A stretch of DNA of 64,000 bases from Acuticoccus yangtzensis (lineage in GTDB: Bacteria > Pseudomonadota > Alphaproteobacteria > Rhizobiales > Amorphaceae), in contig NZ_MJUX01000001.1 of assembly GCF_001927245.1 (NCBI RefSeq), forward strand, positions 434,001-498,000. Reading direction: 5' to 3'. A program made the position numbers and the translations under genes. The notes below the pieces were generated by a model, which was not told the DNA's origin, made no database searches, and saw nothing but the letters and a program-made list of their open reading frames with translations. Shown here in pieces: positions 1 to 64,000 of this stretch (positions within the stretch are counted from its first letter, which is position 1; each line of letters starts with the position of its first letter).

Positions 1-1541
1 ACAACCCATGCGAGCAATAAGGCCATGGAACACGTAAACAGAGCATGACCAAATTGCGCGAAAAAGGTCGCGACTGGCTCATGTAATATCCCGTCGCGAA
101 AATCCATACTATTTAAAGAAATTTCATAATTGAACCGTCCGTAGGGGTCGACAATGCCGGAAATCCCCGTATTTGCAACACGAACGGTCGAAAGCCCCTC
201 CTCGATCGAGCGCAGCACGACGTGCCGCAGATGCTGGTAGGGCCCCGGCGTGTCCCCGAACCAGGCATCGTTCGTCACATTCAGGACCCATTTCGCGCCA
301 GGATTGCGCCGTCCCTGGTAGAAAATCGCCTCGTAGCAAATGAGCGGCCTAGCCGCCGGCAAACCCGGCAGATTCAGCACGTCGCGAACACGTCCCGCCG
401 AAAATTGATTCTCCCCTGCCGCGAGAGCACCCAGCCCTATACGTGAAAGGACAGCGCTAAACGGGACATATTCGCCAAACGGGACGAGGTGCGCTTTGTC
501 ATACTGTTCTACAATAGAGCCAGCGTCATCAATGACAAGAATGCTGTTTGTGGCCCTCTGGCCCTCCGCCGTCTGTTCCAGCGTGATCGCGCCCGCCACC
601 AGGGTCCGCCCCGGCCCCAGCGCCCGCGCGATGTCGTATTGGGCAGCGCTCGGTGTGCGGTACACGAAAGGCATCGCCGTCTCGGGCCAGATGACGAGAT
701 CCGGCCGCGTGCCGTCCTCGCCCGGCGCTTCGGTCAGGCCGAGCAAGGTCGCCCAGATGCGCGCGCGCGCCTCCGGCTCCCACTTCTCCCGCTGCGGGAT
801 GGACGGTTGCACCAACCGCAGGCGCCCCCCCTCCATCGGCACCGCCTCATCGGTCAGGCGCGCGGCGCCGTAGACCCAAACCCCCGCCGTCAGCACCAGG
901 ATGAGCCCGGCCGATACAACCCGCCGCGCGAGAAGGAGCGCCGGGACCGTCCCCAGCATCACCGCCAGCGGCGCGAGCCCCGCCACCCCCGCCACCGCGA
1001 CCCCCTGGGCGAGCGGCAACGAGGACGAGAGCTGCACCGCAGGTACGTTCCAGGGAAATCCGGTGAAGAGGATGCCGCGCAGCCACTCGGTGAGGGCGAG
1101 CGTGCCGGCGAGGCTCACGGTGCGCGAGGTGAATCCGGGCGGCGCCAGACCCGCCAGCGCCACCGCGAGCGCATGGAACGGAGCCAGCAGCAGCGGCAGA
1201 CCCACCACCGCCAGCGGCAGCAGCACCGCATAACGGTCCGCATCGACGAGGAACGCCGCGCCGATCCACCACAACCCGGCCAGGTGATAGCCGAAGCCGA
1301 ACGCCGCGCCGAGCAACGCCCGGCGGCGCAAGCGCGCCCCCACGGCCGCGCCGTCGTCGACGACAGCCCCCAGCGCCGCGAGCACCGAATAGGCCGCGAT
1401 CGCCGGTAAGACGTCGAACGGCGGAAGCGTCAGAGAAAGAGCGGCGCCGGCGAGTGCGGCGGCGGTGAGGCGGGGGAAAGGCCGGCGGAGCGGGCGCGCC
1501 ACCCTCTCCCGCCAGCCGGCTTCGGTGTCACGCATGGCCAT
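1..1541 (-). CDS. lnt: Apolipoprotein N-acyltransferase, cut by the left window edge
   Basis: Inner-membrane enzyme that adds the third acyl chain to lipoproteins. The frame is open from the ATG at 1541 (an in-frame ATG at 1535 is an alternative; neither has a clear ribosome site) to base 1, about 513 codons, close to the usual full length, so only the end is missing. The N-terminal half is a run of hydrophobic segments. The C-terminal half is a nitrilase-type domain with the expected triad: Glu in WPETAMPF (residue ~287), Lys in YDKAHLVPFGEY (~349) and Cys in LICYEAIF (~402), then TNDAWFG. A terminator separates it from corC upstream. Odd: the distal third (bases 1 to about 540) is much poorer in GC and uses AT-ending codons unlike the rest of the gene. 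Confidence 0.93.
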   Translation of the reverse strand, partial: MAMRDTEAGWRERVARPLRRPFPRLTAAALAGAALSLTLPPFDVLPAIAAYSVLAALGAVVDDGAAVGARLRRRALLGAAFGFGYHLAGLWWIGAAFLVDADRYAVLLPLAVVGLPLLLAPFHALAVALAGLAPPGFTSRTVSLAGTLALTEWLRGILFTGFPWNVPAVQLSSSLPLAQGVAVAGVAGLAPLAVMLGTVPALLLARRVVSAGLILVLTAGVWVYGAARLTDEAVPMEGGRLRLVQPSIPQREKWEPEARARIWATLLGLTEAPGEDGTRPDLVIWPETAMPFVYRTPSAAQYDIARALGPGRTLVAGAITLEQTAEGQRATNSILVIDDAGSIVEQYDKAHLVPFGEYVPFSAVLSRIGLGALAAGENQFSAGRVRDVLNLPGLPAARPLICYEAIFYQGRRNPGAKWVLNVTNDAWFGDTPGPYQHLRHVVLRSIEEGLSTVRVANTGISGIVDPYGRFNYEISLNSMDFRDGILHEPVATFFAQFGHALFTCSMALLLAWV

Positions 1542-1586
1542 CGTCTGTCATGGAAAATCTGCCGGGTCCTCGGGGGCCCGCTCGCG

Positions 1587-1612
1587 AAAAAGGGGCAGCC
1601 GCGCCGCCCCTT
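1587..1612 (-). terminator. Rho-independent terminator after corC
   Basis: Read on the minus strand, an AAGGGGC/GCCCCTT stem is followed directly by five T residues. It starts about seven bases after the corC stop codon and ends about 45 bases before the lnt start, so lnt may have its own promoter or depend on read-through. Confidence 0.6.
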
Positions 1613-1619
1613 CCGCTGA

Positions 1620-2612
1620 TCATCGCGCGGTCTGCGCGTCCTCTCCATCGTCCGCGTCGTGCGCCGAATGGATGGTGACCTTGACGCGCACGATGCGCCT
1701 CATGTCCGCCTCAAGAACCTCGAACTCGACGCCCGGAAGCTGGTCGGAGGTGACGATCTCGCCGCGCACCGGCACCCGGCCCAGAAGCGCGAAGACCACG
1801 CCGCCGAGGGTGTCGACGTCCTCGAAGAGGTCCGTGTCGGGGAAGCGAACCCCCGCCTCCTCCTGGAAATCGTCGACGTCCACCCGCGCATCGGCGATCC
1901 ACGCCCCGTCGTCGGTGCGGGTCATCGTCGGCTCGTCCGGCCAGTCGTACTCGTCCTCGATGTCGCCGACGACGGTCTCGATCAGGTCCTCCAGCGACAC
2001 GATGCCGTCGGTGCCGCCATATTCGTCCACCACCAGAGCGAGCTGGGTGCGGTTGGCCTGCATCCTCACCATCAGGTCCATCGCCGGCATGGAGGGCGGA
2101 ACGAACAGGATCGGGCGGATGATGTTCATCTTCGACAACGGCCGCGACAGGTCCACGCTGCCGAGGCGGATGCCGTCTTCGGACATCGCCTCCTGCGCAA
2201 CGCGGATCATCACGTCCTTGGCGTGAACGAAGCCGACGGGATCATCCAGCGTGTCACGATAGACCGGCAGGCGCGAATGGCCCGCCTCGCGGAATGTCTT
2301 CATCAGATCGCCGAGCGTGATGGTCTCGGGCACCGAATCGATATCGGCGCGCGGGATCATGACGTCCAGAATGCGCACGTCACGCAGCGACAGAATGTTC
2401 TGGAGAAGCCGGCGTTCTTCGGCGTTGAAAATCGCTTCTTCACCGGCGCCATCTTCCAACAGCGCCTGGGTGAGATTTTCTCGCAAGCCCTCGCCCCCGC
2501 GAAGGCCGAATGCGGTCAGAAGCCGGTCGAACCACCGGTCTTCGGACTCTCTATGGGTTGCGGCGGCTAGACCGTTCGGTCCAGCCGCGCGGGGACTATC
2601 AGCGTCGGCCAT
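1620..2612 (-). CDS. corC: Hemolysin-family CBS-domain protein (CorC/TlyC type)
   Basis: Cytosolic 330-residue protein of the CorC/HlyC group, usually linked to magnesium/cobalt transport or membrane integrity; the exact function is not settled for this family. Two CBS domains are visible, about residues 72-133 (DVMIPRADIDSVPE) and 159-220 (VVDEYGGTDGIVSLEDLIE), followed by the CorC_HlyC transporter-associated domain (about 235-315). It lacks the N-terminal membrane domain of the larger DUF21 relatives, which fits CorC. It lies 27 bases after ybeY in the phoH-ybeY-corC-lnt order that is common in alphaproteobacteria. Confidence 0.88.
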   Translation of the reverse strand: MADADSPRAAGPNGLAAATHRESEDRWFDRLLTAFGLRGGEGLRENLTQALLEDGAGEEAIFNAEERRLLQNILSLRDVRILDVMIPRADIDSVPETITLGDLMKTFREAGHSRLPVYRDTLDDPVGFVHAKDVMIRVAQEAMSEDGIRLGSVDLSRPLSKMNIIRPILFVPPSMPAMDLMVRMQANRTQLALVVDEYGGTDGIVSLEDLIETVVGDIEDEYDWPDEPTMTRTDDGAWIADARVDVDDFQEEAGVRFPDTDLFEDVDTLGGVVFALLGRVPVRGEIVTSDQLPGVEFEVLEADMRRIVRVKVTIHSAHDADDGEDAQTAR

Positions 2613-2639
2613 GGTCCTTTCGGCGCACGAAGCGCCCTC

Positions 2640-3221
2640 TCAACTCCCCTCATAGGGATCGGCGATGCCGAGCCCAGCCAATAAGGTCACTTCCACACGC
2701 TCCATCTCCTCGCGATCCTCTTCGACGATATGGTCGAAGCCGAGCAGATGCAGAACGCCATGCAGCGTCAGATGGGTGGTGTGGTCGGTGATCGGTATCC
2801 CCCGCTCTTTCGATTCCGCCTCACAGCGGTCGTAAGACAGGGCGATGCCACCCAAAAAGCACGCCTCACCCTCCTCAGGCTCCTCTCCCGACGGGAAAGC
2901 CAGCACGTTGGTGGGCGAGTCCTTCTCGCGAAAGCGGCGGTTCAGATCGTGCAGAACCGCATCGTCCGCAAATACGATGTCACACGCCACATTATAAGGC
3001 GGTGCGATGCCCGAAGCTGCGATCGAGGTCAAAACCATGTCGGAAATCGCGACCGGGTCCACGACCACGGGGTCCGACCGGGACCAGCGCACATCATCCA
3101 CTCTGACGAAGGCTTGAAACGAGTCCGGACCGACCGGCCTGTCCTCATCGGCCGACTCGTCAGACGCGGCAAGGTCAAGCCGGGAAGGATCGAGCCGAGA
3201 GGGGTCGAGCGTGGCGGTCAC
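2640..3221 (-). CDS. ybeY: Endoribonuclease YbeY (rRNA maturation)
   Basis: Zinc-dependent single-strand endoribonuclease for 16S rRNA 3'-end maturation and ribosome quality control. The zinc motif HxxxHxxGxDH is present as HGVLHLLGFDH (residues 154-164 of 193). The start is a GTG whose last bases overlap the phoH stop (GTGA), so translation is probably coupled. The first 35 residues carry a direct DPSRLDPSRLD repeat and an acidic stretch not needed for the fold; a later start cannot be excluded. Confidence 0.93.
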   Translation of the reverse strand: MTATLDPSRLDPSRLDLAASDESADEDRPVGPDSFQAFVRVDDVRWSRSDPVVVDPVAISDMVLTSIAASGIAPPYNVACDIVFADDAVLHDLNRRFREKDSPTNVLAFPSGEEPEEGEACFLGGIALSYDRCEAESKERGIPITDHTTHLTLHGVLHLLGFDHIVEEDREEMERVEVTLLAGLGIADPYEGS

Positions 3222-4204
3222 GGATCGTCCTGTCGCGCGGTTTCCTGATCATAAGCTGCGACGATGCGGGCGACAAGCTCATGGCGCACGACATCTTCAC
3301 CGCGGAAGCGGACATGGCCGATGCCCTCCACGCCCTTCAGAACGCGCGTCGCCTCGTGCAGCCCCGACACCACGCCCCGCGGCAGGTCCACCTGGGACGG
3401 ATCGCCGGTGACGATCATCCGGCTCCCCTCGCCGAGACGGGTCAGAAACATCTTCATCTGCATCGCGGTGGTGTTCTGCGCTTCGTCCAGGATCGCCGCC
3501 GCATGGGTCAGCGTGCGCCCGCGCATGAAGGCCAGCGGCGCCACTTCGATGACACCGCTCTGCAAACCCCGCTCCACCTTGTCGGCGGGCATCATCTCAT
3601 AAAGCGCGTCGTAAAGCGGGCGAAGGTAGGGGTCCACCTTCTCCTTCATGTCGCCGGGCAGGAAGCCGAGCCGCTCGCCCGCCTCCACCGCCGGACGCGA
3701 CAGGATGATCCGCTCCACCAGGCCGCGCTCCAGAAGCTGCGCCGCGAACGCCACCGCCAGGAAGGTCTTGCCCGTGCCCGCCGGCCCGATGCCGAAGACG
3801 AGCTCGTTCTCCTCCATCGCGCGAATATAGGTGTTCTGCGTCGGCGAGCGCGCCTCGACCGTCTTCTTGCGCGTCGAGATCGAGCCCACCGAGCGCGGAT
3901 TGTCGATCTGCGGCAGCGACAATTGCCGATCCTTGGCGCGCGCCAGGCGCACCGCCCCGTCGACGTCCGCCACGCGGATGTCGTGCCCCTTCTTCAGCCG
4001 CTGATAAAGGTGCTGCAAGGCGATGCGCGCATGGGCGCACGCCTCCTCGCTTCCCTGGATCGACACCTCGTTGCCGCGCGCCGCCGTCGACACCCCGAGC
4101 TTGTTCTCCAGCACCGCAAGATGCTGATCGAACTGGCCGAACAGGTCCGAGGCGAGCCGGTTGTCGTCGAAGGCGAGTGTGACGGTCTCCACCTCCGAAG
4201 GCAT
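3218..4204 (-). CDS. phoH: PhoH-like ATPase
   Basis: Cytosolic P-loop ATPase of the PhoH/YbeZ family, thought to work with YbeY in RNA metabolism; its substrate is not firmly known. Walker A is GIGPAGTGKTFLA and Walker B is AILDEAQN. An N-terminal KH-like segment precedes the ATPase core. Start choice: ATG at 4204 gives MPSEVETVTL; an in-frame TTG at 4210 would overlap the miaB stop (4207-4209). The gene is between miaB and ybeY in one transcription unit. Length of about 328 residues is normal. Confidence 0.93.
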   Translation of the reverse strand: MPSEVETVTLAFDDNRLASDLFGQFDQHLAVLENKLGVSTAARGNEVSIQGSEEACAHARIALQHLYQRLKKGHDIRVADVDGAVRLARAKDRQLSLPQIDNPRSVGSISTRKKTVEARSPTQNTYIRAMEENELVFGIGPAGTGKTFLAVAFAAQLLERGLVERIILSRPAVEAGERLGFLPGDMKEKVDPYLRPLYDALYEMMPADKVERGLQSGVIEVAPLAFMRGRTLTHAAAILDEAQNTTAMQMKMFLTRLGEGSRMIVTGDPSQVDLPRGVVSGLHEATRVLKGVEGIGHVRFRGEDVVRHELVARIVAAYDQETARQDDP

Positions 4205-4206
4205 CG

Positions 4207-5556
4207 TCAAGCTGCCGCACTCCGCTCCGGCGCCACCTCGCCGAACAGGGAATTGCCCTCCGCCGCGGTGATGTCGACCTCCACCATGTCGCCCACCGCG
4301 CCGGCGCTCGCCGGAATGTGGACAGGCTGAAGATAAGGCGAGCGGCCGACCACCTGGCCCTCGCGCCGCCCCGGCTTCTCGATCAGCACGGGAACGCGCC
4401 GTCCGACCAGACCGAGGTTGAATTCTTTCTGCTGCGCCGTCAGCAGCGCCTGAAGCCGCTGCAACCGCTCGGACGCGACGTCCGCCGGGACCTGGTCCTC
4501 ACGGCCCGCGGCCGGCGTTCCGGGACGCGGCGAATATTTGAACGAATAGGCGGAGGCATATTTCACCTCCTCCACCAGCGCCATGGTCGCCTCGAAGTCG
4601 GCATCCGTCTCGCCGGGGAAGCCGACGATGAAGTCCCCCGACAGCGCCAGATCGGGCCGCGCGTCACGAATGCGCGCGATCAGAGCGGCGTAGCTCCCGG
4701 CAGTGTGCTTGCGGTTCATCGCCTTCAAAATCCGATCCGATCCAGCCTGCACCGGCAAGTGCAAGTATGGCATCAACTTGGGTTCGTCACGATGGGCGGC
4801 AATGAGATCTTCACCCATATCGTTCGGATGGCTGGTGGTGAACCTGATCCGCGCCAGACCGTCCAGCGCGGCGAGGCGGCCGACGAGATCCGCCAGCGAG
4901 GCCGTCCCGCCTTTGCCGTCGCCGCCGTGATAGGCGTTGACGTTCTGGCCGAGCAGGGTGATTTCGCGCACCCCCGCGTCCACCAGCTGCACCGCCTCCT
5001 CCATCACCTCGGCCACGGGGCGCGAGACTTCGGCGCCGCGCGTATAAGGAACGACGCAGAAGGAGCAGAATTTGTCGCACCCTTCCTGCACGGTGAGGAA
5101 GGCCGTCACGCCGCGCGCCGTCACCGCGCGCCGGCTCGGACGGGCCAGATGCTCGAACTTGTCTTCGTCCAGCTCGGTGGCGACGGGCTTGGCCCCCGCC
5201 CCCGCCTTGGCGATCAGGTCCGGCAGATGATGATAGGCCTGCGGGCCGACGACGAAATCCACCCGCGGCTGACGGCGGATGATCTCCTCGCCCTCCGCCT
5301 GGGCGACGCAGCCGGCGACGCCGATCATCACCGGCGCACCCGCCGCACCGACCGCGCCCTTCAGCCGGCCGAGCTCGGAATAGACCTTCTCCGCCGCCTT
5401 CTCGCGGATATGGCAGGTGTTGAGAAGGACCAGATCCGCCCCCTCCTGCTCGTCCACCACGTCATAGCCCGACGCACGCAGCTGATCGGCCATGCGCGTG
5501 GCATCATAGACGTTCATCTGGCAGCCATAGCTCTTGATGAAGGCGCGTTTTTCCAT
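4207..5556 (-). CDS. miaB: tRNA-2-methylthio-N6-dimethylallyladenosine synthase
   Basis: Radical-SAM methylthiotransferase that modifies i6A37 of tRNAs reading UNN codons. The N-terminal UPF0004 domain has the three cluster-binding cysteines (SYGCQMN at residue 12, NTCHIR, VAGCVAQ). The radical-SAM core has CDKFCSFC, and a C-terminal TRAM domain includes [11 protein letters not shown]. At 449 residues it is a full-length protein. It starts 24 bases after plsC ends. Distinction from RimO and MtaB rests on overall sequence pattern and synteny. Confidence 0.95.
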
Positions 5557-5580
5557 CTCGACCTAAAAATCGTCCCGTGT

Positions 5581-6459
5581 TCAGACTGGTTCGCGGACGT
5601 CCTGCGCCGCTTTCTCGGGGCCGGCAACGGCGGCGGCATCGGCGGCGGTGCCCGGTCCGGTCACCGTTTCGGCGAGCCGCCCCGCGGTCGCCTCGCCGAC
5701 GAGGCGGCGAACGGTCGCCTCGAGATCCCGCGTCATCGCCTTGCGCTCGGCCCCGCCCGAAAAAGGCACCGCCGGACCGAAGGCGACGTTCACGTCGATC
5801 ACCCCGTGGCGCAGCACCCACCACAGATGCGAGGCCATCTCCATGTCCCCGTACCACGCCAGGCGCGTCTTATAAAAGCGGCCGATGGGAAGACCGTCGA
5901 GATGGGTATAATTCAGCGCCAAGGGCTGAACCGTCGCCTCGCCCTTGGCGGCCTCGATCGCTTTGGCCGCACCGCCCACAAGCGACGACTTGAACGGAAG
6001 CACATGGATGCCGTTGGAACTCGTCCCTTCCGCGAACAGAACCATCACGTCGCCGCCGGTCATCCGGTCCGCGATCTCGCCCGCGACGGCGCCAGTCTTC
6101 GCCCGCCTCTCACGCTCCACGAACACGGTGCGCTGAAGCTTGGCGAGAATGCCGAAGATCGGCCACCCCGCCACCTCCGACTTGGCGATATAGCTCAGCG
6201 GCATCACCGAGCCGATCACCACGATGTCGAGCCAGGAGACGTGGTTGGCGGTGATCAGCAGAGGGCGCGCCGGCGAGGGCGTCCCGTGGACATGCACCTT
6301 GATGCCCATCAGCTTCACCGCGGACCTGTGCCACCACCAGGGCAGCACGCGCTGCGCCCTCTTCCACCCGGTCGCCATGGCGACGAGCTGGCAGGGGATC
6401 AGAACGAGCGATGTGACGATAAGGCCGAGGATGACGTAGATCGCGCGGATCAGCGACAC
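5581..6459 (-). CDS. plsC: 1-acyl-sn-glycerol-3-phosphate acyltransferase
   Basis: Membrane-associated acyltransferase that makes phosphatidic acid from lysophosphatidic acid. One N-terminal membrane segment (about residues 8-30) is followed by the catalytic HX4D motif NHVSWLD (His73, Asp78) and the substrate motif FAEGTSSNG near residue 142. The first ten bases overlap the end of rimI. The C-terminal 30 residues after the conserved fold are Ala/Gly-rich. Together with plsY at 48 kb and pcs at 22.5 kb, much of the phospholipid pathway is represented in the window. Confidence 0.9.
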   Translation of the reverse strand: MSLIRAIYVILGLIVTSLVLIPCQLVAMATGWKRAQRVLPWWWHRSAVKLMGIKVHVHGTPSPARPLLITANHVSWLDIVVIGSVMPLSYIAKSEVAGWPIFGILAKLQRTVFVERERRAKTGAVAGEIADRMTGGDVMVLFAEGTSSNGIHVLPFKSSLVGGAAKAIEAAKGEATVQPLALNYTHLDGLPIGRFYKTRLAWYGDMEMASHLWWVLRHGVIDVNVAFGPAVPFSGGAERKAMTRDLEATVRRLVGEATAGRLAETVTGPGTAADAAAVAGPEKAAQDVREPV

Positions 6460-7034
6460 GGGGCAGAGGCTCCTGACCGCAGCCGTTCGAATGCGGGCTG
6501 CTTGAACTCCAAACGCATGGTCAGCGCCTTCTGACGGGCACCGCCGTTCCCGCCATAATAGTCCGGCCGCTCGCCGACAACCTCGAACCCCGTGCGTCTA
6601 TAGAGCGCCACGGCCGCGGTATTGTGCGGGTCCACCTCGAGGAAGACCTCGCGCACCCGCTCGGCATAAAGGTGGCGCATGGCCGCGTTCAGAAGCAGCC
6701 GGCCGATGCCCGAGCGGCGCTGGCGCGGATGAACCGCCATTGTCAACACCTCCGCCTCGTCGGCGGCCTGGCGCACGGTGATGAAGCCGATGGGCCTGCG
6801 GCTGGCGGTGGCGCTGATCCGGCGGGCGACGAACGTGGCGACGCCAGGACCCTCGTTCAGCGCCGCCTGCTCGTCGGCCGACCAGGGCACGGCGAAGGAG
6901 GCGGCGTGGATCTCCTCCAGCGTCTCGAAGTCCGCGGGGCCGACACGATCAATCACCCGAGGGACCGAAAATAACCCCAATATCACCGGTGAAGCGCCAC
7001 TCTTTTCATCGCCCCATTGGGCCACAACGCTCAC
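6450..7034 (-). CDS. rimI: Ribosomal protein S18 alanine N-acetyltransferase (GNAT)
   Basis: GNAT-fold acetyltransferase of 194 residues. The acetyl-CoA loop is QRRSGIGRLLL, followed by EVFLEVDPHNTAAVALYRRTGF, typical of RimI. Its ATG overlaps the tsaB stop by four bases (7031-7034), and the tsaB-rimI pair is a very common arrangement, which supports the RimI name over a generic GNAT call. The first ~25 residues precede the conserved fold, so an internal start is possible. Confidence 0.88.
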   Translation of the reverse strand: MSVVAQWGDEKSGASPVILGLFSVPRVIDRVGPADFETLEEIHAASFAVPWSADEQAALNEGPGVATFVARRISATASRRPIGFITVRQAADEAEVLTMAVHPRQRRSGIGRLLLNAAMRHLYAERVREVFLEVDPHNTAAVALYRRTGFEVVGERPDYYGGNGGARQKALTMRLEFKQPAFERLRSGASAPCR

Positions 7035-7657
7035 GCGCGCGCCAGTGCTTTGTGCGTCTGGGGCTGCGCGTCGACCGGGGCGAGGTAAAGCGGCGTCGGC
7101 TCGCGGCCCTCGCCGCCCCGGCCGGCCAGCCGGGCCACCGCGCCGAGGTCGATCCGCTCGACCACGTGGCCTTCGCCGAGCGCGGCCATCGCCTCCGCCT
7201 GACCGGCGATGAAGGCGCCGGTGTCCTTGGCGAGCTCCAGCGCCTCGCCGACCTCCATGCGCGCCATCTTGATCGGCCCGTCCACGGACAGGAGCGCGTA
7301 GAGCGAGCCGTGGCGCGCGTCGATCGCCGTCAGCACGGTGCCGCCGAAGGGCTCGGCCATCGCCTCCAAGGTGGTGACGCCGACGGCCGGAATGCCCCGC
7401 GCCACCGCAACGCCCTTGGCGAAGGCGACGCCGACACGCACCCCGGTGAACGACCCCGGCCCCACGGTGACGGCGACCCGCTCCAGCGCGTCGTAACCCG
7501 CCCCCGCCTCGGCGAAGACGCGCGCGACGTGATCGACGATCGCTTCGGCGTCACCCTGAGCCGGTCCGCGCGACATCGCCGCGACGGTTCCGTCAGACGC
7601 GATCAGCGCGGCCTGACAGTCGGCCAGCGCCGTATCGATAGCCAGCGTGAAGGTCAC
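7031..7657 (-). CDS. tsaB: tRNA threonylcarbamoyladenosine biosynthesis protein TsaB
   Basis: Partner of TsaD in formation of t6A37 on ANN-decoding tRNAs; an ASKHA-fold protein. The N-terminus TLAIDTALADCQAAL and the stretch VTVGPGSFTGVRVGVAFAKG are diagnostic. The start is chosen as the GTG at 7657: it overlaps the stop of the upstream NifU-family gene as GTGA and places TFTLAIDTA at the N-terminus as in the family. A longer frame to 7747 would add 30 residues of low-quality sequence that is read from the nfuA C-terminus. Product about 208 residues. Confidence 0.9.
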   Translation of the reverse strand: MTFTLAIDTALADCQAALIASDGTVAAMSRGPAQGDAEAIVDHVARVFAEAGAGYDALERVAVTVGPGSFTGVRVGVAFAKGVAVARGIPAVGVTTLEAMAEPFGGTVLTAIDARHGSLYALLSVDGPIKMARMEVGEALELAKDTGAFIAGQAEAMAALGEGHVVERIDLGAVARLAGRGGEGREPTPLYLAPVDAQPQTHKALARA

Positions 7658-8220
7658 GCGACGGGACGAACCTCGACCACTTCGGGAACGAAGTGCTTGA
7701 GAAGGTTCTGAATCCCCATCTGCAACGTCATCGTGGAGGACGGGCATCCCGCGCAGGCTCCGCGCATCGACAGCGAGACCACACCGTCACGATAGGAGCG
7801 GAAGACGATGTCGCCGCCGTCACCGGCCACGGCCGGACGCACGCGCTCGTCGAGGATCTCCTTGATCATCGCCACGGTGCCGGCGTCTTCCTCCAGGAAG
7901 TCCTCCTCGCCGTCGGCGGTCGCCTCGACATGGGCGCCGTCGTCCAGCACGGGATCACCGGAGAGATAATGCTCCATGATGGCGCCGAGCACGGCCGGCT
8001 TCAAATGCGGCCAGGGCGTCGCGTCCTTGGAGACGGAGATGAAGTCCGCGCCGAGGAAGACGCCGGTCACGCCGTCGACCGCGAAGAGGCGGCGGGCGAG
8101 CGGCGAAGCCTCGGCGGCGCCGGCTTCGGTATAGTCGACGACGCCGGATTCCATGACGGTCTTGCCCGGCAGGAATTTCAGCGTTTCGGGGTTCGGTGTC
8201 GCTTCGGTCTGAATAAACAT
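7654..8220 (-). CDS. nfuA: NifU-family Fe-S scaffold/carrier protein
   Basis: Carrier of 4Fe-4S clusters. The N-terminal Nfu domain begins MFIQTEATPNPETLKF; the C-terminal NifU domain has the cluster-binding CxxC motif CAGCPSS (Cys156 and Cys159 of 188). The start is ATG 8220, with GGGGAG eight bases upstream; the open frame continues further but without family sequence. It is the first gene of the minus-strand run to corC, and a repeat-filled gap lies upstream. Confidence 0.92.
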   Translation of the reverse strand: MFIQTEATPNPETLKFLPGKTVMESGVVDYTEAGAAEASPLARRLFAVDGVTGVFLGADFISVSKDATPWPHLKPAVLGAIMEHYLSGDPVLDDGAHVEATADGEEDFLEEDAGTVAMIKEILDERVRPAVAGDGGDIVFRSYRDGVVSLSMRGACAGCPSSTMTLQMGIQNLLKHFVPEVVEVRPVA

Positions 8221-8412
8221 GACTTTTTTCTCCCCAGGCGGTTCAAAGCCGCCGCGAAGTCGTAACCCAAGACATAAGCGACGAAGCGCGCCCCCACAAC
8301 GCCTCACGACGACGCTCACCTTCCCGTGCCCTCGTGCCCCGCCCTCGCGCCGCGCCCTCGCGACGCGTGCCCCCGCGCCCCAACGAGGCGCCTACGCATC
8401 TCGGGCCCGCTT

Positions 8413-8608
8413 GCCTGATCGCCGGAGCCGCCTTCGCACAAATCCCTTGGCGGAGATGGTGGTCCCTTGCCAAGGAGCCGCAGGCCGGCTTTAGCCGCTT
8501 GTCCTTGGCGAGGGGCCGCCATCTCTGCCACGCGGTGCAGGGCGAAGGTGGGTCCGGCGATCAGGCGGCCCCCTGATCGCTGGTGGGTCCCGAGCCCGCC
8601 GGAGGCCG
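8413..8608 (+). repeat. Copy 1 of a dispersed structured intergenic element
   Basis: A 196-bp element, roughly 80-85% identical by eye to 54722-54917. Segments: 8414-8425; a 28-pair hairpin (arms 8449-8476 and 8502-8529, 24 Watson-Crick and 4 G-U pairs if read as plus-strand RNA) capped by a 25-base loop; and a 12-pair hairpin (8554-8565 with 8572-8583). Segment 8414-8425 is also an exact complement of 8554-8565, so it competes with 8572-8583 for the same partner. Both neighbours are minus-strand genes. It lies just past the 3' end of the gene ending at 8713, as copy 2 lies past the gene ending at 54954. Confidence 0.8.
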
Positions 8609-8697
8609 CCATCTCTGCCACGCGGTGCAGGGCGAAGGTGGGTCCGGCGATCAGGCGGCCCCCTGATTGCTGGTGAGCCCGAGCCCGCCGGAGGCCG
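8521..8697. repeat. 90-bp tandem duplication inside the structured element
   Basis: Bases 8521-8610 and 8611-8697 are nearly identical (a few substitutions and a one-base deletion). The duplicated unit contains the distal part of the element, including the GATCAGG/CCTGATC hairpin. The second copy has CCTGATT, which changes a G-C pair to G-U in the plus-strand fold. Confidence 0.85.
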
Positions 8698-8712
8698 CGG
8701 CGCCGCCCCCGA

Positions 8713-9843
8713 TCAAGGCGCCGCCGTCACGTCGACCCACACCAGGCGATTGTCCGACGCCGGGGCGAGGCGCGCCAGTGGACGGCCGTCCGCGGGCCAG
8801 AACACGCCGGCCCCGGTCACGGCGAGGGGGCCGAAGGGCTGAACGTAGTCGACCCGCAGCCCGCCGCCGAACTCCGCGGTGGCGGCCGTGCGGGCGCCCA
8901 GAGGCGTCACCGGGACGGCGCCGGGCGCATCCAGCAGACGGGCGACGGCGCCGGGCCGGGAATCGCCGCGTGCCGGATCGGCGTTGAGGTCGCCCATCAC
9001 CACCGCGGCGGCGCCGGGTGCAAGGCCGCCCGCAACGCCAGCGTCGTCAACCGCATAGCCGCCCCCACGCGGGTCGAGCAGATCGACGAGGAGGCGGATC
9101 TCGTCGGCGTTGCGGCGGCCGTTCCAGTCGATCGCCGGATCGTCGAACACGGGCGGCGTCGGGTGCGCGGCGATCACCGTCACCGGCCCGGCGGGGGTCG
9201 CGATGCGCGCCATCAGATGCGTCTTGGAGGACAGCGGCAGCACGGCGAGCGCTTCGGCGGAATAGTACCCGTCCGGGATCAGCGCCCCCGGCACATCGCG
9301 CCACAGGAGGCCGCCGAAGGTGCGCACATCGTCGACGGGAAAGCGCGACAGGAGCGCAAAGGCATAGTGGCCCGGATGGTGGCCGAACCCCTTTGCGTCA
9401 CGCGGCCCCGCGGCGACCCCGTCACCGTCCAGATCGACGCCGGAGGGCACGCCGGTGTTGCTGACCGGAAAAAGACTGTGGGGATAATCGATCCCCTCGG
9501 CGCCGCCCTCGCCGGTGCGCAGCGCTTCGCGCATGAGGGTCAGCGCCTCGCCGGCCTCGTCCCGGTCCAGCTCCTGCAGCACCAGAACGTCGGGCGCGGC
9601 GCGCTGGATCGTCTCGACCACGAGGCGGACCTGAGGATCGCCGCCGGCCCGCAGCCGCTCCAGCACGGCGCCCGGCGCATCGTCGCTCAGCGCCGCGTTG
9701 AAGGTGGCGAAGCGGAGGGAGCCCGGCGCCTTCTGCTGCGGCTCGCCCACAGGCTGCGCCCACGCAGGAAGGGCGGCGCCGAAGAGCGCCATCAGCGCCA
9801 GCCCCAGCGCCCGGCGGCGCCCCGCCCCGTCAGTCCCCCACAA
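8713..9843 (-). CDS. Secreted endonuclease/exonuclease/phosphatase-family protein
   Basis: A 376-residue protein of the EEP superfamily (DNase I/synaptojanin fold). An N-terminal export signal (RRRALGLALMALFGAALPAWA) is followed by LRFATFNAAL, VLVLQELDRDE (metal-binding Glu), HPTPPVFDDPAIDWNGRRN, VVMGDLNADP and the closing SDNRLVW, the expected order of EEP motifs. The substrate is unknown. The start is unclear: the TTG at 9843 overlaps the upstream DUF2794 gene and has no good ribosome site; an internal ATG would shorten the signal region. Confidence 0.8.
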   Translation of the reverse strand: MWGTDGAGRRRALGLALMALFGAALPAWAQPVGEPQQKAPGSLRFATFNAALSDDAPGAVLERLRAGGDPQVRLVVETIQRAAPDVLVLQELDRDEAGEALTLMREALRTGEGGAEGIDYPHSLFPVSNTGVPSGVDLDGDGVAAGPRDAKGFGHHPGHYAFALLSRFPVDDVRTFGGLLWRDVPGALIPDGYYSAEALAVLPLSSKTHLMARIATPAGPVTVIAAHPTPPVFDDPAIDWNGRRNADEIRLLVDLLDPRGGGYAVDDAGVAGGLAPGAAAVVMGDLNADPARGDSRPGAVARLLDAPGAVPVTPLGARTAATAEFGGGLRVDYVQPFGPLAVTGAGVFWPADGRPLARLAPASDNRLVWVDVTAAP

Positions 9844-10294
9844 GGGAGAGGTGGCGCTTGCGGTCGAACACCTTCAGCACCGCGTCGAGGTCGTGGCCGC
9901 GCTTCAGGATCAGCCCCTGGCTCGACACGACGGCCCACATGCCCTGCCGCCGCGCCAGCTTGGGGGTTTTGGTGACACGGTACATCGGCACCTCGCCCAT
10001 GCGGCGGAAGATCGAGAAGACGGCGGTCTCCTTGCCGAAATCCATCGCATAATCGCGCCATTCGCCCGCGGCCACCATGCGGCCATAGACCCTGAGGATC
10101 TGCGACAGCTCGGTTCGGTGGAAGGCGACCATCGGCATCACCGGGCCGCGCTGCGGCGCGGTTTGGGCGGCGGGCTGGGCGGCGACACCGTGGGCGCTTC
10201 CCGCGGTTCCGGCACTTGCGGCCGGGGCCGCCGCCGCACCGGTCGCGCGCTGCGGCCGCAGCGGCACCACCCGACTATCCTCTGCCTCTGCCAT
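9830..10294 (-). CDS. DUF2794 domain-containing protein
   Basis: Conserved alphaproteobacterial protein of unknown function. Start chosen at ATG 10294 (MAEAEDSRVVPL) because GGAG sits six bases upstream; the ATG at 10300 directly abuts that site, and the longer open frame to 10486 is read from the htpG promoter region. The first ~60 residues are Ala/Pro-rich; the conserved part begins near PMVAFHRTELSQIL and includes GEWRDYAMDFG and FRRMGEVPMYRVTKTPKL. Divergent from htpG. Product about 154 residues. Confidence 0.85.
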   Translation of the reverse strand: MAEAEDSRVVPLRPQRATGAAAAPAASAGTAGSAHGVAAQPAAQTAPQRGPVMPMVAFHRTELSQILRVYGRMVAAGEWRDYAMDFGKETAVFSIFRRMGEVPMYRVTKTPKLARRQGMWAVVSSQGLILKRGHDLDAVLKVFDRKRHLSLVGD

Positions 10295-10355
10295 CGGCAT
10301 CTCCAGATCAGTTAGCCGCCGAAGCCTGACCTGTTCGGGCGCGGGGCGCAATCCT

Positions 10356-10384
10356 CTTGAATGCCACGCCCGAGGGGCGCATCT
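10356..10384 (+). promoter_or_regulatory. Candidate heat-shock (RpoH) promoter of htpG
   Basis: CTTGAA at 10356-10361 and GCGCATCT at 10377-10384 are spaced by 15 bases, close to the sigma-32-type pattern CTTGAA-N13-17-CCCCATNT. This would place the transcript start about 30 bases before the htpG ATG. Proposed from pattern only. Confidence 0.4.
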
Positions 10385-10420
10385 CTTGCCTATGTGCGAA
10401 CTTTCAAGCGTTGAGAGAGA

Positions 10421-12367
<1,947 letters not shown>

Positions 12368-12448
12368 CAGGCCCCGGACAACGCGACGCCCTTGCGGTGG
12401 CCGAACCCGGAACGCCACCGCGCTGCGCCCGCGCCCCCGCCGGTTGCA

Positions 12449-12816
12449 AGGGGCGGACATCCGCCCCCACCCGAGCGCAGGGGCGGATAGCCGCCCCACC
12501 CGAGCGCAGAGGGCGGACAGCCGCCCTCCTGACCGCAGGGGCCGGACAGCCGCCCCGCCCGACCGCAGAGGGCGGACAGCCGCCCCCACCCCACCGCAGT
12601 AGGCGGACAGCCGCCCTCCTGACCGCAGGGGGCGGACAGCCGCCCCGCCCGACCGCAGAGGGCGGACAGCCGCCCCCACCCCACCGCAGTAGGCGGACAG
12701 CCGCCCTCCTGACCGCAGGGGGCGGACAGCCGCCCCCACCCCACCGCAGTAGGCGGACAGCCGCCCTCCTGACCGCAGGGGGCGGACAGCCGCCCCGCCC
12801 GACCGCAGGGGGCGGT
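12449..12816. repeat. 30-bp hairpin minisatellite, about 12 units
   Basis: Each unit carries the small palindrome GGGCGGACAGCCGCCC (six-base stem, four-base loop) followed by one of three spacer types: A (CTCCTGACCGCAG), B (CGCCCGACCGCAG) or C (CCACCCCACCGCAG). After two older units the order is A-B-C-A-B-C-A-C-A-B, so the array grew partly by 90-bp steps. The last unit decays near 12816. It follows htpG by about 80 bases. Open frames across it exist on both strands but reflect only the lack of stops in GC-rich repeats. Confidence 0.9.
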
Positions 12817-12928
12817 GCCCGGCCTCCTCCGGCAAAGCGCTCCTGCATTGACGGCGCGGCCCGCATGGCCTTAACCGTCGCGCCGCCGCCGTGATCCGAT
12901 GGCGGCCCGTTCGCCGGCCGAGGCCCCG

Positions 12929-13534
12929 ATGCCCTTCTCCACCGACACGCTCCTCGCCCTCGTCACCTTCGCCTTCGTCACCACGGTGACGCCGGGGCCG
13001 AACAACTTCATGCTCGCCTCCTCCGGCGCCACATTCGGCTATTGGCGCACGCTGCCGCATATCTTCGGCGTCTGCCTCGGCTTCCCGGTGATGCTCTTCG
13101 TGGTGACGCTCGGCCTCGGCGAGATCTTCCGCACCCAGCCCGCGGTGCGCGAGGTGGTGACCGTCGCGGGGCTCGGCGTGATGCTCTACCTCGCCTTTCG
13201 CATCGCCACGCAAAACGCCGCCAAGGCGAAGAAGGGCACCGCGCGCCCGCTCGGCTTCTTCTCCGCGGCGGCCTTCCAGTGGGTGAACCCGAAGGCCTGG
13301 GTGCTCTCCATCGGCGTTGCGGCGACCTTCGCGTCGGGCCTGTCGCCGACGGCCGAAGCGGCCATCTCGGCCTTCGTCTTCCTGCTGACGGGGATGGCGA
13401 CGGCGAACGCCTGGGCGGCCGCCGGGGCGGCGCTGCAGCGGCTGCTCGGCACGGGCATCCGGCTGCGCATCTTCAACGCCGTCCTGGCGGGGTTGCTGGC
13501 GCTGTCGGCGGTGTGGATCGTCGTCGACCGCTGA
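12929..13534 (+). CDS. LysE-family amino-acid exporter
   Basis: Inner-membrane exporter of the LysE/RhtB family, 201 residues from the ATG at 12929, which has a GAGG site upstream; an open frame from 12899 adds ten residues that do not look like the family. The N-terminal motif FAFVTTVTPGPNNFMLASSGATFG is characteristic, and FQWVNPKAWVLSIG is the second conserved stretch. Six hydrophobic segments are visible. The exported substrate cannot be read from sequence. Confidence 0.9.
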   Translation: MPFSTDTLLALVTFAFVTTVTPGPNNFMLASSGATFGYWRTLPHIFGVCLGFPVMLFVVTLGLGEIFRTQPAVREVVTVAGLGVMLYLAFRIATQNAAKAKKGTARPLGFFSAAAFQWVNPKAWVLSIGVAATFASGLSPTAEAAISAFVFLLTGMATANAWAAAGAALQRLLGTGIRLRIFNAVLAGLLALSAVWIVVDR

Positions 13535-13595
13535 GGCCCGGCCCGCGCGCCAGATGGCGCTTGCGGCGGGGCGTGAGTTGGCGCAAAGGGTTTCG

Positions 13596-14798
13596 ATGCC
13601 CGTGCCCATCTCCCCGTTCGACCGTCTTCGCAGCCTGATCGGCGACACCCCCGCCGGTGCCCCGGTGATCGACCTTTCGGTCGGTGTCCCCAAGCACGCC
13701 CCGCCGGATTTCATCCTTCCGGTGCTGGCCGCCTCGGCCGACGGCTACAGGCCCTATCCGGCGATCACCGGCACCCCCGCCTTCCAGGCCGCGATCCACG
13801 ACTGGCTGGACCGCCGCTACGCGCTGGACGGATGGTTCCGCGACGTCGGCGCAGTCCTGCCTCTCGCCGGGAGCCGCGAAGGCCTGGTCCTCTCGGTGGT
13901 CACGGCGCGCGATCTTCTGGCGAAGGACAACCCCGTCGTCCTCCACGCCAACCCCTACTATCAGGCCTATCTGGGAGCAGCACACATGATCGGCGCGGAG
14001 GCGGTGGGCGTTCCCACCCCGCCGACCGGCTCGCCACTGCCGGACTTCAGCGCCATCCCGGACGCGACGCTGGACCGGGCGATCGCCTACTATTTCGGCT
14101 CGCCCTCCAACCCGGCGGGGCTGACCGCGTCGAAGGCCGACTGGCACAACCTGTTCGACCTCGCCGAGAAACACGACTTCTTCCTTTTCGCAGACGAGTG
14201 CTACTCGGAGATCTACCGCGAGGAGGCCGGCCCGCCCGCCGGTGCGCTGGAGGCCGCGCGCGAACGGCCGGAGGCGCTGAAGCGGCTCATCGTCCTCAAC
14301 TCCCTCTCCAAGCGGTCGAACTTGGCGGGTATGCGCATCGGCTTCGTCGCCGGCGACAGGGAGGTCATGAAGGCGATGACCACCATGCGCAATCAGATTG
14401 CGAGCCAGGTGCCGGTGCCGCTGCAACAGGCCGCCATCGCCTGCTACCAGGACGAGGCGCACGTCGCCGAAAACCGCCGCCTCTACGACGCCAAGTTCGC
14501 CGCGGCGGATGCGATCCTCGGCCCCGTCTTCGGCGGCCCGGTGACGCCTCCGGGCGGCTTCTGCCTGTGGCTCCCGGTGGCGGACGACATCGCCTTCGTG
14601 AAGGCGCTCTGGGCCGAAGCCGGTGTTCGCGCCCTCCCCGGCAGCCTCCTCGCCACAGGCGAGGGTGCGGCCAATCCGGGGCGCGGGCGCATCCGCCTCG
14701 CCGTCGTCTCGCCCTACGACGAGGCCTGCGAGGGTTTCCGCCGCATCGCCGCCCTGATGCAGCGCGAGGGCGCCGTTCGCGAGTTGGCCGCGGGGTAA
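13596..14798 (+). CDS. Pyridoxal-phosphate-dependent aminotransferase (class I/II)
   Basis: A 400-residue fold-type I aminotransferase. The PLP lysine lies in NSLSKRSNLAGMRIGF, with ADECYSEIY (Asp/Tyr cofactor contacts) and SPSNPAG before it, and RIRLAVV near the C-terminus for the substrate carboxylate. Among subfamilies it most resembles the alphaproteobacterial succinyldiaminopimelate transaminase (DapC-like) group, but no lysine gene is adjacent, so the substrate stays open. Start at ATG 13596 (MPVPISPFDRL) with AAAGGG upstream; an ATG at 13554 would add 14 residues. Confidence 0.87.
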   Translation: MPVPISPFDRLRSLIGDTPAGAPVIDLSVGVPKHAPPDFILPVLAASADGYRPYPAITGTPAFQAAIHDWLDRRYALDGWFRDVGAVLPLAGSREGLVLSVVTARDLLAKDNPVVLHANPYYQAYLGAAHMIGAEAVGVPTPPTGSPLPDFSAIPDATLDRAIAYYFGSPSNPAGLTASKADWHNLFDLAEKHDFFLFADECYSEIYREEAGPPAGALEAARERPEALKRLIVLNSLSKRSNLAGMRIGFVAGDREVMKAMTTMRNQIASQVPVPLQQAAIACYQDEAHVAENRRLYDAKFAAADAILGPVFGGPVTPPGGFCLWLPVADDIAFVKALWAEAGVRALPGSLLATGEGAANPGRGRIRLAVVSPYDEACEGFRRIAALMQREGAVRELAAG

Positions 14799-14975
14799 CC
14801 CGCGCCACCGCCGGGTTACCTCCCCGGAGCGCGCATTAAGAAAGCGGTAACCCATGGGTTACCTCAAGTTGCAAACAGCGCCGCCGCACCAGCCAACACC
14901 GCCGGCCAACCAACCCTGCACCATCCCGCCCCAAGTCCGCGTCCACGGCCGGGCAAACGCACCGCGGCGGTCCCC

Positions 14976-15125
14976 TGCCTTGCGTCCCGGAGCCAGCCAT
15001 CGCTGATGCCCGGTGGAGCGGAAAGGCGTGGGGGCTGCAAGGGTTCAAGCGGAGCGGCCCTTGCGGCGCCCACGCCTTTTCGCTCAGGGCATCATCAGCG
15101 ATGGCTGGGTCAGGGACGCAAGGCA
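14976..15125. repeat. 150-nt imperfect palindrome between convergent genes
   Basis: The two arms can form about 61 base pairs closed by a 14-base loop (15044-15057). Uninterrupted blocks include 14976-14988 with 15113-15125, 14996-15007 with 15094-15105, and 15016-15032 with 15069-15085, broken by a few mismatches and small bulges. It lies between the aminotransferase (plus, ends 14798) and the universal stress gene (minus, ends 15191). No T-run follows. The remaining bases of the 14799-15190 gap show nothing further. Confidence 0.8.
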
Positions 15126-15190
15126 ACGCCCTGCGACCTGGTGAAGCCGGAGCGCCCGTGAGGCGCCGCCGCCCGCCGCACCGGCGCCGA

Positions 15191-15655
15191 TCAGACGATC
15201 GCGTCGATCTCTTCTTCGCTGAGGCCGCCTGGAACGATGGTGATGGGGACCGGGTAGGCGCCCGCCTGTCCGCCGGCGATGGCGCTGACCAGAGGTCCGG
15301 GCCCCTCGGAGCCCTGGGCGGCGGCCAGCACCAGCACCATGATGGCCGGGTCCTCGGCGATCGCCTGGCGGATCCCTTCGATCCGGTTGGCGATCACCAC
15401 CTTGCGCTCGGGCTCGGCGGGCAGCTTCGGCGCCATCTTGGTGAGGACGCGGTCCAGCATTTCCTGGGCCTCTTCCTCGGCCTCTTCGCGCATCAAGTTC
15501 TCGACACCCAGCCAGTGCTGGAACTCCGACGTGGCGGCGATGCACAGGGCGACGACGCTCGCCCCCGTCTTCGCCGCGCGCTTGGCGGCGTAGATGATCG
15601 CCAGCTCACATTCGGGCGTCTCGTCGACGATGACGAGAAACTTGCGCGCGCTCAC
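15191..15655 (-). CDS. Universal stress protein (UspA family)
   Basis: A 154-residue UspA-fold protein: KFLVIVDETPECELAIIYAAKRAAKTGASVVAL at the N-terminus is the nucleotide-fold strand-helix-strand unit. The usual C-terminal ATP loop G-x2-G-x9-G-S/T is not clear, so ATP binding is uncertain. The start is a GTG that overlaps the lolA stop as GTGA. It therefore probably shares an mRNA with lolA. Confidence 0.82.
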   Translation of the reverse strand: MSARKFLVIVDETPECELAIIYAAKRAAKTGASVVALCIAATSEFQHWLGVENLMREEAEEEAQEMLDRVLTKMAPKLPAEPERKVVIANRIEGIRQAIAEDPAIMVLVLAAAQGSEGPGPLVSAIAGGQAGAYPVPITIVPGGLSEEEIDAIV

Positions 15656-16269
15656 CGAGGAGAGTCGCCGCGCAGCGGAATGTAGTTGATCTCGAACAGG
15701 TCCGGATCAACGCTGACGCCGGTGGACACGTTGTAGATCGACACGGACGTTTCCTGCCCTTTGCCGTCGATCACGTTCCACTGCTTCAGCTCCTTGGTCT
15801 CCGCGTCGAAGAGCAGCGTCAGCGCGCCTTCGCCGAAGGCCGTGTTCTCCTCGATGCGCACGGAGATCAGGTCCGGCGCCACCTCGACGTCGGTCACCTT
15901 GGCGTCTTCGGTCAGGTTGATGGTGTTGTCGAGGAGGAAGCGGAGCGGCGTCTTCGACAGCGGCCAGATGTCCTGCGTGTTGCGGCGGCGATCGCGCACG
16001 GCGACGGACTGGCCGTCGGCGATGATGTCGAGCGTCGACGGACGGTCGTAGAAGAAGCGCACCTTGCCGGGGCGGGAGATGGCGAAGCGTCCCTGGGTGC
16101 GTGAGCCGTCCGGACCGAACTGGACGAATTCGCCCCGCATGGTGTGGATGGCATTGAAATAGCTGTTGATCTCGGTCAGCGCCTGGTCGGTGGCGGCGTG
16201 GGCGGTCGACGCGAGCGGGGCCGTCACAAGGGCGGCGGCGAGAAGTGCATTACGAACAAGCCTGTTCAT
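15652..16269 (-). CDS. lolA: Outer-membrane lipoprotein carrier protein LolA
   Basis: Periplasmic chaperone that ferries lipoproteins from the inner to the outer membrane. Start at ATG 16269 with a strong GGAGGACC site; the longer frame to 16362 lacks both a site and a signal start. The signal peptide MNRLVRNALLAAALVTAPLA ends near AHA-AT. Conserved sequence follows: YFNAIHTMRGEFVQ, QGRFAISRPGKVRFFYD and FLLDNTINL. 205 residues. lolA commonly lies beside ftsK in this group; here a PPOX-family gene lies between. Confidence 0.9.
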   Translation of the reverse strand: MNRLVRNALLAAALVTAPLASTAHAATDQALTEINSYFNAIHTMRGEFVQFGPDGSRTQGRFAISRPGKVRFFYDRPSTLDIIADGQSVAVRDRRRNTQDIWPLSKTPLRFLLDNTINLTEDAKVTDVEVAPDLISVRIEENTAFGEGALTLLFDAETKELKQWNVIDGKGQETSVSIYNVSTGVSVDPDLFEINYIPLRGDSPR

Positions 16270-16449
16270 CGCGGTCCTCCGAATGGGTGGTCGACCCTGT
16301 GATGCGAGGGTTCGCCTGTCTGGCCGGTGAATGAGCACACCCGGCCGGTCCGGGGCAACCATCCCGTTTCAGCCTTAACGAACCGTCACCGTTCTTCGCG
16401 CGATCTCGCACAGGACGCTTGCCGAAGGTCAACCAATTTCGCGCCGCGC

Positions 16450-17079
16450 TCATGCGGCTTTCAGCGCGGCCAGCTCGGCCTCCAGCTCGGCGATGCGCTG
16501 GTGCAGCGGCGCGGCGGCGGCGGCGATCTCCTCGCGCGTAAAACGCGGCGTGATGTGCTGCGGGCAGTTCCAGTCGAACGCCTCGACCTTCACCGTGACG
16601 GCACGTTCCACGCGGGCGCGGTAGCCGGGCACGGCGAGGCGGGCGGCAAGCTCGGGCGCGTCGGCCGCCTCGGCCACGCTCATGCGGCCGATGAGCTTGA
16701 TGCGCGCCTGCCGGGCGTGATCCAGAACGATGAGGGAGACGCGCGGATCGGCCGCGACATTGCCGACCGAAATATATTGGCGGTTGCCGCGAAAGTCCGC
16801 CCAGCCGATCGTCAGCGGGTCGAGGACGCGCAGGAAGCCTTTGGGGCCGCCGCGAAACTGAACATAAGGCCAGCCGCTTTGCGACACCGAGGCCAGGAAG
16901 AAGCCGTCCTGCTCGGCGAGGAAAGCGGCCTCCTGCGGGCCGAGCCCCGCCTCGACGCCGGAGGCTGCGGCATCCTCCGGCGCGGCGGCGGCGCGGGCGT
17001 AGGTGTCGCGCGAGCCGTAGCGGCTTTGGACCGCCTGGACGGCGGGGGTGAACATCGTCGTCTGGTAGCGCTGGCGCAT
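16450..17079 (-). CDS. Pyridoxamine 5'-phosphate oxidase-family flavin protein
   Basis: A 209-residue split-barrel FMN-binding protein. ATG 17079 is preferred because GGAGG lies six bases upstream; an ATG at 17109 adds ten residues. Family sequence: FLASVSQSGWPYVQFRGGPKGFLRV, GNRQYISVGNVAADPRVSLIVLDH and ARIKLIGRMSV. It ends with WNCPQHITPRFTREEI and a short Ala/Leu/Glu helix that may be a coiled coil. This is the subgroup often annotated as general stress or pyridoxamine oxidase-like, not PdxH. The ~180 bases between it and lolA hold a GGCCGG/CCGGCC hairpin only. Confidence 0.85.
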   Translation of the reverse strand: MRQRYQTTMFTPAVQAVQSRYGSRDTYARAAAAPEDAAASGVEAGLGPQEAAFLAEQDGFFLASVSQSGWPYVQFRGGPKGFLRVLDPLTIGWADFRGNRQYISVGNVAADPRVSLIVLDHARQARIKLIGRMSVAEAADAPELAARLAVPGYRARVERAVTVKVEAFDWNCPQHITPRFTREEIAAAAAPLHQRIAELEAELAALKAA

Positions 17080-17200
17080 CAGGTCCTCCGAGCCGAGAAT
17101 CCGTGGCATGGCACGTCGTGGCGCGAGAGGATCGAGATGGTGACGCCATCGCCGCCGCGCCGCTCACATCACCGCGATTGCGCACAAGTTGATCACGCAC

Positions 17201-17231
17201 AAAAAAAGCGCGCCGGTGGCCCGGCGCGCTT
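17201..17231 (-). terminator. Rho-independent terminator of ftsK
   Basis: On the minus strand an AAGCGCGCCGG/CCGGCGCGCTT stem with a four-base loop is followed by a run of T residues (the A-run at 17201-17207 on the plus strand). It begins about 25 bases after the ftsK stop codon. Confidence 0.85.
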
Positions 17232-17255
17232 CGATCTCGGCGATGGCTGCCCGCG

Positions 17256-20200
17256 TCAGGCGACCTCGCCCTCGGCCGGGACGAGGATGTCGCGCTTGCC
17301 GGCATTGTTGGCCGGGCTGACGACGCCTTCCTTCTCCATCCGCTCGATCAAGGTGGCGGCGCGGTTGTAGCCGATCGACAGGCGCCGCTGCACGTAGCTC
17401 GTCGAGGCCTTGCGGTCGCGCAGCACCAGCGCCACGGCGCGGTCGTAGAGGTCTTCGGACTCCGACATCGCGTCGACACCGGACGCGCCGCCCGCACCGC
17501 CTGAGCCGTCCTCCTCCTCCTCGTCGTCCTCCAGCACCTCGTGCAGATAATCCGGGGTCCCTTGCGTCTTGAGGTGCGCCACCACGTCCTCGACCTCGCC
17601 GTCGGCGACGAAGGGGCCGTGCACGCGCTGGATGCGCCCGCCGCCGGCCATGTAGAGCATGTCGCCCATGCCCAGAAGCTGCTCGGCGCCCATTTCGCCG
17701 AGGATGGTGCGGCTGTCGATCTTCGACGTCACCGCGAACGAGATGCGGGTCGGGAAGTTGGCCTTGATGGTGCCGGTGATGACGTCCACCGAAGGCCGCT
17801 GCGTCGCAAGGATCACGTGGATGCCCGCCGCACGCGCCATCTGCGCCAGCCGCTGGATCAGCCCTTCGATGTCCTTGCCCGCGACCATCATCAGGTCGGC
17901 CATCTCGTCGACGATGATGACGATGAACGGCATCGGCGACAGGTCCAGCACCTCCTCTTCGAAGATCGCTTCGCCGGTGTGCTTGTCGAACCCGGTCTGG
18001 ACGAGGCGGGTGAGCGGCTCGCCCTCGCGTCCGGCCTCCTTCAGCCTTGCATTGTAGCCGTCGATATTGCGCACGCCGAGTTTCGCCATCTTGCGATAAC
18101 GGTCCTCCATCTCGCGCACGGCCCACCTCAGCGCGGTGACGGCCTTCTTCGGGTCCGTCACCACCGGGGTCAGAAGGTGCGGGATGCCGTCATAGACGGA
18201 AAGCTCCAGCATCTTCGGGTCGATGAGGATGATGCGGCAATGCTCGGGCTTGTGGTGGTAGAGGAGCGACAGGATCATGGTGTTGATCGACACCGACTTG
18301 CCCGAGCCGGTGGTGCCGGCCACCAGCATGTGCGGCGTGCGCGCCAGATCGGCGATCACCGCCTCGCCGCCGATGTTCTTGCCGAGGCACATCGGCAGCT
18401 TGTGCTTGGTGCGCTCGAAGTCCGCGCTGGCGAGGAGTTCGCGCAGGTAGACGGTGACGCGCCGCGTATTGGGCAGCTCGATGCCGATGGCGTTCTTGCC
18501 GGGGATCACCGCCACGCGCGCGGACACGGCGGACATCGAGCGGGCGATGTCGTCGGCGAGGCCGATGACGCGGCTCGACTTGATGCCGGGGGCCGGCTCC
18601 AGCTCGTAGAGGGTGACCACCGGGCCGGGGCGCACGTTGATGATGACGCCCTTCACGCCGAAGTCGGCGAGGACGCCTTCCAGAACGCGGGCGTTGGCCT
18701 CCAGCGCGTCCTCGGTCAGCTCGCGGTCGCTGCGGTCGGCGGGCGGCGAGGCGAGAAGGGTCAGCGGCGGGAACTCGTATTCGCCGCTGCCGAGGAAGGA
18801 GGGCTGCGCCTCGCGCACGATGCGCCGGCCGGGCTTCATCGCCCCGGCCTGCGGCGTCACGCGGCTGTCGCCGGGTACGAAGCCGCCCTGCTCGACGTAG
18901 CCCTGGGCGGCGCCGTCGAAGCCGTGGTCGTCCTCGTCCTCGTCGTAGCCGTAGTCGTCCGCGTCGTCGTCGTCCGCATCGGCGGCGGCGGCGGCGTAGC
19001 GGGCCGGGGCGCGGGGGTCTCGCGCGGCGGGGACACCGTCGTCCTCGTCGACGTAGTCGCCCACGTCGTCCGCGTAATCGTTCTCGTCCGCGTAATCCTG
19101 CTCGTCCGCGTAATCGTCCTCGTCCGCGTAACCGTCGTCGGCGGCGTGGTAGGCCGCGGGGCGGGGCGATCGGTCGTCGTCCAGATCGTCGTCGTAGCCT
19201 TCCTCTTCGGCGTAGCCCTCCTCTTCGGCGTAGGCGCCGCGCTGCGGCAGGTCGGACGGGTGGTCGAGCAGGACGCGGTCGTCCTCCTCGGCCAGCTCCG
19301 CTTCCTCGATGGGCTCCAGCCCGCCGGGCGCCGCATAGGCCGCACCACCGGCCGCCGCGGTGTCATGCGGATGATCGTCGTCCGCCTCGTCATAGCCGGG
19401 CGCTTCGCCCCGATCCTCATCGTGGACGTCCTGATCGTAGAGGTCCTCGTCCCAGGTGCCGGCGTCGCCGCTCACCTTGTCGCTGACGGCCGCACGCTGT
19501 CGGGCCGCAGCGCCCGCGGCCACCGCAGCGCCCGCCACCGCGCCTCCGGCCGCCGCAGCCGCGACCGTGGCGGCTGCCGCGGTTCCGGGCGCCGCCGGAA
19601 GCTCGGCCAGCTTCGCCGCCGGCCCGCGCAACGGCCGGGCGAAGGTCACCGCCTGCGCCGCAGCCGCCGCCGCCATGCGCCGGGCCGCACCGCCGCGCTC
19701 CGCCTGCGCCTCGTCGCGGGAGGGCTCGCGCGAGGGCTCGCGCGCCTCGCGCCGGGCCGCCGCCTCGCGCGGGGCCTGCCGCGTCTGGCGGCGCTCCGGC
19801 AAACCCTCGTCCGCCGCAGGGCGCGGCTGACGCACCGGCGCCTCGGCCGCCCCCTCCTGGATGAAGTCGTCGTCGTAGAGCCCGTCCTCGTCCTCGAACT
19901 CGAACGCCGGCGCCGCCGCCTCGGCCCGTGCGCGCACCGGGCGGCGCGGGCGGTAGACCTGCGCCTCGTCGAACGGCGCCTGCTCGTCCTCGGCCATCGC
20001 CCGCATCGAGGGAGCGCCGCGCGCGGCCGCGGGACGGCGCGCCCCGGCCTCGCCGTTCACCCGCGCACCGCGCGAGCGCCGCCGCAGGGCCGGCCCCATC
20101 AGCCGCGTGCGCAGCATCATGAAGCCGTGCGTCACCGCGCCGGAGAGTTCGGCGAGACGGGACGCCGCGTCGCCCTCGTAGGTGTCGGTATCGTCGAGCC

Positions 20201-20843
20201 CATAGTCGTCCGGCTCCATGCGGCTGCGGCGGATGGTGAAGCCGAGGTCGGCCGGCCGCTCCCGCCGCCGCACCGGCGCGATCGCCGACACCAGCGCAAC
20301 ACCGGCGAGGAGACCCGTCACCCCGCCGAGAAAGCCCAGCAGCGTGCCCGACGAAATGCCGACCACGTCCGCCCACACGAAATGGTGGACGCTGCCGATG
20401 ACGCCGCCGAGCCCGAGCGGCAGCGGCCACGCCTCGGTGACGGGGAAGACGTTGACGAAGCCCGGCGCCAGCATGAGCGCGGCGAGGCCCGCGGCGATGC
20501 GCCCCGGCGTCCACCCCACCGGGCGGCCCGACACCAGGCGCAGCCCCCACAAGGGCAGCGGCAGGATGAGGAGCGGCGCGGCGATGCCGAAGAGCTGCAT
20601 CACCGGATCGGCGAAGGCGGCACCGAAGCCGCCCATCCAATTGCGCACGGGCGCGTCGGTGGAATGGGTCAGGCTGGGGTCGGAGACGGTCCAGGTCGCC
20701 AGCGCGATCGCCAGGACGACCGAGAGGACGAGCAAGACGACACCGGTCAGCGTGCCGATCGCCCGGCGGGCGAACAACACAGACGGGTCGTCAAGGATTT
20801 GCTCCAGGGCTCTCAAACGCATCACGCTCACGGCACGCCTCAT
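17256..20843 (-). CDS. ftsK: DNA translocase FtsK
   Basis: Septum-anchored ATPase that pumps chromosome termini during division. Order of parts: about four membrane segments in the first 190 residues; a long variable linker (about 200-660); the motor with Walker [29 protein letters not shown] and [14 protein letters not shown]; and a C-terminal winged-helix gamma domain ([24 protein letters not shown]) that reads KOPS-type sites. At 1195 residues it is longer than many alphaproteobacterial FtsK proteins because of the linker, whose residues ~461-648 are extremely acidic with repeated DDYADE units. The start is the ATG at 20843; an internal ATG follows eight codons later. Confidence 0.96.
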
Positions 20844-21252
20844 CGATTATTGTGCGACGTGGCTGTGGCGGTCTGTCGGTCTCGGCGGCGCCAAAAGACG
20901 GCCTGCCCCGTCGTCTCTTTTTGTGACCGGACGGCGTTAAGGCCCGGTAACCAGGGTGTGCCGAGTTTGCCCTACGGCCGGGCGACTGGGCCTCGCGCGG
21001 CACTTTTGCGCGCGGTGCCGACACAAATGTCACGCAGCGTTTCAACGGATCGTTTGGCCGCACGGCATGGGCGCGGCCCCGACGGAGGCGCGGGCGGCGG
21101 CGCGCTGCGAGGGGTTTGCCCTCGCCCGGTTCGCCGCCGATGTCCGCTCGCCGGCATGGCCTGGATGAGCGCTTGGCTGCACAAACGCGCCGTGGGGGCT
21201 GTTCGGGCTGAAGCGGCCTGGTCTGGCACGCCGCTCGTTCAATGCTCAGCGT
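20844..21252. other. Gap of 409 bases upstream of ftsK
   Basis: It should hold the ftsK promoter on the minus strand. No convincing promoter boxes, terminator or repeat were recognised. Several open frames cross it but none resembles a protein. Confidence 0.5.
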
Positions 21253-22299
21253 TCAACCGATGAGGCCGGTGACGAAACCCGCCGTCTTCAGCGCGGCATT
21301 GCGGGCGATGAGCCCCATGGGGTTGGTCGTGCTCAGCATGCGGTAGGCGCGGTCGGTCAGCGCGACGGTCTTCTGCGCATCGCCCAGACGCGCCGCGCGG
21401 TAGGCGGCGAGGTCGCGGTCCTCCACGGCCTCGGCGAAGGCGAAAGCGTCGGCGATGCCGAGATTCATGCCGCGCCCGCCCACAGGAGAGTGGGTGTGCG
21501 CCGCGTCGCCGCCGATCGCTACCCGGCCCTTGCCCATCACCTCCGCCACCCGAAGCCCCACGGTGAAGGTGCCCTCCTGCAGCACGTCCTTCACCGTCAT
21601 ATGGCGCGATGCGAGGGTGAGAACGTCCGGCCGGTTGCTGATCAGCCGGTAGCGCCCGCCGCCGATCGTGATGAAGAAGCCCACCGCCCCCACCCGCGAC
21701 AGAACCGCACACGCCTCGTTGCGCCACGGCGTCTCACAGTGCGCGTCGGCGACGCTCCATGTGCCATCCACCATCCGCTCGGACATGGCGATGCCGAGGA
21801 GCCGCCGCACCGCCGAATGGGAGCCGTCCGCGCCGAAACCGTAGTCGGCGCGGATCTCGCGGGTTTCGCCGGTGGTGCGATGCGTCAACGTCGCGGTCAC
21901 GCCGTCGGCGGTCTCGGCGAGGCCGGTCGTCTCGAAATTCCACAGGACCTCGATGCCGTGGCGCTGCACGATGTCCAGAAGGACGCGCTCCGTCTCGCCC
22001 TGGGCCAGCGCGACCAGCGTCGGAAGCCGCCGCTTCTGGCCCGGGATGGTGAGTTCGGTGAGGCGCCGGTCGTCCTCCATGACGCGCGCCGTTCGCACGA
22101 GGGTCGCACGCGCCATGATCTCGGCCGCCGCACCGCTGGGCGACAGAAGCACGAGCGAGTTGCGGTTGACGCCCACCGCCCGGGCCTCGTTGGTGATGCC
22201 CGCCGCGCGGTCGGCCATCGTCACGCGGTAGCCGCGCCCGGCGAGCGCGATCGCCGCGGCGAGGCCCACCGGACCCGCCCCGGAAATATAGACGTGCAT
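21253..22299 (-). CDS. FAD-dependent monooxygenase (PHBH/UbiH fold)
   Basis: Flavin hydroxylase of 348 residues. The N-terminal dinucleotide motif is VYISGAGPVGLAAAIALAGRG, the middle GADGSHSAVRR motif follows, and GRVAIGGDAAHTHSPVGGRGMNLGI is the second FAD motif. The start is ATG 22299, preceded by GGGGAGGGGG; six codons upstream another start is possible. It is a single gene, divergent from pcs, with no pathway neighbours that would reveal its aromatic or other substrate. Confidence 0.87.
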   Translation of the reverse strand: MHVYISGAGPVGLAAAIALAGRGYRVTMADRAAGITNEARAVGVNRNSLVLLSPSGAAAEIMARATLVRTARVMEDDRRLTELTIPGQKRRLPTLVALAQGETERVLLDIVQRHGIEVLWNFETTGLAETADGVTATLTHRTTGETREIRADYGFGADGSHSAVRRLLGIAMSERMVDGTWSVADAHCETPWRNEACAVLSRVGAVGFFITIGGGRYRLISNRPDVLTLASRHMTVKDVLQEGTFTVGLRVAEVMGKGRVAIGGDAAHTHSPVGGRGMNLGIADAFAFAEAVEDRDLAAYRAARLGDAQKTVALTDRAYRMLSTTNPMGLIARNAALKTAGFVTGLIG

Positions 22300-22520
22300 G
22301 CCCCCTCCCCTCCTCATGAGCCGCCCGGCGCGCCGCGCGTCGCTCTTCGCGCCCGCGAGGCCGAAGCCTGCGTGGCCGGGTCCGTGCCGGCGGCGGCGCG
22401 AATGCGGGGCCGCGATGCCGGCTCTTCACCTGTGACCATGAAAACTCAATGGGCACGCCGTTCATAGCCTCCGCATCGCCAGGCAATGCGATCCGCTTTT
22501 GTTCATCGGCGGAAGCGGGT

Positions 22521-23228
22521 ATGCGTTGCCGGATGCGCTTTAAAGCCTACGCTGTTCACTTATTCACCGCCGTCGGCGCATCGCTCGCCATGCTCGCATT
22601 GCTGGAAGCCGCGCAGCAGGATTGGGCCATGATGGCGATCTGGCTCGCCGTCGCCTTCGTCGTCGACGGGATCGACGGACCGTTGGCGCGCCGCTACGAC
22701 GTGCACACCAACGCGCGCGTGATCGACGGGTCGCTGCTCGACCTCATCATCGATTTCCTGACCTACGTGATGATCCCCGCCTACGCCCTCTACGGGTCGG
22801 GCCTTCTTCCGGGGTGGACGGGCTGGTTCGTGGTCCTTCTGATCCCCTTCGCCTCGTCGCTCTACTTCGCCGACACGCGCATGAAGACGCACGATGCGTC
22901 GTTCCGCGGATTTCCCGGCTGCTGGAACATGGTGGTGCTGGCGTTGCTGGTGATCGAGCCCGTGTGGGAGGTGATCTTCGGGCTGGTCCTGCTGCTGTCC
23001 GCCGCCCAGTTCCTCACGCTGCGGTTCATCCACCCGGTACGCACCACGCGCTGGCGGTGCGTGTCGTTGCCCGTCGCGGTGATCTGGACCGGTTGCATCG
23101 CCTATTCCGCGTGGTTCGACTTCGCGCCGATGTCGGTGGTGACCTGGATCGTGGCGGTGACGTCGGCCTATCTGCTGCTGGCCGGCATCGCCCAGCAGAT
23201 CATTCTGGACCGCGGCGCGCTGCGCTGA
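22521..23228 (+). CDS. pcs: Phosphatidylcholine synthase
   Basis: Inner-membrane CDP-alcohol phosphatidyltransferase that condenses CDP-diacylglycerol with choline. The signature DG-x2-AR-x8-G-x3-D-x3-D is present in modified spacing: DGPLARRYD, then GSLLDLIID. FRGFPGCWNMVV and FIHPVRTTRWR also match bacterial Pcs. About seven hydrophobic segments, 235 residues. ATG 22521 is favoured by GGAAG five bases upstream; ATG 22533 and a long frame to 22449 are alternatives. It implies phosphatidylcholine in the membrane and choline uptake. The 221-bp divergent gap to the monooxygenase should hold both promoters. Confidence 0.92.
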   Translation: MRCRMRFKAYAVHLFTAVGASLAMLALLEAAQQDWAMMAIWLAVAFVVDGIDGPLARRYDVHTNARVIDGSLLDLIIDFLTYVMIPAYALYGSGLLPGWTGWFVVLLIPFASSLYFADTRMKTHDASFRGFPGCWNMVVLALLVIEPVWEVIFGLVLLLSAAQFLTLRFIHPVRTTRWRCVSLPVAVIWTGCIAYSAWFDFAPMSVVTWIVAVTSAYLLLAGIAQQIILDRGALR

Positions 23229-23340
23229 CGGCGCGCCGGGTGCGCAGCCCGGCGCCGTCGCCCGATGAGGGCCGGCCAGCGCGGGCGAGAGGCATCGGCC
23301 CCCGAGAGGCGGATCGGCCGCGTCAGGTGGACTGGCCCCG

Positions 23341-24186
23341 TCAGGCCGTGAGGGCGAAGACGCGCGCCGGGCCGCCGGAGCCGCCTTTGTGCTTCGGCGC
23401 CCCCACCACCAGCGTTGCGCCGGCCGCGGGAAGCGCGCCGAGACCCGCCACGCATTCGATGCCGTAGCGGCCGGACGGGAGCCACAGATTGTGGGTCGCG
23501 AAATCGGCCGAGGCGCCGTGGTCGAGGGACAGCGTGTCCACGGCGATGGCGACGGCGCCGGTGTCCTCCATCAGCATCGCCGCCGCTTCGGGATGGAAGC
23601 CGGGGAAGTGCATCGTCCCGCCTTCGTCGGCGTTGCGGAAGCCGTCGCCGGTCACCTTGTCGGCCCAGCCGGAGTGCATGGCGACGCAGCAACCGTCCGG
23701 CATCTCGCCGTGCGCGGACATCCAGGCGGCGAGGTCGTCCGGCGTCACCATGGCGTCCGGGTCGTCGGCGGCCTTGGCGGCGATGTCGACGATGACGAGG
23801 GGGGCGACGAGGCTCGCCGCCGGGATCTCGTCCACCGACTGGCCGTCCGCCGAGAAGTGCAGCGGCGCGTCGACGTGGGTGCCGGTGTGCTCGTCGGTGG
23901 TGAGGATGAAGAGGTTGTAGCCGTCCCGCGCGCGCTCATAGAGCTGCTCGGCGCTGAAGCCGGGGGCACCGCCGAAGGTCGGGAAGGTGTCCGACAACGT
24001 GTGGGTGAGGTCGGCGACGCCGGTGAAGGAGCCGGACGGTGCGCCCGGTGTGGGCGCCTGGGCGCTGGCAGGGGCCGGCCGGCTCAGCGCGCCGAGGCCG
24101 GCCGCCGCCGCGGCGGCGCCGAACATCAGGCGGCGGCGGTCCATCATGGACTGCCGCACATGGTCGATGACGCATTGTCCGCACAT
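23341..24186 (-). CDS. Tat-exported cyclase-family metal hydrolase
   Basis: Member of the cyclase family (PF04199, kynurenine formamidase-like). The metal motif HTGTHVDAPLHF is intact. A twin-arginine signal (DRRRLMFGAAAAAAGLGALS) begins after an unusual N-terminal stretch MCGQCVIDHVRQ that contains a CxxC pair; translation may instead start at the later Met codons directly before the signal. A GGAGGAGGG site supports ATG 24186. Export to the periplasm argues against a role in cytosolic tryptophan breakdown. It follows ureB by only 61 bases on the same strand. Confidence 0.82.
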   Translation of the reverse strand: MCGQCVIDHVRQSMMDRRRLMFGAAAAAAGLGALSRPAPASAQAPTPGAPSGSFTGVADLTHTLSDTFPTFGGAPGFSAEQLYERARDGYNLFILTTDEHTGTHVDAPLHFSADGQSVDEIPAASLVAPLVIVDIAAKAADDPDAMVTPDDLAAWMSAHGEMPDGCCVAMHSGWADKVTGDGFRNADEGGTMHFPGFHPEAAAMLMEDTGAVAIAVDTLSLDHGASADFATHNLWLPSGRYGIECVAGLGALPAAGATLVVGAPKHKGGSGGPARVFALTA

Positions 24187-24247
24187 GGCCTAACCCTCCT
24201 CCGTTCGGACGAAAGACACGACGAAAGACGCTGGCGGCCGGGGTGCC

Positions 24248-24556
24248 TCAGTCGAGCGGGCCGGCCACCTTCGCCTGAAAACCATGCACGATGCGTGCCC
24301 CTGCGAAGGGGATGAGATGCACCGTGCGCTCCTGTCCCGGCTCGAACCGCGTGGCCGAGCCGGCCGGAATGTCGAGTCGCCGGCCGCGCGCCTTCTCACG
24401 GTCGAAGGCGAGTGCGGCGTTGGTCTCGAAGAAATGGTAGTGCGAGCCGATCTGGATCGGGCGGTCGCCCGTGTTGGCGACGGTGAGCTCCACCACGTCG
24501 GCGCCTGCGTTCAGCTCGATCTCGCCGTCGGCGGCGATGACTTCACCCGGAATCAT
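24248..24556 (-). CDS. ureB: Urease subunit beta
   Basis: Structural urease subunit, 102 residues, starting [18 protein letters not shown] with the typical [13 protein letters not shown] and [12 protein letters not shown]. The ATG at 24556 overlaps the stop of the DUF1272 gene by four bases; a longer frame upstream is a read of that gene in another frame. Normally ureC follows directly; here the next gene downstream is the cyclase-family gene. Confidence 0.95.
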
Positions 24557-24813
24557 GGGCGGTCCCTCAGTGATGCGCAGTCGGCGCGGGTGGCGAGAAC
24601 GCGGGTGGTCGAGGCGGGGTGCTTGGCGAGCATCGCCTCCGGGCGGACCGGCCGGGCGGTGAATTCGCCGCCGCAATTGGGGCAGCGCCCGCCGAGCGGG
24701 CCGGCCACGCAGTCCGCGCAGAAGGTGCACTCATAGGTGCAGATCCGCGCGTCGGGCGAGGACGGCGGCAGATCGCGGTCGCAGCACTCGCAGTTGGGGC
24801 GAAGCTCCAGCAT
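24553..24813 (-). CDS. DUF1272 cysteine-rich protein
   Basis: 86-residue protein with about ten cysteines arranged as [17 protein letters not shown] and GRCPNC, a probable zinc-binding fold of unknown function. The family is often met between ureA and ureB in alphaproteobacteria, as here: it lies three bases after ureA and overlaps the ureB start. A role in metal handling for urease is only an inference from position. Confidence 0.88.
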
Positions 24814-24816
24814 GGC

Positions 24817-25119
24817 CTAGCGGATCGGGTTGTGGACGGTGACGAGCTTGGTGCCGTCCGGGAAGGTGGCCTCGACCTGCACGTCGTGGATCATCTCGGC
24901 GATCCCGTCCATCACCGCGTCGCGCGGGACGACGGTGGCGCCGGCTTCCATCAGGTCGGCGACGGTGCGGCCGTCGCGCGCGCCTTCCATGACGTAATCG
25001 GATATCAGCGCGATGGCTTCGGGGTAGTTGAGCTTCACCCCCCGTTCGCGGCGCCGGCGGGCGACGTCAGCGGCGACGGAGATCAGGAGCTTGTCCTTCT
25101 CCCGCGGCGAAAGTTTCAT
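24817..25119 (-). CDS. ureA: Urease subunit gamma
   Basis: 100-residue urease subunit: [39 protein letters not shown] and the closing VHNPIR are diagnostic. Start at ATG 25119. It follows ureD by about 46 bases. Confidence 0.95.
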
Positions 25120-25165
25120 GCGGCCGTCCCACGGTCGACGAGGCGGCCGGAAGGGTCGCCCACGG

Positions 25166-26026
25166 TTAAAGCTGCCAGGCGCGCGGCAGCGGCGCCCCGG
25201 ACAGCGCTTCTGCCGCCCGGCCGAGCGCATCCTGCAAGCTTGTGTGGCCGGGCGCAAGAACCCGCACGACGGTGACCGGCCCCATCGTGCTCGCTCCCCA
25301 GACGACGGGCGCGCCGTCCAGCGCGGCGCGGGCGGTGTCGGCGTCCCCCTCCCCGCCCACGTGGAGCACGAGGCCGGTGGCGCGCGCCCCGCCGAGCGCC
25401 GCCGGGCCGCCGGAGCGGGCGAGCGTTTCGGTGGTGAGGCCGAACGTGTCGAGGAAGGCGAGGCGGCCGTGGATGGTGAGCGCGATGGTGTCGCGGATGT
25501 CGGCGCGGGTGACGGTCTCGCCCATCGCGGCGCGGCCGAGGACGAGCCCTTCGCACAAGGTGAGCGCCGCGCCGGGGGCGAGGTGGATTTGGGTGTGGCG
25601 CGTCAACCGCGCGCCCTCGAAGAGGATGGTGGGCTGCGGCAGGTGGCGCAGCGTGGCCCCGCCGGCGACGCGGATCGTCTGCCCGACCACCGCGGGCGGG
25701 CCCTCGCAGCGGTAGACCCGCTCGCACGCCAGCGTGGCGACGGTGAGGCTGTGCGCCTCGGCCGCCATTTCGGTGTGGAAGCGGTCGCCGGAGGCGAGAC
25801 CGCCGGAGGTGTTGAGGATCAGCGCCTCCACCCCGGCGGCGACGCGTGGGAAGCGGAGCTTGGCCGAGCCGGACTGGCTGAGGCGCGTGGTGACGGGGCG
25901 GCCGCCCGAGTCGGCCAAGGTCACCGCCGCCTCGCCGGTGCTGCGCTGGTAGGCGATGGGGGCCGCGCCGTCGGCAGCCCCGGCCGGTGCGCCGTGATGG
26001 CCCGCCGGCTGGTCGGTCTCTTGCAA
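25166..26026 (-). CDS. ureD: Urease accessory protein UreD
   Basis: Scaffold that, with UreF and UreG, loads nickel into apo-urease. Recognised from [40 protein letters not shown] and [16 protein letters not shown]. The start is uncertain: TTG 26026 has GGGGAG six bases upstream and gives 286 residues, the usual size; a GTG at 26092 would add 22 residues. UreE, F and G are not in the window. Confidence 0.88.
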
Positions 26027-26111
26027 AATGGGCTCCCCGGCGCGTCGTCGGTCCTCAATGCCGCGTTCGGGGCGAATTGTCGACGCCCGCACGATCGGTG
26101 CGGGCGACGGC

Positions 26112-27116
26112 TCAGGCGGCGACGGGAACCGGAAGGTCGGCCAGCACCTCGGCGGCGATCTTCATGGAGGAGAGCCGCGCCGCGTGGTCGTGGATCGCGC
26201 CGACGACGAAGACCTCGTCCGGCTGGTAGGCCTCCACGAGGGCGCCGAGCTGGCGCCGCACCGTGTCGCGCGAGCCGACGGCGGTCACGCGCTGCATCTC
26301 CTCCACCATCGGCATCACCTGGGGATGGATGATGGACGCGACGTCCTCGACCGGGCGGGGCAGCGGGCCGGGGCGGCCGGTCCTGAGGTTGGCGACCGCC
26401 TGGAGCTGCGAGGAGCGCAGATAGTGCCCCTCCGCGTCGCTGGCGCCGGCATAGACGTTGACCGCCATGGCGAAGCGCGGCGCCTCCAGCCGGTCGGACG
26501 GGCGGAACTTGGAGCGGTAGACGGCGATCGCGTCCCGCAGCATGGCCGGGGCGAAGTGGGAGGCGAAGGCGTAGGGCAGGCCCAGAATGGCCGCGAGCTC
26601 GGCGCCGAATGTGGAGGAGCCGAGGATCCACACCGGGACGTTGGTGCCGGCGCCCGGCACGGCGGAGACGCGGGTCTCGCCGGGGCGCGAATCGAGGAAG
26701 GCGATGAGTTCGGCGACGTCGGACGGGAATTGGTCGGCCTGGTCGGCGTAGCGGCGCAGCGCGCGGGCGGTGGCCTGGTCCGTTCCGGGGGCGCGGCCGA
26801 GGCCGAGGTCGATGCGGCCGGGGTAGAGCGTTTCGAGGGTGCCGAACTGCTCGGCCACCATCAGCGGGGCGTGGTTGGGCAGCATGATGCCGCCGGAGCC
26901 GACGCGGATGGTGCGCGTGTTGGCGGCGAGGTGGCCGATGAGGACGGCGGTGGCGGACGAGGCGATGCCGGGCATGTTGTGGTGCTCGGCGACCCAGAAC
27001 CGGCCGAAGCCCCAGTCCTCGGCGTGCCGGGCGAGGTCGGTGGAGCGGGCCAAGGCATCCGCGGCGGTGCCTCCCTCCGGGATCGGAGCGAGGTCCAGAA
27101 TATTGTAGGCGACCAT
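26112..27116 (-). CDS. LLM-class flavin-dependent oxidoreductase
   Basis: Luciferase-like monooxygenase fold, 334 residues. The start ATG 27116 has an AGGAGG site. Diagnostic stretches: [57 protein letters not shown] and the C-terminal [21 protein letters not shown]. This is the MsnO8/YhbW-like group commonly labelled LLM oxidoreductase; the substrate is not known. It lies 19 bases from the window-side end of the ure genes but is transcribed separately with its own start region. Confidence 0.87.
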
Positions 27117-27362
27117 CGGGCCCCTCCTGTCGAGACGCCGGGCCGCCTGCGCTGGTGAGTGGCGTGCCCGATCGGTGCGATCAAATATGTGTGTTGGCAC
27201 CGATCGAGGCAAGCCGCCGCGGCACCGCGGGTGCGCCGCGCTGCGTGTCGGCGCGGCCGGGCCGCGTGCCCGGGTCCTGCACGCAACCGACCCGCGTGGT
27301 CACGCTCCCCTTGCGCCCGGCTGGCACGGCAGCGCGCGTTTGCGGGCGGGCCGCGTGGTCGC

Positions 27363-27541
27363 GCCCCACAGCCGCCGGTCCGTGCGGCACCCGCCCCGCG
27401 GCGGCCGAACCGTACGGCAATGCCCCTCGGCGGCCGGACCGTGTGGCACCGCCCCCTCGGCAACCGGCCCGTGTGGCGACGCCCCGCGGCGGCCGGAACG
27501 CTTAGCAACGCCCCTTGGCGGCCGGGCGGTGGGGCGTCGTG
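27363..27541. repeat. Degenerate 29-30 bp tandem repeat, about six units
   Basis: Units of 29-30 bases of the form CCCC-(G/T)CGGCGGCCGGACCGTG-TGGCACCG are lined up without gaps and diverged by 20-40% from each other. They fill the space between the LLM gene start and the end of thrS. The rest of the 27117-27586 gap is GC-rich sequence with older, less clear units on the LLM side. Confidence 0.7.
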
Positions 27542-27586
27542 CGGCGGCCGCGGGTTGAGGCGCTGGGCCGGGGCCGGGGCGTCGCC

Positions 27587-29755
27587 TTATTCGGCGGCGT
27601 CCACGGCTTCGACGGTGAGGCGGTCGGTCTCGCCGGCGAGGGTGGAGATGAAGAGGGTGCCGCCGCCGCGTTCGGTCAGGATGCGGCGGGCGGCCTCCAC
27701 GGCCTCCTCGCGGGTCTCGAACACGTCGGTGGAGCGGCCGGTGACGGCATCGTTGACGACGAAGCCTTCGAACACCTCGACCACGTCGATGCGCTGGTCC
27801 TTGGCGGCGGCGGCGCGGGCGGTGGCCTCCGCGGCGCGGCGCACGTCGGGCGGCGTCGTTTCGGCCACCATCTGCGCCACGAAGGAGGCGAGCGGCATCG
27901 TCACCTGATCGCGCGAGCCGAGGCGGCGGATGTTGACGGTCTTTTCCTCCGCCTCGCGCCCGCCGACCACCGCGATCACCGGCACCTTGGCGGCCGAATG
28001 CTCGCGGACCTTGTAGTTGATCTTCTCGTTGCGCAGGTCCACCTCGGCGTGGATGCCGGCCGCCGCCAGCGCCTTCTGCACCTCCACCGCGTAACCGTCG
28101 ACGTCGGACACGATGGTGGTCACCATCACCGGCATCGGCGACAGCCACATCGGCATGTGGCCGGCGAAGTTCTCGATCAGGATGCCGAGGAACCGCTCCA
28201 GCGAGCCGACCATCGCGCGGTGCAGCATCACGGGCACGTGCTTCTCGCCGTCGGCGCCGATGTAGAAGGCGCCCAGGCGGCCCGGCATGTTGAGGTCCAC
28301 CTGCACGGTGCCGCACTGCCACTCGCGGCCGATCGCGTCACGCAGCGTGTATTCCAGCTTCGGGCCGTAGAAGGCGCCCTCGCCCTTGTTGGTCGACCAT
28401 GGGCGGCCGGTGGAGTTCAGAACGTCGATCAGGGCCTTCTCGGCGCGGTCCCACACCTCGTCGGCGCCGACGCGGGTCTCCGGCCGGTCCGAGAACTTGA
28501 TGATGACGTCCTCGAAGCCGAAGTCCTCGTAGATCGACAGGATGAGGTCGTTCATCTTCAGGCATTCTGCCGCGATCTGCTCCTCGGTGCAGAAGACGTG
28601 CGCATCGTCCTGGGTGAAGGCGCGCACGCGCATGAGGCCGTGCAGCGCGCCCGACGCCTCGTAGCGGTGGACCTTGCCGAACTCGGACACTTTGTGCGGC
28701 AGCTCGCGGTAGGAGCGCAGGCCGTTCTTGAACACCTGGACGTGGCCGGGGCAGTTCATCGGCTTGATCGCGTAGGTCCGCTCGTCCGGCGTCTGCGTCA
28801 TATACATGTTGTCGCCGAACTTCTCGGCGTGGCCGGACGCCTGCCAGAGCGAGATGTCCATCAGCTCGGGCGTGTTGACCTCGTGATAGCCGGCGGCGTC
28901 GTTGCGGCGGCGCACGTAGTTGACGAGGTCCTGGAAGACGCGCCAGCCCTTCTCGTGCCAGAAGACCGCGCCCGGCGCCTCCTCCTGGAAGTGGAAGAGG
29001 TTCATCTCGCGGCCCAGGCGGCGGTGGTCGCGCTTCTCGGCCTCTTCCAGCATGTGGAGGTAGGCGTCGAGGCCCTTCTTGTCGGTCCACGCGGTGCCGT
29101 AGATGCGGGTCAGCATCTCGCGGCTGGAATCGCCGCGCCAGTAGGCACCGGCGACGCGCATCAGCTTGAACGCATCGCCGATGTGCCCGGTGGAGGTCAT
29201 GTGCGGGCCGCGGCACAGGTCGAACCAGTCGCCCTGATGGTAGAGCTTCACGTCCTGGTCTTCGGGGATCGCGTCGACCAGCTCGACCTTGAAGAGCTCG
29301 CCCTTCTCGCGGAAGATTTCGCGCACCTCGTTGCGCGGCTTCACCGTCTTCGTGAAGGGGGCGTTGCGCTTGATGATCTCGCGCATCTTCGCCTCGATCT
29401 TCTCCAGATCGTCCGAGGAGAAGGGCGTATCGCGATAGAAGTCGTAATAGAAGCCGTCTTTGATGACGGGGCCGATGGTGACCTGGGTGCCCGGCCACAG
29501 CTCTTGCACCGCCTCGGCCATCACGTGGGCGGCGTCGTGGCGGATGAGTTCCAGCGCCTCGTCGTCGGTGCGGGTGACGATCTTCAGCGTCGCGTCGGCG
29601 GTGATGGGGTCGGCAAGGTCGACCAGGTTGCCGTCGACGACCATGGCCACGGCCTTTTTGGCCAGCGACTTGGAGATGGATGCGGCGATGTCGGCGCCGG
29701 AGACGCCGGCCACGAACTCACGGGCCGCGCCGTCGGGAAAGGTGATCGTAATCAT
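27587..29755 (-). CDS. thrS: Threonyl-tRNA synthetase with a C-terminal extension
   Basis: Class II synthetase charging tRNA-Thr. TGS domain (residues 1-62), editing domain with [11 protein letters not shown], catalytic core with [12 protein letters not shown] (zinc Cys), [26 protein letters not shown] and [18 protein letters not shown], and anticodon-binding domain ending near residue 632. The enzyme then continues for about 90 residues (633-722): an Ala-rich connector followed by a compact beta-alpha-beta-looking unit ([22 protein letters not shown] then [13 protein letters not shown]) similar in pattern to DUF2188 domains. Typical ThrS ends near 640 residues. Confidence 0.96.
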
Positions 29756-29884
29756 AGCACTCGCTCAATCTCTGCCCACGGATGCAGGTAAGCAGGAGCA
29801 CCGTATCTGCCCGCCCGCGCGGCCGATTGCAACGGCGCGCCGACAGGAAAGGGCGCGGGTGCGCGCACCGGACGGGGCCGGCGC

Positions 29885-30610
29885 TCACATATAGCGCTTC
29901 AGGCGGCGCATCATCTGCTCGGGCGTGCGGCAGTTGACCCAGGGCTGACCGCGCGGGCGCTGCACCATGTAGACCTTCATCTTGCGCTCGCGGGCGGCGA
30001 CGAGCTTGGCCGCCGTCGCGTCGCCGCCGGAATTCTTCGTCACCATCGCGTCGAAGTCGTAGCGGGCGAAGAGGGCGCGCTCGTCCTCCACGGTGAAGGG
30101 GCCGCGGTCGCGGATCACGGTCACGTCGTGGCGGGTGCCGAGTTCGGGCGGGTCGATGCTGCGGATGACGAGGGTGAGGTCGCGGCGCATGAGGAAGGGC
30201 TGCACGGAGCGCCCACCCACGGTGAGGAAGACGCGCGAGCCGTTGTCGGGCCCGCGCGCGGCCTCCTCCAGCGAGGCGACGTCGATCCACCGGTCGGCGG
30301 CGGAGCGGCGCCAGGGACTGCGCTCGAGCCTCAGATAGCGCACGCGGGCCTTGCGGGCGGCGCGCTTGGCGGTGGGGCTGATGACGGCGGCGAAGGGGTG
30401 CGTGGCGTCGGCGACGACCTCGACGCCTTCGCGGGTGAGGAACTCGGCCATGGCCTCCTCGCCGCCGAAGCCGCCGCGCCGCTCGTCGCCCGGATAGGGC
30501 GTGGCGGTGGCGCTCGCGAGCGAGACGAGGAAGCTCGCCCCGGCGGCGTCCAGCATCTCGGCGAGGCGGCGGGCTTCTTCGGTGCCGCCGAGCAGCAGGA
30601 TCTTAGCCAT
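29885..30610 (-). CDS. cobK: Precorrin-6A reductase
   Basis: Cytosolic reductase converting (cobalt-)precorrin-6A to 6B in corrin ring synthesis. KILLLGGTEEARRLAE at the N-terminus, VVADATHPFA, RSPWRR and MVTKNSGG in the later part are characteristic. Start at ATG 30610 (MAKILLL), overlapping the cbiD stop by eight bases; an upstream codon would add three residues. 241 residues. It acts directly after CbiD, matching gene order. Confidence 0.9.
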   Translation of the reverse strand: MAKILLLGGTEEARRLAEMLDAAGASFLVSLASATATPYPGDERRGGFGGEEAMAEFLTREGVEVVADATHPFAAVISPTAKRAARKARVRYLRLERSPWRRSAADRWIDVASLEEAARGPDNGSRVFLTVGGRSVQPFLMRRDLTLVIRSIDPPELGTRHDVTVIRDRGPFTVEDERALFARYDFDAMVTKNSGGDATAAKLVAARERKMKVYMVQRPRGQPWVNCRTPEQMMRRLKRYM

Positions 30611-31700
30611 GCGCCACAATCCCTCCCTGGCGGTCGACGATGATCACGTCGACGCCAACGGGTGCGCCGGACAGACGTTCCATCGCCACCGCCTTGGCGC
30701 GTGCCGCGACGATGGCGGCGAGGTCGATGCCGTGCGCCGTGGCTGCCTCGCGCGCGGCCATCGCGGTGGGGCCTGCGGCGATGGCGGCACAGGCGGTCGG
30801 TGTGGCGGGACCGCCCTCCCCCGCCCAGGCGGCGAGCGCATCGAGATCCACCTGACTGCGGGACGAATGCAGGTCCATCGACCCGGCGGCGAGCTTGGTG
30901 AGCTTGGCGAAGCCGCCGGCGATGGTGAGGCGCGGCACCGGGTGACGCGCGAGATATTTCAGGAGACCGCCGGCGAAGTCGCCCATGTCGATCATCGCGA
31001 TATCGGGAAGGCCGAGCGCGGCCTGAACGGCGCGCTCGGAGGTCGAGCCGGTGGCGGCGGCGATGTGGGTGAGGCCCGCGGCCCGCGCCACGTCCACCCC
31101 GCGGTGAATGGAGTGGATCCACGCCGCGCACGAATAGGGCGTGACGATGCCGGTGGTGCCGAGCACGGACAGGCCGCCGATGATGCCGAGGCGCGGGTTC
31201 CAGGTCTTCGCCGCCAGCGCCTCGCCGCCGGGGATGGAAATCGTCACCTCGGCGGCGGGAGCGGCGAGGCCCGCCGCGGCGGCGACCTCGGTCAGCGCGG
31301 TGGTGATCATCTCGCGCGGGACGGGGTTGATCGCCGGCTCGCCGACGGGAAGCGGCAGGCCGGGCCGGGTGACGGTTCCCACACCGATTCCGGCCCGAAA
31401 TATCACACCTTCGTGAGCGCGGCGGACGGTCGCGCGGACCAAAGCCCCATGGGTCACGTCCGGATCCTCGCCCGCGTCCTTGACGATGGCGGCGGTGGCT
31501 TCTGCGGCGTCCAAAACCTCGGTCGCGAGGGCAAAGGCCGCAGTTCCGCCGCGGGGAAGCGTGATGGTGACGGGGTCGGGGAAGGCGCCGGTGAGGAGGG
31601 CCTGATAGGCGGCCTTGGCGGCGGCGGTGGCGCACGCTCCGGTTGTCCACCCCGTCCGGAGAGGCCTGTTGGGTTTGTTGTCCTGATGCCGGCCGCTCAT
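30603..31700 (-). CDS. cbiD: Cobalt-precorrin-5B (C1)-methyltransferase
   Basis: 365-residue methyltransferase that methylates C1 and releases the two-carbon fragment. Diagnostic stretches: LRTGWTTGACATAAAKAAY, GVGTVTRPGLPLPVGEPAINPVPREMI and GTTGIVTPYSCAAWIHSI. CbiD is classically the anaerobic-type enzyme while the CobB at 32.9 kb is named after the aerobic route; mixed sets occur in alphaproteobacteria. No cobalamin riboswitch is recognisable in the 128 bases upstream. Confidence 0.93.
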   Translation of the reverse strand: MSGRHQDNKPNRPLRTGWTTGACATAAAKAAYQALLTGAFPDPVTITLPRGGTAAFALATEVLDAAEATAAIVKDAGEDPDVTHGALVRATVRRAHEGVIFRAGIGVGTVTRPGLPLPVGEPAINPVPREMITTALTEVAAAAGLAAPAAEVTISIPGGEALAAKTWNPRLGIIGGLSVLGTTGIVTPYSCAAWIHSIHRGVDVARAAGLTHIAAATGSTSERAVQAALGLPDIAMIDMGDFAGGLLKYLARHPVPRLTIAGGFAKLTKLAAGSMDLHSSRSQVDLDALAAWAGEGGPATPTACAAIAAGPTAMAAREAATAHGIDLAAIVAARAKAVAMERLSGAPVGVDVIIVDRQGGIVAHG

Positions 31701-31828
31701 CTTACATCCTGCTTGCGTTGACCGGACTCGGGTATGACGTCACCGTGACAACAGGGCCGCACAGACGGCCAATCCACACGCACCACCGAGGGAGACTTTG
31801 AGCGATCGAACGTCATCGTGGAGAGTTT

Positions 31829-32638
31829 ATGCTGCGCGCGATCGGACTGGTCTTATTCTTCTGTTTCACATCTCTATCACAGGCCCGCGCTGAGGGTCTT
31901 CCGCCCGTTGTCGACGTCGAACTCGTTCTGGCGGTCGACGTGTCGTGGTCGATGGACCTCGACGAACAGCGGCTACAACGGGACGGCTACATGAATGCGA
32001 TCCGCGATCCGGAAGTGATCGCGGCGATCCGCAAGGGGGACTGGGGGCGCATCGCCGTCACCTATGTCGAATGGGCGGGGGATGGACTGCAACGCATCGT
32101 CGTCCCGTGGATGATCATCGAGGATTTCGACGATGCGGAGGTGTTCGCGGCGATGCTGGGGGACGCCTCCATCGGCCGGATGCGGCGCACCTCCATCTCC
32201 AGCGCCCTTTTGGCGAGTGCTGAACTGTTCGACAACGACATCGACGGCATGCGCCGGGTGATCGACATGTCGGGCGACGGGCCCAACAACATGGGGCCGC
32301 CGGTGGCCGATGCGCGGGACCATGTGCTGCGTCAGGGCATCACCATCAACGGCCTTCCGATCATGATCAAGCAGCGCATCCGCGGTGACTTTTTCCAGAT
32401 CGAGAACCTGGACGAATATTATTCCGATTGCGTGATCGGGGGCTTCGGGTCCTTTATGGTCACCATCGAGAGCAAGGAGCAGTTCGGCCACGCGATCCGG
32501 CGCAAGCTGATCCTGGAGATCGCCGGGGCCGAGCCGACGATACAGAAGGCGCAGTTCACCCCCATCCCTACCGAACGGGTGGACTGCATGGTGGGCGAGA
32601 AGCAATGGAGACGATGGCGCCGCTTCGACGACTGGTGA
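31829..32638 (+). CDS. DUF1194 protein with a von Willebrand A-like fold
   Basis: A 269-residue protein exported by an N-terminal signal (LRAIGLVLFFCFTSLSQARA). The metal-ion-dependent adhesion site DxSxS is present as DVSWSMD, and MSGDGPNNMGPPVADARD and ENLDEYYSDCVIGG are typical of DUF1194, a periplasmic alphaproteobacterial family of unknown function. It sits between cbiD (divergent) and cobB (same strand), but no role in cobalamin synthesis is known. An 18-bp repeat follows the stop. Confidence 0.88.
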   Translation: MLRAIGLVLFFCFTSLSQARAEGLPPVVDVELVLAVDVSWSMDLDEQRLQRDGYMNAIRDPEVIAAIRKGDWGRIAVTYVEWAGDGLQRIVVPWMIIEDFDDAEVFAAMLGDASIGRMRRTSISSALLASAELFDNDIDGMRRVIDMSGDGPNNMGPPVADARDHVLRQGITINGLPIMIKQRIRGDFFQIENLDEYYSDCVIGGFGSFMVTIESKEQFGHAIRRKLILEIAGAEPTIQKAQFTPIPTERVDCMVGEKQWRRWRRFDDW

Positions 32639-32661
32639 GCCGCGAAGCAATCGCACAGCCG

Positions 32662-32769
32662 GGTCCGGCGGCACCTGCGGCACGACCGGGTCCGGTGGCA
32701 ATTCAGGGACCAGCGGCAATTCAGAGTCCGGCGGCACTCGAGGGACGGGTGGCACGACCGGGTCCGGTG
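32662..32769. repeat. 18-bp tandem repeat, five full units plus a partial
   Basis: Exact 18-base periods at 32680, 32698, 32716, 32734 and 32752; the first and fifth units are identical (GCACGACCGGGTCCGGTG). A sixth, altered unit precedes them. One reading frame would give a Gly/Thr/Ser/Asn-rich peptide, another a Pro/Ala-rich one, but no start codon or ribosome site serves them. Confidence 0.85.
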
Positions 32770-32855
32770 GGCCGAGCCGCCCGGAGCGGGCGAACCACCC
32801 CAGGGGCCGACCCGGCACACGCTGCGGTGACGCGCCGCGGCAGGAGATCGGCGCG

Positions 32856-34118
32856 ATGAGGTTCGTCGTCGCCGCGCCGCATTCGGGCTCCGGGAAGACG
32901 GTGATCACGTCCGGCCTCATCGCCGCCCTGGCGGCGCGGGGCAAGAGCGTCCACCCCGCCAAGGTGGGGCCGGACTATATCGACACCGCCTTCCTCTCCG
33001 CCGCCGCCGGGCGCCCCGCCATCAACCTCGACCTGTGGGCGATGCGCCCGTTGCTGGTGACCGCGCTCGCCGCCCACGACAACCTCGTCGTGGAAGGCGT
33101 CATGGGGCTGTTCGACGGGCCGTCCTCCGGCGTCGGCTCCACCGCGGACGTGGCGCGCTTGCTGAACCTGCCGGTGGTGCTGGTGGTCAACGCCGCGCGG
33201 CAGAGCCAGTCGGTGGCCGCTCTCGTCCACGGCTTCGCCACCTTCGACAAGACGGTGAACATCGCCGGGGTGATCCTGTCGCGGGTAGGAAGCCTGAAGC
33301 ACGCCCGCATGCTGCGTGAGGCCTTGGCCGCCACCAGCGTTCCCTGCCTTGGCACGGTGCCGACGGATGAGCGCCTCGCCTTCCCATCGCGCCATCTGGG
33401 GCTGACCCAGGCGGGCGAATATGCCGACATCACCGAGCGGATCGACGCCATCGGCCGTGTCATCTCCGGCTGCGTCGACATGAATGCGATCGAGGCGCTG
33501 GGCGGCCCGCCGATCGCGATGCCGGACCTTCCGGCGCCGCTGCCGCCGCCCGGCAGCCGCATCGCGATCGCCAGCGACCAGGCCTTTTCGTTCAGCTACA
33601 CGCACATTCTGAACGGGTGGCGCAGCGCGGGGGCGACCTTGCACCCCTTCTCGCCGCTGGGCGACGAAGCGCCGGACGCGGCGGCCGACGCCATCGTCGT
33701 CCCCGGCGGCTATCCCGAGCTGCACGCCGGCCGGCTGGCGGCGGGGACGAAGTGGAAGGCGGGCCTTCGCGCCGCGGCCGAGCGGGGCGTCTTCGTGTTC
33801 GGCGAGTGCGGCGGCTACATGGCGCTGGGCGAGACTTTGGTGGATGCCGACGGCACGGCGCACGCGATGGCCGGCCTCCTGCCGATCGCGACGAGTTTCA
33901 GGGACCGCCACCGCACGCTCGGCTACCGCGAGCTGACGCACGATGCCGGGCTGCTGCCGCCGACCCTGCGCGGCCACGAGTTCCACTATGCGACCGTCAA
34001 GAAGGAGGGCGAACCGCTGTTCCACGCCTTCGACGCCGACGGCAATGCGCTGGGGCCGATGGGCACGCGCTCCGGCAGCGTCTGCGGCTCCTTCGCCCAC
34101 ATCATCGACACCCACTGA
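32856..34118 (+). CDS. cobB: Cobyrinate/hydrogenobyrinate a,c-diamide synthase
   Basis: Glutamine-dependent amidase of corrin synthesis, 420 residues. The N-terminal dethiobiotin-synthetase-like ATPase has PHSGSGKTVITSG and KVGPDYIDTAFL; the C-terminal class I glutamine amidotransferase has the catalytic Cys in FGECGGYMALG and the His in RGHEFHY. Start at ATG 32856 with AGGAG about 11 bases upstream. It lies downstream of the 18-bp repeat, 89 bases before the arginase gene. Confidence 0.93.
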   Translation: MRFVVAAPHSGSGKTVITSGLIAALAARGKSVHPAKVGPDYIDTAFLSAAAGRPAINLDLWAMRPLLVTALAAHDNLVVEGVMGLFDGPSSGVGSTADVARLLNLPVVLVVNAARQSQSVAALVHGFATFDKTVNIAGVILSRVGSLKHARMLREALAATSVPCLGTVPTDERLAFPSRHLGLTQAGEYADITERIDAIGRVISGCVDMNAIEALGGPPIAMPDLPAPLPPPGSRIAIASDQAFSFSYTHILNGWRSAGATLHPFSPLGDEAPDAAADAIVVPGGYPELHAGRLAAGTKWKAGLRAAAERGVFVFGECGGYMALGETLVDADGTAHAMAGLLPIATSFRDRHRTLGYRELTHDAGLLPPTLRGHEFHYATVKKEGEPLFHAFDADGNALGPMGTRSGSVCGSFAHIIDTH

Positions 34119-34206
34119 CGCGCCCCGCCGCCGCACCTGTGCGGGCGGGCGGACGACGGATGCGCGTTGCCGGGGCGCGGCGGCGCAACGGATCACGAGA
34201 GGCGGA

Positions 34207-35124
34207 ATGATGGCGAGAATGGCGATCCTGGGCGCGGCGAGCGAAGCCGGCACCTACCGGCGCGGCTGCATCATGGGGCCGGACGCGCTGCGCACCGCGG
34301 GGCTGGTCCAATCACTGGCGGACCTCGGCCACACCATCGCCGAAGACCGCAACCTCGTCCCGGACCAGGTCGAGATCGACGACGCCGCGCACGCACCGGC
34401 CCACAGCGTCGGCGCCGTCGCGGGATGGGTGCGCGCGGTCCGGCGCGCCTTCGGGGCAGCGCTCGGCCGGGGCAACGTGCCGGTCCTCCTGGGCGGCGAC
34501 CACTCCATCGCCGCCGGTACGCTGGCCGCCATCATGGACGTTTCCCCCGGAACGCACATCGTGTGGCTGGACGCCCACCCCGACTTCAACACCATCGAGA
34601 CCACGGTGAGCGGCAACCTGCACGGCATCCCGGTGGCGATCGCCGCGGGCCTCGCGGGGGCGGACGTCATCTACGGCGCGCCGATCACCCCGCTCGACGC
34701 CAGCGCGATCACCATGATCGGCATCCGCTCGGTGGACCCGGACGAGCGCGCGCTCCTGAAGGCGCACGGCGTGACGGTGCACGACATGCGCGATGTCGAC
34801 GAGTTCGGCATGGGCCACCTCATCCGCGGTGCGGTGGCGCGGGCGCGGGCGGCGGGGGCGCGGATCCACGTCTCGCTGGACGTGGATTTTCTCGACCCCG
34901 ACGTGGCCCCCGCGGTCGGCACCACCGTGCCGGGCGGCGCCACGGTGCGCGAGGCGCATCTGGCGATGGAGCTGCTGCACGAGAGCGGGCTGGTCGCGTC
35001 GATGGACATCGTCGAGCTGAACCCGTTTCTGGACGAGCGAGGACGCACGGCGACGCTGATGGTCGACCTCGCGGCGAGCCTGTTCGGACGCACGATCATG
35101 GACCGACCGACCCAAAGCTGGTGA
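34207..35124 (+). CDS. rocF: Arginase
   Basis: Binuclear manganese hydrolase splitting arginine to ornithine and urea, 305 residues. Metal motifs are in order: GGDHSIAAG, DAHPDFNT and SLDVDFLDP, with the closing MDIVELNPFLD. Close relatives in the ureohydrolase family (agmatinase, formiminoglutamase) are less likely because of SGNLHGIPVA (typical arginase SxNxHG loop). Two adjacent ATG codons begin the frame at 34207 after an AGGCGG site. Its product urea would be a substrate for the urease fragment at 24-26 kb. Confidence 0.9.
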   Translation: MMARMAILGAASEAGTYRRGCIMGPDALRTAGLVQSLADLGHTIAEDRNLVPDQVEIDDAAHAPAHSVGAVAGWVRAVRRAFGAALGRGNVPVLLGGDHSIAAGTLAAIMDVSPGTHIVWLDAHPDFNTIETTVSGNLHGIPVAIAAGLAGADVIYGAPITPLDASAITMIGIRSVDPDERALLKAHGVTVHDMRDVDEFGMGHLIRGAVARARAAGARIHVSLDVDFLDPDVAPAVGTTVPGGATVREAHLAMELLHESGLVASMDIVELNPFLDERGRTATLMVDLAASLFGRTIMDRPTQSW

Positions 35125-36312
35125 CACCGCATCGCCGCGCCGAATGCGGCACGCCCCGTCTCCTGCGCAACCCCGCGCCACGCAGCCGCGCAGCCGCGGT
35201 GCAGCAGCCGTGGGGGGCGAGCGAAGAGCAGCGGACGCGGCTGGCGGCGGTGCGGTGCGGCGGCGCGCGGTGGGACGGCGCGTGCGCACGGTGCGCAGCC
35301 GCGCGGCACTTGGGCAGCACGGCGCGCAGACGGCACGGTGGGCCCGCGGCCGGGCGGCCCCGTGTGCGGCACAGCTCGCGTGGTGCGGCGCGTGAGCAAC
35401 ATGGTGCGCAGCGGGGCGCCGCCAGCACGGCACGCAGCGGGGCAACGCGTAGGCACCATGGCGCACGGCGGGGCGCGCGTGAGCAGCACAGCTCGCAGCG
35501 GTGCGGCGCGTGGGCAGCACGGTGCGCAGCGGGGCGGCGCGTGCGCGGCGAGGCGCGTGGCGGGGCGGCGCGTAAGCAACACGGCGGCGCGCGGCGGGCA
35601 GTGCGTGAGCAGCACGGCGCGTGGCGGGCAGTGCGTGGCAGCACGGCGCGCGGCGGGCGGCGCGTGAGCAGCACGACGCGCAGCGGGGCGCCGGGCCGGC
35701 AGCACGACGCGCAGCGGGGCGGCGCGTGAGCAACATGGCGCACGGCGGGGCGGCAACCCATGGCGGGGCGGCGCGTGGGCAGCACGGTGCGCAGCGGGGC
35801 AGCGCGTAGGTACCATGGCGCACGGCGGGGCTCGCGTGAGCAGCACAGCTCGCAGCGGTGCGGCGCGTGGGCAGCAAGGCGCGCGGTGGGGCGGACCGGC
35901 GCGCGGCGGGGCGGAGGGGACGCGGCTGCGGAGACAGCGTGCCGGGCCGTTAGACGCGCGACGGCGCGGTAGGCTGCGGCTGGATATGCGGGGGTCGGGG
36001 TCTCCAACGGAGGCGCATCAGCCCAGGGACGGCGGCCCGCAGTGCGCATACCCAGTTGCGCGGCCCAAGATGCGCGGTCCGCCGTGCGCGGCGCATGGTG
36101 CGTGGCCGAGCGTGCGGGGCCGACGGTCGGGTGAGCGCTGATGGGCGATCGGTGGTGGTGGCCGAGGTGGCGGCGAGCGGTGGGAGGCGTCGGCGGGCGG
36201 CGGCGGGAAGGAAGCCGGGCCGGCCGCAAAGCGGGTGGTGGAGGTGGGCTGGGTCGAGCCCGGTCCGCACCGGCAGCGCAAGGTCCGCCGGTGCAGGTCG
36301 ATCTGCGGCGGA
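35125..36312. other. 1.2-kb noncoding, extremely GC-rich gap
   Basis: No gene could be supported. All frames are nearly free of stops because A and T are so rare, and the predicted peptides are Arg/Ala/Pro/Cys-rich without any domain. The middle is a tandem repeat array (35385-35905). The last 30 bases carry a TCCGCCG/CGGCGGA hairpin (36284-36312) directly after the cold-shock stop codon, without a T-run. Confidence 0.7.
35385..35905. repeat. Degenerate ~30-33 bp tandem array with an internal 87-bp duplication
   Basis: Units follow the pattern GCAGCACGG-TGCGCAGCGGGGCGGCGCGTG, about 16 times with indels. A block of about 87 bases at 35441-35527 recurs almost unchanged at 35798-35884, showing a recent segmental copy inside an otherwise old array. 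Confidence 0.8.
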
Positions 36313-36522
36313 TTACATCGCCTTCAACTGCTCGGCCGATGTGCGGCCGCGCTTCGGGTCCTTGTACAATTCGTACGACACCTTCTGCCCTTCGGTGAGG
36401 GAATTCATCCCTGCCCGCTCCACCGCCGAGATGTGGACGAACACGTCCGCCCCGCCCTCGTCCGGCTGAATGAACCCGTAACCCTTGGTTCCGTTGAACC
36501 ACTTGACCGTACCTGTCGCCAT
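36313..36522 (-). CDS. cspA: Cold-shock protein (CspA family)
   Basis: 69-residue single OB-fold nucleic-acid-binding protein: [20 protein letters not shown] with RNP1 KGYGFI and RNP2 VFVHI, then RTSAEQL at the end. Start ATG 36522 after a GGAGG site eight bases upstream; the longer open frame to 36729 is upstream leader. cspA mRNAs commonly have long regulatory leaders, so part of the 490-bp gap on its 5' side may be transcribed. Confidence 0.95.
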
Positions 36523-37012
36523 CAAAAGGCCTCCTATCTCCCGGTCCCCTTCGCGCCCGGCCCGCACCAGACGTCGAATTCCTTGCAGCCGCACCGAGAG
36601 AGCCGCCCCGCGCGAAAGCGGAGCGCCGAACTCGTCACCCAATCCATCAGTGGTTGAGGGTGCGTCCACATCGTGTGCCGGAGCAATCGCCATGCCACGG
36701 CCATCTCGTCCCACGCCGAAGGCCCGCAATCATAATGCCGCAGGCCCGCAGCAGAGGGGTCGACCAGTGTCCGCCAAGGGGCGCAGTCACCGGGACCCGC
36801 GAATTCGGCGACGCGGGCCGTGTTCGAAACGGCCATCGCATACGGTGCCTATGGATGCACATCGCACATCTATTGCCAAGCAGTTTCAGCGACGATCTTT
36901 TGCATTTTATGGAACGTGCCGGTTCACGGCAGACGCCCCGCGTCCGCTCCGCGCTTGCCTATATATGACGTGTCATGGCACGCATGCGCCCAACGAAAAT
37001 ATAGGAGTGACC
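36523..37012. other. Divergent promoter gap between cspA and the SDR gene
   Basis: 490 bases. The side next to the SDR gene is AT-richer than the surroundings (around 36870-37010) and carries the near-palindrome TGACGTGTCA at 36966-36975 just upstream of the SDR ribosome site AGGAG, a possible operator. No firm promoter boxes were recognised, and no gene is supported. Confidence 0.45.
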
Positions 37013-37795
37013 ATGGATCTGGGCATCAAAGGCCGCCGGGCCATCGTGTGTGCATCGTCGAAGGGGCTGGGGCGCGGGACTGCCGAGGCGCTGGCCGCGG
37101 CGGGCGTCAACCTGACCTTGAACGCGCGCACGAAGGAGACGCTTGACGCCACCGCCGAGGCGATCACCAAAGCCTATGGCGTCGAGGTGAAGACCGTCGC
37201 CTGTGACATCACCACCGACGAGGGCCGCGCGGCGGTGCTGGAAGCCGAACCCGCGCCGGACATCCTGATCAACAATGCCGGCGGCCCGCCCCCCGGCGTG
37301 TGGTCCGACTGGGGCCGCAAGGAGTGGCAGTCCGCGTTCGAGGCGAACATGTTGACGCCGATCCTGCTGACGACGGCGGTGCTGCCGGGCATGATCGAGC
37401 GCGGCTGGGGCCGCGTGGTGTCGATCACGTCGGGCTCGGTGAAGTCGCCGATCCCGCAGATCGGCCTTTCCAACGGCGCGCGGGCGGGCCTGACCGGCTT
37501 CATCGGCGGAACGGCGCGCGCGGTGGCCAAGCACGGCGTCATCATGAACAACATCCTGCCCGGCCAGCACGACACGGACCGCATCGTGTCGTTGATGAAC
37601 GCGCGGTCGAAGAACGAGGGGATCACGGTCGACCAGGCGCGCGAGAGTGCGCAGGCGGCGATCCCGCGCGGCCGCTTCGGCACCGCGGCGGAGTTCGGAT
37701 CCGTCGCGGCCTTCCTCTGCTCTGAGCATGTCGGCTTCATGGTCGGCCAGAACGTTCTGCTGGACGGCGGCCTCTTCAACTCGACGATGGGCTGA
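37013..37795 (+). CDS. Short-chain dehydrogenase/reductase, atypical active site
   Basis: 260-residue Rossmann-fold SDR with ASSKGLGRGTAEALAAAG (cofactor loop), NNAGGPPPG and SITSGSVKSP (catalytic Ser region). Where the classical YxxxK should be, the sequence reads GLSNGARAG, so the Tyr and Lys appear replaced by Ser and Arg. A subgroup of 3-oxoacyl-ACP-reductase-like SDRs shows this pattern, so it is probably a real family trait rather than a mutation, but the reaction is unknown. ATG 37013 has AGGAG seven bases before it. Confidence 0.88.
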   Translation: MDLGIKGRRAIVCASSKGLGRGTAEALAAAGVNLTLNARTKETLDATAEAITKAYGVEVKTVACDITTDEGRAAVLEAEPAPDILINNAGGPPPGVWSDWGRKEWQSAFEANMLTPILLTTAVLPGMIERGWGRVVSITSGSVKSPIPQIGLSNGARAGLTGFIGGTARAVAKHGVIMNNILPGQHDTDRIVSLMNARSKNEGITVDQARESAQAAIPRGRFGTAAEFGSVAAFLCSEHVGFMVGQNVLLDGGLFNSTMG

Positions 37796-37822
37796 CGGCG
37801 ACCGTCCGCGCTCCAGCGGGCC

Positions 37823-37845
37823 GGAGGGCGCCTCTCGCGCCCTCC
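37823..37845. terminator. Hairpin between convergent SDR and YaiI genes
   Basis: A perfect nine-base stem GGAGGGCGC/GCGCCCTCC with a five-base loop lies 28 bases after the SDR stop and six bases before the stop of the opposite gene. It has no T-run, so any terminator role is uncertain. Confidence 0.45.
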
Positions 37846-37850
37846 CTCGC

Positions 37851-38315
37851 CTACTCCTCCGCCGCCTTCAGCGCGGCGCGGGACAGGCGGTCCAGCGTCT
37901 GCAGGAAGCGCGAGCGGTCGCGCGCGGTGAACGACTTGCCGCCGCCGCCGGCCTGGAGCGGGTTGGCGGCGCGCCAGTCGGCCATCAGGTCGCGCGTCGC
38001 CATCTCGTTGCCGATGGAGGCGGCGGTGAATGCCTCGCCATTGTGCCGCACCGCCGCCGCGCCGTTTTCGATGCAGCGCGCGGCCAGCGGAATGTCGGAG
38101 GTGACGCAGATGTCGCCCGGCCCGGCGCGATCGGCGATCCACATGTCGGCGACGTCCGGCCCGGCGGCGACGACGACGGTCTCGACGAAGGGCTCACGCC
38201 GCGGGCGGATGCCGCCGTTGGACACCATCACGACGCGCATCTTGTAGCGTTCGGCCACGCGCACGGCCTCGTCCTTCACCGGACAGGCGTCCGCATCTAC
38301 GAAGATTGTCTTCAT
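37851..38315 (-). CDS. YaiI/YqxD family protein (DUF188)
   Basis: 154-residue protein starting MKTIFVDADACPVKDE, with ADMWIADRAGPGDICVTSDIPLAARCI and GEAFTAASIGNEMATRDLM. The fold is PIN-like with acidic residues suited to metal binding, so nuclease activity is suspected for the family but not established. It is convergent with the SDR gene and divergent from ilvA. Confidence 0.9.
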   Translation of the reverse strand: MKTIFVDADACPVKDEAVRVAERYKMRVVMVSNGGIRPRREPFVETVVVAAGPDVADMWIADRAGPGDICVTSDIPLAARCIENGAAAVRHNGEAFTAASIGNEMATRDLMADWRAANPLQAGGGGKSFTARDRSRFLQTLDRLSRAALKAAEE

Positions 38316-38517
38316 GGCCTCTCTTCTATCCGATCCTGTGCGGCCGTCCCATCGCGCGGCGCGCCGCAGTGTGGCGCCTCAAGGGGCTGAAATCGTGGCA
38401 GCGGGCGGGGCGCGTCGCACGGCCGCCCGCGCCGGCGGGGGCGCAATCGGGACGGGGCGCGATCCTGCGCGACGCGAAGCGCTACCCAGGGGCGCGAACA
38501 TCCGCTACACCGCGCCC

Positions 38518-39792
38518 ATGAACGCGCCGACATTCACCCAGACCCCCGACTTTTTGACCCGCGCCCGCGAGGCGGCGGCCAGCATTCGCCCGCTTTTGGC
38601 GCCGACGCCGATTCTGCGCAACGCCCACCTGTCGGAGCGCTACGGGGCGGACATCTACCTGAAGCGCGAGGATCTGACGCCGGTGCGCTCCTACAAGTTG
38701 CGCGGCGCGGCCAATTTCTTCCGCAAGGCGCTGGCGGCGAACCCGGACGCGCGGCAGTTCGTCTGCGCCTCCGCCGGCAACCACGCGCAAGGGTTCGCCT
38801 TCGTGTGCGCGCACCACGGTGTGAACGGCACCGTCTTCATGCCGACGACGACGCCCAAGCAGAAGATTTTCAAGACCGAGACGTTCGGCGGCGCCAACAT
38901 CACCGTACGGCTGACCGGCGACACCTTCGACCAATCCTACAAGGCCGCGCGGATCTTCGCGCAGGAGACCGGCGCGGTGTTCGTGCCGCCGTTCGACCAT
39001 GCGGACATCATCGAGGGTCAGGCGAGCGTCGGCCTCGAAATCCTGGACGCGCTGGACGAGGCGCCGGACATGCTGGTCGTCCCGGTGGGCGGCGGCGGTC
39101 TCGCGGCGGGCATGGTGCAGGTGTTCGAGGCGCTGTCGCCGAAGACGGAGATCGTCTTCGTGGAGCCGGCGGGCGCGCCCTCGCTGCACAAGAGCCTGAT
39201 CGCCGGGCAGCGGGTGACGCTCGACAAGGTGGATTCGTTCGTCGACGGGGCGGCGGTGGCGCAGATCGGAGAGGCCAACTTCGCCGTCCTCGGCAACCGC
39301 CACCCGGCGCAGGTGACGCTCGTGCCCGAAGACCGGCTGTGCGAGACGATCCTGGAGATGCTGAACATCGAGGGTATCGTTCTGGAGCCTGCGGGCGCGC
39401 TGCAGGTGGACGCGCTGCGCTCGCTGCCGCCGGAGCGGCTGCGCGGGCGGCGGATCGTGTGCATCACGTCGGGCGGCAACTTCGACTTCGAGCGGCTGCC
39501 CGAGGTGAAGGAGCGGGCGATGCGCGCCGCGGGCACCAAGAAATATTTCATCCTGCGCCTGCCGCAGCGGCCGGGCGCACTGCGCGACTTCCTGGAGCAG
39601 CTCGGGCCGGACGACGACATCTCGCGCTTCGAGTATCTGAAGAAGTCGGCGCGCAATTTCGGCTCCATCCTCATCGGCATCGAGACGCCGGAGCGGCACA
39701 ACTTCGACCGCCTGACCGCAAAGCTGGACGCGGCGGGCTTCGTCTACCGCGACATCACCGAGGACGAGATCGTGGCGGGCCTCCTGATCTGA
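38518..39792 (+). CDS. ilvA: Threonine ammonia-lyase (threonine dehydratase)
   Basis: PLP enzyme deaminating threonine to 2-oxobutanoate, 424 residues from ATG 38518. The PLP lysine is in VRSYKLRGAANFF, cofactor loop VPVGGGGLAAGM, and the C-terminal single ACT-like domain (about 330-424) begins KYFILRLPQRPGALRDFLEQL. This is the short form found in Bacillus and many alphaproteobacteria. Its stop codon TGA shares one base with the pdxA start (TGATG). Confidence 0.94.
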   Translation: MNAPTFTQTPDFLTRAREAAASIRPLLAPTPILRNAHLSERYGADIYLKREDLTPVRSYKLRGAANFFRKALAANPDARQFVCASAGNHAQGFAFVCAHHGVNGTVFMPTTTPKQKIFKTETFGGANITVRLTGDTFDQSYKAARIFAQETGAVFVPPFDHADIIEGQASVGLEILDALDEAPDMLVVPVGGGGLAAGMVQVFEALSPKTEIVFVEPAGAPSLHKSLIAGQRVTLDKVDSFVDGAAVAQIGEANFAVLGNRHPAQVTLVPEDRLCETILEMLNIEGIVLEPAGALQVDALRSLPPERLRGRRIVCITSGGNFDFERLPEVKERAMRAAGTKKYFILRLPQRPGALRDFLEQLGPDDDISRFEYLKKSARNFGSILIGIETPERHNFDRLTAKLDAAGFVYRDITEDEIVAGLLI

Positions 39793-40778
39793 TGCTGGCA
39801 CTGACGATGGGCGAACCCGCCGGAGTGGGCGGGGAGATCACGCTGGCGGCCTGGCAGGAACTGCGCGGCACCGGCCCGGCCTTCCTCCTCATCGACGATC
39901 CGGAGCGGGTCCGGGCGCTGGCCGCGCGCATGGGACTCGGCGTGCCGGTGGAGACGGTGGCGACGCCCGCCGAGGCGGGCGACGTGTTCGCGCGGGCGCT
40001 GCCGGTGCTGCCGCTCGGCATCCCGGTCAGTGCGGAGCCGGGCGTTGCGGACCCGGCGAACGCGGCGGCTGTGATCACCGCGATCCGCGAGGCGGTGCGG
40101 CTGGCGCAGGCGGGTGCGGTGGACGGGATCGTCACCAATCCGATCCACAAGGCGGTGCTGCTCGAAGGCGGCTTCCACCACCCCGGCCACACCGAGTTCC
40201 TGGCCGAGCTGGCGGGGGTGGAGCGCACGGTGATGCTGCTCGCCGGACCCGGCATCCGCGTCGTCCCGGTGACGATCCACATTCCGCTCGCCGACGTTCC
40301 GGCGGAACTGACGGCGGAGCTTCTGGAGGACACCGCCCGCATCGTCGACCGCGACATGAGGGGGATGTTCGGGCTGAAGGCGCCGCGTCTGGTGGTGGCG
40401 GGGCTGAACCCGCACGCGGGCGAGAACGGGCAGATCGGCCGCGAGGAGGTGGACCTCGTCGCCCCGGCGGTGGCGCGTCTTGCGGCGGAGGGGCTGAGCA
40501 TCGAGGGGCCGCAGAGCGCGGACACGATGTTCCACGAGCGCGCCCGCGCCCGCTACGACGTGGCGCTGTGCATGTACCACGACCAGGCGCTGATCCCGAT
40601 CAAGACGCTGGCCTTCGACGAGGGGGTGAACGTCACCCTCGGCCTTCCCTTCGTGCGCACGTCGCCGGACCACGGCACCGCATTCAATATTGCGGGCCAG
40701 GGCCTCGCGCGGCCTAATAGCCTGATCGCGGCGATCACCCTCGCCGACGAGCTGAGCCGAAACCGGAGAGCGTTGTGA
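39792..40778 (+). CDS. pdxA: 4-hydroxythreonine-4-phosphate dehydrogenase
   Basis: NAD-dependent enzyme of the DXP-dependent vitamin B6 route, 328 residues. It begins [15 protein letters not shown]; metal ligands are in [26 protein letters not shown] and [15 protein letters not shown]; the end has [12 protein letters not shown]. Coupled to ilvA on the left and to pdxJ on the right (GTGA overlap at 40775-40778). Confidence 0.95.
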
Positions 40779-41518
40779 GCCTTCCCGCCGTCCCGCGCCT
40801 TGGCGTCAACATCGACCACATCGCCACCGTGCGTAATGCGCGCGGCGGCAAGCACCCGGACCCGGTGCACGGCGCCTTTCTGGCGGCCGAGGCGGGGGCG
40901 GACGGGATCACAGCGCATCTGCGCGAAGACCGCCGCCACATCCGTGACGCCGACATCGAGCGGCTGATGGCCGAGGGCCCGCTGCCGCTGAACTTCGAGA
41001 TGGCGGTGACGGACGAGATGCTGGCGATCGCCACGCGCCTTCGCCCGCACGCCTGCTGTCTCGTGCCGGAGAAGCGCGAGGAGGTGACGACCGAAGGCGG
41101 CCTGGAGGTGGCGCACGCGGCGGGGGACCTCGCCGGGTTCGTCGCCAAGCTGACGGAGGCGGGGATCCGCGTGTCGCTCTTCATCGACCCGGAGCCGGCG
41201 CAGGTTGAGGCGGCGCACCGGGTGGGCGCTCCGGTGGTGGAACTCCATACCGGCGCGTATTGCGATGCGCCGGACGCCGAGCGGGACGCGCAGTTTCAGC
41301 GCATCGTCCAGGCGGCGAAGATGGCCGAGTCGCTCGGCATCGAGTGCCATGCGGGGCACGGACTGGACTTCACGACCGCCGGCCCCGTTGCGGCGATCCC
41401 CAACATGGCCGAGCTCAACATCGGCCACTTCTTGATCGGCGCGGCGATCTTCACCGGCATCATCCCCGCGGTTCAGGAGATGAAGCGGGTGATCGCGGCG
41501 GCGCGCACGGCCGAGTAA
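40775..41518 (+). CDS. pdxJ: Pyridoxine 5'-phosphate synthase
   Basis: TIM-barrel enzyme that condenses the PdxA product with deoxyxylulose 5-phosphate. 247 residues: [48 protein letters not shown] and [10 protein letters not shown], with LNIGHFLIG near the end. Starts at a GTG within the pdxA stop. The two consecutive enzymes are made from one coupled message. Confidence 0.96.
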
Positions 41519-41637
41519 GGCGGCGGCGGGCGAGGCTCCGCGCCGGATTGACGCGGATGTCATAGAAGCTTCGCCCAATTGTCGGCGGGGCGACATGGAG
41601 GAGCCGCTAGAGACGGGCCACCTTGTTGGAGGCCTTT

Positions 41638-42864
41638 ATGATCCGTCTCGCACTCGGCGCGGCCGTCGCGCTACTTCCCCTCGTCGCCCCGGTTCCGGGG
41701 ATCGCCACGGCCGCCGATGCGGCCGAGCCGCTGACCTATGGCGTGCGCCCGTTCGCGCTGATCGACAAGCTCGCCGACGGCCCGCTGAAGGAGAAGCTTC
41801 TCTCCTGCACCGGCCAGACCCCGAAGGCGACCACCTTCTCGATCGGCCACCGCGGCGCGCCGCTGCAGTTCCCCGAGCACAGCGTTCAGTCCAACCTCGC
41901 CGCGGCGCGTCAGGGCGCGGGCATCTTGGAGTGTGACGTCGCCTTCACGAAGGACAAGGAGCTCGTCTGCCGTCACGCCCAGAATGACCTGCATACCACC
42001 ACCAATATCCTGGTGACGGATCTGGCGGACAAGTGCACCACGCCGTTCAGCGCCGCCGCCGACGGCAAGCCCGCCGCCGCCGAGTGCCGCACGTCCGACC
42101 TCACCCTCGACGAATATCTGACGCTGACGCCGAAGATGGATTCCTTCGACAAGACGGCCGAGACCGCCGAGGCCTATCAGGGCGGGATGCCGACCTGGCG
42201 CACGACGCTGTTCAACGACGGCGCCGAGCTGATGACGCACAAGCAGTCGATCGCGCTGTTCAAGTCGCTCGGCACCAAGTTCACGCCGGAGCTGAAGGAT
42301 CCTGCGGTGGAGATGCCGTTCGACGGCTACACCATGGACGACTACGCCCAGCAGCTTCTGGACGAGTACACGGCGGCGGGCATCCCCGCCTCGGACGTCT
42401 TCCCGCAGTCCTTCAACTACGATGTGGTGAAGTATTGGGTGGCGAACGGCGGCGAGTTCGCCGAGCAGGCCGTCTTCCTGGTGGAGCCGGCGGACGACTG
42501 GCGCCATGACGACCCGTCGACCTGGGTGAACAGCCCGGCCGAGATCGCCGCGGCGGGGGTGAAGTATCTCGCGCCGTCGATCAACATGCTGGTGGCGCTG
42601 GGCGGCAAGGGTGACATCGTCGCCTCCGACTATGCCAAGGCCGCGCAGGAGGCGGGGCTGAAGCTGATCACGTGGTCGCTGGAGCGTTCCGGCCCGCTCT
42701 CCGGCGGCGGCGGCTGGTACTATAATTCGGTCAACGACGCGATCTCGTCGGACGCCGACTATTACAACGTGCTGAACGTTCTGGCGCAGGACGTCGGCGT
42801 CGTCGGCGTGTTCTCCGACTGGCCGGCCACGGTGACCTATTACGCCAACTGCTTCGGCCTCTGA
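41638..42864 (+). CDS. Secreted glycerophosphodiester phosphodiesterase
   Basis: GDPD-family phospholipase-like enzyme of 408 residues, exported by the signal MIRLALGAAVALLPLVAPVPG. Catalytic/metal residues are seen in FSIGHRGAPLQFPEHS (HRG, PE) and ILECDVAFTKDKELVCRHA (ECDV). A ~120-residue insertion rich in acidic residues (TAETAEAYQGGMPTWRTTLF region) separates these from EQAVFLVEPADDWRH and SPAEIAAAGVKYLAPS. Start ATG 41638 after GGAGG; an upstream ATG (41623) is weaker. It could recycle glycerophosphocholine produced from phosphatidylcholine. Confidence 0.9.
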   Translation: MIRLALGAAVALLPLVAPVPGIATAADAAEPLTYGVRPFALIDKLADGPLKEKLLSCTGQTPKATTFSIGHRGAPLQFPEHSVQSNLAAARQGAGILECDVAFTKDKELVCRHAQNDLHTTTNILVTDLADKCTTPFSAAADGKPAAAECRTSDLTLDEYLTLTPKMDSFDKTAETAEAYQGGMPTWRTTLFNDGAELMTHKQSIALFKSLGTKFTPELKDPAVEMPFDGYTMDDYAQQLLDEYTAAGIPASDVFPQSFNYDVVKYWVANGGEFAEQAVFLVEPADDWRHDDPSTWVNSPAEIAAAGVKYLAPSINMLVALGGKGDIVASDYAKAAQEAGLKLITWSLERSGPLSGGGGWYYNSVNDAISSDADYYNVLNVLAQDVGVVGVFSDWPATVTYYANCFGL

Positions 42865-42899
42865 GGCTGCGGCACCCTCCTTCGGGCGGTGCTGGAAGA

Positions 42900-42922
42900 G
42901 GCCGCCTTCGGGCGGCCTTTTT
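42900..42922 (+). terminator. Rho-independent terminator after the phosphodiesterase gene
   Basis: GGCCGCC/GGCGGCC stem with a TTCG tetraloop and five T residues, 35 bases after the stop codon. A second TTCG-loop hairpin (about 42870-42892) lies directly before it. Confidence 0.9.
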
Positions 42923-42931
42923 GCGTTGCGG

Positions 42932-43795
42932 TCAGGCGGTCACCAGGAGGCCCATTCCGGCGAGGATGACGACGGCCCATTTGAGCCGGCGCGCAAGGTC
43001 GCCTTCGCGCAGCAGGATGGACCCGGCGAGCACGGTGAGGAGGACGCTGACCTCGCGCACCGGCGCGACGTAGACCACCGGCGTGAAGGTGAGCGCGGTG
43101 AGGACGAGGATGTAGGCGAGCGGGGTGAAGACGGCGATGGCGAGGACGCTCCAGCGGTGGCGCGCCCACAGATCCGCCATCTCCGCCCTCCCCCTGGCGC
43201 GCGCGGCGATGGGGCCGAGCACCACCACCCGGCCGAGGCACGTCGCATAGTCCATGATGATGGGCGGGACGGCGAGGACGGCGACGGCATGCGCGTCCCA
43301 CACCGTATAGGTGCCGATGAGGCCGCCGACCGCGAGGCCGAAGAGGAGCGAGGTGGAGACGTTGCGCGCCCCTCCCCGGCCGCCGCCGGTGAGGCAGAGG
43401 ACGCCCGCGATGATGAGCGCCGCGCCCGCCAGCACCTGAGGCGACGCGTTCTCGCCGAGGAAGAGGATGGCGAACCCGGCGGAGAGGAACGGGCCGGTGG
43501 CGCGCGCGGTGGGGTAGACCAGCGAGAGGTCGCCTTTGCGGTAGCCGACCTGCAGCAGCATGAAATAGCCGAGGTGCAGGACGACGCTTCCGGCGATGAA
43601 GACGAGCGCCTCGGCACTGGGCGTGAAGCCGCCGTGCAGCAGGCTCCAGAGGGCGAGCGGCGCGTAGAGGACGACGGAGAGGATGCTGACGAGGAGGATC
43701 AGCGCCGGGCCGCCGTTGATGCGTTTGACGCAGAAATTCCATGTGGCGTGGCAGAAGGCGGCGGCGAGGACGAGGGAGAAGCCGAGAGGTGTCAT
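42932..43795 (-). CDS. EamA-family (DMT) transporter
   Basis: 287-residue inner-membrane protein with about ten hydrophobic segments in two repeated EamA halves (first half starts LGFSLVLAAAFCHATWNFCVKR; second GLAVGGLIGTYTVWDAHAV). Start at ATG 43795. Longer open frames upstream are not part of the protein. The substrate is unknown; the family exports metabolites or amino acids. Confidence 0.87.
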   Translation of the reverse strand: MTPLGFSLVLAAAFCHATWNFCVKRINGGPALILLVSILSVVLYAPLALWSLLHGGFTPSAEALVFIAGSVVLHLGYFMLLQVGYRKGDLSLVYPTARATGPFLSAGFAILFLGENASPQVLAGAALIIAGVLCLTGGGRGGARNVSTSLLFGLAVGGLIGTYTVWDAHAVAVLAVPPIIMDYATCLGRVVVLGPIAARARGRAEMADLWARHRWSVLAIAVFTPLAYILVLTALTFTPVVYVAPVREVSVLLTVLAGSILLREGDLARRLKWAVVILAGMGLLVTA

Positions 43796-44104
43796 CGAGG
43801 ACCTGAGGTGACGGGCCGAATGGCTGTGAGCCAGATGGCAGCGGGCCAGGGGTGCCGCGCCGCGTGGGCGGCGAGACGGGTGGGGTGGTGCGGGCGCACG
43901 ACATCGCGCCCTGTCCATCCCCTCTGGCTTTTTCGTCCTCGGGTGTCCGCCAGCTTGCCCGGTTTGCGCCGGGCCGCGGCTCATCGCGGCGCTCGGTCCA
44001 GCTTGCGCGGATGCGCAACGGAACCCTAGCCGCACATGGATCGGCCCCTGTTCTCTAGCAGCCGGTGCACCGATATGAAAGGGCGAGAGAAAAAGGGAGC
44101 CGTC
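43796..44104. other. Divergent gap between the EamA and DUF1244 genes
   Basis: 309 bases that should contain both promoters. No convincing promoter boxes or repeats were recognised. Confidence 0.45.
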
Positions 44105-44398
44105 ATGACCGACGCCGAACGCACCGAACTGGAGGCCGCCGCCTTCCGCCGTCTGGTGAACCACCTGCGCGAACGCCCGGACGTGCAGAACATCGACCTC
44201 ATGAATCTCGCCGGGTTCTGCCGCAACTGCCTGTCGCGCTGGTACGGCGAGGAGGCCGAGGCGCGCGGCATCGCGGTCGACAAGGAGGCCGCGCGAGAGG
44301 AGGTGTACGGGATGCCTTACGCGGAGTGGAAGGCGAAGTATCAGACCGAATCCAGCGACGCGCAGAAGGCCGCGTTCGAGGCTGTGCCGAAGCACTGA
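44105..44398 (+). CDS. DUF1244 domain-containing protein
   Basis: 97-residue conserved protein of unknown function. The core FRRLVNHLRERPDVQNIDLMNLAGFCRNCLSRWY and YGMPYAEWKAKYQ are hallmarks of the family. ATG 44105 is chosen because the family begins at this point and a GGGAG site precedes it; a longer frame from 44036 is less likely. Confidence 0.93.
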   Translation: MTDAERTELEAAAFRRLVNHLRERPDVQNIDLMNLAGFCRNCLSRWYGEEAEARGIAVDKEAAREEVYGMPYAEWKAKYQTESSDAQKAAFEAVPKH

Positions 44399-44423
44399 GG
44401 CCGGGGCTGGTCGCTCGTCGGCA

Positions 44424-44446
44424 GGAAGGCGCAGGCTGCGCCTTCC
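44424..44446. terminator. Hairpin after DUF1244
   Basis: Ten-base perfect stem GGAAGGCGCA/TGCGCCTTCC with a three-base loop, 26 bases after the DUF1244 stop. No T-run follows, so it may be an mRNA-end stabiliser rather than an intrinsic terminator. Confidence 0.5.
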
Positions 44447-44711
44447 GACAGCGTGCGGACGAAATGTCACGCCGATTTTAGGCTTCGTGCAATGGCCTCG
44501 GCGATCCTCAGAATGTTTTAAGAATGAGAGGGATCGCTGCCATCCCACCCGTTCATTTTAGTACTATCTTGCGTGAGTCACAATTTCGTGATGCTCTTAT
44601 TGCCTCGACTTGTGCCTGAGTTCTGACGTAATTTGAGAAATGAAATCCTTTTCATCGTATCTTGTTCGTTCAAGATTCGAAGGTTTTTCTCACATATGGT
44701 GAGGAGGCGGG
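44447..44711. promoter_or_regulatory. AT-rich upstream region of the alpha/beta hydrolase gene
   Basis: This is one of the few AT-rich intergenic stretches in the window. It contains a perfect inverted repeat ATCTTG-(6 bases)-CAAGAT at 44659-44676, 36 bases before the start codon, followed by a short T-run. It could be an operator, or a leader hairpin. Confidence 0.45.
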
Positions 44712-45506
44712 ATGGTCGGCGAAACGCGGCAGTTCTGGAACGGACAGCTGGAGCATGCTGCCATCATCCCCGATTTTGCCGCGTGGCAAGACCGTCACGA
44801 GGCGCTGTCGGCGCAGGCGGATGCACTTGGTATGCCGGAGAGGATCCCGACGGGGGCGGACGACCTGCAGGCGCTGTGGCGCACCAAGCTCGGCAGGGCG
44901 TCGCACGGGCTCCTCTACATCCACGGCGGCTTCTGGCGGCGCTACGCGGCTCACGACTTTTCCTTCGTCGCCGAAACGGCGGCGGCCGCCAATGTCACCT
45001 TCTACAATGTCGACTATCGGCTGGTTCCGCTGGTGCGGATGAAGGAGGCGGTGGACGATGTGGTCGCCGCATGCGCCATCGCGCGGGAGGCGTGTGACCG
45101 GCTCGTGGTGGTCGGCCACTCGGCAGGGGCGCATCTTGCCGTCGAAGCAGCGATGCGCATGGAGAGGCCGCCCGACCACGTCGTCGCGATCAGCGGGATC
45201 TACGACCTCGCCCCGCTGAGGTTCGCGTTCATCCAGGACGAGCTCGGATTGTCCGACGAAGAGGTCGCCACGTTCTCACCGATCTTCCGGGCCGCGTCCA
45301 TGCCGTGCCCGGTTCACATCAGGGTGGGAGCGGCGGAGACGGCGGAATTCCAGCGCCAATCGGTCCGCTTCTTCGAGACGGTGAGCGAGGCGGGCCGCAC
45401 TGCGACGATCGAATTCATGCAGGCCCATCACCATTCCAGCATCGTCGCCGAGCTTGCCGATTCCAATACCGTCCTCTCGCATCTGGTGCAGTCGCTGCTG
45501 CACTGA
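44712..45506 (+). CDS. Alpha/beta hydrolase, kynurenine-formamidase-like
   Basis: 264-residue serine hydrolase. Oxyanion motif LLYIHGGFWRRY, nucleophile elbow VVVGHSAGAHLA (Ser), and the late His in HHHSSIV; VYNVDYRLVPLVRM-like sequence between. The HGGxW plus GHSAGA pattern is that of bacterial/eukaryotic arylformamidase-like esterases, but no tryptophan-degradation gene is adjacent, so the substrate is open. GAGGAGG precedes the ATG. Confidence 0.85.
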   Translation: MVGETRQFWNGQLEHAAIIPDFAAWQDRHEALSAQADALGMPERIPTGADDLQALWRTKLGRASHGLLYIHGGFWRRYAAHDFSFVAETAAAANVTFYNVDYRLVPLVRMKEAVDDVVAACAIAREACDRLVVVGHSAGAHLAVEAAMRMERPPDHVVAISGIYDLAPLRFAFIQDELGLSDEEVATFSPIFRAASMPCPVHIRVGAAETAEFQRQSVRFFETVSEAGRTATIEFMQAHHHSSIVAELADSNTVLSHLVQSLLH

Positions 45507-45728
45507 GGCGCCCTCGCGGGCCTCGCCGCGCTCGCAACGCCCGCCGCCTCGCTTCTCCCTTATCGCGCCGACCGCCCCGCTTCGCCCGCCTGTGCCGACG
45601 CCGATTTGCCGGCGCGCCGATTGCGGAGAGGACACTGCACGATTGCAAGAGCCGCGCGGACAGGCCACCATCTGCGGATGCGCCCGCGCAAGACGGGGGT
45701 GGGACTGACCGCGCGACGGGTGAGGCTG

Positions 45729-46868
45729 ATGGGATCGACATTCGAGATCGCGGTTCTGGCGGGGGACGGGATCGGCGCGGAGGTGACACCGTCCGCGCTC
45801 GTCGTCGCGTCGGAGGCGATGGCGGCGGCCGGCGGGCCGAAGCTCGTGCTGAACGCGCAGCCCGCCGGGGCGGCGCACTTCCAGCACACCGGCAGCGCGC
45901 TACCGGAGGAGACGCTGCGCGCGTGCGAGGCGGCGGACGCGATCTATCTCGGCGCCATGGGCCTGCCGGATGTGCGCTATCCGGACGGCACGGAGATCAC
46001 GCCGCAGATCGCCCTGCGCATCCATTTCGACCTTTATGCCGGGCTGCGGCCGACGCGGGCGATCCCCGGTGTCCCGGCGACGCTCGCCGATCCCGAGGCC
46101 GGGCGGATCGACTTCGCCCTGGTGCGCGAGTCCACCGAGGGGCTTTTCGCCTCCTACGGCAAGGGCGAGGTGGAGGGCGACCGGGCGCGCGACACGCAGG
46201 TGATCACCCGCGAGGCGACGTTGCGGGTCAGCCGCTTCGCCTTCGACCTCGCCGTCCAGCGCGGGGCCCGCGGCGACGGCGCGTCCGGCGCAGCGGTGAC
46301 GCTGGTGGACAAGGCCAACGTCTTCGCCTCGTTCGCCTTCATGCGGCGGGTGTTCGATGAGGTCGCGGCAGGCTATCCCGCGGTCACGCCGCACCATCTT
46401 TATGTCGATGCGGCCGCCCTCGCCTTCGTCACCAAGCCGTGGACGTTCGATGTGATCGTGACCGAGAACATGTTCGGGGACATCCTGTCGGACCTCGCGG
46501 CGGGGCTGGTGGGCGGCATGGGCTATGCGCCGTCCGCCGACATCGGCGATCGGCACGCGGTGTTTCAGCCGGCGCACGGGTCCGCGCCGGACATCATGGG
46601 GACGGGGCGGGCCAACCCGACGGCGGCGATCCTCTCCGCGGCGCTGATGCTGGACTGGCTCGGCCAGCGCCACGGCATGACCGCGGCGACGGACGCGGCG
46701 ATGCTGATCAACCGCGCGGTGGATGCCGCCTTCGCGGACGGCGGCCTTCGCACCGCCGAGCATGGCGGCAGCGCCGGTGTGCGCGAGGTGACGGACCACG
46801 TGCTCGACCATCTGCGCCAGTCGACCACGCCTTCGGTGTCGACCCCCGCGGCGCCGCCCCTTTTGTAG
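45729..46868 (+). CDS. Isocitrate/isopropylmalate dehydrogenase-family enzyme
   Basis: 379-residue beta-decarboxylating dehydrogenase. The start region is [19 protein letters not shown]; the active-site Lys/Asp are in VDKANVF and [20 protein letters not shown]; the cofactor loop is [39 protein letters not shown] resembles both isopropylmalate and tartrate/homoisocitrate types. There is no leuCD next to it, so a housekeeping LeuB role is not assured. An open frame begins earlier (45606) but has no family sequence before 45729. Confidence 0.87.
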
Positions 46869-46948
46869 GCGGTCCGCTCGCCGTGCGGTGAGGCGGCCTC
46901 CAGAGGCGCAGCCGGAGGCGTGAGCCGCCGACGTTCGGCCGCCGCGGT

Positions 46949-48085
46949 TCAGGTGAGCGGGAGGGCGGCGCGGATGGTGCCGTCCGGCTCGCGCTCGGCC
47001 TGCCCTCCCAATTCCAGTTCCACCAGCGCCGCGGTGACGAGACCGGCCGGAAGCCCCGTCGCGCGGATCAGCATGTCGAGCGGCACCGCCGTCAGCGACA
47101 GGGCGGTGGCGACGGTGGTGATGGCGTCGGCGGGCATCTCCTGCGGCAGGCGGGCGCCCGTGTCGGCGGCGTCGTCGAAGATGTCCGGCGCTTCGGCGAA
47201 ACCTGGGAGCATTGGCGCGTCGGTGGTGCCGATCGCGTCCATGACGTCGCGCGCGGTGGTGGCGAGGCCTGCGCCGTCCTTCAGCAGCGCCAGGCAGCCG
47301 GCGGCGCGCGGGTCGAGCGGCGATCCGGGCACGGCGAACACGTCGCGCCCTGCGGCGGCGGCGAAGTTGGCGGTGTGGAGCGAGCCGGAGCGCGCCGCGG
47401 CCTCCACCACCAGGACACCGCGCGAGAGGCCCGCGATGAGGCGATTGCGCCGCACGAAGAGCCGCGCCGTGGGTTCCACGCCGAGCGGCATCTCGGACAG
47501 GATGGCGCCGTCCTCGGCGATTGCGGCGTGGAGGTCGGCGTTGGCCTCGGGGCGCGGCTTGTCGACCCCGCCGGCGACCACGGCGACGGTGCCGGTGGGG
47601 AGCGCGCCGCGGTGGGCCTCGGCGTCGATGCCGAGCGCCAGGCCCGAGGCGACGGTCCACCCCTCGCGCCCGAACTCCGCGGACCAGGTCCGGGCGATGG
47701 TGCGCCCGGCGGCCGAGGCCTGGCGCGAGCCGACGACGCCGATGGTGGGCCGCGCCGCCAGCGACAGGTCGCCGAGGACCGCGATCACGGGCGGCGGACC
47801 GTCGATCTCGGCCAGGAGCGCGGGGTAGGCGCGGCCGCCGAAATAGACGAAGTGGGCGCCGGTGCGGTTGGCGGCGGCCATCTCCCGCTCGATCAGCGCC
47901 GGCTCGGCGACGGCGATGGGGCGGCGCAGGCCCCCCGCGGCGGCGAGGTCCGGCAGGGCGGCGAGGGCCGCGGCGGCGGTGCCGAAGCGGCGCATCAGGG
48001 TGTGGAAGGTCTCCGGCCCGACATTTTCCGAGCGGATGAGGCGCAGCCAGTCGAACTCTTCGGCGTGGCTGGCGGGCGGCTTCAT
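46949..48085 (-). CDS. dprA: DNA-processing protein DprA
   Basis: 378 residues. It binds single-stranded DNA and loads RecA during transformation. The Rossmann-like SMF core has [53 protein letters not shown] and [16 protein letters not shown]; a C-terminal winged helix (~310-378) ends the protein. It overlaps the plsY stop by four bases (ATGA at 48082-48085), as is often seen in alphaproteobacteria. Confidence 0.94.
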
Positions 48086-48696
48086 TTCTTGCCGATCCGG
48101 CTTTCCTCACCCTTCATGAGGCGGGCGATGTTGGCGCGGTGCTTGAACCAGAGGAGCGCGGTGAGGACGCCGAAGACTTCGGCATATTGGATCTCGCCCC
48201 GGACGGCGAGGATGAAGGGCACGCACAAGGAGCCGAGGAGCGCCGACAGCGACGAGTAGCGCGTGACGATGGCGGTGGTGAGCCAGATGCCGCACAGAGC
48301 GAGGCCGGTGGGCCAGGAGGCGGCCAGGAGCACGCCGATATAGGTGGCGACGCCCTTTCCGCCGCGGAAGCCGAGCCAGACCGGGAAGAGATGGCCGAGG
48401 AAGGCGCCCAGCGCCGCGGTGACGACGAAATCCGCCCCGCCATAGTGCCAGCCGAGGAGCACCGGAACGGCGCCCTTCAGCGCGTCCAGCACCAGGGTGG
48501 CGGCGGCGATGTCCTTGCGGCCCGTGCGCAGGACGTTGGTGGCGCCGATGTTGCCGGAGCCGATCTTGCGCACGTCCCCCAGCCCGGCGAGGCGGGTGAG
48601 GATGAGGCCGAAGGGGATCGACCCCGACAGGTAGCTGAGGGCGAAGACGGCGGCGAAGTACGGCCACACGGCGGCCCAACTGATCGGATCCGGCAT
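48082..48696 (-). CDS. plsY: Glycerol-3-phosphate acyltransferase
   Basis: Inner-membrane enzyme using acyl-phosphate to acylate glycerol 3-phosphate. Motifs: [26 protein letters not shown] (substrate phosphate loop) and [12 protein letters not shown]; about five membrane segments, 204 residues. ATG 48696 has a GGGGAGAGG site; the frame upstream is not family sequence. Together with plsC it supplies phosphatidic acid. Confidence 0.94.
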
Positions 48697-48841
48697 CCTC
48701 TCCCCAAGGACTATCAACCATATTGGGGCGATGAGTGGCCGAAAGCGGAGGCGGACGCAAGTCAGCCGTTGATGCTGACGGCGGGGACGGTTACATCTTA
48801 CCGACGGACGGGTGTGAGGGTCCGTTAGTGGGGATGCCGCG

Positions 48842-50518
48842 TTGCACAAGACGATGGACGACACGCTGAACCGGCGCGTCGGCATTCGCCGCGCGGCGGA
48901 GCCCGTGCCGGCTCCCGTGCGTCCGCAGACCTATGCCGGTCTGAACACCTATGCGTCGGACCCGGTGCTGACCGCGGCGCTCGATTCGACGCTCGACGAG
49001 GCGACAGAGGACAAGCTGAAGGCGCTCGGGGCCTATTGGGGTTCGGCCGAAGCGCAAGAGGTCGCGCGGATCGCCAGCGCCAGCCCGCCGCAGCTTCGCC
49101 GTACGGACTTCGACGGCTACCGCGTCGACCAGGTGGAGCTTCACCCCGCCTTCCATGCTCTGGTGAACCGCAGCGTCACCGCGGGGCTCGCCTGCTCGGC
49201 CTGGGAGGACGGGGAGGACCGCCGCCAGCACCGCCTGCGCGCCGCCGGGCTCTATCTCACCGCGCAGTGTGATCGCGGCCACCTCACCTTGGTCTCGTCC
49301 ACCCATGCATCGGTCGCCGCGTTGGCCTATGCCAGCGACCTCGAGGCGGAGCTGTTCCCGCTGATCGCCACCCGCCGCTATGACCGCAAGGCCGTGCCGC
49401 TGGCCGAGAAGGACGGCGCGACGGTGACTTTGGCGCTGACCGAGCGCGACACAGGCGCCGACCGCGCGGCGATGACGATGCGCGGCGAGATCATCGGCGG
49501 CGACCGCATGAGGGTGACGGGCGACAAATGGTTCGTCGCCGCGCCGACGGCCGATGCCGCACTGGTGCTCGCCCGCACGATCGAGGGGCCGACGGCCGCG
49601 CTCGTTCCGCGCTACGCACCGGAGAACGAAGGCACGGTGGAGATCGACGCGCTGCGCGACGTGGGCGGGCTGCGCTCGCAGGCGATCGCGGCGGTCGCCT
49701 TCCACGGGTCGACGGGGCGGATCCTGGGCGAGCCGGGGCGCGGCCTCACCGTGCTGCGGGACGTGCGCACGCTGCTGCAGCTCGACTGCGCGATCATGGC
49801 CGCGGGGACGATGCGCGCGGCGGTTGGCCGTGCGGTGCACCACGCGCGCTACCGCGAATCCTTCGGCAAGCTCCTCGTCAACCACCCGCTGCATGCGCGC
49901 GTTCTGGCCGATCTGGCGCTGGAGAGTGCGGCCCACACCGCGCTCGCCATGCGCGTCGCCGCCGCGTTCGACCAGGCGTTCGAGCGGGACGGCGACCATG
50001 CTCTGGCCCGCCTCGTCACCCCCGCCGCGCGGCTTTATGCGATGACCGTTGCGCCGCAGGTGACGATGGCGGCCGCCGATGCGATCGGCGCCTCAGCGTT
50101 CGACGCCGCGCACCCCGTGGCGCGGATGCATGCGGACATGGGCGCCCTCTCCATCTGGGACGGGACGGCGAGCGAGGCGGCGATGGACCTCGCCACCCAG
50201 GTGGGCCGCGACCAGACGGTGTTGCAGGACGCGCTGGGCGAGCTCGGCGGCGATCTCGGCAACGCCAATGCGGACCTGATCGAGGACACGCTGGAGCTGG
50301 GCGAGAGGGCGGCGGGCGACGTCACCCTGGCGCGCGCCTTCGGCGAGCAGCTGGCGATGGTGGCGGCGGCCTCGGCGATGCGGCGCAACCTGCCGCGGGT
50401 GATCGCCGACGCCTATATCGCGACGCGCCTGCGCGAACGCTTCCGCGCCGGGTTCGGCACGCTGGACGGCCGCTTCGACGCCGCCGCGATCATCGACTTC
50501 ATCGTCCCGGAAGACTGA
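48842..50518 (+). CDS. Acyl-CoA dehydrogenase-family protein, AidB type
   Basis: 558-residue flavoprotein-fold protein. The N-terminal [20 protein letters not shown] and later [43 protein letters not shown] and the long helical C-terminus match the AidB (DNA alkylation response) subfamily rather than a fatty-acid oxidation enzyme. DNA binding for AidB is known in E. coli; it is not shown here. It is transcribed alone, divergent from plsY. Confidence 0.82.
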
Positions 50519-50605
50519 GTCGGGCGGGGCGCCCCCCCAACTGATCCGCGCCACAGACCGCGACGCCATTCCATCGATCGTTTCCCGTTTTCGGAGCGGG
50601 TCAGG

Positions 50606-50674
50606 GTCAAGCACCCGCCCGGACCCACGCGCAGCCCGTCTTGGGGGCGAGCATGGGGAGGACGGGTGCTTGAC
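50606..50674. repeat. Inverted repeat in a convergent gap
   Basis: Perfect 12-base arms GTCAAGCACCCG (50606-50617) and CGGGTGCTTGAC (50663-50674) separated by 45 bases. It lies between the convergent AidB-like gene and hyuB. The remaining part of the 314-base gap (50519-50832) has a small GTCCT/AGGAC hairpin near 50715 and no gene. Confidence 0.7.
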
Positions 50675-50832
50675 GCTGTCACGGTCCGACCCAGCCTTGA
50701 CGCTGACGCTTCAGTCCTTCTTCAGGACGGAACGGCTGCCTGCCGGCGAGGCGGAGTGGAGCGCGAGGAGGGGAACCCTCCTCGCTGAGGCCGCGCCCGT
50801 CGCGACATGCCCCCCGTAAAGGCGCGGCGTTA

Positions 50833-52500
50833 TCAGTCGCCCCTGTAGGCGTCGTCGGCGGCGCGCGCGGCGGGCGTGCGGCGGGAGGGGTCGCCGTAGC
50901 CGCCGCCGCCGGGGGTCAGCACCTCGATCCAGTCGCCCTCGTGGAGCACGTAGCCTTCACCCTTGGAGAGATGCTCGGGCGTGGTCACGCGCCCCGCCTG
51001 ACCGATGCGGATGCGGTTGGGAAGCCCCGCCTCGCCGCCCAGGATGCCGGGGGGGCCGAAGCGGCCGTGCTCCATCAGGAACGAGGCCTTCCCCTCCCCG
51101 CGCAGCATGCGGAAGCGGTAGTCGAGGCCGTAGCCGCCGCGGTGCTCTCCGGCGCCGGCCGACCCCTCGCGGATGTTGTAGCGCTCGAACAGGAGCGGAT
51201 AGCGCTGCTCCAGGATCTCGACCGGCTGGTTCTTGGAGATGCCGATGGTGGAGCAGCCGTTGGTGAGGCCGTCGCCGCCCCACCAGCCGCCGTAGCCGCC
51301 GCCCGAGAAGGTGTACATGATGTAGTTCTGGCCGGTGGCGGGGTCGTAGCCGCCCAGCGACAGGTTGCCGGACGAGCCGGCGCCCGCGGCAAAGAGTTTG
51401 CCGGGGATCGCCTCGGCCAAGGTGAGGCACACCGCTTCCACGATGCGCTGGGAGGTTTCGGACGCGCACCCCGCAACGGGGCGCGGCTCCTCGGCTTTCA
51501 AGAACGTCCCTTCGGTGCCGGTGACGGTGAGCGGGGCGAAGCAGCCGGCGTTCATCGGCAGGTCCGGGAAGATGTGCTTGATGGCGACATAGACCGCCGA
51601 GAGGGTGGACGCCCAGACCGAGTTCATCGGCCCGCGGCAGGGCGGCGAGGAGCGGGCGAAGTCGAGAGTGAGGTCCGACCCCGCGACGGTGGCGGTGCAG
51701 GCGATCTCGAGCGGCGCGTCGACCACGCCGTCGGAATCCATGTAGGCGCTGGCGCTGTAGGTTCCGTCGGGGATGGCGGCGACGTGGGCGCGCATCAGCG
51801 CTTCGCCGCGGCGCTCCAGCTCGGCGATGGCGGCCTCCACGGTGGCCTCGCCGTAGCGATCGAGGAGCGCGGTGAGGCGCTTCACCCCGGTGGCGAGCGC
51901 CGCGATCTGGGCCTTGATGTCGCCGATCCGCTCGGACGACACGCGCACGTTGGCGAGGACGATGCGGATGATGTCCTCGTCCATCGCGCCCTCGCGCACG
52001 AGGCGCACCGGGGGAAGGCGCAGGCCCTCCTGATAGATCTCGGTGGCGGTGGAGTTGAACCCGCCGGGGACCATGCCGCCGGTGTCGGGCCAGTGGCCGG
52101 TGTTAGCGAGGTAGCACCAGAGGCGGCCGCGATAGTAGAAGGGCCGCACCATCTTCACGTCCATGAGGTGGGTGCCGCCCATGTAGGGGTCGTTCACCAG
52201 CACCACGTCGCCGTCCTTCAGGTCGGTTCGGTCGGCGATGACGGCGCGGGTGGTCTCCTGCATGACGCCGAGGAAGATGGGTAGCCCCATGGCGCCCTGG
52301 GCGATCATGCGCCCGTCCTCGCGGTGGTAGATGCCGTTGGAGCGGTCCAGCCCCTCGGAGATGACGGGCGAGAAGGAGGTCTTCTCGTGGACGAGGTCCA
52401 TTTCCGAGCAGACCTGCTGCAGCCCCTTCTCGATCACCGTGAGGGTGACCGGGTCGATCCCGGAGGTGGAGGTGGCGGAGGTGGTGGCGGCGCGGTCCAT
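50833..52500 (-). CDS. hyuB: Hydantoinase B / oxoprolinase family subunit
   Basis: 555-residue subunit of an ATP-dependent amidohydrolase (N-methylhydantoinase, 5-oxoprolinase or acetophenone carboxylase type). DPVTLTVIEKGLQQVCSEMD at the N-terminus, DVVLVNDPYMGGTHLMDV, LANTGHWPDTGGMVPGG and TPGGGGYGDPSRR at the end are typical. ATG 52500 shares a base with the hyuA stop (TGATG), so the two are co-translated. The precise substrate cannot be read. Confidence 0.92.
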   Translation of the reverse strand: MDRAATTSATSTSGIDPVTLTVIEKGLQQVCSEMDLVHEKTSFSPVISEGLDRSNGIYHREDGRMIAQGAMGLPIFLGVMQETTRAVIADRTDLKDGDVVLVNDPYMGGTHLMDVKMVRPFYYRGRLWCYLANTGHWPDTGGMVPGGFNSTATEIYQEGLRLPPVRLVREGAMDEDIIRIVLANVRVSSERIGDIKAQIAALATGVKRLTALLDRYGEATVEAAIAELERRGEALMRAHVAAIPDGTYSASAYMDSDGVVDAPLEIACTATVAGSDLTLDFARSSPPCRGPMNSVWASTLSAVYVAIKHIFPDLPMNAGCFAPLTVTGTEGTFLKAEEPRPVAGCASETSQRIVEAVCLTLAEAIPGKLFAAGAGSSGNLSLGGYDPATGQNYIMYTFSGGGYGGWWGGDGLTNGCSTIGISKNQPVEILEQRYPLLFERYNIREGSAGAGEHRGGYGLDYRFRMLRGEGKASFLMEHGRFGPPGILGGEAGLPNRIRIGQAGRVTTPEHLSKGEGYVLHEGDWIEVLTPGGGGYGDPSRRTPAARAADDAYRGD

Positions 52501-54521
52501 CAGGAAAGCTCCACGATGATGTTGCCGACGTGGTCGATGGTGGCGCGGCTGCCGGGGTCCAGCACCAGGGTGGAGTCGGCCTGCTCGACGATGGCGGGGC
52601 CGTCGATCACCGCGTCGGCGGGAAGGTGTTCGCGCAGGTAGATGGCGGCGTCGTGCCATTCGCCGGCGAAGAAGGCGCGGCGGGTGCCCTGGTGCGCGGC
52701 TTCCATGGAGCCGCCGGAGGGGGCGAAGACGGCGAGGTCCACCTTCTCGCGCAGGCCGACGATGGTGGTGCGCACGTTGGCGAGGATGGGCACCATCTCG
52801 GGAAATTCCAGCTCGAAGCGGGTGCGGTAGGCCTCCGCGAAGGCGGCGAGCACGGCCGCGGCGTCGAAGCGGTCGCCGGTGATGGGGACGCGCAGGACGT
52901 GGGTCTGGCCTTTGTAGAGGAGGTCGGCCTCGTGGATGATCTCGACCCTCCGGACGGCGACCTTCTCGCGCTCCAGGAGGGCGCGGCCGGCGCCGGCCTG
53001 GGCGGCGAGTATTGCGTCGACCGCGCCCGGCTGAAGGGCGGCGACGGGGGTGCTGACGGTCTGCACGAAGTCGTGGCGGACATCGGCGAGGATGCAGCCG
53101 AGGGCGGAGGTGAGGCCGGGGAAGCGCGGCACGACGATGCGCGGGATGCCGAGTTCGCGGGCGATCTCGACGGCGTGGAGCGGTCCGGCCCCGCCGAAGG
53201 GCATGTAGGCGAAGTCGCGCGGGTCGTGGCCCTTTTCGATGGAGACGAGGCGGATGGCCCCGGCGAGCTCGGCGATGGCGATCTTGACGATCGCGTCGGC
53301 GGCGCCTGTGGCGTCGAGGCCCAGCGGCGCGCCGAGGGCGTCCAGCGCGGACTCGACCGCGGCGAGCGGTGCCTCCCCCGCCCCGGTCACGGCGCCGGGA
53401 TTGAGGCGGCCGAGGTGGAAGTTGGCGTCGGTGATGGTGGGGACGGTGCCGCCGCGGCCGTAGCCGATGGGCCCCGGCGTGGAGCCTGCGCTTTCGGGGC
53501 CGACGCGCAGCATGCCGGCCGCGTCGATGGTGGCCAGCGACCCGCCGCCGGCGCCGACGGTGTGGATGTCGATCATGGGAATGCGGATCGGCACCCCGTA
53601 GGCGAGGTCCTTCTCGGCGGAGATGACGGGTTCGCCGCCGACCACCAGGGCGACGTCGAAGGAGGTGCCGCCCATGTCGCCGGTGATGATGTTGGCGTGG
53701 CCTGAGGCGCCGGCGATGGCGGCGGCGGCGAGCACCCCGGCGGCGGGTCCGCTCATGACGGTCTGCACCGCCTGCTCGGCGACGAGGGAGGCGGCGAGCA
53801 TCCCCCCGTTGGCCTGCATGACGAGGAGTTCGTTGCGGAATCCGCGCCCCGCCAGCTCGCTCGCGACGGAGGTGATGTAGCGGGAGACGATGGGGCCGAT
53901 GCCGGCGTGGATGGCGGCGGTCGAGGCGCGCTCGAACTCGCGCACCTCGCGGATGATCTCGTGCCCGGCGACGACGTGCTCGTTGGGCCAGATCGCGCGC
54001 ACGATGGCGGCGGCGCGGGCCTCGTGGGCATCGTTCACGTAGGAATGCATGAAATGGACGACGACGCTTTCCACCCCTTCGGCCAGCAGGGCGCGGGCCT
54101 CGCGCTCCACGGCCGCCTCGTCGAGCGGGACCACCACGGCGCCGGTGGCGTCGATCCTTTCGGCCACCTCGCGGCGGAGGCGGCGGGGGATGAGGGGCGT
54201 GAAGTTGCCGGAGAGGCCGTAGGGCTTGGGCCGGGTGCGGCGGCCGAGTTCCAGCGTGTCGCGGAAGCCTGCCGTGGTGATGATGCCGGTGGGGGCGTTC
54301 TTGCGTTCCAGGACCGCGTTGGTTCCGGCAGTGGTGCCGTGGACCAGCCAGTCAATGGCGCCTGGGGCGACGGCGAGGCGGTCGATCCCGTCGAGGAAGC
54401 CGCGCGCGCGGTCGTCGGTGGTGGTGGGGACCTTGGCGGTGCGGAAGGTCGACGCGGCGGCGTCGAGCAGCAGGAAGTCGGTGAAGGTTCCGCCGACATC
54501 GACCCCGACGCTGAGCGTCAT
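52500..54521 (-). CDS. hyuA: Hydantoinase A / oxoprolinase family subunit
   Basis: 673-residue ASKHA-fold ATPase subunit. VGVDVGGTFTDFLLLD is the phosphate-1 loop, HGTTAGTNAVLERKNA follows, then MSGPAAGVLAAAAIAG and ITGDMGGTSFDVALV, and FGGAGPLHAVEIARELGI in the C-terminal half. ATG 54521 is preferred over the open frame to 54614 because the domain begins there. Partner of hyuB. Confidence 0.93.
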   Translation of the reverse strand: MTLSVGVDVGGTFTDFLLLDAAASTFRTAKVPTTTDDRARGFLDGIDRLAVAPGAIDWLVHGTTAGTNAVLERKNAPTGIITTAGFRDTLELGRRTRPKPYGLSGNFTPLIPRRLRREVAERIDATGAVVVPLDEAAVEREARALLAEGVESVVVHFMHSYVNDAHEARAAAIVRAIWPNEHVVAGHEIIREVREFERASTAAIHAGIGPIVSRYITSVASELAGRGFRNELLVMQANGGMLAASLVAEQAVQTVMSGPAAGVLAAAAIAGASGHANIITGDMGGTSFDVALVVGGEPVISAEKDLAYGVPIRIPMIDIHTVGAGGGSLATIDAAGMLRVGPESAGSTPGPIGYGRGGTVPTITDANFHLGRLNPGAVTGAGEAPLAAVESALDALGAPLGLDATGAADAIVKIAIAELAGAIRLVSIEKGHDPRDFAYMPFGGAGPLHAVEIARELGIPRIVVPRFPGLTSALGCILADVRHDFVQTVSTPVAALQPGAVDAILAAQAGAGRALLEREKVAVRRVEIIHEADLLYKGQTHVLRVPITGDRFDAAAVLAAFAEAYRTRFELEFPEMVPILANVRTTIVGLREKVDLAVFAPSGGSMEAAHQGTRRAFFAGEWHDAAIYLREHLPADAVIDGPAIVEQADSTLVLDPGSRATIDHVGNIIVELS

Positions 54522-54953
54522 TGCGTTGCCTCGGTCATGGCGTTCCCCCGTCCCCGGCGGCCCCCTCTGGGCTGCGTCGACGACGATGGAAGCGCCGGTG
54601 CGCGGTGCTGTCAACGCGCGCGGAAGTTGTTTGAGCGCAAATGATCAGCGACGATGCGTCCTGCCCGCAATTGAGGCGGTCCCGCCTGCCGCGCAACGCT
54701 CACGGGGAGCGGGTCCCCTCAGCCTGATCGCTGGAGCCGGTCGTCGCGCAAATCCCTTGGCGGAGGCGGTGGTACGCGCGCAAGGAGCCGCAGGCCGGCT
54801 TCAGCCGCTTGTCCTTGCGCGTGTGCCGCCGTCTCTGCCACGCGGTGCAGCGTGACGGCTGGATCTAGTGATCAGGCGGCCCCTGATCGCTGGTGAGGCC
54901 CGAGCCCGCCGGAGGCTGAGGCGTTCCCGAAGCGCGCGGCGCCCCCCTCCCCG
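54522..54953. other. Gap upstream of hyuA, mostly filled by a repeat element
   Basis: 432 bases. Bases 54722-54917 are copy 2 of the structured element. The first 200 bases should hold the hyuA promoter; none was recognised with confidence. No gene is supported. Confidence 0.6.
54722..54917 (+). repeat. Copy 2 of a dispersed structured intergenic element
   Basis: Counterpart of 8413-8608. The long hairpin (54759-54786 with 54812-54839) again has 28 pairs, and the short one (54865-54876 with 54882-54893) 12 pairs. Compared with copy 1, seven long-stem pairs differ on both sides yet stay paired. The loop GCCGCAGGCCGGCTTCAGCCGCTTG differs by one base only and is written here in the two parts GCCGCAGGCCGG and CTTCAGCCGCTTG. 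Lies 3' of the transglycosylase gene in the same orientation as copy 1 lies to its neighbour. Confidence 0.8.
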
Positions 54954-55544
54954 TCAGCGGCAGTTGCGCAGTTGGAAGGCGTAGGAGCTTGCCATGTTGG
55001 CGGTGCGGGTGGCGCCCTTCTGGGCGACGGCGGAGCGGCGCCAGGTGCCGCGCGCATAGCCCGACCAGCCGGAATGATAGCTGAGATAGAGCGAGTAGGC
55101 GTCGTCGCGGGGGACGCCGTAGCGGTTCACCGTCTTGGCGTAGTACCAGCCGATGAAGTCGACGCTGTCGCCGAAGTCGGTGCGGCGCGCGAGGCTGCGT
55201 CCGGTTTCCTTGCGGTACTGGTCCCAGGTGCCGTTGAGGGCCTGGCTGTAACCGAACGCGGAGGACGGGCGCTTCCAGGGGATGATCCCGAGGATTTTGG
55301 AGCGCGGCGGCCGGGCATCCCCGTCGAAGCCGGATTCGACGCGCATGGTGGCCATGAGGACGTGGACGGGTATGCCGTGGCGGCGTTCGGCGCGCTTGGC
55401 TTCGCTGTACCAGTCGTTGAAGAAGCCGGACCGCTGGCCGAAGACGGCGCACACGTCGTTGATCGACTGGGGCGGCCGGCTGGCGCAGCCGGCGAGGCCC
55501 AGAAGCACGATCGCGAGCAGGATGGCGGTACGGCGGTGTCCCAT
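54954..55544 (-). CDS. Lytic transglycosylase-like lipoprotein
   Basis: 196 residues. Lipoprotein signal with lipobox LLGLAGC (Cys20). The SLT-type muramidase fold is seen in VHVLMATMRVESGFDG (catalytic Glu), SSAFGYSQALNGTWDQY and YHSGWSGYARGTW. It would cut peptidoglycan strands from the membrane side. Single gene upstream of tRNA-Val on the same strand. Confidence 0.87.
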   Translation of the reverse strand: MGHRRTAILLAIVLLGLAGCASRPPQSINDVCAVFGQRSGFFNDWYSEAKRAERRHGIPVHVLMATMRVESGFDGDARPPRSKILGIIPWKRPSSAFGYSQALNGTWDQYRKETGRSLARRTDFGDSVDFIGWYYAKTVNRYGVPRDDAYSLYLSYHSGWSGYARGTWRRSAVAQKGATRTANMASSYAFQLRNCR

Positions 55545-55695
55545 GGGACGGGATGCTAGCGCGCGGGCCGTAAAGGCCGATTTGCGGTGATGCGCGCAAT
55601 TACATCGACTGGGCGAAAAATCAGAATGCCGCCTCGGCTGCGGCTTCGGACGATGCTGTTCTGGTGGAGACCGACAGACCCGGAGTGACCGAAGA

Positions 55696-55770
55696 TGGTG
55701 GGCGGTACTGGGATTGAACCAGTGACCCCTTCGATGTCAACGAAGTGCTCTCCCGCTGAGCTAACCGCCC
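55696..55770 (-). tRNA. tRNA-Val (GAC)
   Basis: A complete cloverleaf on the minus strand: acceptor stem GGGCGGT/ACCGCCC, D arm with GCTCAGCGGGAGAGC, anticodon arm CTTCG-TTGACAT-CGAAG with anticodon GAC, T arm CTGG-TTCAATC-CCAG, and an encoded CCA at 55696-55698. Confidence 0.97.
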
Positions 55771-55831
55771 CGCCGTCGGTGAAGGGGGCTATACAGACCC
55801 TTCCCAGGGCCTGCAAGAGGTTTTTTCCGCC

Positions 55832-56191
55832 TCAGGCATATTCCAGCATGCGGCCAACCTCGCGCACGAGCTCGCGCAGGTGGAAGGGTTTGGAGAGGAC
55901 CTTGGCGCCGCGCGGGGTGCGATGCTCACCGTCGAGGGCGACGGCGGCGAAGCCGGTGATGAACATCACCGCGAGGTCGGGGTCGAGGCGGGTGGCGCGC
56001 CGCGCCAGCTCCACGCCGTTCATGTTGGGCATGACGATATCGGTGAGGAGGAGCGAGAAGGGCTCCTCCTGCAAACGGGCATAGGCGGTCTCACCGTCGT
56101 CGACGGCGACGACGTCGTAACCTGCCCGCTCCAGAGCGCGCTCCAGGAAGCGGCGCATATCTTCGTCGTCTTCAGCCAGCAAAATCCGCAC
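55832..56191 (-). CDS. cpdR: Response regulator CpdR
   Basis: 119-residue single receiver domain without an output domain. The sequence MRILLAEDDEDMRRFLERAL, phospho-acceptor Asp51 in LLLTDIVMPNMNG, FITGFAAVAL and KVLSKPFHL closely follows Caulobacter CpdR, which in its unphosphorylated form directs ClpXP to the pole to degrade cell-cycle factors. The neighbouring N-formylglutamate amidohydrolase gene and the sRNA/hisN order match the cpdR1 region of Sinorhizobium as I remember it. Confidence 0.93.
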   Translation of the reverse strand: MRILLAEDDEDMRRFLERALERAGYDVVAVDDGETAYARLQEEPFSLLLTDIVMPNMNGVELARRATRLDPDLAVMFITGFAAVALDGEHRTPRGAKVLSKPFHLRELVREVGRMLEYA

Positions 56192-56412
56192 GATGGTTCA
56201 CCGCGGCCGGTCGGCACCGCGTCCCTTGTTTTGTTCGACGGGACACACTGTGCGGGCGCGCCATTTAAATGCCGGTCAAGCGTCTCGCTTACGGGATCGT
56301 TACCGGGTCCGTGCGAATCGACGGGACTTTGGAATCGCGGGCGGGGCCACATTCGGTCGGACAGGGCGCGGGGTCGTGCTATGAGGGTCTGCAAAGATGC
56401 CGGAGGGGGTGG

Positions 56413-57312
56413 ATGGACATTGTCGACGACTTTGCGGACGGGACGACGTTCGACCTCATCGAGCCGACGACTGCCCCGGTGCCGTTCGTCTTCAGCGCCC
56501 CTCACAGCGGCACGACCTATCCCAAATCGCTTCTGGCGCGCACCCGGCTCGACCGGCTGACCTTGCGGCGCTCGGAAGATACCTTCGTCGACGCGTTGTT
56601 CGACGGTGTCCCCGCGCTGGGTGCGCCGTTGATCCGCGCGCGCTTTCCGCGCGTCTTCCTCGACCTCAACCGTGACGCTGCGGAGATCGACACGACGATG
56701 TTCGACGCGCCGGTGCCGGTGCCGACGGTACGCGACAGCCCGCGCGTGGCGAGCGGGCTCGGCGTGATCGCGCGGATCGTCGGCGAGGGGCAGGACATTT
56801 ATGCCAGCCGGCTTCCGGCGGCGGAGGCCGAGGACAGGATCCGCCGGTTCTACGCGCCCTATCACGGATCGCTGGCGGCGGCGCTGGCGGCGCGGGTGGA
56901 CGGGTTCGGCGCGGCGGTGCTGGTGGATTGCCACTCGATGCCGTCCGGCGCCGTGCGGCCAGAGGCGGGCGACAACGGGCGCGTCGATATCGTGCTCGGC
57001 GACCGTTACGGGACGAGCTGCTCGGGAATGCTGTCGGAGGAGTTCGCGCGGCTTCTGCGCAACGAGGGGCTGACGGTGGGGCGCAACCGTCCATATGCGG
57101 GCGGCTACATCACCGAGCGCTACGGCCACCCTCCCAGCGTCCACGCCATTCAGATCGAGATCAATCGCGGCCTCTACATGAACGAGGCGACGTTCGAGCG
57201 GCACCAGGGCTTCGACACTTTGCGCCGGTCGCTGATGCGCACCGCAGAGGGACTGATCGACTGGTTCATGGCGCACGATGCGGGGGTGGATTGGCAGCAG
57301 GCCGCCGAATAG
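56413..57312 (+). CDS. N-formylglutamate amidohydrolase family protein
   Basis: 299-residue zinc hydrolase of the FGase family (HutG-like). VFSAPHSGTTYP, RARFPRVFLDLNRDAAEID, VLVDCHSMPSG and IQIEINRGLYMNE are the recurrent blocks with the likely metal and substrate ligands. ATG 56413 follows GGAGGGGG. No hut genes are nearby, and a role in histidine breakdown is not certain; the conserved link to cpdR is the stronger feature. Two perfect hairpins (57325-57348 and 57348-57362) lie just downstream. Confidence 0.9.
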   Translation: MDIVDDFADGTTFDLIEPTTAPVPFVFSAPHSGTTYPKSLLARTRLDRLTLRRSEDTFVDALFDGVPALGAPLIRARFPRVFLDLNRDAAEIDTTMFDAPVPVPTVRDSPRVASGLGVIARIVGEGQDIYASRLPAAEAEDRIRRFYAPYHGSLAAALAARVDGFGAAVLVDCHSMPSGAVRPEAGDNGRVDIVLGDRYGTSCSGMLSEEFARLLRNEGLTVGRNRPYAGGYITERYGHPPSVHAIQIEINRGLYMNEATFERHQGFDTLRRSLMRTAEGLIDWFMAHDAGVDWQQAAE

Positions 57313-57324
57313 GCGGGGGCGGGG

Positions 57325-57362
57325 CCGCCTGCGGGAGGACGCAGGCGGAGGGCGAGGCCCTC
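57325..57362. terminator. Pair of hairpins after the amidohydrolase gene
   Basis: CCGCCTGCG/CGCAGGCGG (nine pairs) followed at once by GAGGGC/GCCCTC (six pairs). No T-run on the plus strand. They lie between the amidohydrolase stop and the 3' end of the opposing small RNA. Confidence 0.5.
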
Positions 57363-57374
57363 TGGCGTGCGGCC

Positions 57375-57463
57375 AAAAAAAAGGCCGCTCCGAGGAGCGG
57401 CCGTAAGTCTAGGGAGGAAACGCCCAAGGAGGGCAGCGGGACAACAACGTCGTCCCGCGCTGC
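57375..57463 (-). ncRNA. suhB/mmgR-like trans-acting small RNA
   Basis: Minus-strand transcript unit between the amidohydrolase gene and hisN. 5' hairpin: arms 57433-57442 and 57452-57463 with a two-base bulge. A single-stranded part with two CCTCC motifs (anti-Shine-Dalgarno-like) follows at about 57411-57432. The 3' end is a perfect eight-pair GGCCGCTC/GAGCGGCC stem (57383-57402) with eight T residues (A-run 57375-57382). A matching promoter is upstream. Position and architecture agree with the suhB family (RF00519), which includes Sinorhizobium mmgR, known to influence polyhydroxybutyrate storage. The name rests on synteny and motifs from memory. Confidence 0.78.
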
Positions 57464-57465
57464 AA

Positions 57466-57494
57466 CAAATGCCCTCGCGGCGCACAATCGTCAA
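57466..57494 (-). promoter_or_regulatory. Promoter of the small RNA
   Basis: On the minus strand, a -35 box TTGACG (57494-57489) and a -10 box CATTTG (57471-57466) are 17 bases apart. This puts the transcript start at about 57460, at the base of the first hairpin. Confidence 0.6.
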
Positions 57495-57675
57495 GATGCG
57501 CAGACCTTCATCAGCCACAAAATTTGCTCACCAATTTGGCAAACGGATTACATGCCTCACGTGTGAAATGCCGTTTCAAAATATCAATCCAACAAATTCA
57601 ACGGGTTAGAACGGGACATGACAAAGCGAGAGGTTATGTGGCGGAATTGTTACGCAATTGCATGGCACCCATGCG

Positions 57676-58473
57676 ATGAATAAAAACCGCGATTTGGTCC
57701 TTCTGGAACGATTGGCGGATGTGGCGAGCGCCGCAATCCTCCCGCATTTCAGACGGTTGCAGGGCGTCGAGAACAAGGACGAAGGCGGCTTCGATCCGGT
57801 CACCGTGGCCGACAAGGCGGCCGAGCAAGCCATGCGCGAGCTTCTGGCGTCGGACTGTCCCGAGGATGGCATCTTCGGCGAAGAGTATGAGGCGGTGGCG
57901 GGCCGCAGCGGGCGGACATGGGTGCTCGACCCGATCGACGGGACGCGCGGCTTCATGGCGGGGCTTCCCACGTGGGGCGTGCTGATCGCGCTTGCCGACG
58001 CGCAAGGACCGCAGCTCGGCATGATGTGCCAGCCCTATGTGGGCGAGCGGTTCGTCGGCGGGCCGGACGGGGCGTGGCTGAGCCATGGCGGCGAACGGCG
58101 GGCGATCCGCGCGCGCGCCTGCGGGAGCCTCGGCGAGGCGATCCTGGCCGCGACGGGGCCGCAGCACTTCGCGCCCGCCGCCTACGCCGCGTTCCAGCGC
58201 GTGGCGGACCAGGCGCGCATGGTGCGCTGGGGGACCGATTGTTACGCCTACGCCATGGTGGCGGCCGGCCAGGTGGACGTGGTGGTCGAATGCGGGCTGA
58301 AGCCGGTCGACATCGCCCCCTTCGTTCCGCTGGTCGAGGCGGCGGGCGGGGCGATCACCGACTGGTCGGGCCGGCCGATCGGGCCGACGCTGCCGCACGA
58401 CTATAATGGCGAGGTGGTCGCGGTGGGTGATCCCTCGCTCCTCGGCCCCGTGCTGGACGCGCTGGCGGCCTGA
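57676..58473 (+). CDS. hisN: Inositol-monophosphatase-family phosphatase, probable histidinol phosphatase
   Basis: 265-residue magnesium-dependent phosphatase. Ligand motifs: EEYE region, WVLDPIDGTRGFM (Asp ligands) and WGTDCYAYAMVAAGQVD. The HisN subtype (histidinol phosphate) is favoured by similarity pattern and by its usual alphaproteobacterial place, but other phosphate monoesters are possible. No Shine-Dalgarno site precedes ATG 57676; instead a perfect palindrome GCATGG-CAC-CCATGC (57660-57674) abuts the start. Confidence 0.87.
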   Translation: MNKNRDLVLLERLADVASAAILPHFRRLQGVENKDEGGFDPVTVADKAAEQAMRELLASDCPEDGIFGEEYEAVAGRSGRTWVLDPIDGTRGFMAGLPTWGVLIALADAQGPQLGMMCQPYVGERFVGGPDGAWLSHGGERRAIRARACGSLGEAILAATGPQHFAPAAYAAFQRVADQARMVRWGTDCYAYAMVAAGQVDVVVECGLKPVDIAPFVPLVEAAGGAITDWSGRPIGPTLPHDYNGEVVAVGDPSLLGPVLDALAA

Positions 58474-58536
58474 GCGCGGCCCCGGCGCGTCACGGCTCGG
58501 TCCGTGGTCGCGCGGGTCAAACCCCTTCAGGTCGGG

Positions 58537-59082
58537 TCAGAAGCGCTTGGAGCGGACGACGACGTCGTCGACGCCGTATCCGAGCGCATCGTAGAAGCCG
58601 AGGACGGCCGCGTTGTCGCGGCGGACCATGAGCTGAACCTTGGGGACGCCGCGGGCGCGCAGCCAGGCCTCGGCGGCGTCCATCATGGCGCGGCCGTAGC
58701 CCCTCCCCTTCGCGTCCGGCGCGACGGCGAGGTAGTAGACCCAGCCGCGATGCCCGTCGTGCCCCACCATGGCGGTCGCGAGGATCGGCCCGCCGTGCGC
58801 GGTGGCAGCCGGCACCACGCCGCCCGGTGCGCTAGCGGGGTCCGCCGCATCGTCGGGCCGGCGGGCGATGAGGATGGTGGAGTCCGGGCCGCGTGACGCC
58901 AGGGCGATGTCGGCCACGGGATCGTTCCAGGGCCGCGTGAGACCGGCCGCATCCCACAGCGCCACGATGGCGGCGACGACGGCGCGGTCCGCGGCCTCCT
59001 CCGGCCGGATCGGTGCGACGCGGAGCGAAGGCGCCTTACCCGCCTCGCCCGTCGGCTCATCCGGCCCGGCGGCCTCAGCCAC
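58537..59082 (-). CDS. GNAT-family acetyltransferase (YpeA-like)
   Basis: About 181 residues. The acetyl-CoA loop is VAPDAKGRGYGRAMMDAAEAWL, preceded by LWDAAGLTRPWNDPVADI and followed by VQLMVRRDNAAVLGFYDALGY, as in YpeA-type enzymes. The GTG at 59082 overlaps the penicillin-binding protein stop by eight bases and is chosen as start; the frame further upstream only mirrors the end of that gene. Confidence 0.8.
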   Translation of the reverse strand: MAEAAGPDEPTGEAGKAPSLRVAPIRPEEAADRAVVAAIVALWDAAGLTRPWNDPVADIALASRGPDSTILIARRPDDAADPASAPGGVVPAATAHGGPILATAMVGHDGHRGWVYYLAVAPDAKGRGYGRAMMDAAEAWLRARGVPKVQLMVRRDNAAVLGFYDALGYGVDDVVVRSKRF

Positions 59083-61567
59083 CGAACAGGCGGCCGAAGA
59101 AGCCGCGCCGCTCTCCGCCGCTCGCCTGCGCACCGGGGCGGATCCAGCCGCTCGGCTCGTAGACGTCCTGCTCCTGGATCTGCGGCGGGGCGGAGGCCGT
59201 GGGCTGGCCATATTGGCCGTCGAGGCCGTCCGGCGCAGGCTCGATGATCTCCGGCACGATCTCCATGCCGGGAAGGTCGGCCGGCGTCATGCCTTCCTGC
59301 ACCTTGTTCATCAGCGTCTTCCACAACTCGGCGGGCAGCGAGCCGCCGGTGGCCTTGTTCGTGGAGGAGTTGTCGTCGTTGCCGAGCCACACGCCGGCGG
59401 TGAAGAAGGCGGTGTAGCCGACGAACCAGGCATCGCGCCACGCCTGGCTGGTGCCGGTCTTGCCCGCGGCCTGCCAACCGTCGATCTGCGCGTTGTGGGC
59501 GGTGCCGGAGGTCAGCGCGGCGTGCAGCATGGTGTTCATCTGCCCCACATGGTCGAGGCTGATCACCTGACCGGGACCGCCGCCGCGGCGCTCGTAGAGC
59601 ATCTGCCCGTCCGCGGTGCGGATGCGCCGGACCACATGCGGCACCACGCCGATGCCGCCGTTGGAGAAGGGCACGTAGGCCGTGGCGAGCTCCAGCAGCG
59701 TCACCTCGGAGGTGCCGAGCGCGATGGAGGCGTTGGGCGCCATGGGCGACTGAATGCCGAGCCTGTGGGCGACGCGCGCAACGGTCTTCGGCCCGACCTC
59801 GGCCGTGAGCTGCGCGGCGATGGTGTTGAGCGACAGCGCGAGCGCCTTCGTCAGCGACACCGGGCCGAGATATTTGCGGCTATAATTCTCCGGCTCCCAA
59901 TCGCCGATGCGGGTCGGCTGGTCGATGCGCATGGAGAGCGGGGTGAGGCCGTGCTCCAGCGCGGCGAGGTAGACGAAGGGCTTGAAGGACGAGCCCGGCT
60001 GACGGCGCGCAGACACCGCGCGGTTATATTGGCTGGCGGCATAGTCGCGCCCGCCGACGAGCGCCTTCACCGCGCCCGACCCGTCGAGCACCACGACGGC
60101 GCCTTGGCTGACGCCCTTGTCGGCGCCCTTCTCTTCCAGAAGGTCCTGCAGCGCGCTTTGGGCGAGCTCCTGCAGCTCCAGGTTCACCGTGGTCTCGACG
60201 ATGATGTCGGTGTCGAGCGTGCCGGCGAAGCCTGGCAGAACCTCGGCCACCCAGTCGGCCACGTAGCCGCCGGATGTCGCCACCTTCGGCGCGGCGAGCG
60301 AGGCCGGATGCTCCCGCGCATAAGCATATTCGACATCGCTGATATAGCCGACGTCGTGCATCGCATCGAGCACGAGGTTGCCGCGGGTGCGCGAGCGTTC
60401 GAGGTCGGTGGTGGGGGCGTAGTAGGTCGGCGCCTTCAGGAGACCGGCGATGAGCGCGGCCTCCGACAGCGTCAGCTCCTCGGCCGGCTTGTCGAAATAG
60501 CGGCGGGCCGCGCCGTCGATGCCGGTGGCGCCGGCGCCGAGGTAGACGCGGTTGAGGTACATCTCAAGGATCTCGTCCTTGGAATATTTCATCTCCAGCC
60601 AGATGGCGAAGAGCATTTCCTGGATCTTGCGCTCGATGGTGCGCGAGGGGGTCAGGAACATGTTTTTGGCGAGCTGCTGGCTCAGCGTCGAGCCGCCCTG
60701 GGACAGGCGCCCGGAGCGCAGGTTGGTCACCATGGCGCGGGCGAGGCCGATCGGGTCGATGCCGGGGTGGCTATAATAGCGCCGGTCCTCGATGGCGACG
60801 ACGGCCTGCGGCACGTAGGGCGGCAGGTTCTCGATCTCGATGGCGCGGCCGCCGGTGTCGCCGCGGTTGGCGATCAGCTCGCCGTTTTCCGACAGGATGG
60901 CGACGTTGGGCGGGCGCTCGGGGACCGCCCACTCGGCCATCGGCGGCAGGGTGGCGGCGTAGTAGGCGATGATGGCGCCGACGCCGATCACGCCCAGCAT
61001 GGCGAGCGTGAAGGTCATGCGGAAGGCGAAGCGCAGCAGGCTGAAGCGGCGGCGCGGACGACGCCCGTTGCCGCCTTTGGTGCGGCGGCGGGAGGTGTCG
61101 GCCTTGCTGCTCTTCGCCGCCGGTTTGGCGGCGCTGCGACGGGAGGACTTGGCGGGGGCGATCTCGAAGTCCTCCGGGCCGACGTCGTCGGGATGCGAGG
61201 GGGCCGCGCGGCGCGGTGCGGCCGGGCGGGCGGCCTTCGAGGGTGCGGCCGCGCTGGAGGCCTTGGGCTGTGAGGCCTTTGACTGAGACGATTTAGGTTG
61301 AGACGTCTTTGCAGATGGACGCGGCGCGCGCGGCGCCTCGTCCTCGGCAAAGAGGTCGTCATGGGGCCGCTGCGCCTTGGGGCGCGGTGCGGACGGGGCG
61401 CCGCGGCGCGGGGCCGGAGCGTCGGCGTCCGCGGCGGGCGGGCGCGCGGTGGGGGCCGCGCGGGCCGGCCGCGCGCTGGTCTCTTCGTCGAAACGGGGGG
61501 TCACGCGCGACTTCTGTGCGCTGCGGCCCTCCGTCACGCGGCTGGCGCGCGGCTTGGCATCTTTCAT
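59075..61567 (-). CDS. mrcA: Class A penicillin-binding protein 1A
   Basis: Bifunctional peptidoglycan synthase of about 830 residues. A ~180-residue cytosolic N-terminus rich in Pro, Ala, Ser and Lys (with repeated SQPKSSQSK units) precedes one membrane segment, then the glycosyltransferase domain (EDRRYYSHPGID, GGSTLSQQLAKNMFL) and the transpeptidase domain with SxxK (PGSSFKPF), SLN (ALSLNTIAAQ) and KTG (AGKTGTSQAW). ATG 61567 begins MKDAKPRASRV; an in-frame start at 61633 is possible. Neither has a strong ribosome site. Confidence 0.93.
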   Translation of the reverse strand: MKDAKPRASRVTEGRSAQKSRVTPRFDEETSARPARAAPTARPPAADADAPAPRRGAPSAPRPKAQRPHDDLFAEDEAPRAPRPSAKTSQPKSSQSKASQPKASSAAAPSKAARPAAPRRAAPSHPDDVGPEDFEIAPAKSSRRSAAKPAAKSSKADTSRRRTKGGNGRRPRRRFSLLRFAFRMTFTLAMLGVIGVGAIIAYYAATLPPMAEWAVPERPPNVAILSENGELIANRGDTGGRAIEIENLPPYVPQAVVAIEDRRYYSHPGIDPIGLARAMVTNLRSGRLSQGGSTLSQQLAKNMFLTPSRTIERKIQEMLFAIWLEMKYSKDEILEMYLNRVYLGAGATGIDGAARRYFDKPAEELTLSEAALIAGLLKAPTYYAPTTDLERSRTRGNLVLDAMHDVGYISDVEYAYAREHPASLAAPKVATSGGYVADWVAEVLPGFAGTLDTDIIVETTVNLELQELAQSALQDLLEEKGADKGVSQGAVVVLDGSGAVKALVGGRDYAASQYNRAVSARRQPGSSFKPFVYLAALEHGLTPLSMRIDQPTRIGDWEPENYSRKYLGPVSLTKALALSLNTIAAQLTAEVGPKTVARVAHRLGIQSPMAPNASIALGTSEVTLLELATAYVPFSNGGIGVVPHVVRRIRTADGQMLYERRGGGPGQVISLDHVGQMNTMLHAALTSGTAHNAQIDGWQAAGKTGTSQAWRDAWFVGYTAFFTAGVWLGNDDNSSTNKATGGSLPAELWKTLMNKVQEGMTPADLPGMEIVPEIIEPAPDGLDGQYGQPTASAPPQIQEQDVYEPSGWIRPGAQASGGERRGFFGRLFGG

Positions 61568-61742
61568 GGCGGCGAACTCATACTGCTGACGACCGGCGAC
61601 AGGATCGCCGAAAAAGATAATCGCACCCTTCACGAATCAGCGCGGCGGAATCAAGTCGCTGCATTTGTCAGGAAATCTGCGGCGCGGCGAACCGAGCCTG
61701 GTGTTCCGCGCATCGAGGAAGGCCGGAAGACCTTGACCTTGC

Positions 61743-61756
61743 GTATCATATGATAC
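61743..61756. promoter_or_regulatory. Palindromic operator/promoter of the toxin-antitoxin pair
   Basis: A perfect 14-base palindrome GTATCATATGATAC lies 27 bases before the antitoxin start. It contains TATGAT, a good -10 box, and a TTGACC lies a few bases upstream (61733-61738). Binding of the antitoxin here would give the autoregulation known for Xre/RES systems. Confidence 0.6.
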
Positions 61757-61782
61757 ACATGAAGATGCCATAGGAGGCGAAT

Positions 61783-62193
61783 ATGGCTCTGATGACGGAC
61801 ACTCTGGCCGCCCCGCCCGCGGGAGCGGACGATAAGGCGGTCACCCTCGCCGTCTGCAAGGCGGTGGTGCGGTGTGCGGCGGCCTGGGGGCTGACAAATG
61901 CCGAGGCCGCACGCCTGTTCGACGTGCCTCTGGCCACCTGGAACCGCATGAAGGCGGGGGATTTTCGCGGCAAGCTGGACCAGGACAAGACGACGCGGGC
62001 GAGCCTCATCGTCGGCCTCTTCAAGGGGTTGAGGCTGCTGTTCGACGGCCCCTTGTCCACAGCCTGGCCCACGGCGGCCAACAGCGGCGCCTTCTTCGCC
62101 GGCCGCCGCCCGGTGGATGTGATGATCGACGGCGGCATCCCGGCGATGATGCGCGTGCGCCAGCATATCGACGCCCTGCGCGGCGGCCTGTGA
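61783..62193 (+). CDS. Xre/MbcA/ParS-type antitoxin
   Basis: 136-residue antitoxin. The helix-turn-helix part is AAAWGLTNAEAARLFDVPLATWNRMKAG; the C-terminal DUF2384-like toxin-binding part runs from LLFDGPLSTAWPTAANSGAFF to the end PAMMRVRQHIDALRGGL. An AGGAGG site precedes ATG 61783. It is intact and 21 bases upstream of the toxin frame. Confidence 0.9.
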   Translation: MALMTDTLAAPPAGADDKAVTLAVCKAVVRCAAAWGLTNAEAARLFDVPLATWNRMKAGDFRGKLDQDKTTRASLIVGLFKGLRLLFDGPLSTAWPTAANSGAFFAGRRPVDVMIDGGIPAMMRVRQHIDALRGGL

Positions 62194-62214
62194 GGGACGT
62201 GAAGTGACGCGCCT

Positions 62215-62913
62215 GTGGTGACCGACACGTTCCGGATTCCGACGCGCACCTTCACCGACCCGGCGACGGTCCGCCTCATCAACACCGCCTATCTGACCGA
62301 GCCGGCGCTGGCCCCTCTCGCCGACAGCGATGCCGAACGGGCGATCCTCGAGGCGCTGGAAGGGCTCACCTCCTCCCGCCGGGCGCCGATGGCGCGGCCC
62401 GCGGGCGTCGCCGACGACGAGCTTTTGACCCAGGCGGCGGGCTACGGCTGGAGCTACGTCAACGCCGCATTCTGCTACACGCGCACCGGCGGCAACCGCT
62501 TCAACGACGAGACGCGCGGCGCATGGTACGCCTGTTGGGGGCCTGACGCTGCGGTCACCGCCCAGCGCGAGATCGTCTTCCACCTGACGCGGGAGCTGGA
62601 CGCGGTGGGGGTGTACGAGAACCGCACCGCCTATCGCGAGCTGGTGGCCGGCTTCACCGCCACCTTCCACGACCTCACCGCCGACCGCGGCGCGCCGTGA
62701 CTGAACGCGGACCCTGCGCAAGGCTACTCGGCGGGCCAGGCGCTGGCGGCGACGATCCGCTCTGCCGGCGGCAACGGCGTTCTCTACCCATCCGTGCGGC
62801 ATGACGGGGGCTACTGCCTCGCCGCCTTCCGCCCGGCGCTGGTGCAGAATGTGCGCCAGGGGCGGACCTTCGCCTTCGTGTGGGCCGGGCGGCGGGAACC
62901 GTACATCCAGTAA
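62215..62913 (+). pseudogene. RES-domain toxin interrupted by an in-frame TGA
   Basis: RES toxins degrade NAD+. The first 161 codons (GTG start) include FRIPTRTF, GGNRFNDETRGAWYA and AQREIVFHL, then a TGA at 62698-62700. The same frame continues for 70 codons to a TAA at 62911-62913 and encodes the missing C-terminus: YSAGQALAATIRSAGG, VLYPSVRHDGGYCLAAF. The conserved Ser of the family (YPSVR) is therefore lost from the truncated product. The whole frame, 232 codons, has normal RES length, so a single base change explains the break. Possibly a sequencing error. Confidence 0.85.
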
Positions 62914-63044
62914 TGGTGCCGGGCGGGGGCAATCGGCGGCGCGGCGGCGGGGCGACTTGATCCGGCGGGGCGGCCGCCCCAATGTCCGCCAGCCCGGCCC
63001 GAGCCGGGATGGCGCGCCCTCCGCGCGCCGTGCGGAGGACCACG

Positions 63045-64000
63045 ATGAGCGACCTGACACCCCCCGGCCCCGGCGACACCGTCTTCCTGGTGGACGGCTC
63101 CTCGTTCGTCTTCCGCGCCTACTTCCAGTCCATGAACCAGGACCGCAAGTATAATTACCGGGCGGACGGGCTGCCCACCGGGGCCGTCCGCCTGTTCTGC
63201 AACAAGCTCTACCAGTTCATCAAAGACGGCGCGGCGGACATCATGCCGTCCCACCTCGCGATCATCTTCGACAAGTCGGAGGATTCCTTCCGCAAGGAGA
63301 TGTACCCGGAGTACAAGGCCAACCGCTCCGCCCCGCCGGACGATCTGATCCCGCAATTTCCGCTGATGCGCGCCGCGGTGGAGGCGTTCGGCCTCACGCC
63401 GATCGAGAAGGCCGGGTTCGAGGCGGACGACATCATCGCCACCTATGCGCGCCAGGCCGCGGAAGCGGGGGCGGACGTTCTCATCGTCTCCGCCGACAAG
63501 GACCTGATGCAGCTCGTCAACGAGCGGGTGTCGATGTACGACCCCGCGTCCGGCGAGGGGCGGCGCGGCGGCTCCAAGATGGGCGTGCGCGAGGAGCGGC
63601 GCATCAGTGTGGACGAGGTGGTCGACTATTTCGGCGTCACGCCCGACAAGGTGGTCGACGTTCAGGCGCTGATCGGCGATGCGACGGACAACGTTCCGGG
63701 CGTCCCCGGCATCGGCAAGAAGACCGCCGCCCAGCTCATCGCCGAGTTCGGCGACCTCGACACACTGCTGGCGCAGGCGGAAACGATCAAGCAGCCCAAG
63801 CGGCGGGAAAACCTCATCGAATTCGCCGACCAGGCCCGTCTGTCGCGCCAGCTCGTGAAGCTGGACGACCATGTCGAGCTGGAGCAGGAGCTGGGCGCGC
63901 TGACCTTGAAGCCGGTGCCGCCGCAGCCGCTGGTCGCCTTCTTCAAGGCGATGGATTTCGGCACCCTCACCCGCCGCGCGGCCGAGGATTTCGGCATCGA
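63045..64000 (+). CDS. polA: DNA polymerase I, 5' part, cut by the right window edge
   Basis: The first 318 codons, covering the 5'-3' exonuclease (FLVDGSSFVFRAYF, IFDKSEDSFRKEMYPEYKANR, EADDIIATYAR, VSADKDLMQLV) and the helix-hairpin-helix (LIGDATDNVPGVPGIGKKTAAQLI). ATG 63045 follows CGGAGGA. The sequence past about residue 300 enters the proofreading/polymerase part, which lies outside the window. Confidence 0.96.
   Translation, partial: MSDLTPPGPGDTVFLVDGSSFVFRAYFQSMNQDRKYNYRADGLPTGAVRLFCNKLYQFIKDGAADIMPSHLAIIFDKSEDSFRKEMYPEYKANRSAPPDDLIPQFPLMRAAVEAFGLTPIEKAGFEADDIIATYARQAAEAGADVLIVSADKDLMQLVNERVSMYDPASGEGRRGGSKMGVREERRISVDEVVDYFGVTPDKVVDVQALIGDATDNVPGVPGIGKKTAAQLIAEFGDLDTLLAQAETIKQPKRRENLIEFADQARLSRQLVKLDDHVELEQELGALTLKPVPPQPLVAFFKAMDFGTLTRRAAEDFGI

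What the first reader, a model, noticed from the sequence alone, without database searches (positions are those of the whole stretch)
8413..54917. Dispersed hairpin element whose stem changed by compensating substitutions
Two copies (8413-8608, 54722-54917) share one fold. In the 28-pair stem, pairs 8457/8521, 8464/8514, 8466/8512, 8467/8511, 8468/8510, 8469/8509 and 8470/8508 differ on both sides in copy 2, and all stay paired; one more pair changes on a single side to a G-U wobble. The 25-base loop is almost unchanged. All non-Watson-Crick pairs are G-U when the plus strand is read as RNA (they would be A-C on the other strand). This pattern points to selection on an RNA, or on a DNA hairpin, rather than to chance. 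I do not recognise it as a named repeat family.
Basis: partly seen in the sequence, partly recalled or inferred. Interest (0 to 1): 0.82.

Follow-up and report, generated by a model that had tools for sequence, protein, structure and literature searches.

The report
Mobile hairpin repeat, folded single strand
The two hairpins belong to a family of about 42 scattered copies in a marine bacterium, whose paired bases change together in a way that fits only if one particular strand folds up on its own, so this looks like a small jumping sequence that tends to sit after the ends of genes rather than a chance palindrome.

Summary
In detail: in the 28-pair stem seven pairs change on both sides between the copies and stay paired, and one changes to G-U. 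They are two of 42 places in the genome that match the whole family model; by size the genome is Acuticoccus yangtzensis JL1095T. The window holds a third copy at 14978-15145. Over 24 copies, 27 of 64 pairs show both-sided change and 97.5% of cells pair; no shuffle of 500 did as well. The fold belongs to one strand: G-T 68, A-C 1; 71 of 71 cores cut fold better on it. New: a third segment, a', just past the hairpin repeats its 5' foot and covaries with it and with the 3' foot (0 of 2000 shuffles). None of 42 lies inside a gene call; 20 of 41 lie between convergent genes. Sites differ between species. Y1 transposase and reverse transcriptase were found in 0 of 8 Acuticoccus genomes. Best reading: a new MITE/REP-like mobile repeat whose folded single strand (RNA or ssDNA) is selected. 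Enzyme and movement are inferred; terminal repeats and target duplications were not shown.

The parts
8413..8608 (+). copy 1 of the element (main hairpin 8413-8566, then a' and tail)
8413..8425 (+). segment a, 5' foot of copy 1
8554..8566 (+). segment b, 3' foot of copy 1; pairs with a and can pair with a'
8572..8583 (+). segment a', direct repeat of a, followed by the conserved tail
8604..8697 (+). partial tandem repeat of the 3' half of copy 1
   Evidence: 97% over query 102-196
14978..15145 (+). copy 3, divergent, with other loop and other a/b/a' (a 14978-14990, b 15111-15123, a' 15130-15141), between convergent genes
54722..54917 (+). copy 2 of the element (a 54722-54734, b 54865-54877, a' 54882-54893)
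7654..8220 (-). flanking gene, Nfu/NifU-like scaffold protein; copy 1 lies upstream of it
8713..9792 (-). flanking gene, Exo_endo_phos family; its stop faces the tail of copy 1
52500..54521 (-). flanking gene, hydantoinase A; copy 2 lies upstream of it
54954..55544 (-). flanking gene, SLT_4 transglycosylase; its stop faces the tail of copy 2

Best explanation
It is a non-autonomous mobile repeat of the MITE/REP kind, about 200 bp, that spreads into the gaps just after genes. Shown: a dispersed family; a long hairpin kept by compensating changes; a fold that fits only one strand; three segments a, b, a' that change together, b able to pair with a (long hairpin) or more weakly with a'; copies outside genes; sites that differ between species where this could be compared. 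Inferred: that the form selection acts on is the single sense strand (ssDNA or RNA) as the substrate of an enzyme supplied in trans, with b pairing to a or to a' marking the two ends, and that placement after stop codons is where insertions are preferred or least harmful. Hairpins at 3' ends may also protect or end the neighbours' mRNAs, as is known for REP sequences (general knowledge).
For: 42 places matching the whole model and one partial in the own genome; present in 6 of 8 congeneric genomes; two other copies are 98% and 97% identical to copy 1 over 196 and 194 bases. Covariation. Strand: G-T 68 against A-C 1; RNAalifold -113.1 on the sense strand and -44.5 on the other for the same alignment; 71 of 71 cores cut. 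Three-way covariation: own a and a' agree at 8.13 of 9 bases against 5.94 shuffled, a' pairs with b at 8.47 against 6.81, 0 of 2000 shuffles; b:a' pairs in 95.7% of cells; leaving out the outermost base, a-to-a' differences keep pairing with b in 18 of 24 where a random base gives 6.0. Mobility: in a syntenic operon the element is between genes C and B in the own genome but between B and A in a congener, each lacking it at the other junction; 0 of 7 congeners have it within the 1.5 kb flanks of nfu, the site of window copy 1. Context: 0 of 42 inside gene calls; of 41 with two neighbours 20 convergent and 3 divergent, against gaps of 82 convergent, 310 co-directional, 79 divergent in the same stretches, some of which overlap.
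Against: No transposition was observed and no target-site duplication could be defined. The outer inverted repeat that I suspected does not hold: of 25 copies 10 have CGAGGCG upstream, 3 have CGCCTCG downstream and 1 has both. No cognate enzyme was found: Y1_Tnp and RVT_1 in 0 of 8 congeners; IS110 genes do not track the element (present in G002 and G006, which lack it; not found in G007, which has it but is 89% complete). With the outermost base counted, 17 of 37 a-to-a' differences break pairing with b. In related-looking sequences on rhizobial plasmids a equals a' over 7-8 bases of 9 but the best pairing of a with the 45 bases before a' is only 5-8 of 9, and the consensus fold shows no clear strand preference (-8.2 against -6.3, one of nine rows cut short). 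Orientation against local GC skew is weak (27 of 42).
Confidence: 0.5

Rival explanations
1. A functional RNA: the sense strand is transcribed and the a/b/a' segments form a switch or a processed 3' end that serves the host.
For: One-strand wobble bias and alternative pairing with b:a' weakened by C-to-T (45 of 65 kept triples have C in a and T in a' before GG). The head-side gene would transcribe the sense strand in 26 of 41 copies with both neighbours.
Against: In 15 of 41 the head-side gene points away, among them both copies given in the finding. No sigma-70-like promoter and no intrinsic-terminator-like site by the simple scan around copies 1 and 2. The site of copy 1 is not conserved in 7 of 7 congeners. 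No Rfam match at gathering score.
Confidence: 0.26
2. A 3'-end hairpin for both flanking genes (bidirectional terminator or mRNA stabiliser, as for REP/BIME) kept by the host at each site.
For: Enriched between convergent genes; a stop facing the tail in 32 of 41, at a median of 49.5 bp from a'.
Against: Service to both genes predicts no strand bias, yet the bias is extreme; no terminator-like site with a T run around copies 1 and 2; not conserved in place where compared.
Confidence: 0.12
3. No selection on structure: paired changes come from template switching within palindromes during replication.
For: Stem changes often come in blocks (by eye), as such events would give (recalled knowledge of quasipalindrome correction).
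Against: It would leave perfect Watson-Crick arms or equal G-T and A-C mismatches, not 68 to 1; and a' lies outside the palindrome but tracks a while keeping a C/T difference.
Confidence: 0.06
4. A REP-type repeat moved by a RAYT (IS200/IS605-like Y1 transposase), or a retron or group II intron relic.
For: Single-strand hairpin and placement after genes resemble REP (PMC3733652).
Against: PF01797 and PF00078 found in 0 of 8 congeners while 5 and 3 of 14 control genomes rang.
Confidence: 0.05

Closest known systems
MITEs of bacteria such as ERIC, Correia/NEMIS, RUP
   Same: Small (about 100-200 bp), dispersed, long stem-loop (PMC2229807, passages seen).
   Different: No terminal inverted repeat, target duplication or parent transposase shown here; marked one-strand wobble bias and a third covarying segment, which the passages seen do not mention. 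That review has MITEs in and between genes; here 0 of 42 lie inside a gene call.
REP / BIME with RAYT (GTAG REPs)
   Same: Mostly downstream of genes; hairpin recognised as single strand (PMC3733652, abstract and passages seen).
   Different: REP stems are 5-13 bp with a GTAG tag and Y1 transposases; here 64 consensus pairs and no Y1 gene found.
CGTC-tagged REPs, most in Alphaproteobacteria
   Same: Palindromic, alphaproteobacterial, said to lack a dedicated transposase (PMC3733652).
   Different: Stems of 8-9 bp and loops of 4-5; ours is several times longer with another architecture.
CIR elements of Caulobacter and Brucella
   Same: Dispersed intergenic inverted repeats of Alphaproteobacteria (PMC2229807, passages seen).
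   Different: CIRs have two arms with a linker and a GANTC site; 70 cores of ours (10,544 bases) hold 1 GANTC, and none lies at the three window copies.

Membership tests
REP with RAYT | Y1 tyrosine transposase in the genome | tested here: not met
   PF01797 in 0 of 8 Acuticoccus genomes; 5 of 14 control genomes rang
REP with RAYT | short 20-40 bp palindrome with 5-13 bp stem | tested here: not met
   64 consensus pairs over 158 columns
REP with RAYT | GTAG tag at one foot | not tested
   no count was made
CGTC REP | 8-9 bp stem, 4-5 nt loop | tested here: not met
   consensus fold against the description in PMC3733652
CIR | GANTC methylation site in a loop | tested here: not met
   1 GANTC in 70 cores; none at the three window copies
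MITE | non-coding, dispersed, multi-copy, sites differ between related genomes | tested here: met
   42 places, none inside a gene call; two sites compared differ
MITE | terminal inverted repeats | tested here: not met
   candidate CGAGGCG upstream in 10 of 25, CGCCTCG downstream in 3 of 25, both in 1 of 25; the hairpin itself is an inverted repeat but is not shown to be terminal
MITE | target-site duplication | tested here: inconclusive
   no empty site close enough in sequence to define the ends
MITE | parent element with the same ends and a transposase | not tested
   no genome-wide search for longer elements with these ends was made
retron / group II intron / DGR | reverse transcriptase in the genome | tested here: not met
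   PF00078 in 0 of 8 genomes; 3 of 14 control genomes rang
known RNA family | match to an Rfam model | tested here: not met
   none at gathering score at these places in the window or at the element in 14 relatives' loci; best permissive match at copy 1 E 0.23

The most novel reading that the evidence does not exclude
A mobile element that addresses its own ends by base pairing: b is a built-in guide that pairs with a at one boundary and with a' at the other, and a/b/a' can be re-written together (CTGATCGC, CTGACCGT, CTGTTCCC, TTGCGTCC, CATCCTTT versions), so that a lineage of elements changes its address while its scaffold stays. It would move as a folded single strand in a genus where neither a Y1 transposase nor a reverse transcriptase was found.
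Probability: 0.15. Interest if true: 0.87.

Novelty: new variant of a known kind. Interest (0 to 1): 0.62.

Why it matters
Small palindromic repeats are common, but it is rarely clear whether DNA, RNA or ssDNA is the selected form. Here the wobble bias names the strand, and a third covarying segment gives a testable clue to how the ends are recognised. The copies are numerous and diverse enough to work the mechanism out by mutation and comparison, in a genus where the usual Y1 and RT suspects were not found.

Tried and rejected
Rfam at gathering and permissive thresholds: only chance-level microRNA models at the element; in the window only suhB and a tRNA elsewhere; 14 relatives' loci gave one ALIL pseudoknot hit away from the element. 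RAYT/IS200, retron/group II: no gene found. IS110: no correlation. Phage origin: 0 viral contigs with the loop pattern; one 50-base match for a type-2 copy in 'phages'. Replication-strand preference: 27 of 42 along positive local GC skew, not convincing. IS256 link: on two Bradyrhizobium plasmids a short form sits just after a transposase gene (PF00872 in L117; the L118 gene looks alike by eye), but no inverted repeat joining the ends of that insertion sequence was found in L117. CIR: GANTC. Outer terminal repeats: suspected by eye, not borne out by the count. A class-wide DNA pattern search was badly written (it misses the own genome; its 4 hits of 385 are disregarded). The first gene-calling script was trained wrongly and replaced. 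The first wobble count let internal loops pair (G-T 486, A-C 144 over 70 cores, still biased) and was replaced. Dropped rows: L013 was left out of the 24-copy alignment A2 because another repeat replaced its 5' foot. One search lost L142 to a text rule, and not every copy fetched was cut into the 70-71 cores (for example L078, L084, L117, L118 and L143 were not); 77 copies put in, 12 dropped because the text rule for a or a' failed (L008, L013, L022, L024, L040, L092, L124, L132, L133, L140, L141, L143), 65 kept; two of these (L006, L012) were wrongly extracted but stayed in the shuffles; they were removed. Model searches over more than 40 genomes score few candidates each (14 or 7), so the scarcity outside the genus is a lower bound.

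Full report
What was checked. The two stretches given are real and align without trouble. The 28 pairs are part of a longer hairpin of 64 consensus pairs.

The family. A DNA search of the window's own genome found 25 distinct copies plus the partial tandem repeat at copy 1 (reverse-strand matches of the palindromes and pieces under 40 bases not counted). A covariance model (R2, built from 27 copies of this and other genomes) gave 77 rows in the same genome, which fall into 43 places once antisense shadows are merged: 42 that match the whole model and the partial one. One of the 42 (C24, locus L013) has its 5' foot replaced by another repeat. R2 was built partly from these copies, so high scores for them are expected. 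The window itself holds a third copy at 14978-15145 (85.8 bits, E 9e-14). The own genome has 5,043,263 bases, the size printed for Acuticoccus yangtzensis JL1095T (PMC5747140, abstract). A copy in the congener G004 is identical over 169 bases to NZ_CP094833.1, Acuticoccus sp. I52.16.1, so the genus is Acuticoccus. In the genus 6 of 8 genomes carry the element; G002 and G006 had no match. One contig of G003, 109.5 kb long, carries ten copies.

Spread outside the genus is thin. The Mameliella copy shows the whole architecture with a'; in Parvularcula the hairpin is there but I saw no clear a'. Model searches found a short form in G056 (one of 5 positive genomes of 199 in the order, the other four being Acuticoccus; sequence) and, weakly (E 0.007), in G291 (one of 2 positive of 385 in the class, the other being the own genome; sequence). 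Short forms also lie on three Bradyrhizobium plasmids. The large searches score few candidates per genome, so absence is weak evidence.

Covariation. On 24 copies of the own genome 97.5% of 1525 cells are standard pairs, 27 of 64 pairs show a change on both sides, and no shuffle of 500 reached any of the five measures; slides of the register give 30-48% pairing. On 35 copies from several genomes the figures are 95.9%, 31 of 56 pairs, 0 of 500. The structure came from the same alignments, which helps it against slides; the shuffles do not allow for relatedness.

One strand. Taking only column pairs where Watson-Crick is the majority, the remaining cells are G-T 68, A-C 1, other 33 in the first set (57 of 64 pairs kept) and G-T 144, A-C 7, other 71 in the second (55 of 56 kept). 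RNAalifold on the reverse complement of the first alignment gives -44.5 against -113.1 kcal/mol, and there the odd pairs are A-C 21, G-T 1. In the mixed set A4, aligned less well, the reverse complement gives -24.1 against -47.8 with G-T 24, A-C 20, so the bias is blurred there. A separate set of 26 type-2 copies gives G-T 104, A-C 4. Folded singly, 71 of 71 cores cut are more stable on the sense strand, by 6.9 to 48.9 kcal/mol. This is the strongest result: the selected form is one strand. RNA and ssDNA cannot be told apart: with the DNA setting the sense strand is also better in 71 of 71.

A third segment. 3' of the hairpin lies a' (for example CCTGATCGCTGG), which repeats the 5' foot a (CCTGATCGCCGG); b, the 3' foot, can pair with either. 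The sequence of a differs between copies (CCTGATCGC, CCTGACCGT, CCTGTTCCC, CCTGTTTCG, CTTGCGTCC and others), and a' follows it: 8.13 of 9 bases agree within a copy against 5.94 after shuffling, over 53 unique triples, and 8.0 against 5.86 over 25 unique triples of the own genome; 0 of 2000 shuffles in both (65 of 77 copies kept). The b:a' helix pairs in 95.7% of cells on 35 copies, 0 of 500 shuffles as high, while its count of both-sided pairs (4) is reached by 52 of 500. Where a and a' differ, leaving out the outermost base, 18 of 24 differences keep pairing with b against 6.0 expected for a random base; with that base 20 keep and 17 lose. In 45 of 65 kept triples a has C and a' has T just before GG, which makes b:a' the weaker partner.

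Where it sits. With my own simple gene caller, 0 of 42 copies fall inside a gene call; of 41 with two neighbours, 20 lie between convergent genes, 18 between co-directional and 3 between divergent genes, against gaps of 82, 310 and 79 in the same stretches (some stretches overlap, and overlapping genes are not counted as gaps); in 32 of 41 the tail-side gene has its stop facing the element, at a median of 49.5 bp from a'. In an earlier count over 35 copies, 25 own and 10 of congeners, 23 were convergent and 30 had the tail-side stop. Among 24 type-2 loci with two neighbours only 9 were convergent but 20 had the tail-side stop, and of six further G003 copies 5 were convergent. The two copies of the finding lie between two minus-strand genes and point the other way.

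Mobility, inferred. In an operon shared with G004, the own genome has the element between genes C and B and G004 has it between B and A; in each the other junction is closed, with genes overlapping. Within the 1.5 kb flanks of nfu, the site of window copy 1, 0 of 7 congeners have the element. Two other copies are 98% and 97% identical to copy 1, so some spread looks recent. No enzyme could be named: Y1 transposase and reverse transcriptase families gave 0 of 8 genomes, with 5 and 3 of 14 control genomes ringing, and IS110 does not track the element.

What speaks against. A pair of outer inverted repeats that I suspected by eye is present on both sides in 1 of 25 copies only, so terminal repeats are not shown, nor is a target duplication. 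The relatives near mobC-traA on rhizobial plasmids (88 plasmid records matched part of one such region, 15 of them over 80% of it; I examined nine) share the loop and a nearly equal a/a' pair, but b matches a at only 5 to 8 of 9 bases, and the fold is not clearly strand-biased: -8.2 against -6.3 in consensus, with one of the nine cut too short by my script; of the other eight, six fold better on the plus strand. So equality of a and a' may have another reason there. No RNA-seq was available.

Known kinds. By general features this is a MITE/REP-like intergenic palindromic repeat. It fails the tested marks of REP with RAYT, CGTC REP, CIR and Rfam families, and the terminal-repeat mark of MITEs is not met as tested (see the table); so I say it works like a MITE, not that it is proven to be one. 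I found no description in print in these searches of an open library; most subscription papers are not in it, and the original CIR paper was not read.

Verdict. Real, and more than the finding claimed: a repeat family with strong evidence of one-strand folding selection and a three-segment covariation. The mechanism (mobility as a folded single strand, ends told by pairing) is the best reading at about one half.

Noticed in passing
L022 and L024 from about 1668 on; L013 upstream of 1500 (own genome): A second small repeat with two hairpins (AGAACTGCGCTGTTGCGCAGTTCT and CAAAGTCCGCAACAGCGGACTTTG) is inserted in or beside three copies of the element; a core of the first motif is in 8 of 206 fetched loci, some of which overlap; the second was not found in the window.
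   Followed up: partly
L112 around 1500-1536; L114-L116, L145-L150: A relative with the same loop and nearly equal a/a' lies upstream of mobC/traA-type genes on rhizobial plasmids (88 plasmid records matched at least part; loci seen, the last without annotation), near a GGCAGGATAC sequence that, from memory, resembles a relaxase nick site.
   Followed up: partly
L117 3001-3103, L118 3001-3104: Short form of the element just after the stop of a transposase on two Bradyrhizobium plasmids (PF00872, Mutator/IS256 type, in L117).
   Followed up: partly
G000 contigs C8 (28.4 kb) and C7 (30.8 kb); G003 contig C12 (109.5 kb): Copies are dense on some contigs: 4, 2 and 10. The operon on C8 resembles a plasmid-borne sugar (acylneuraminate-type) gene cluster in G004.
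   Followed up: no
window 57368-57441 (-): suhB/mmgR small RNA, 76.2 bits.
   Followed up: no
L110 1501-1567, L111 1501-1547: The hairpin tip motif (CAAGG..CCTTG around an AGAGCG loop) occurs with other arms on Methylobacterium and Methylorubrum plasmids.
   Followed up: no
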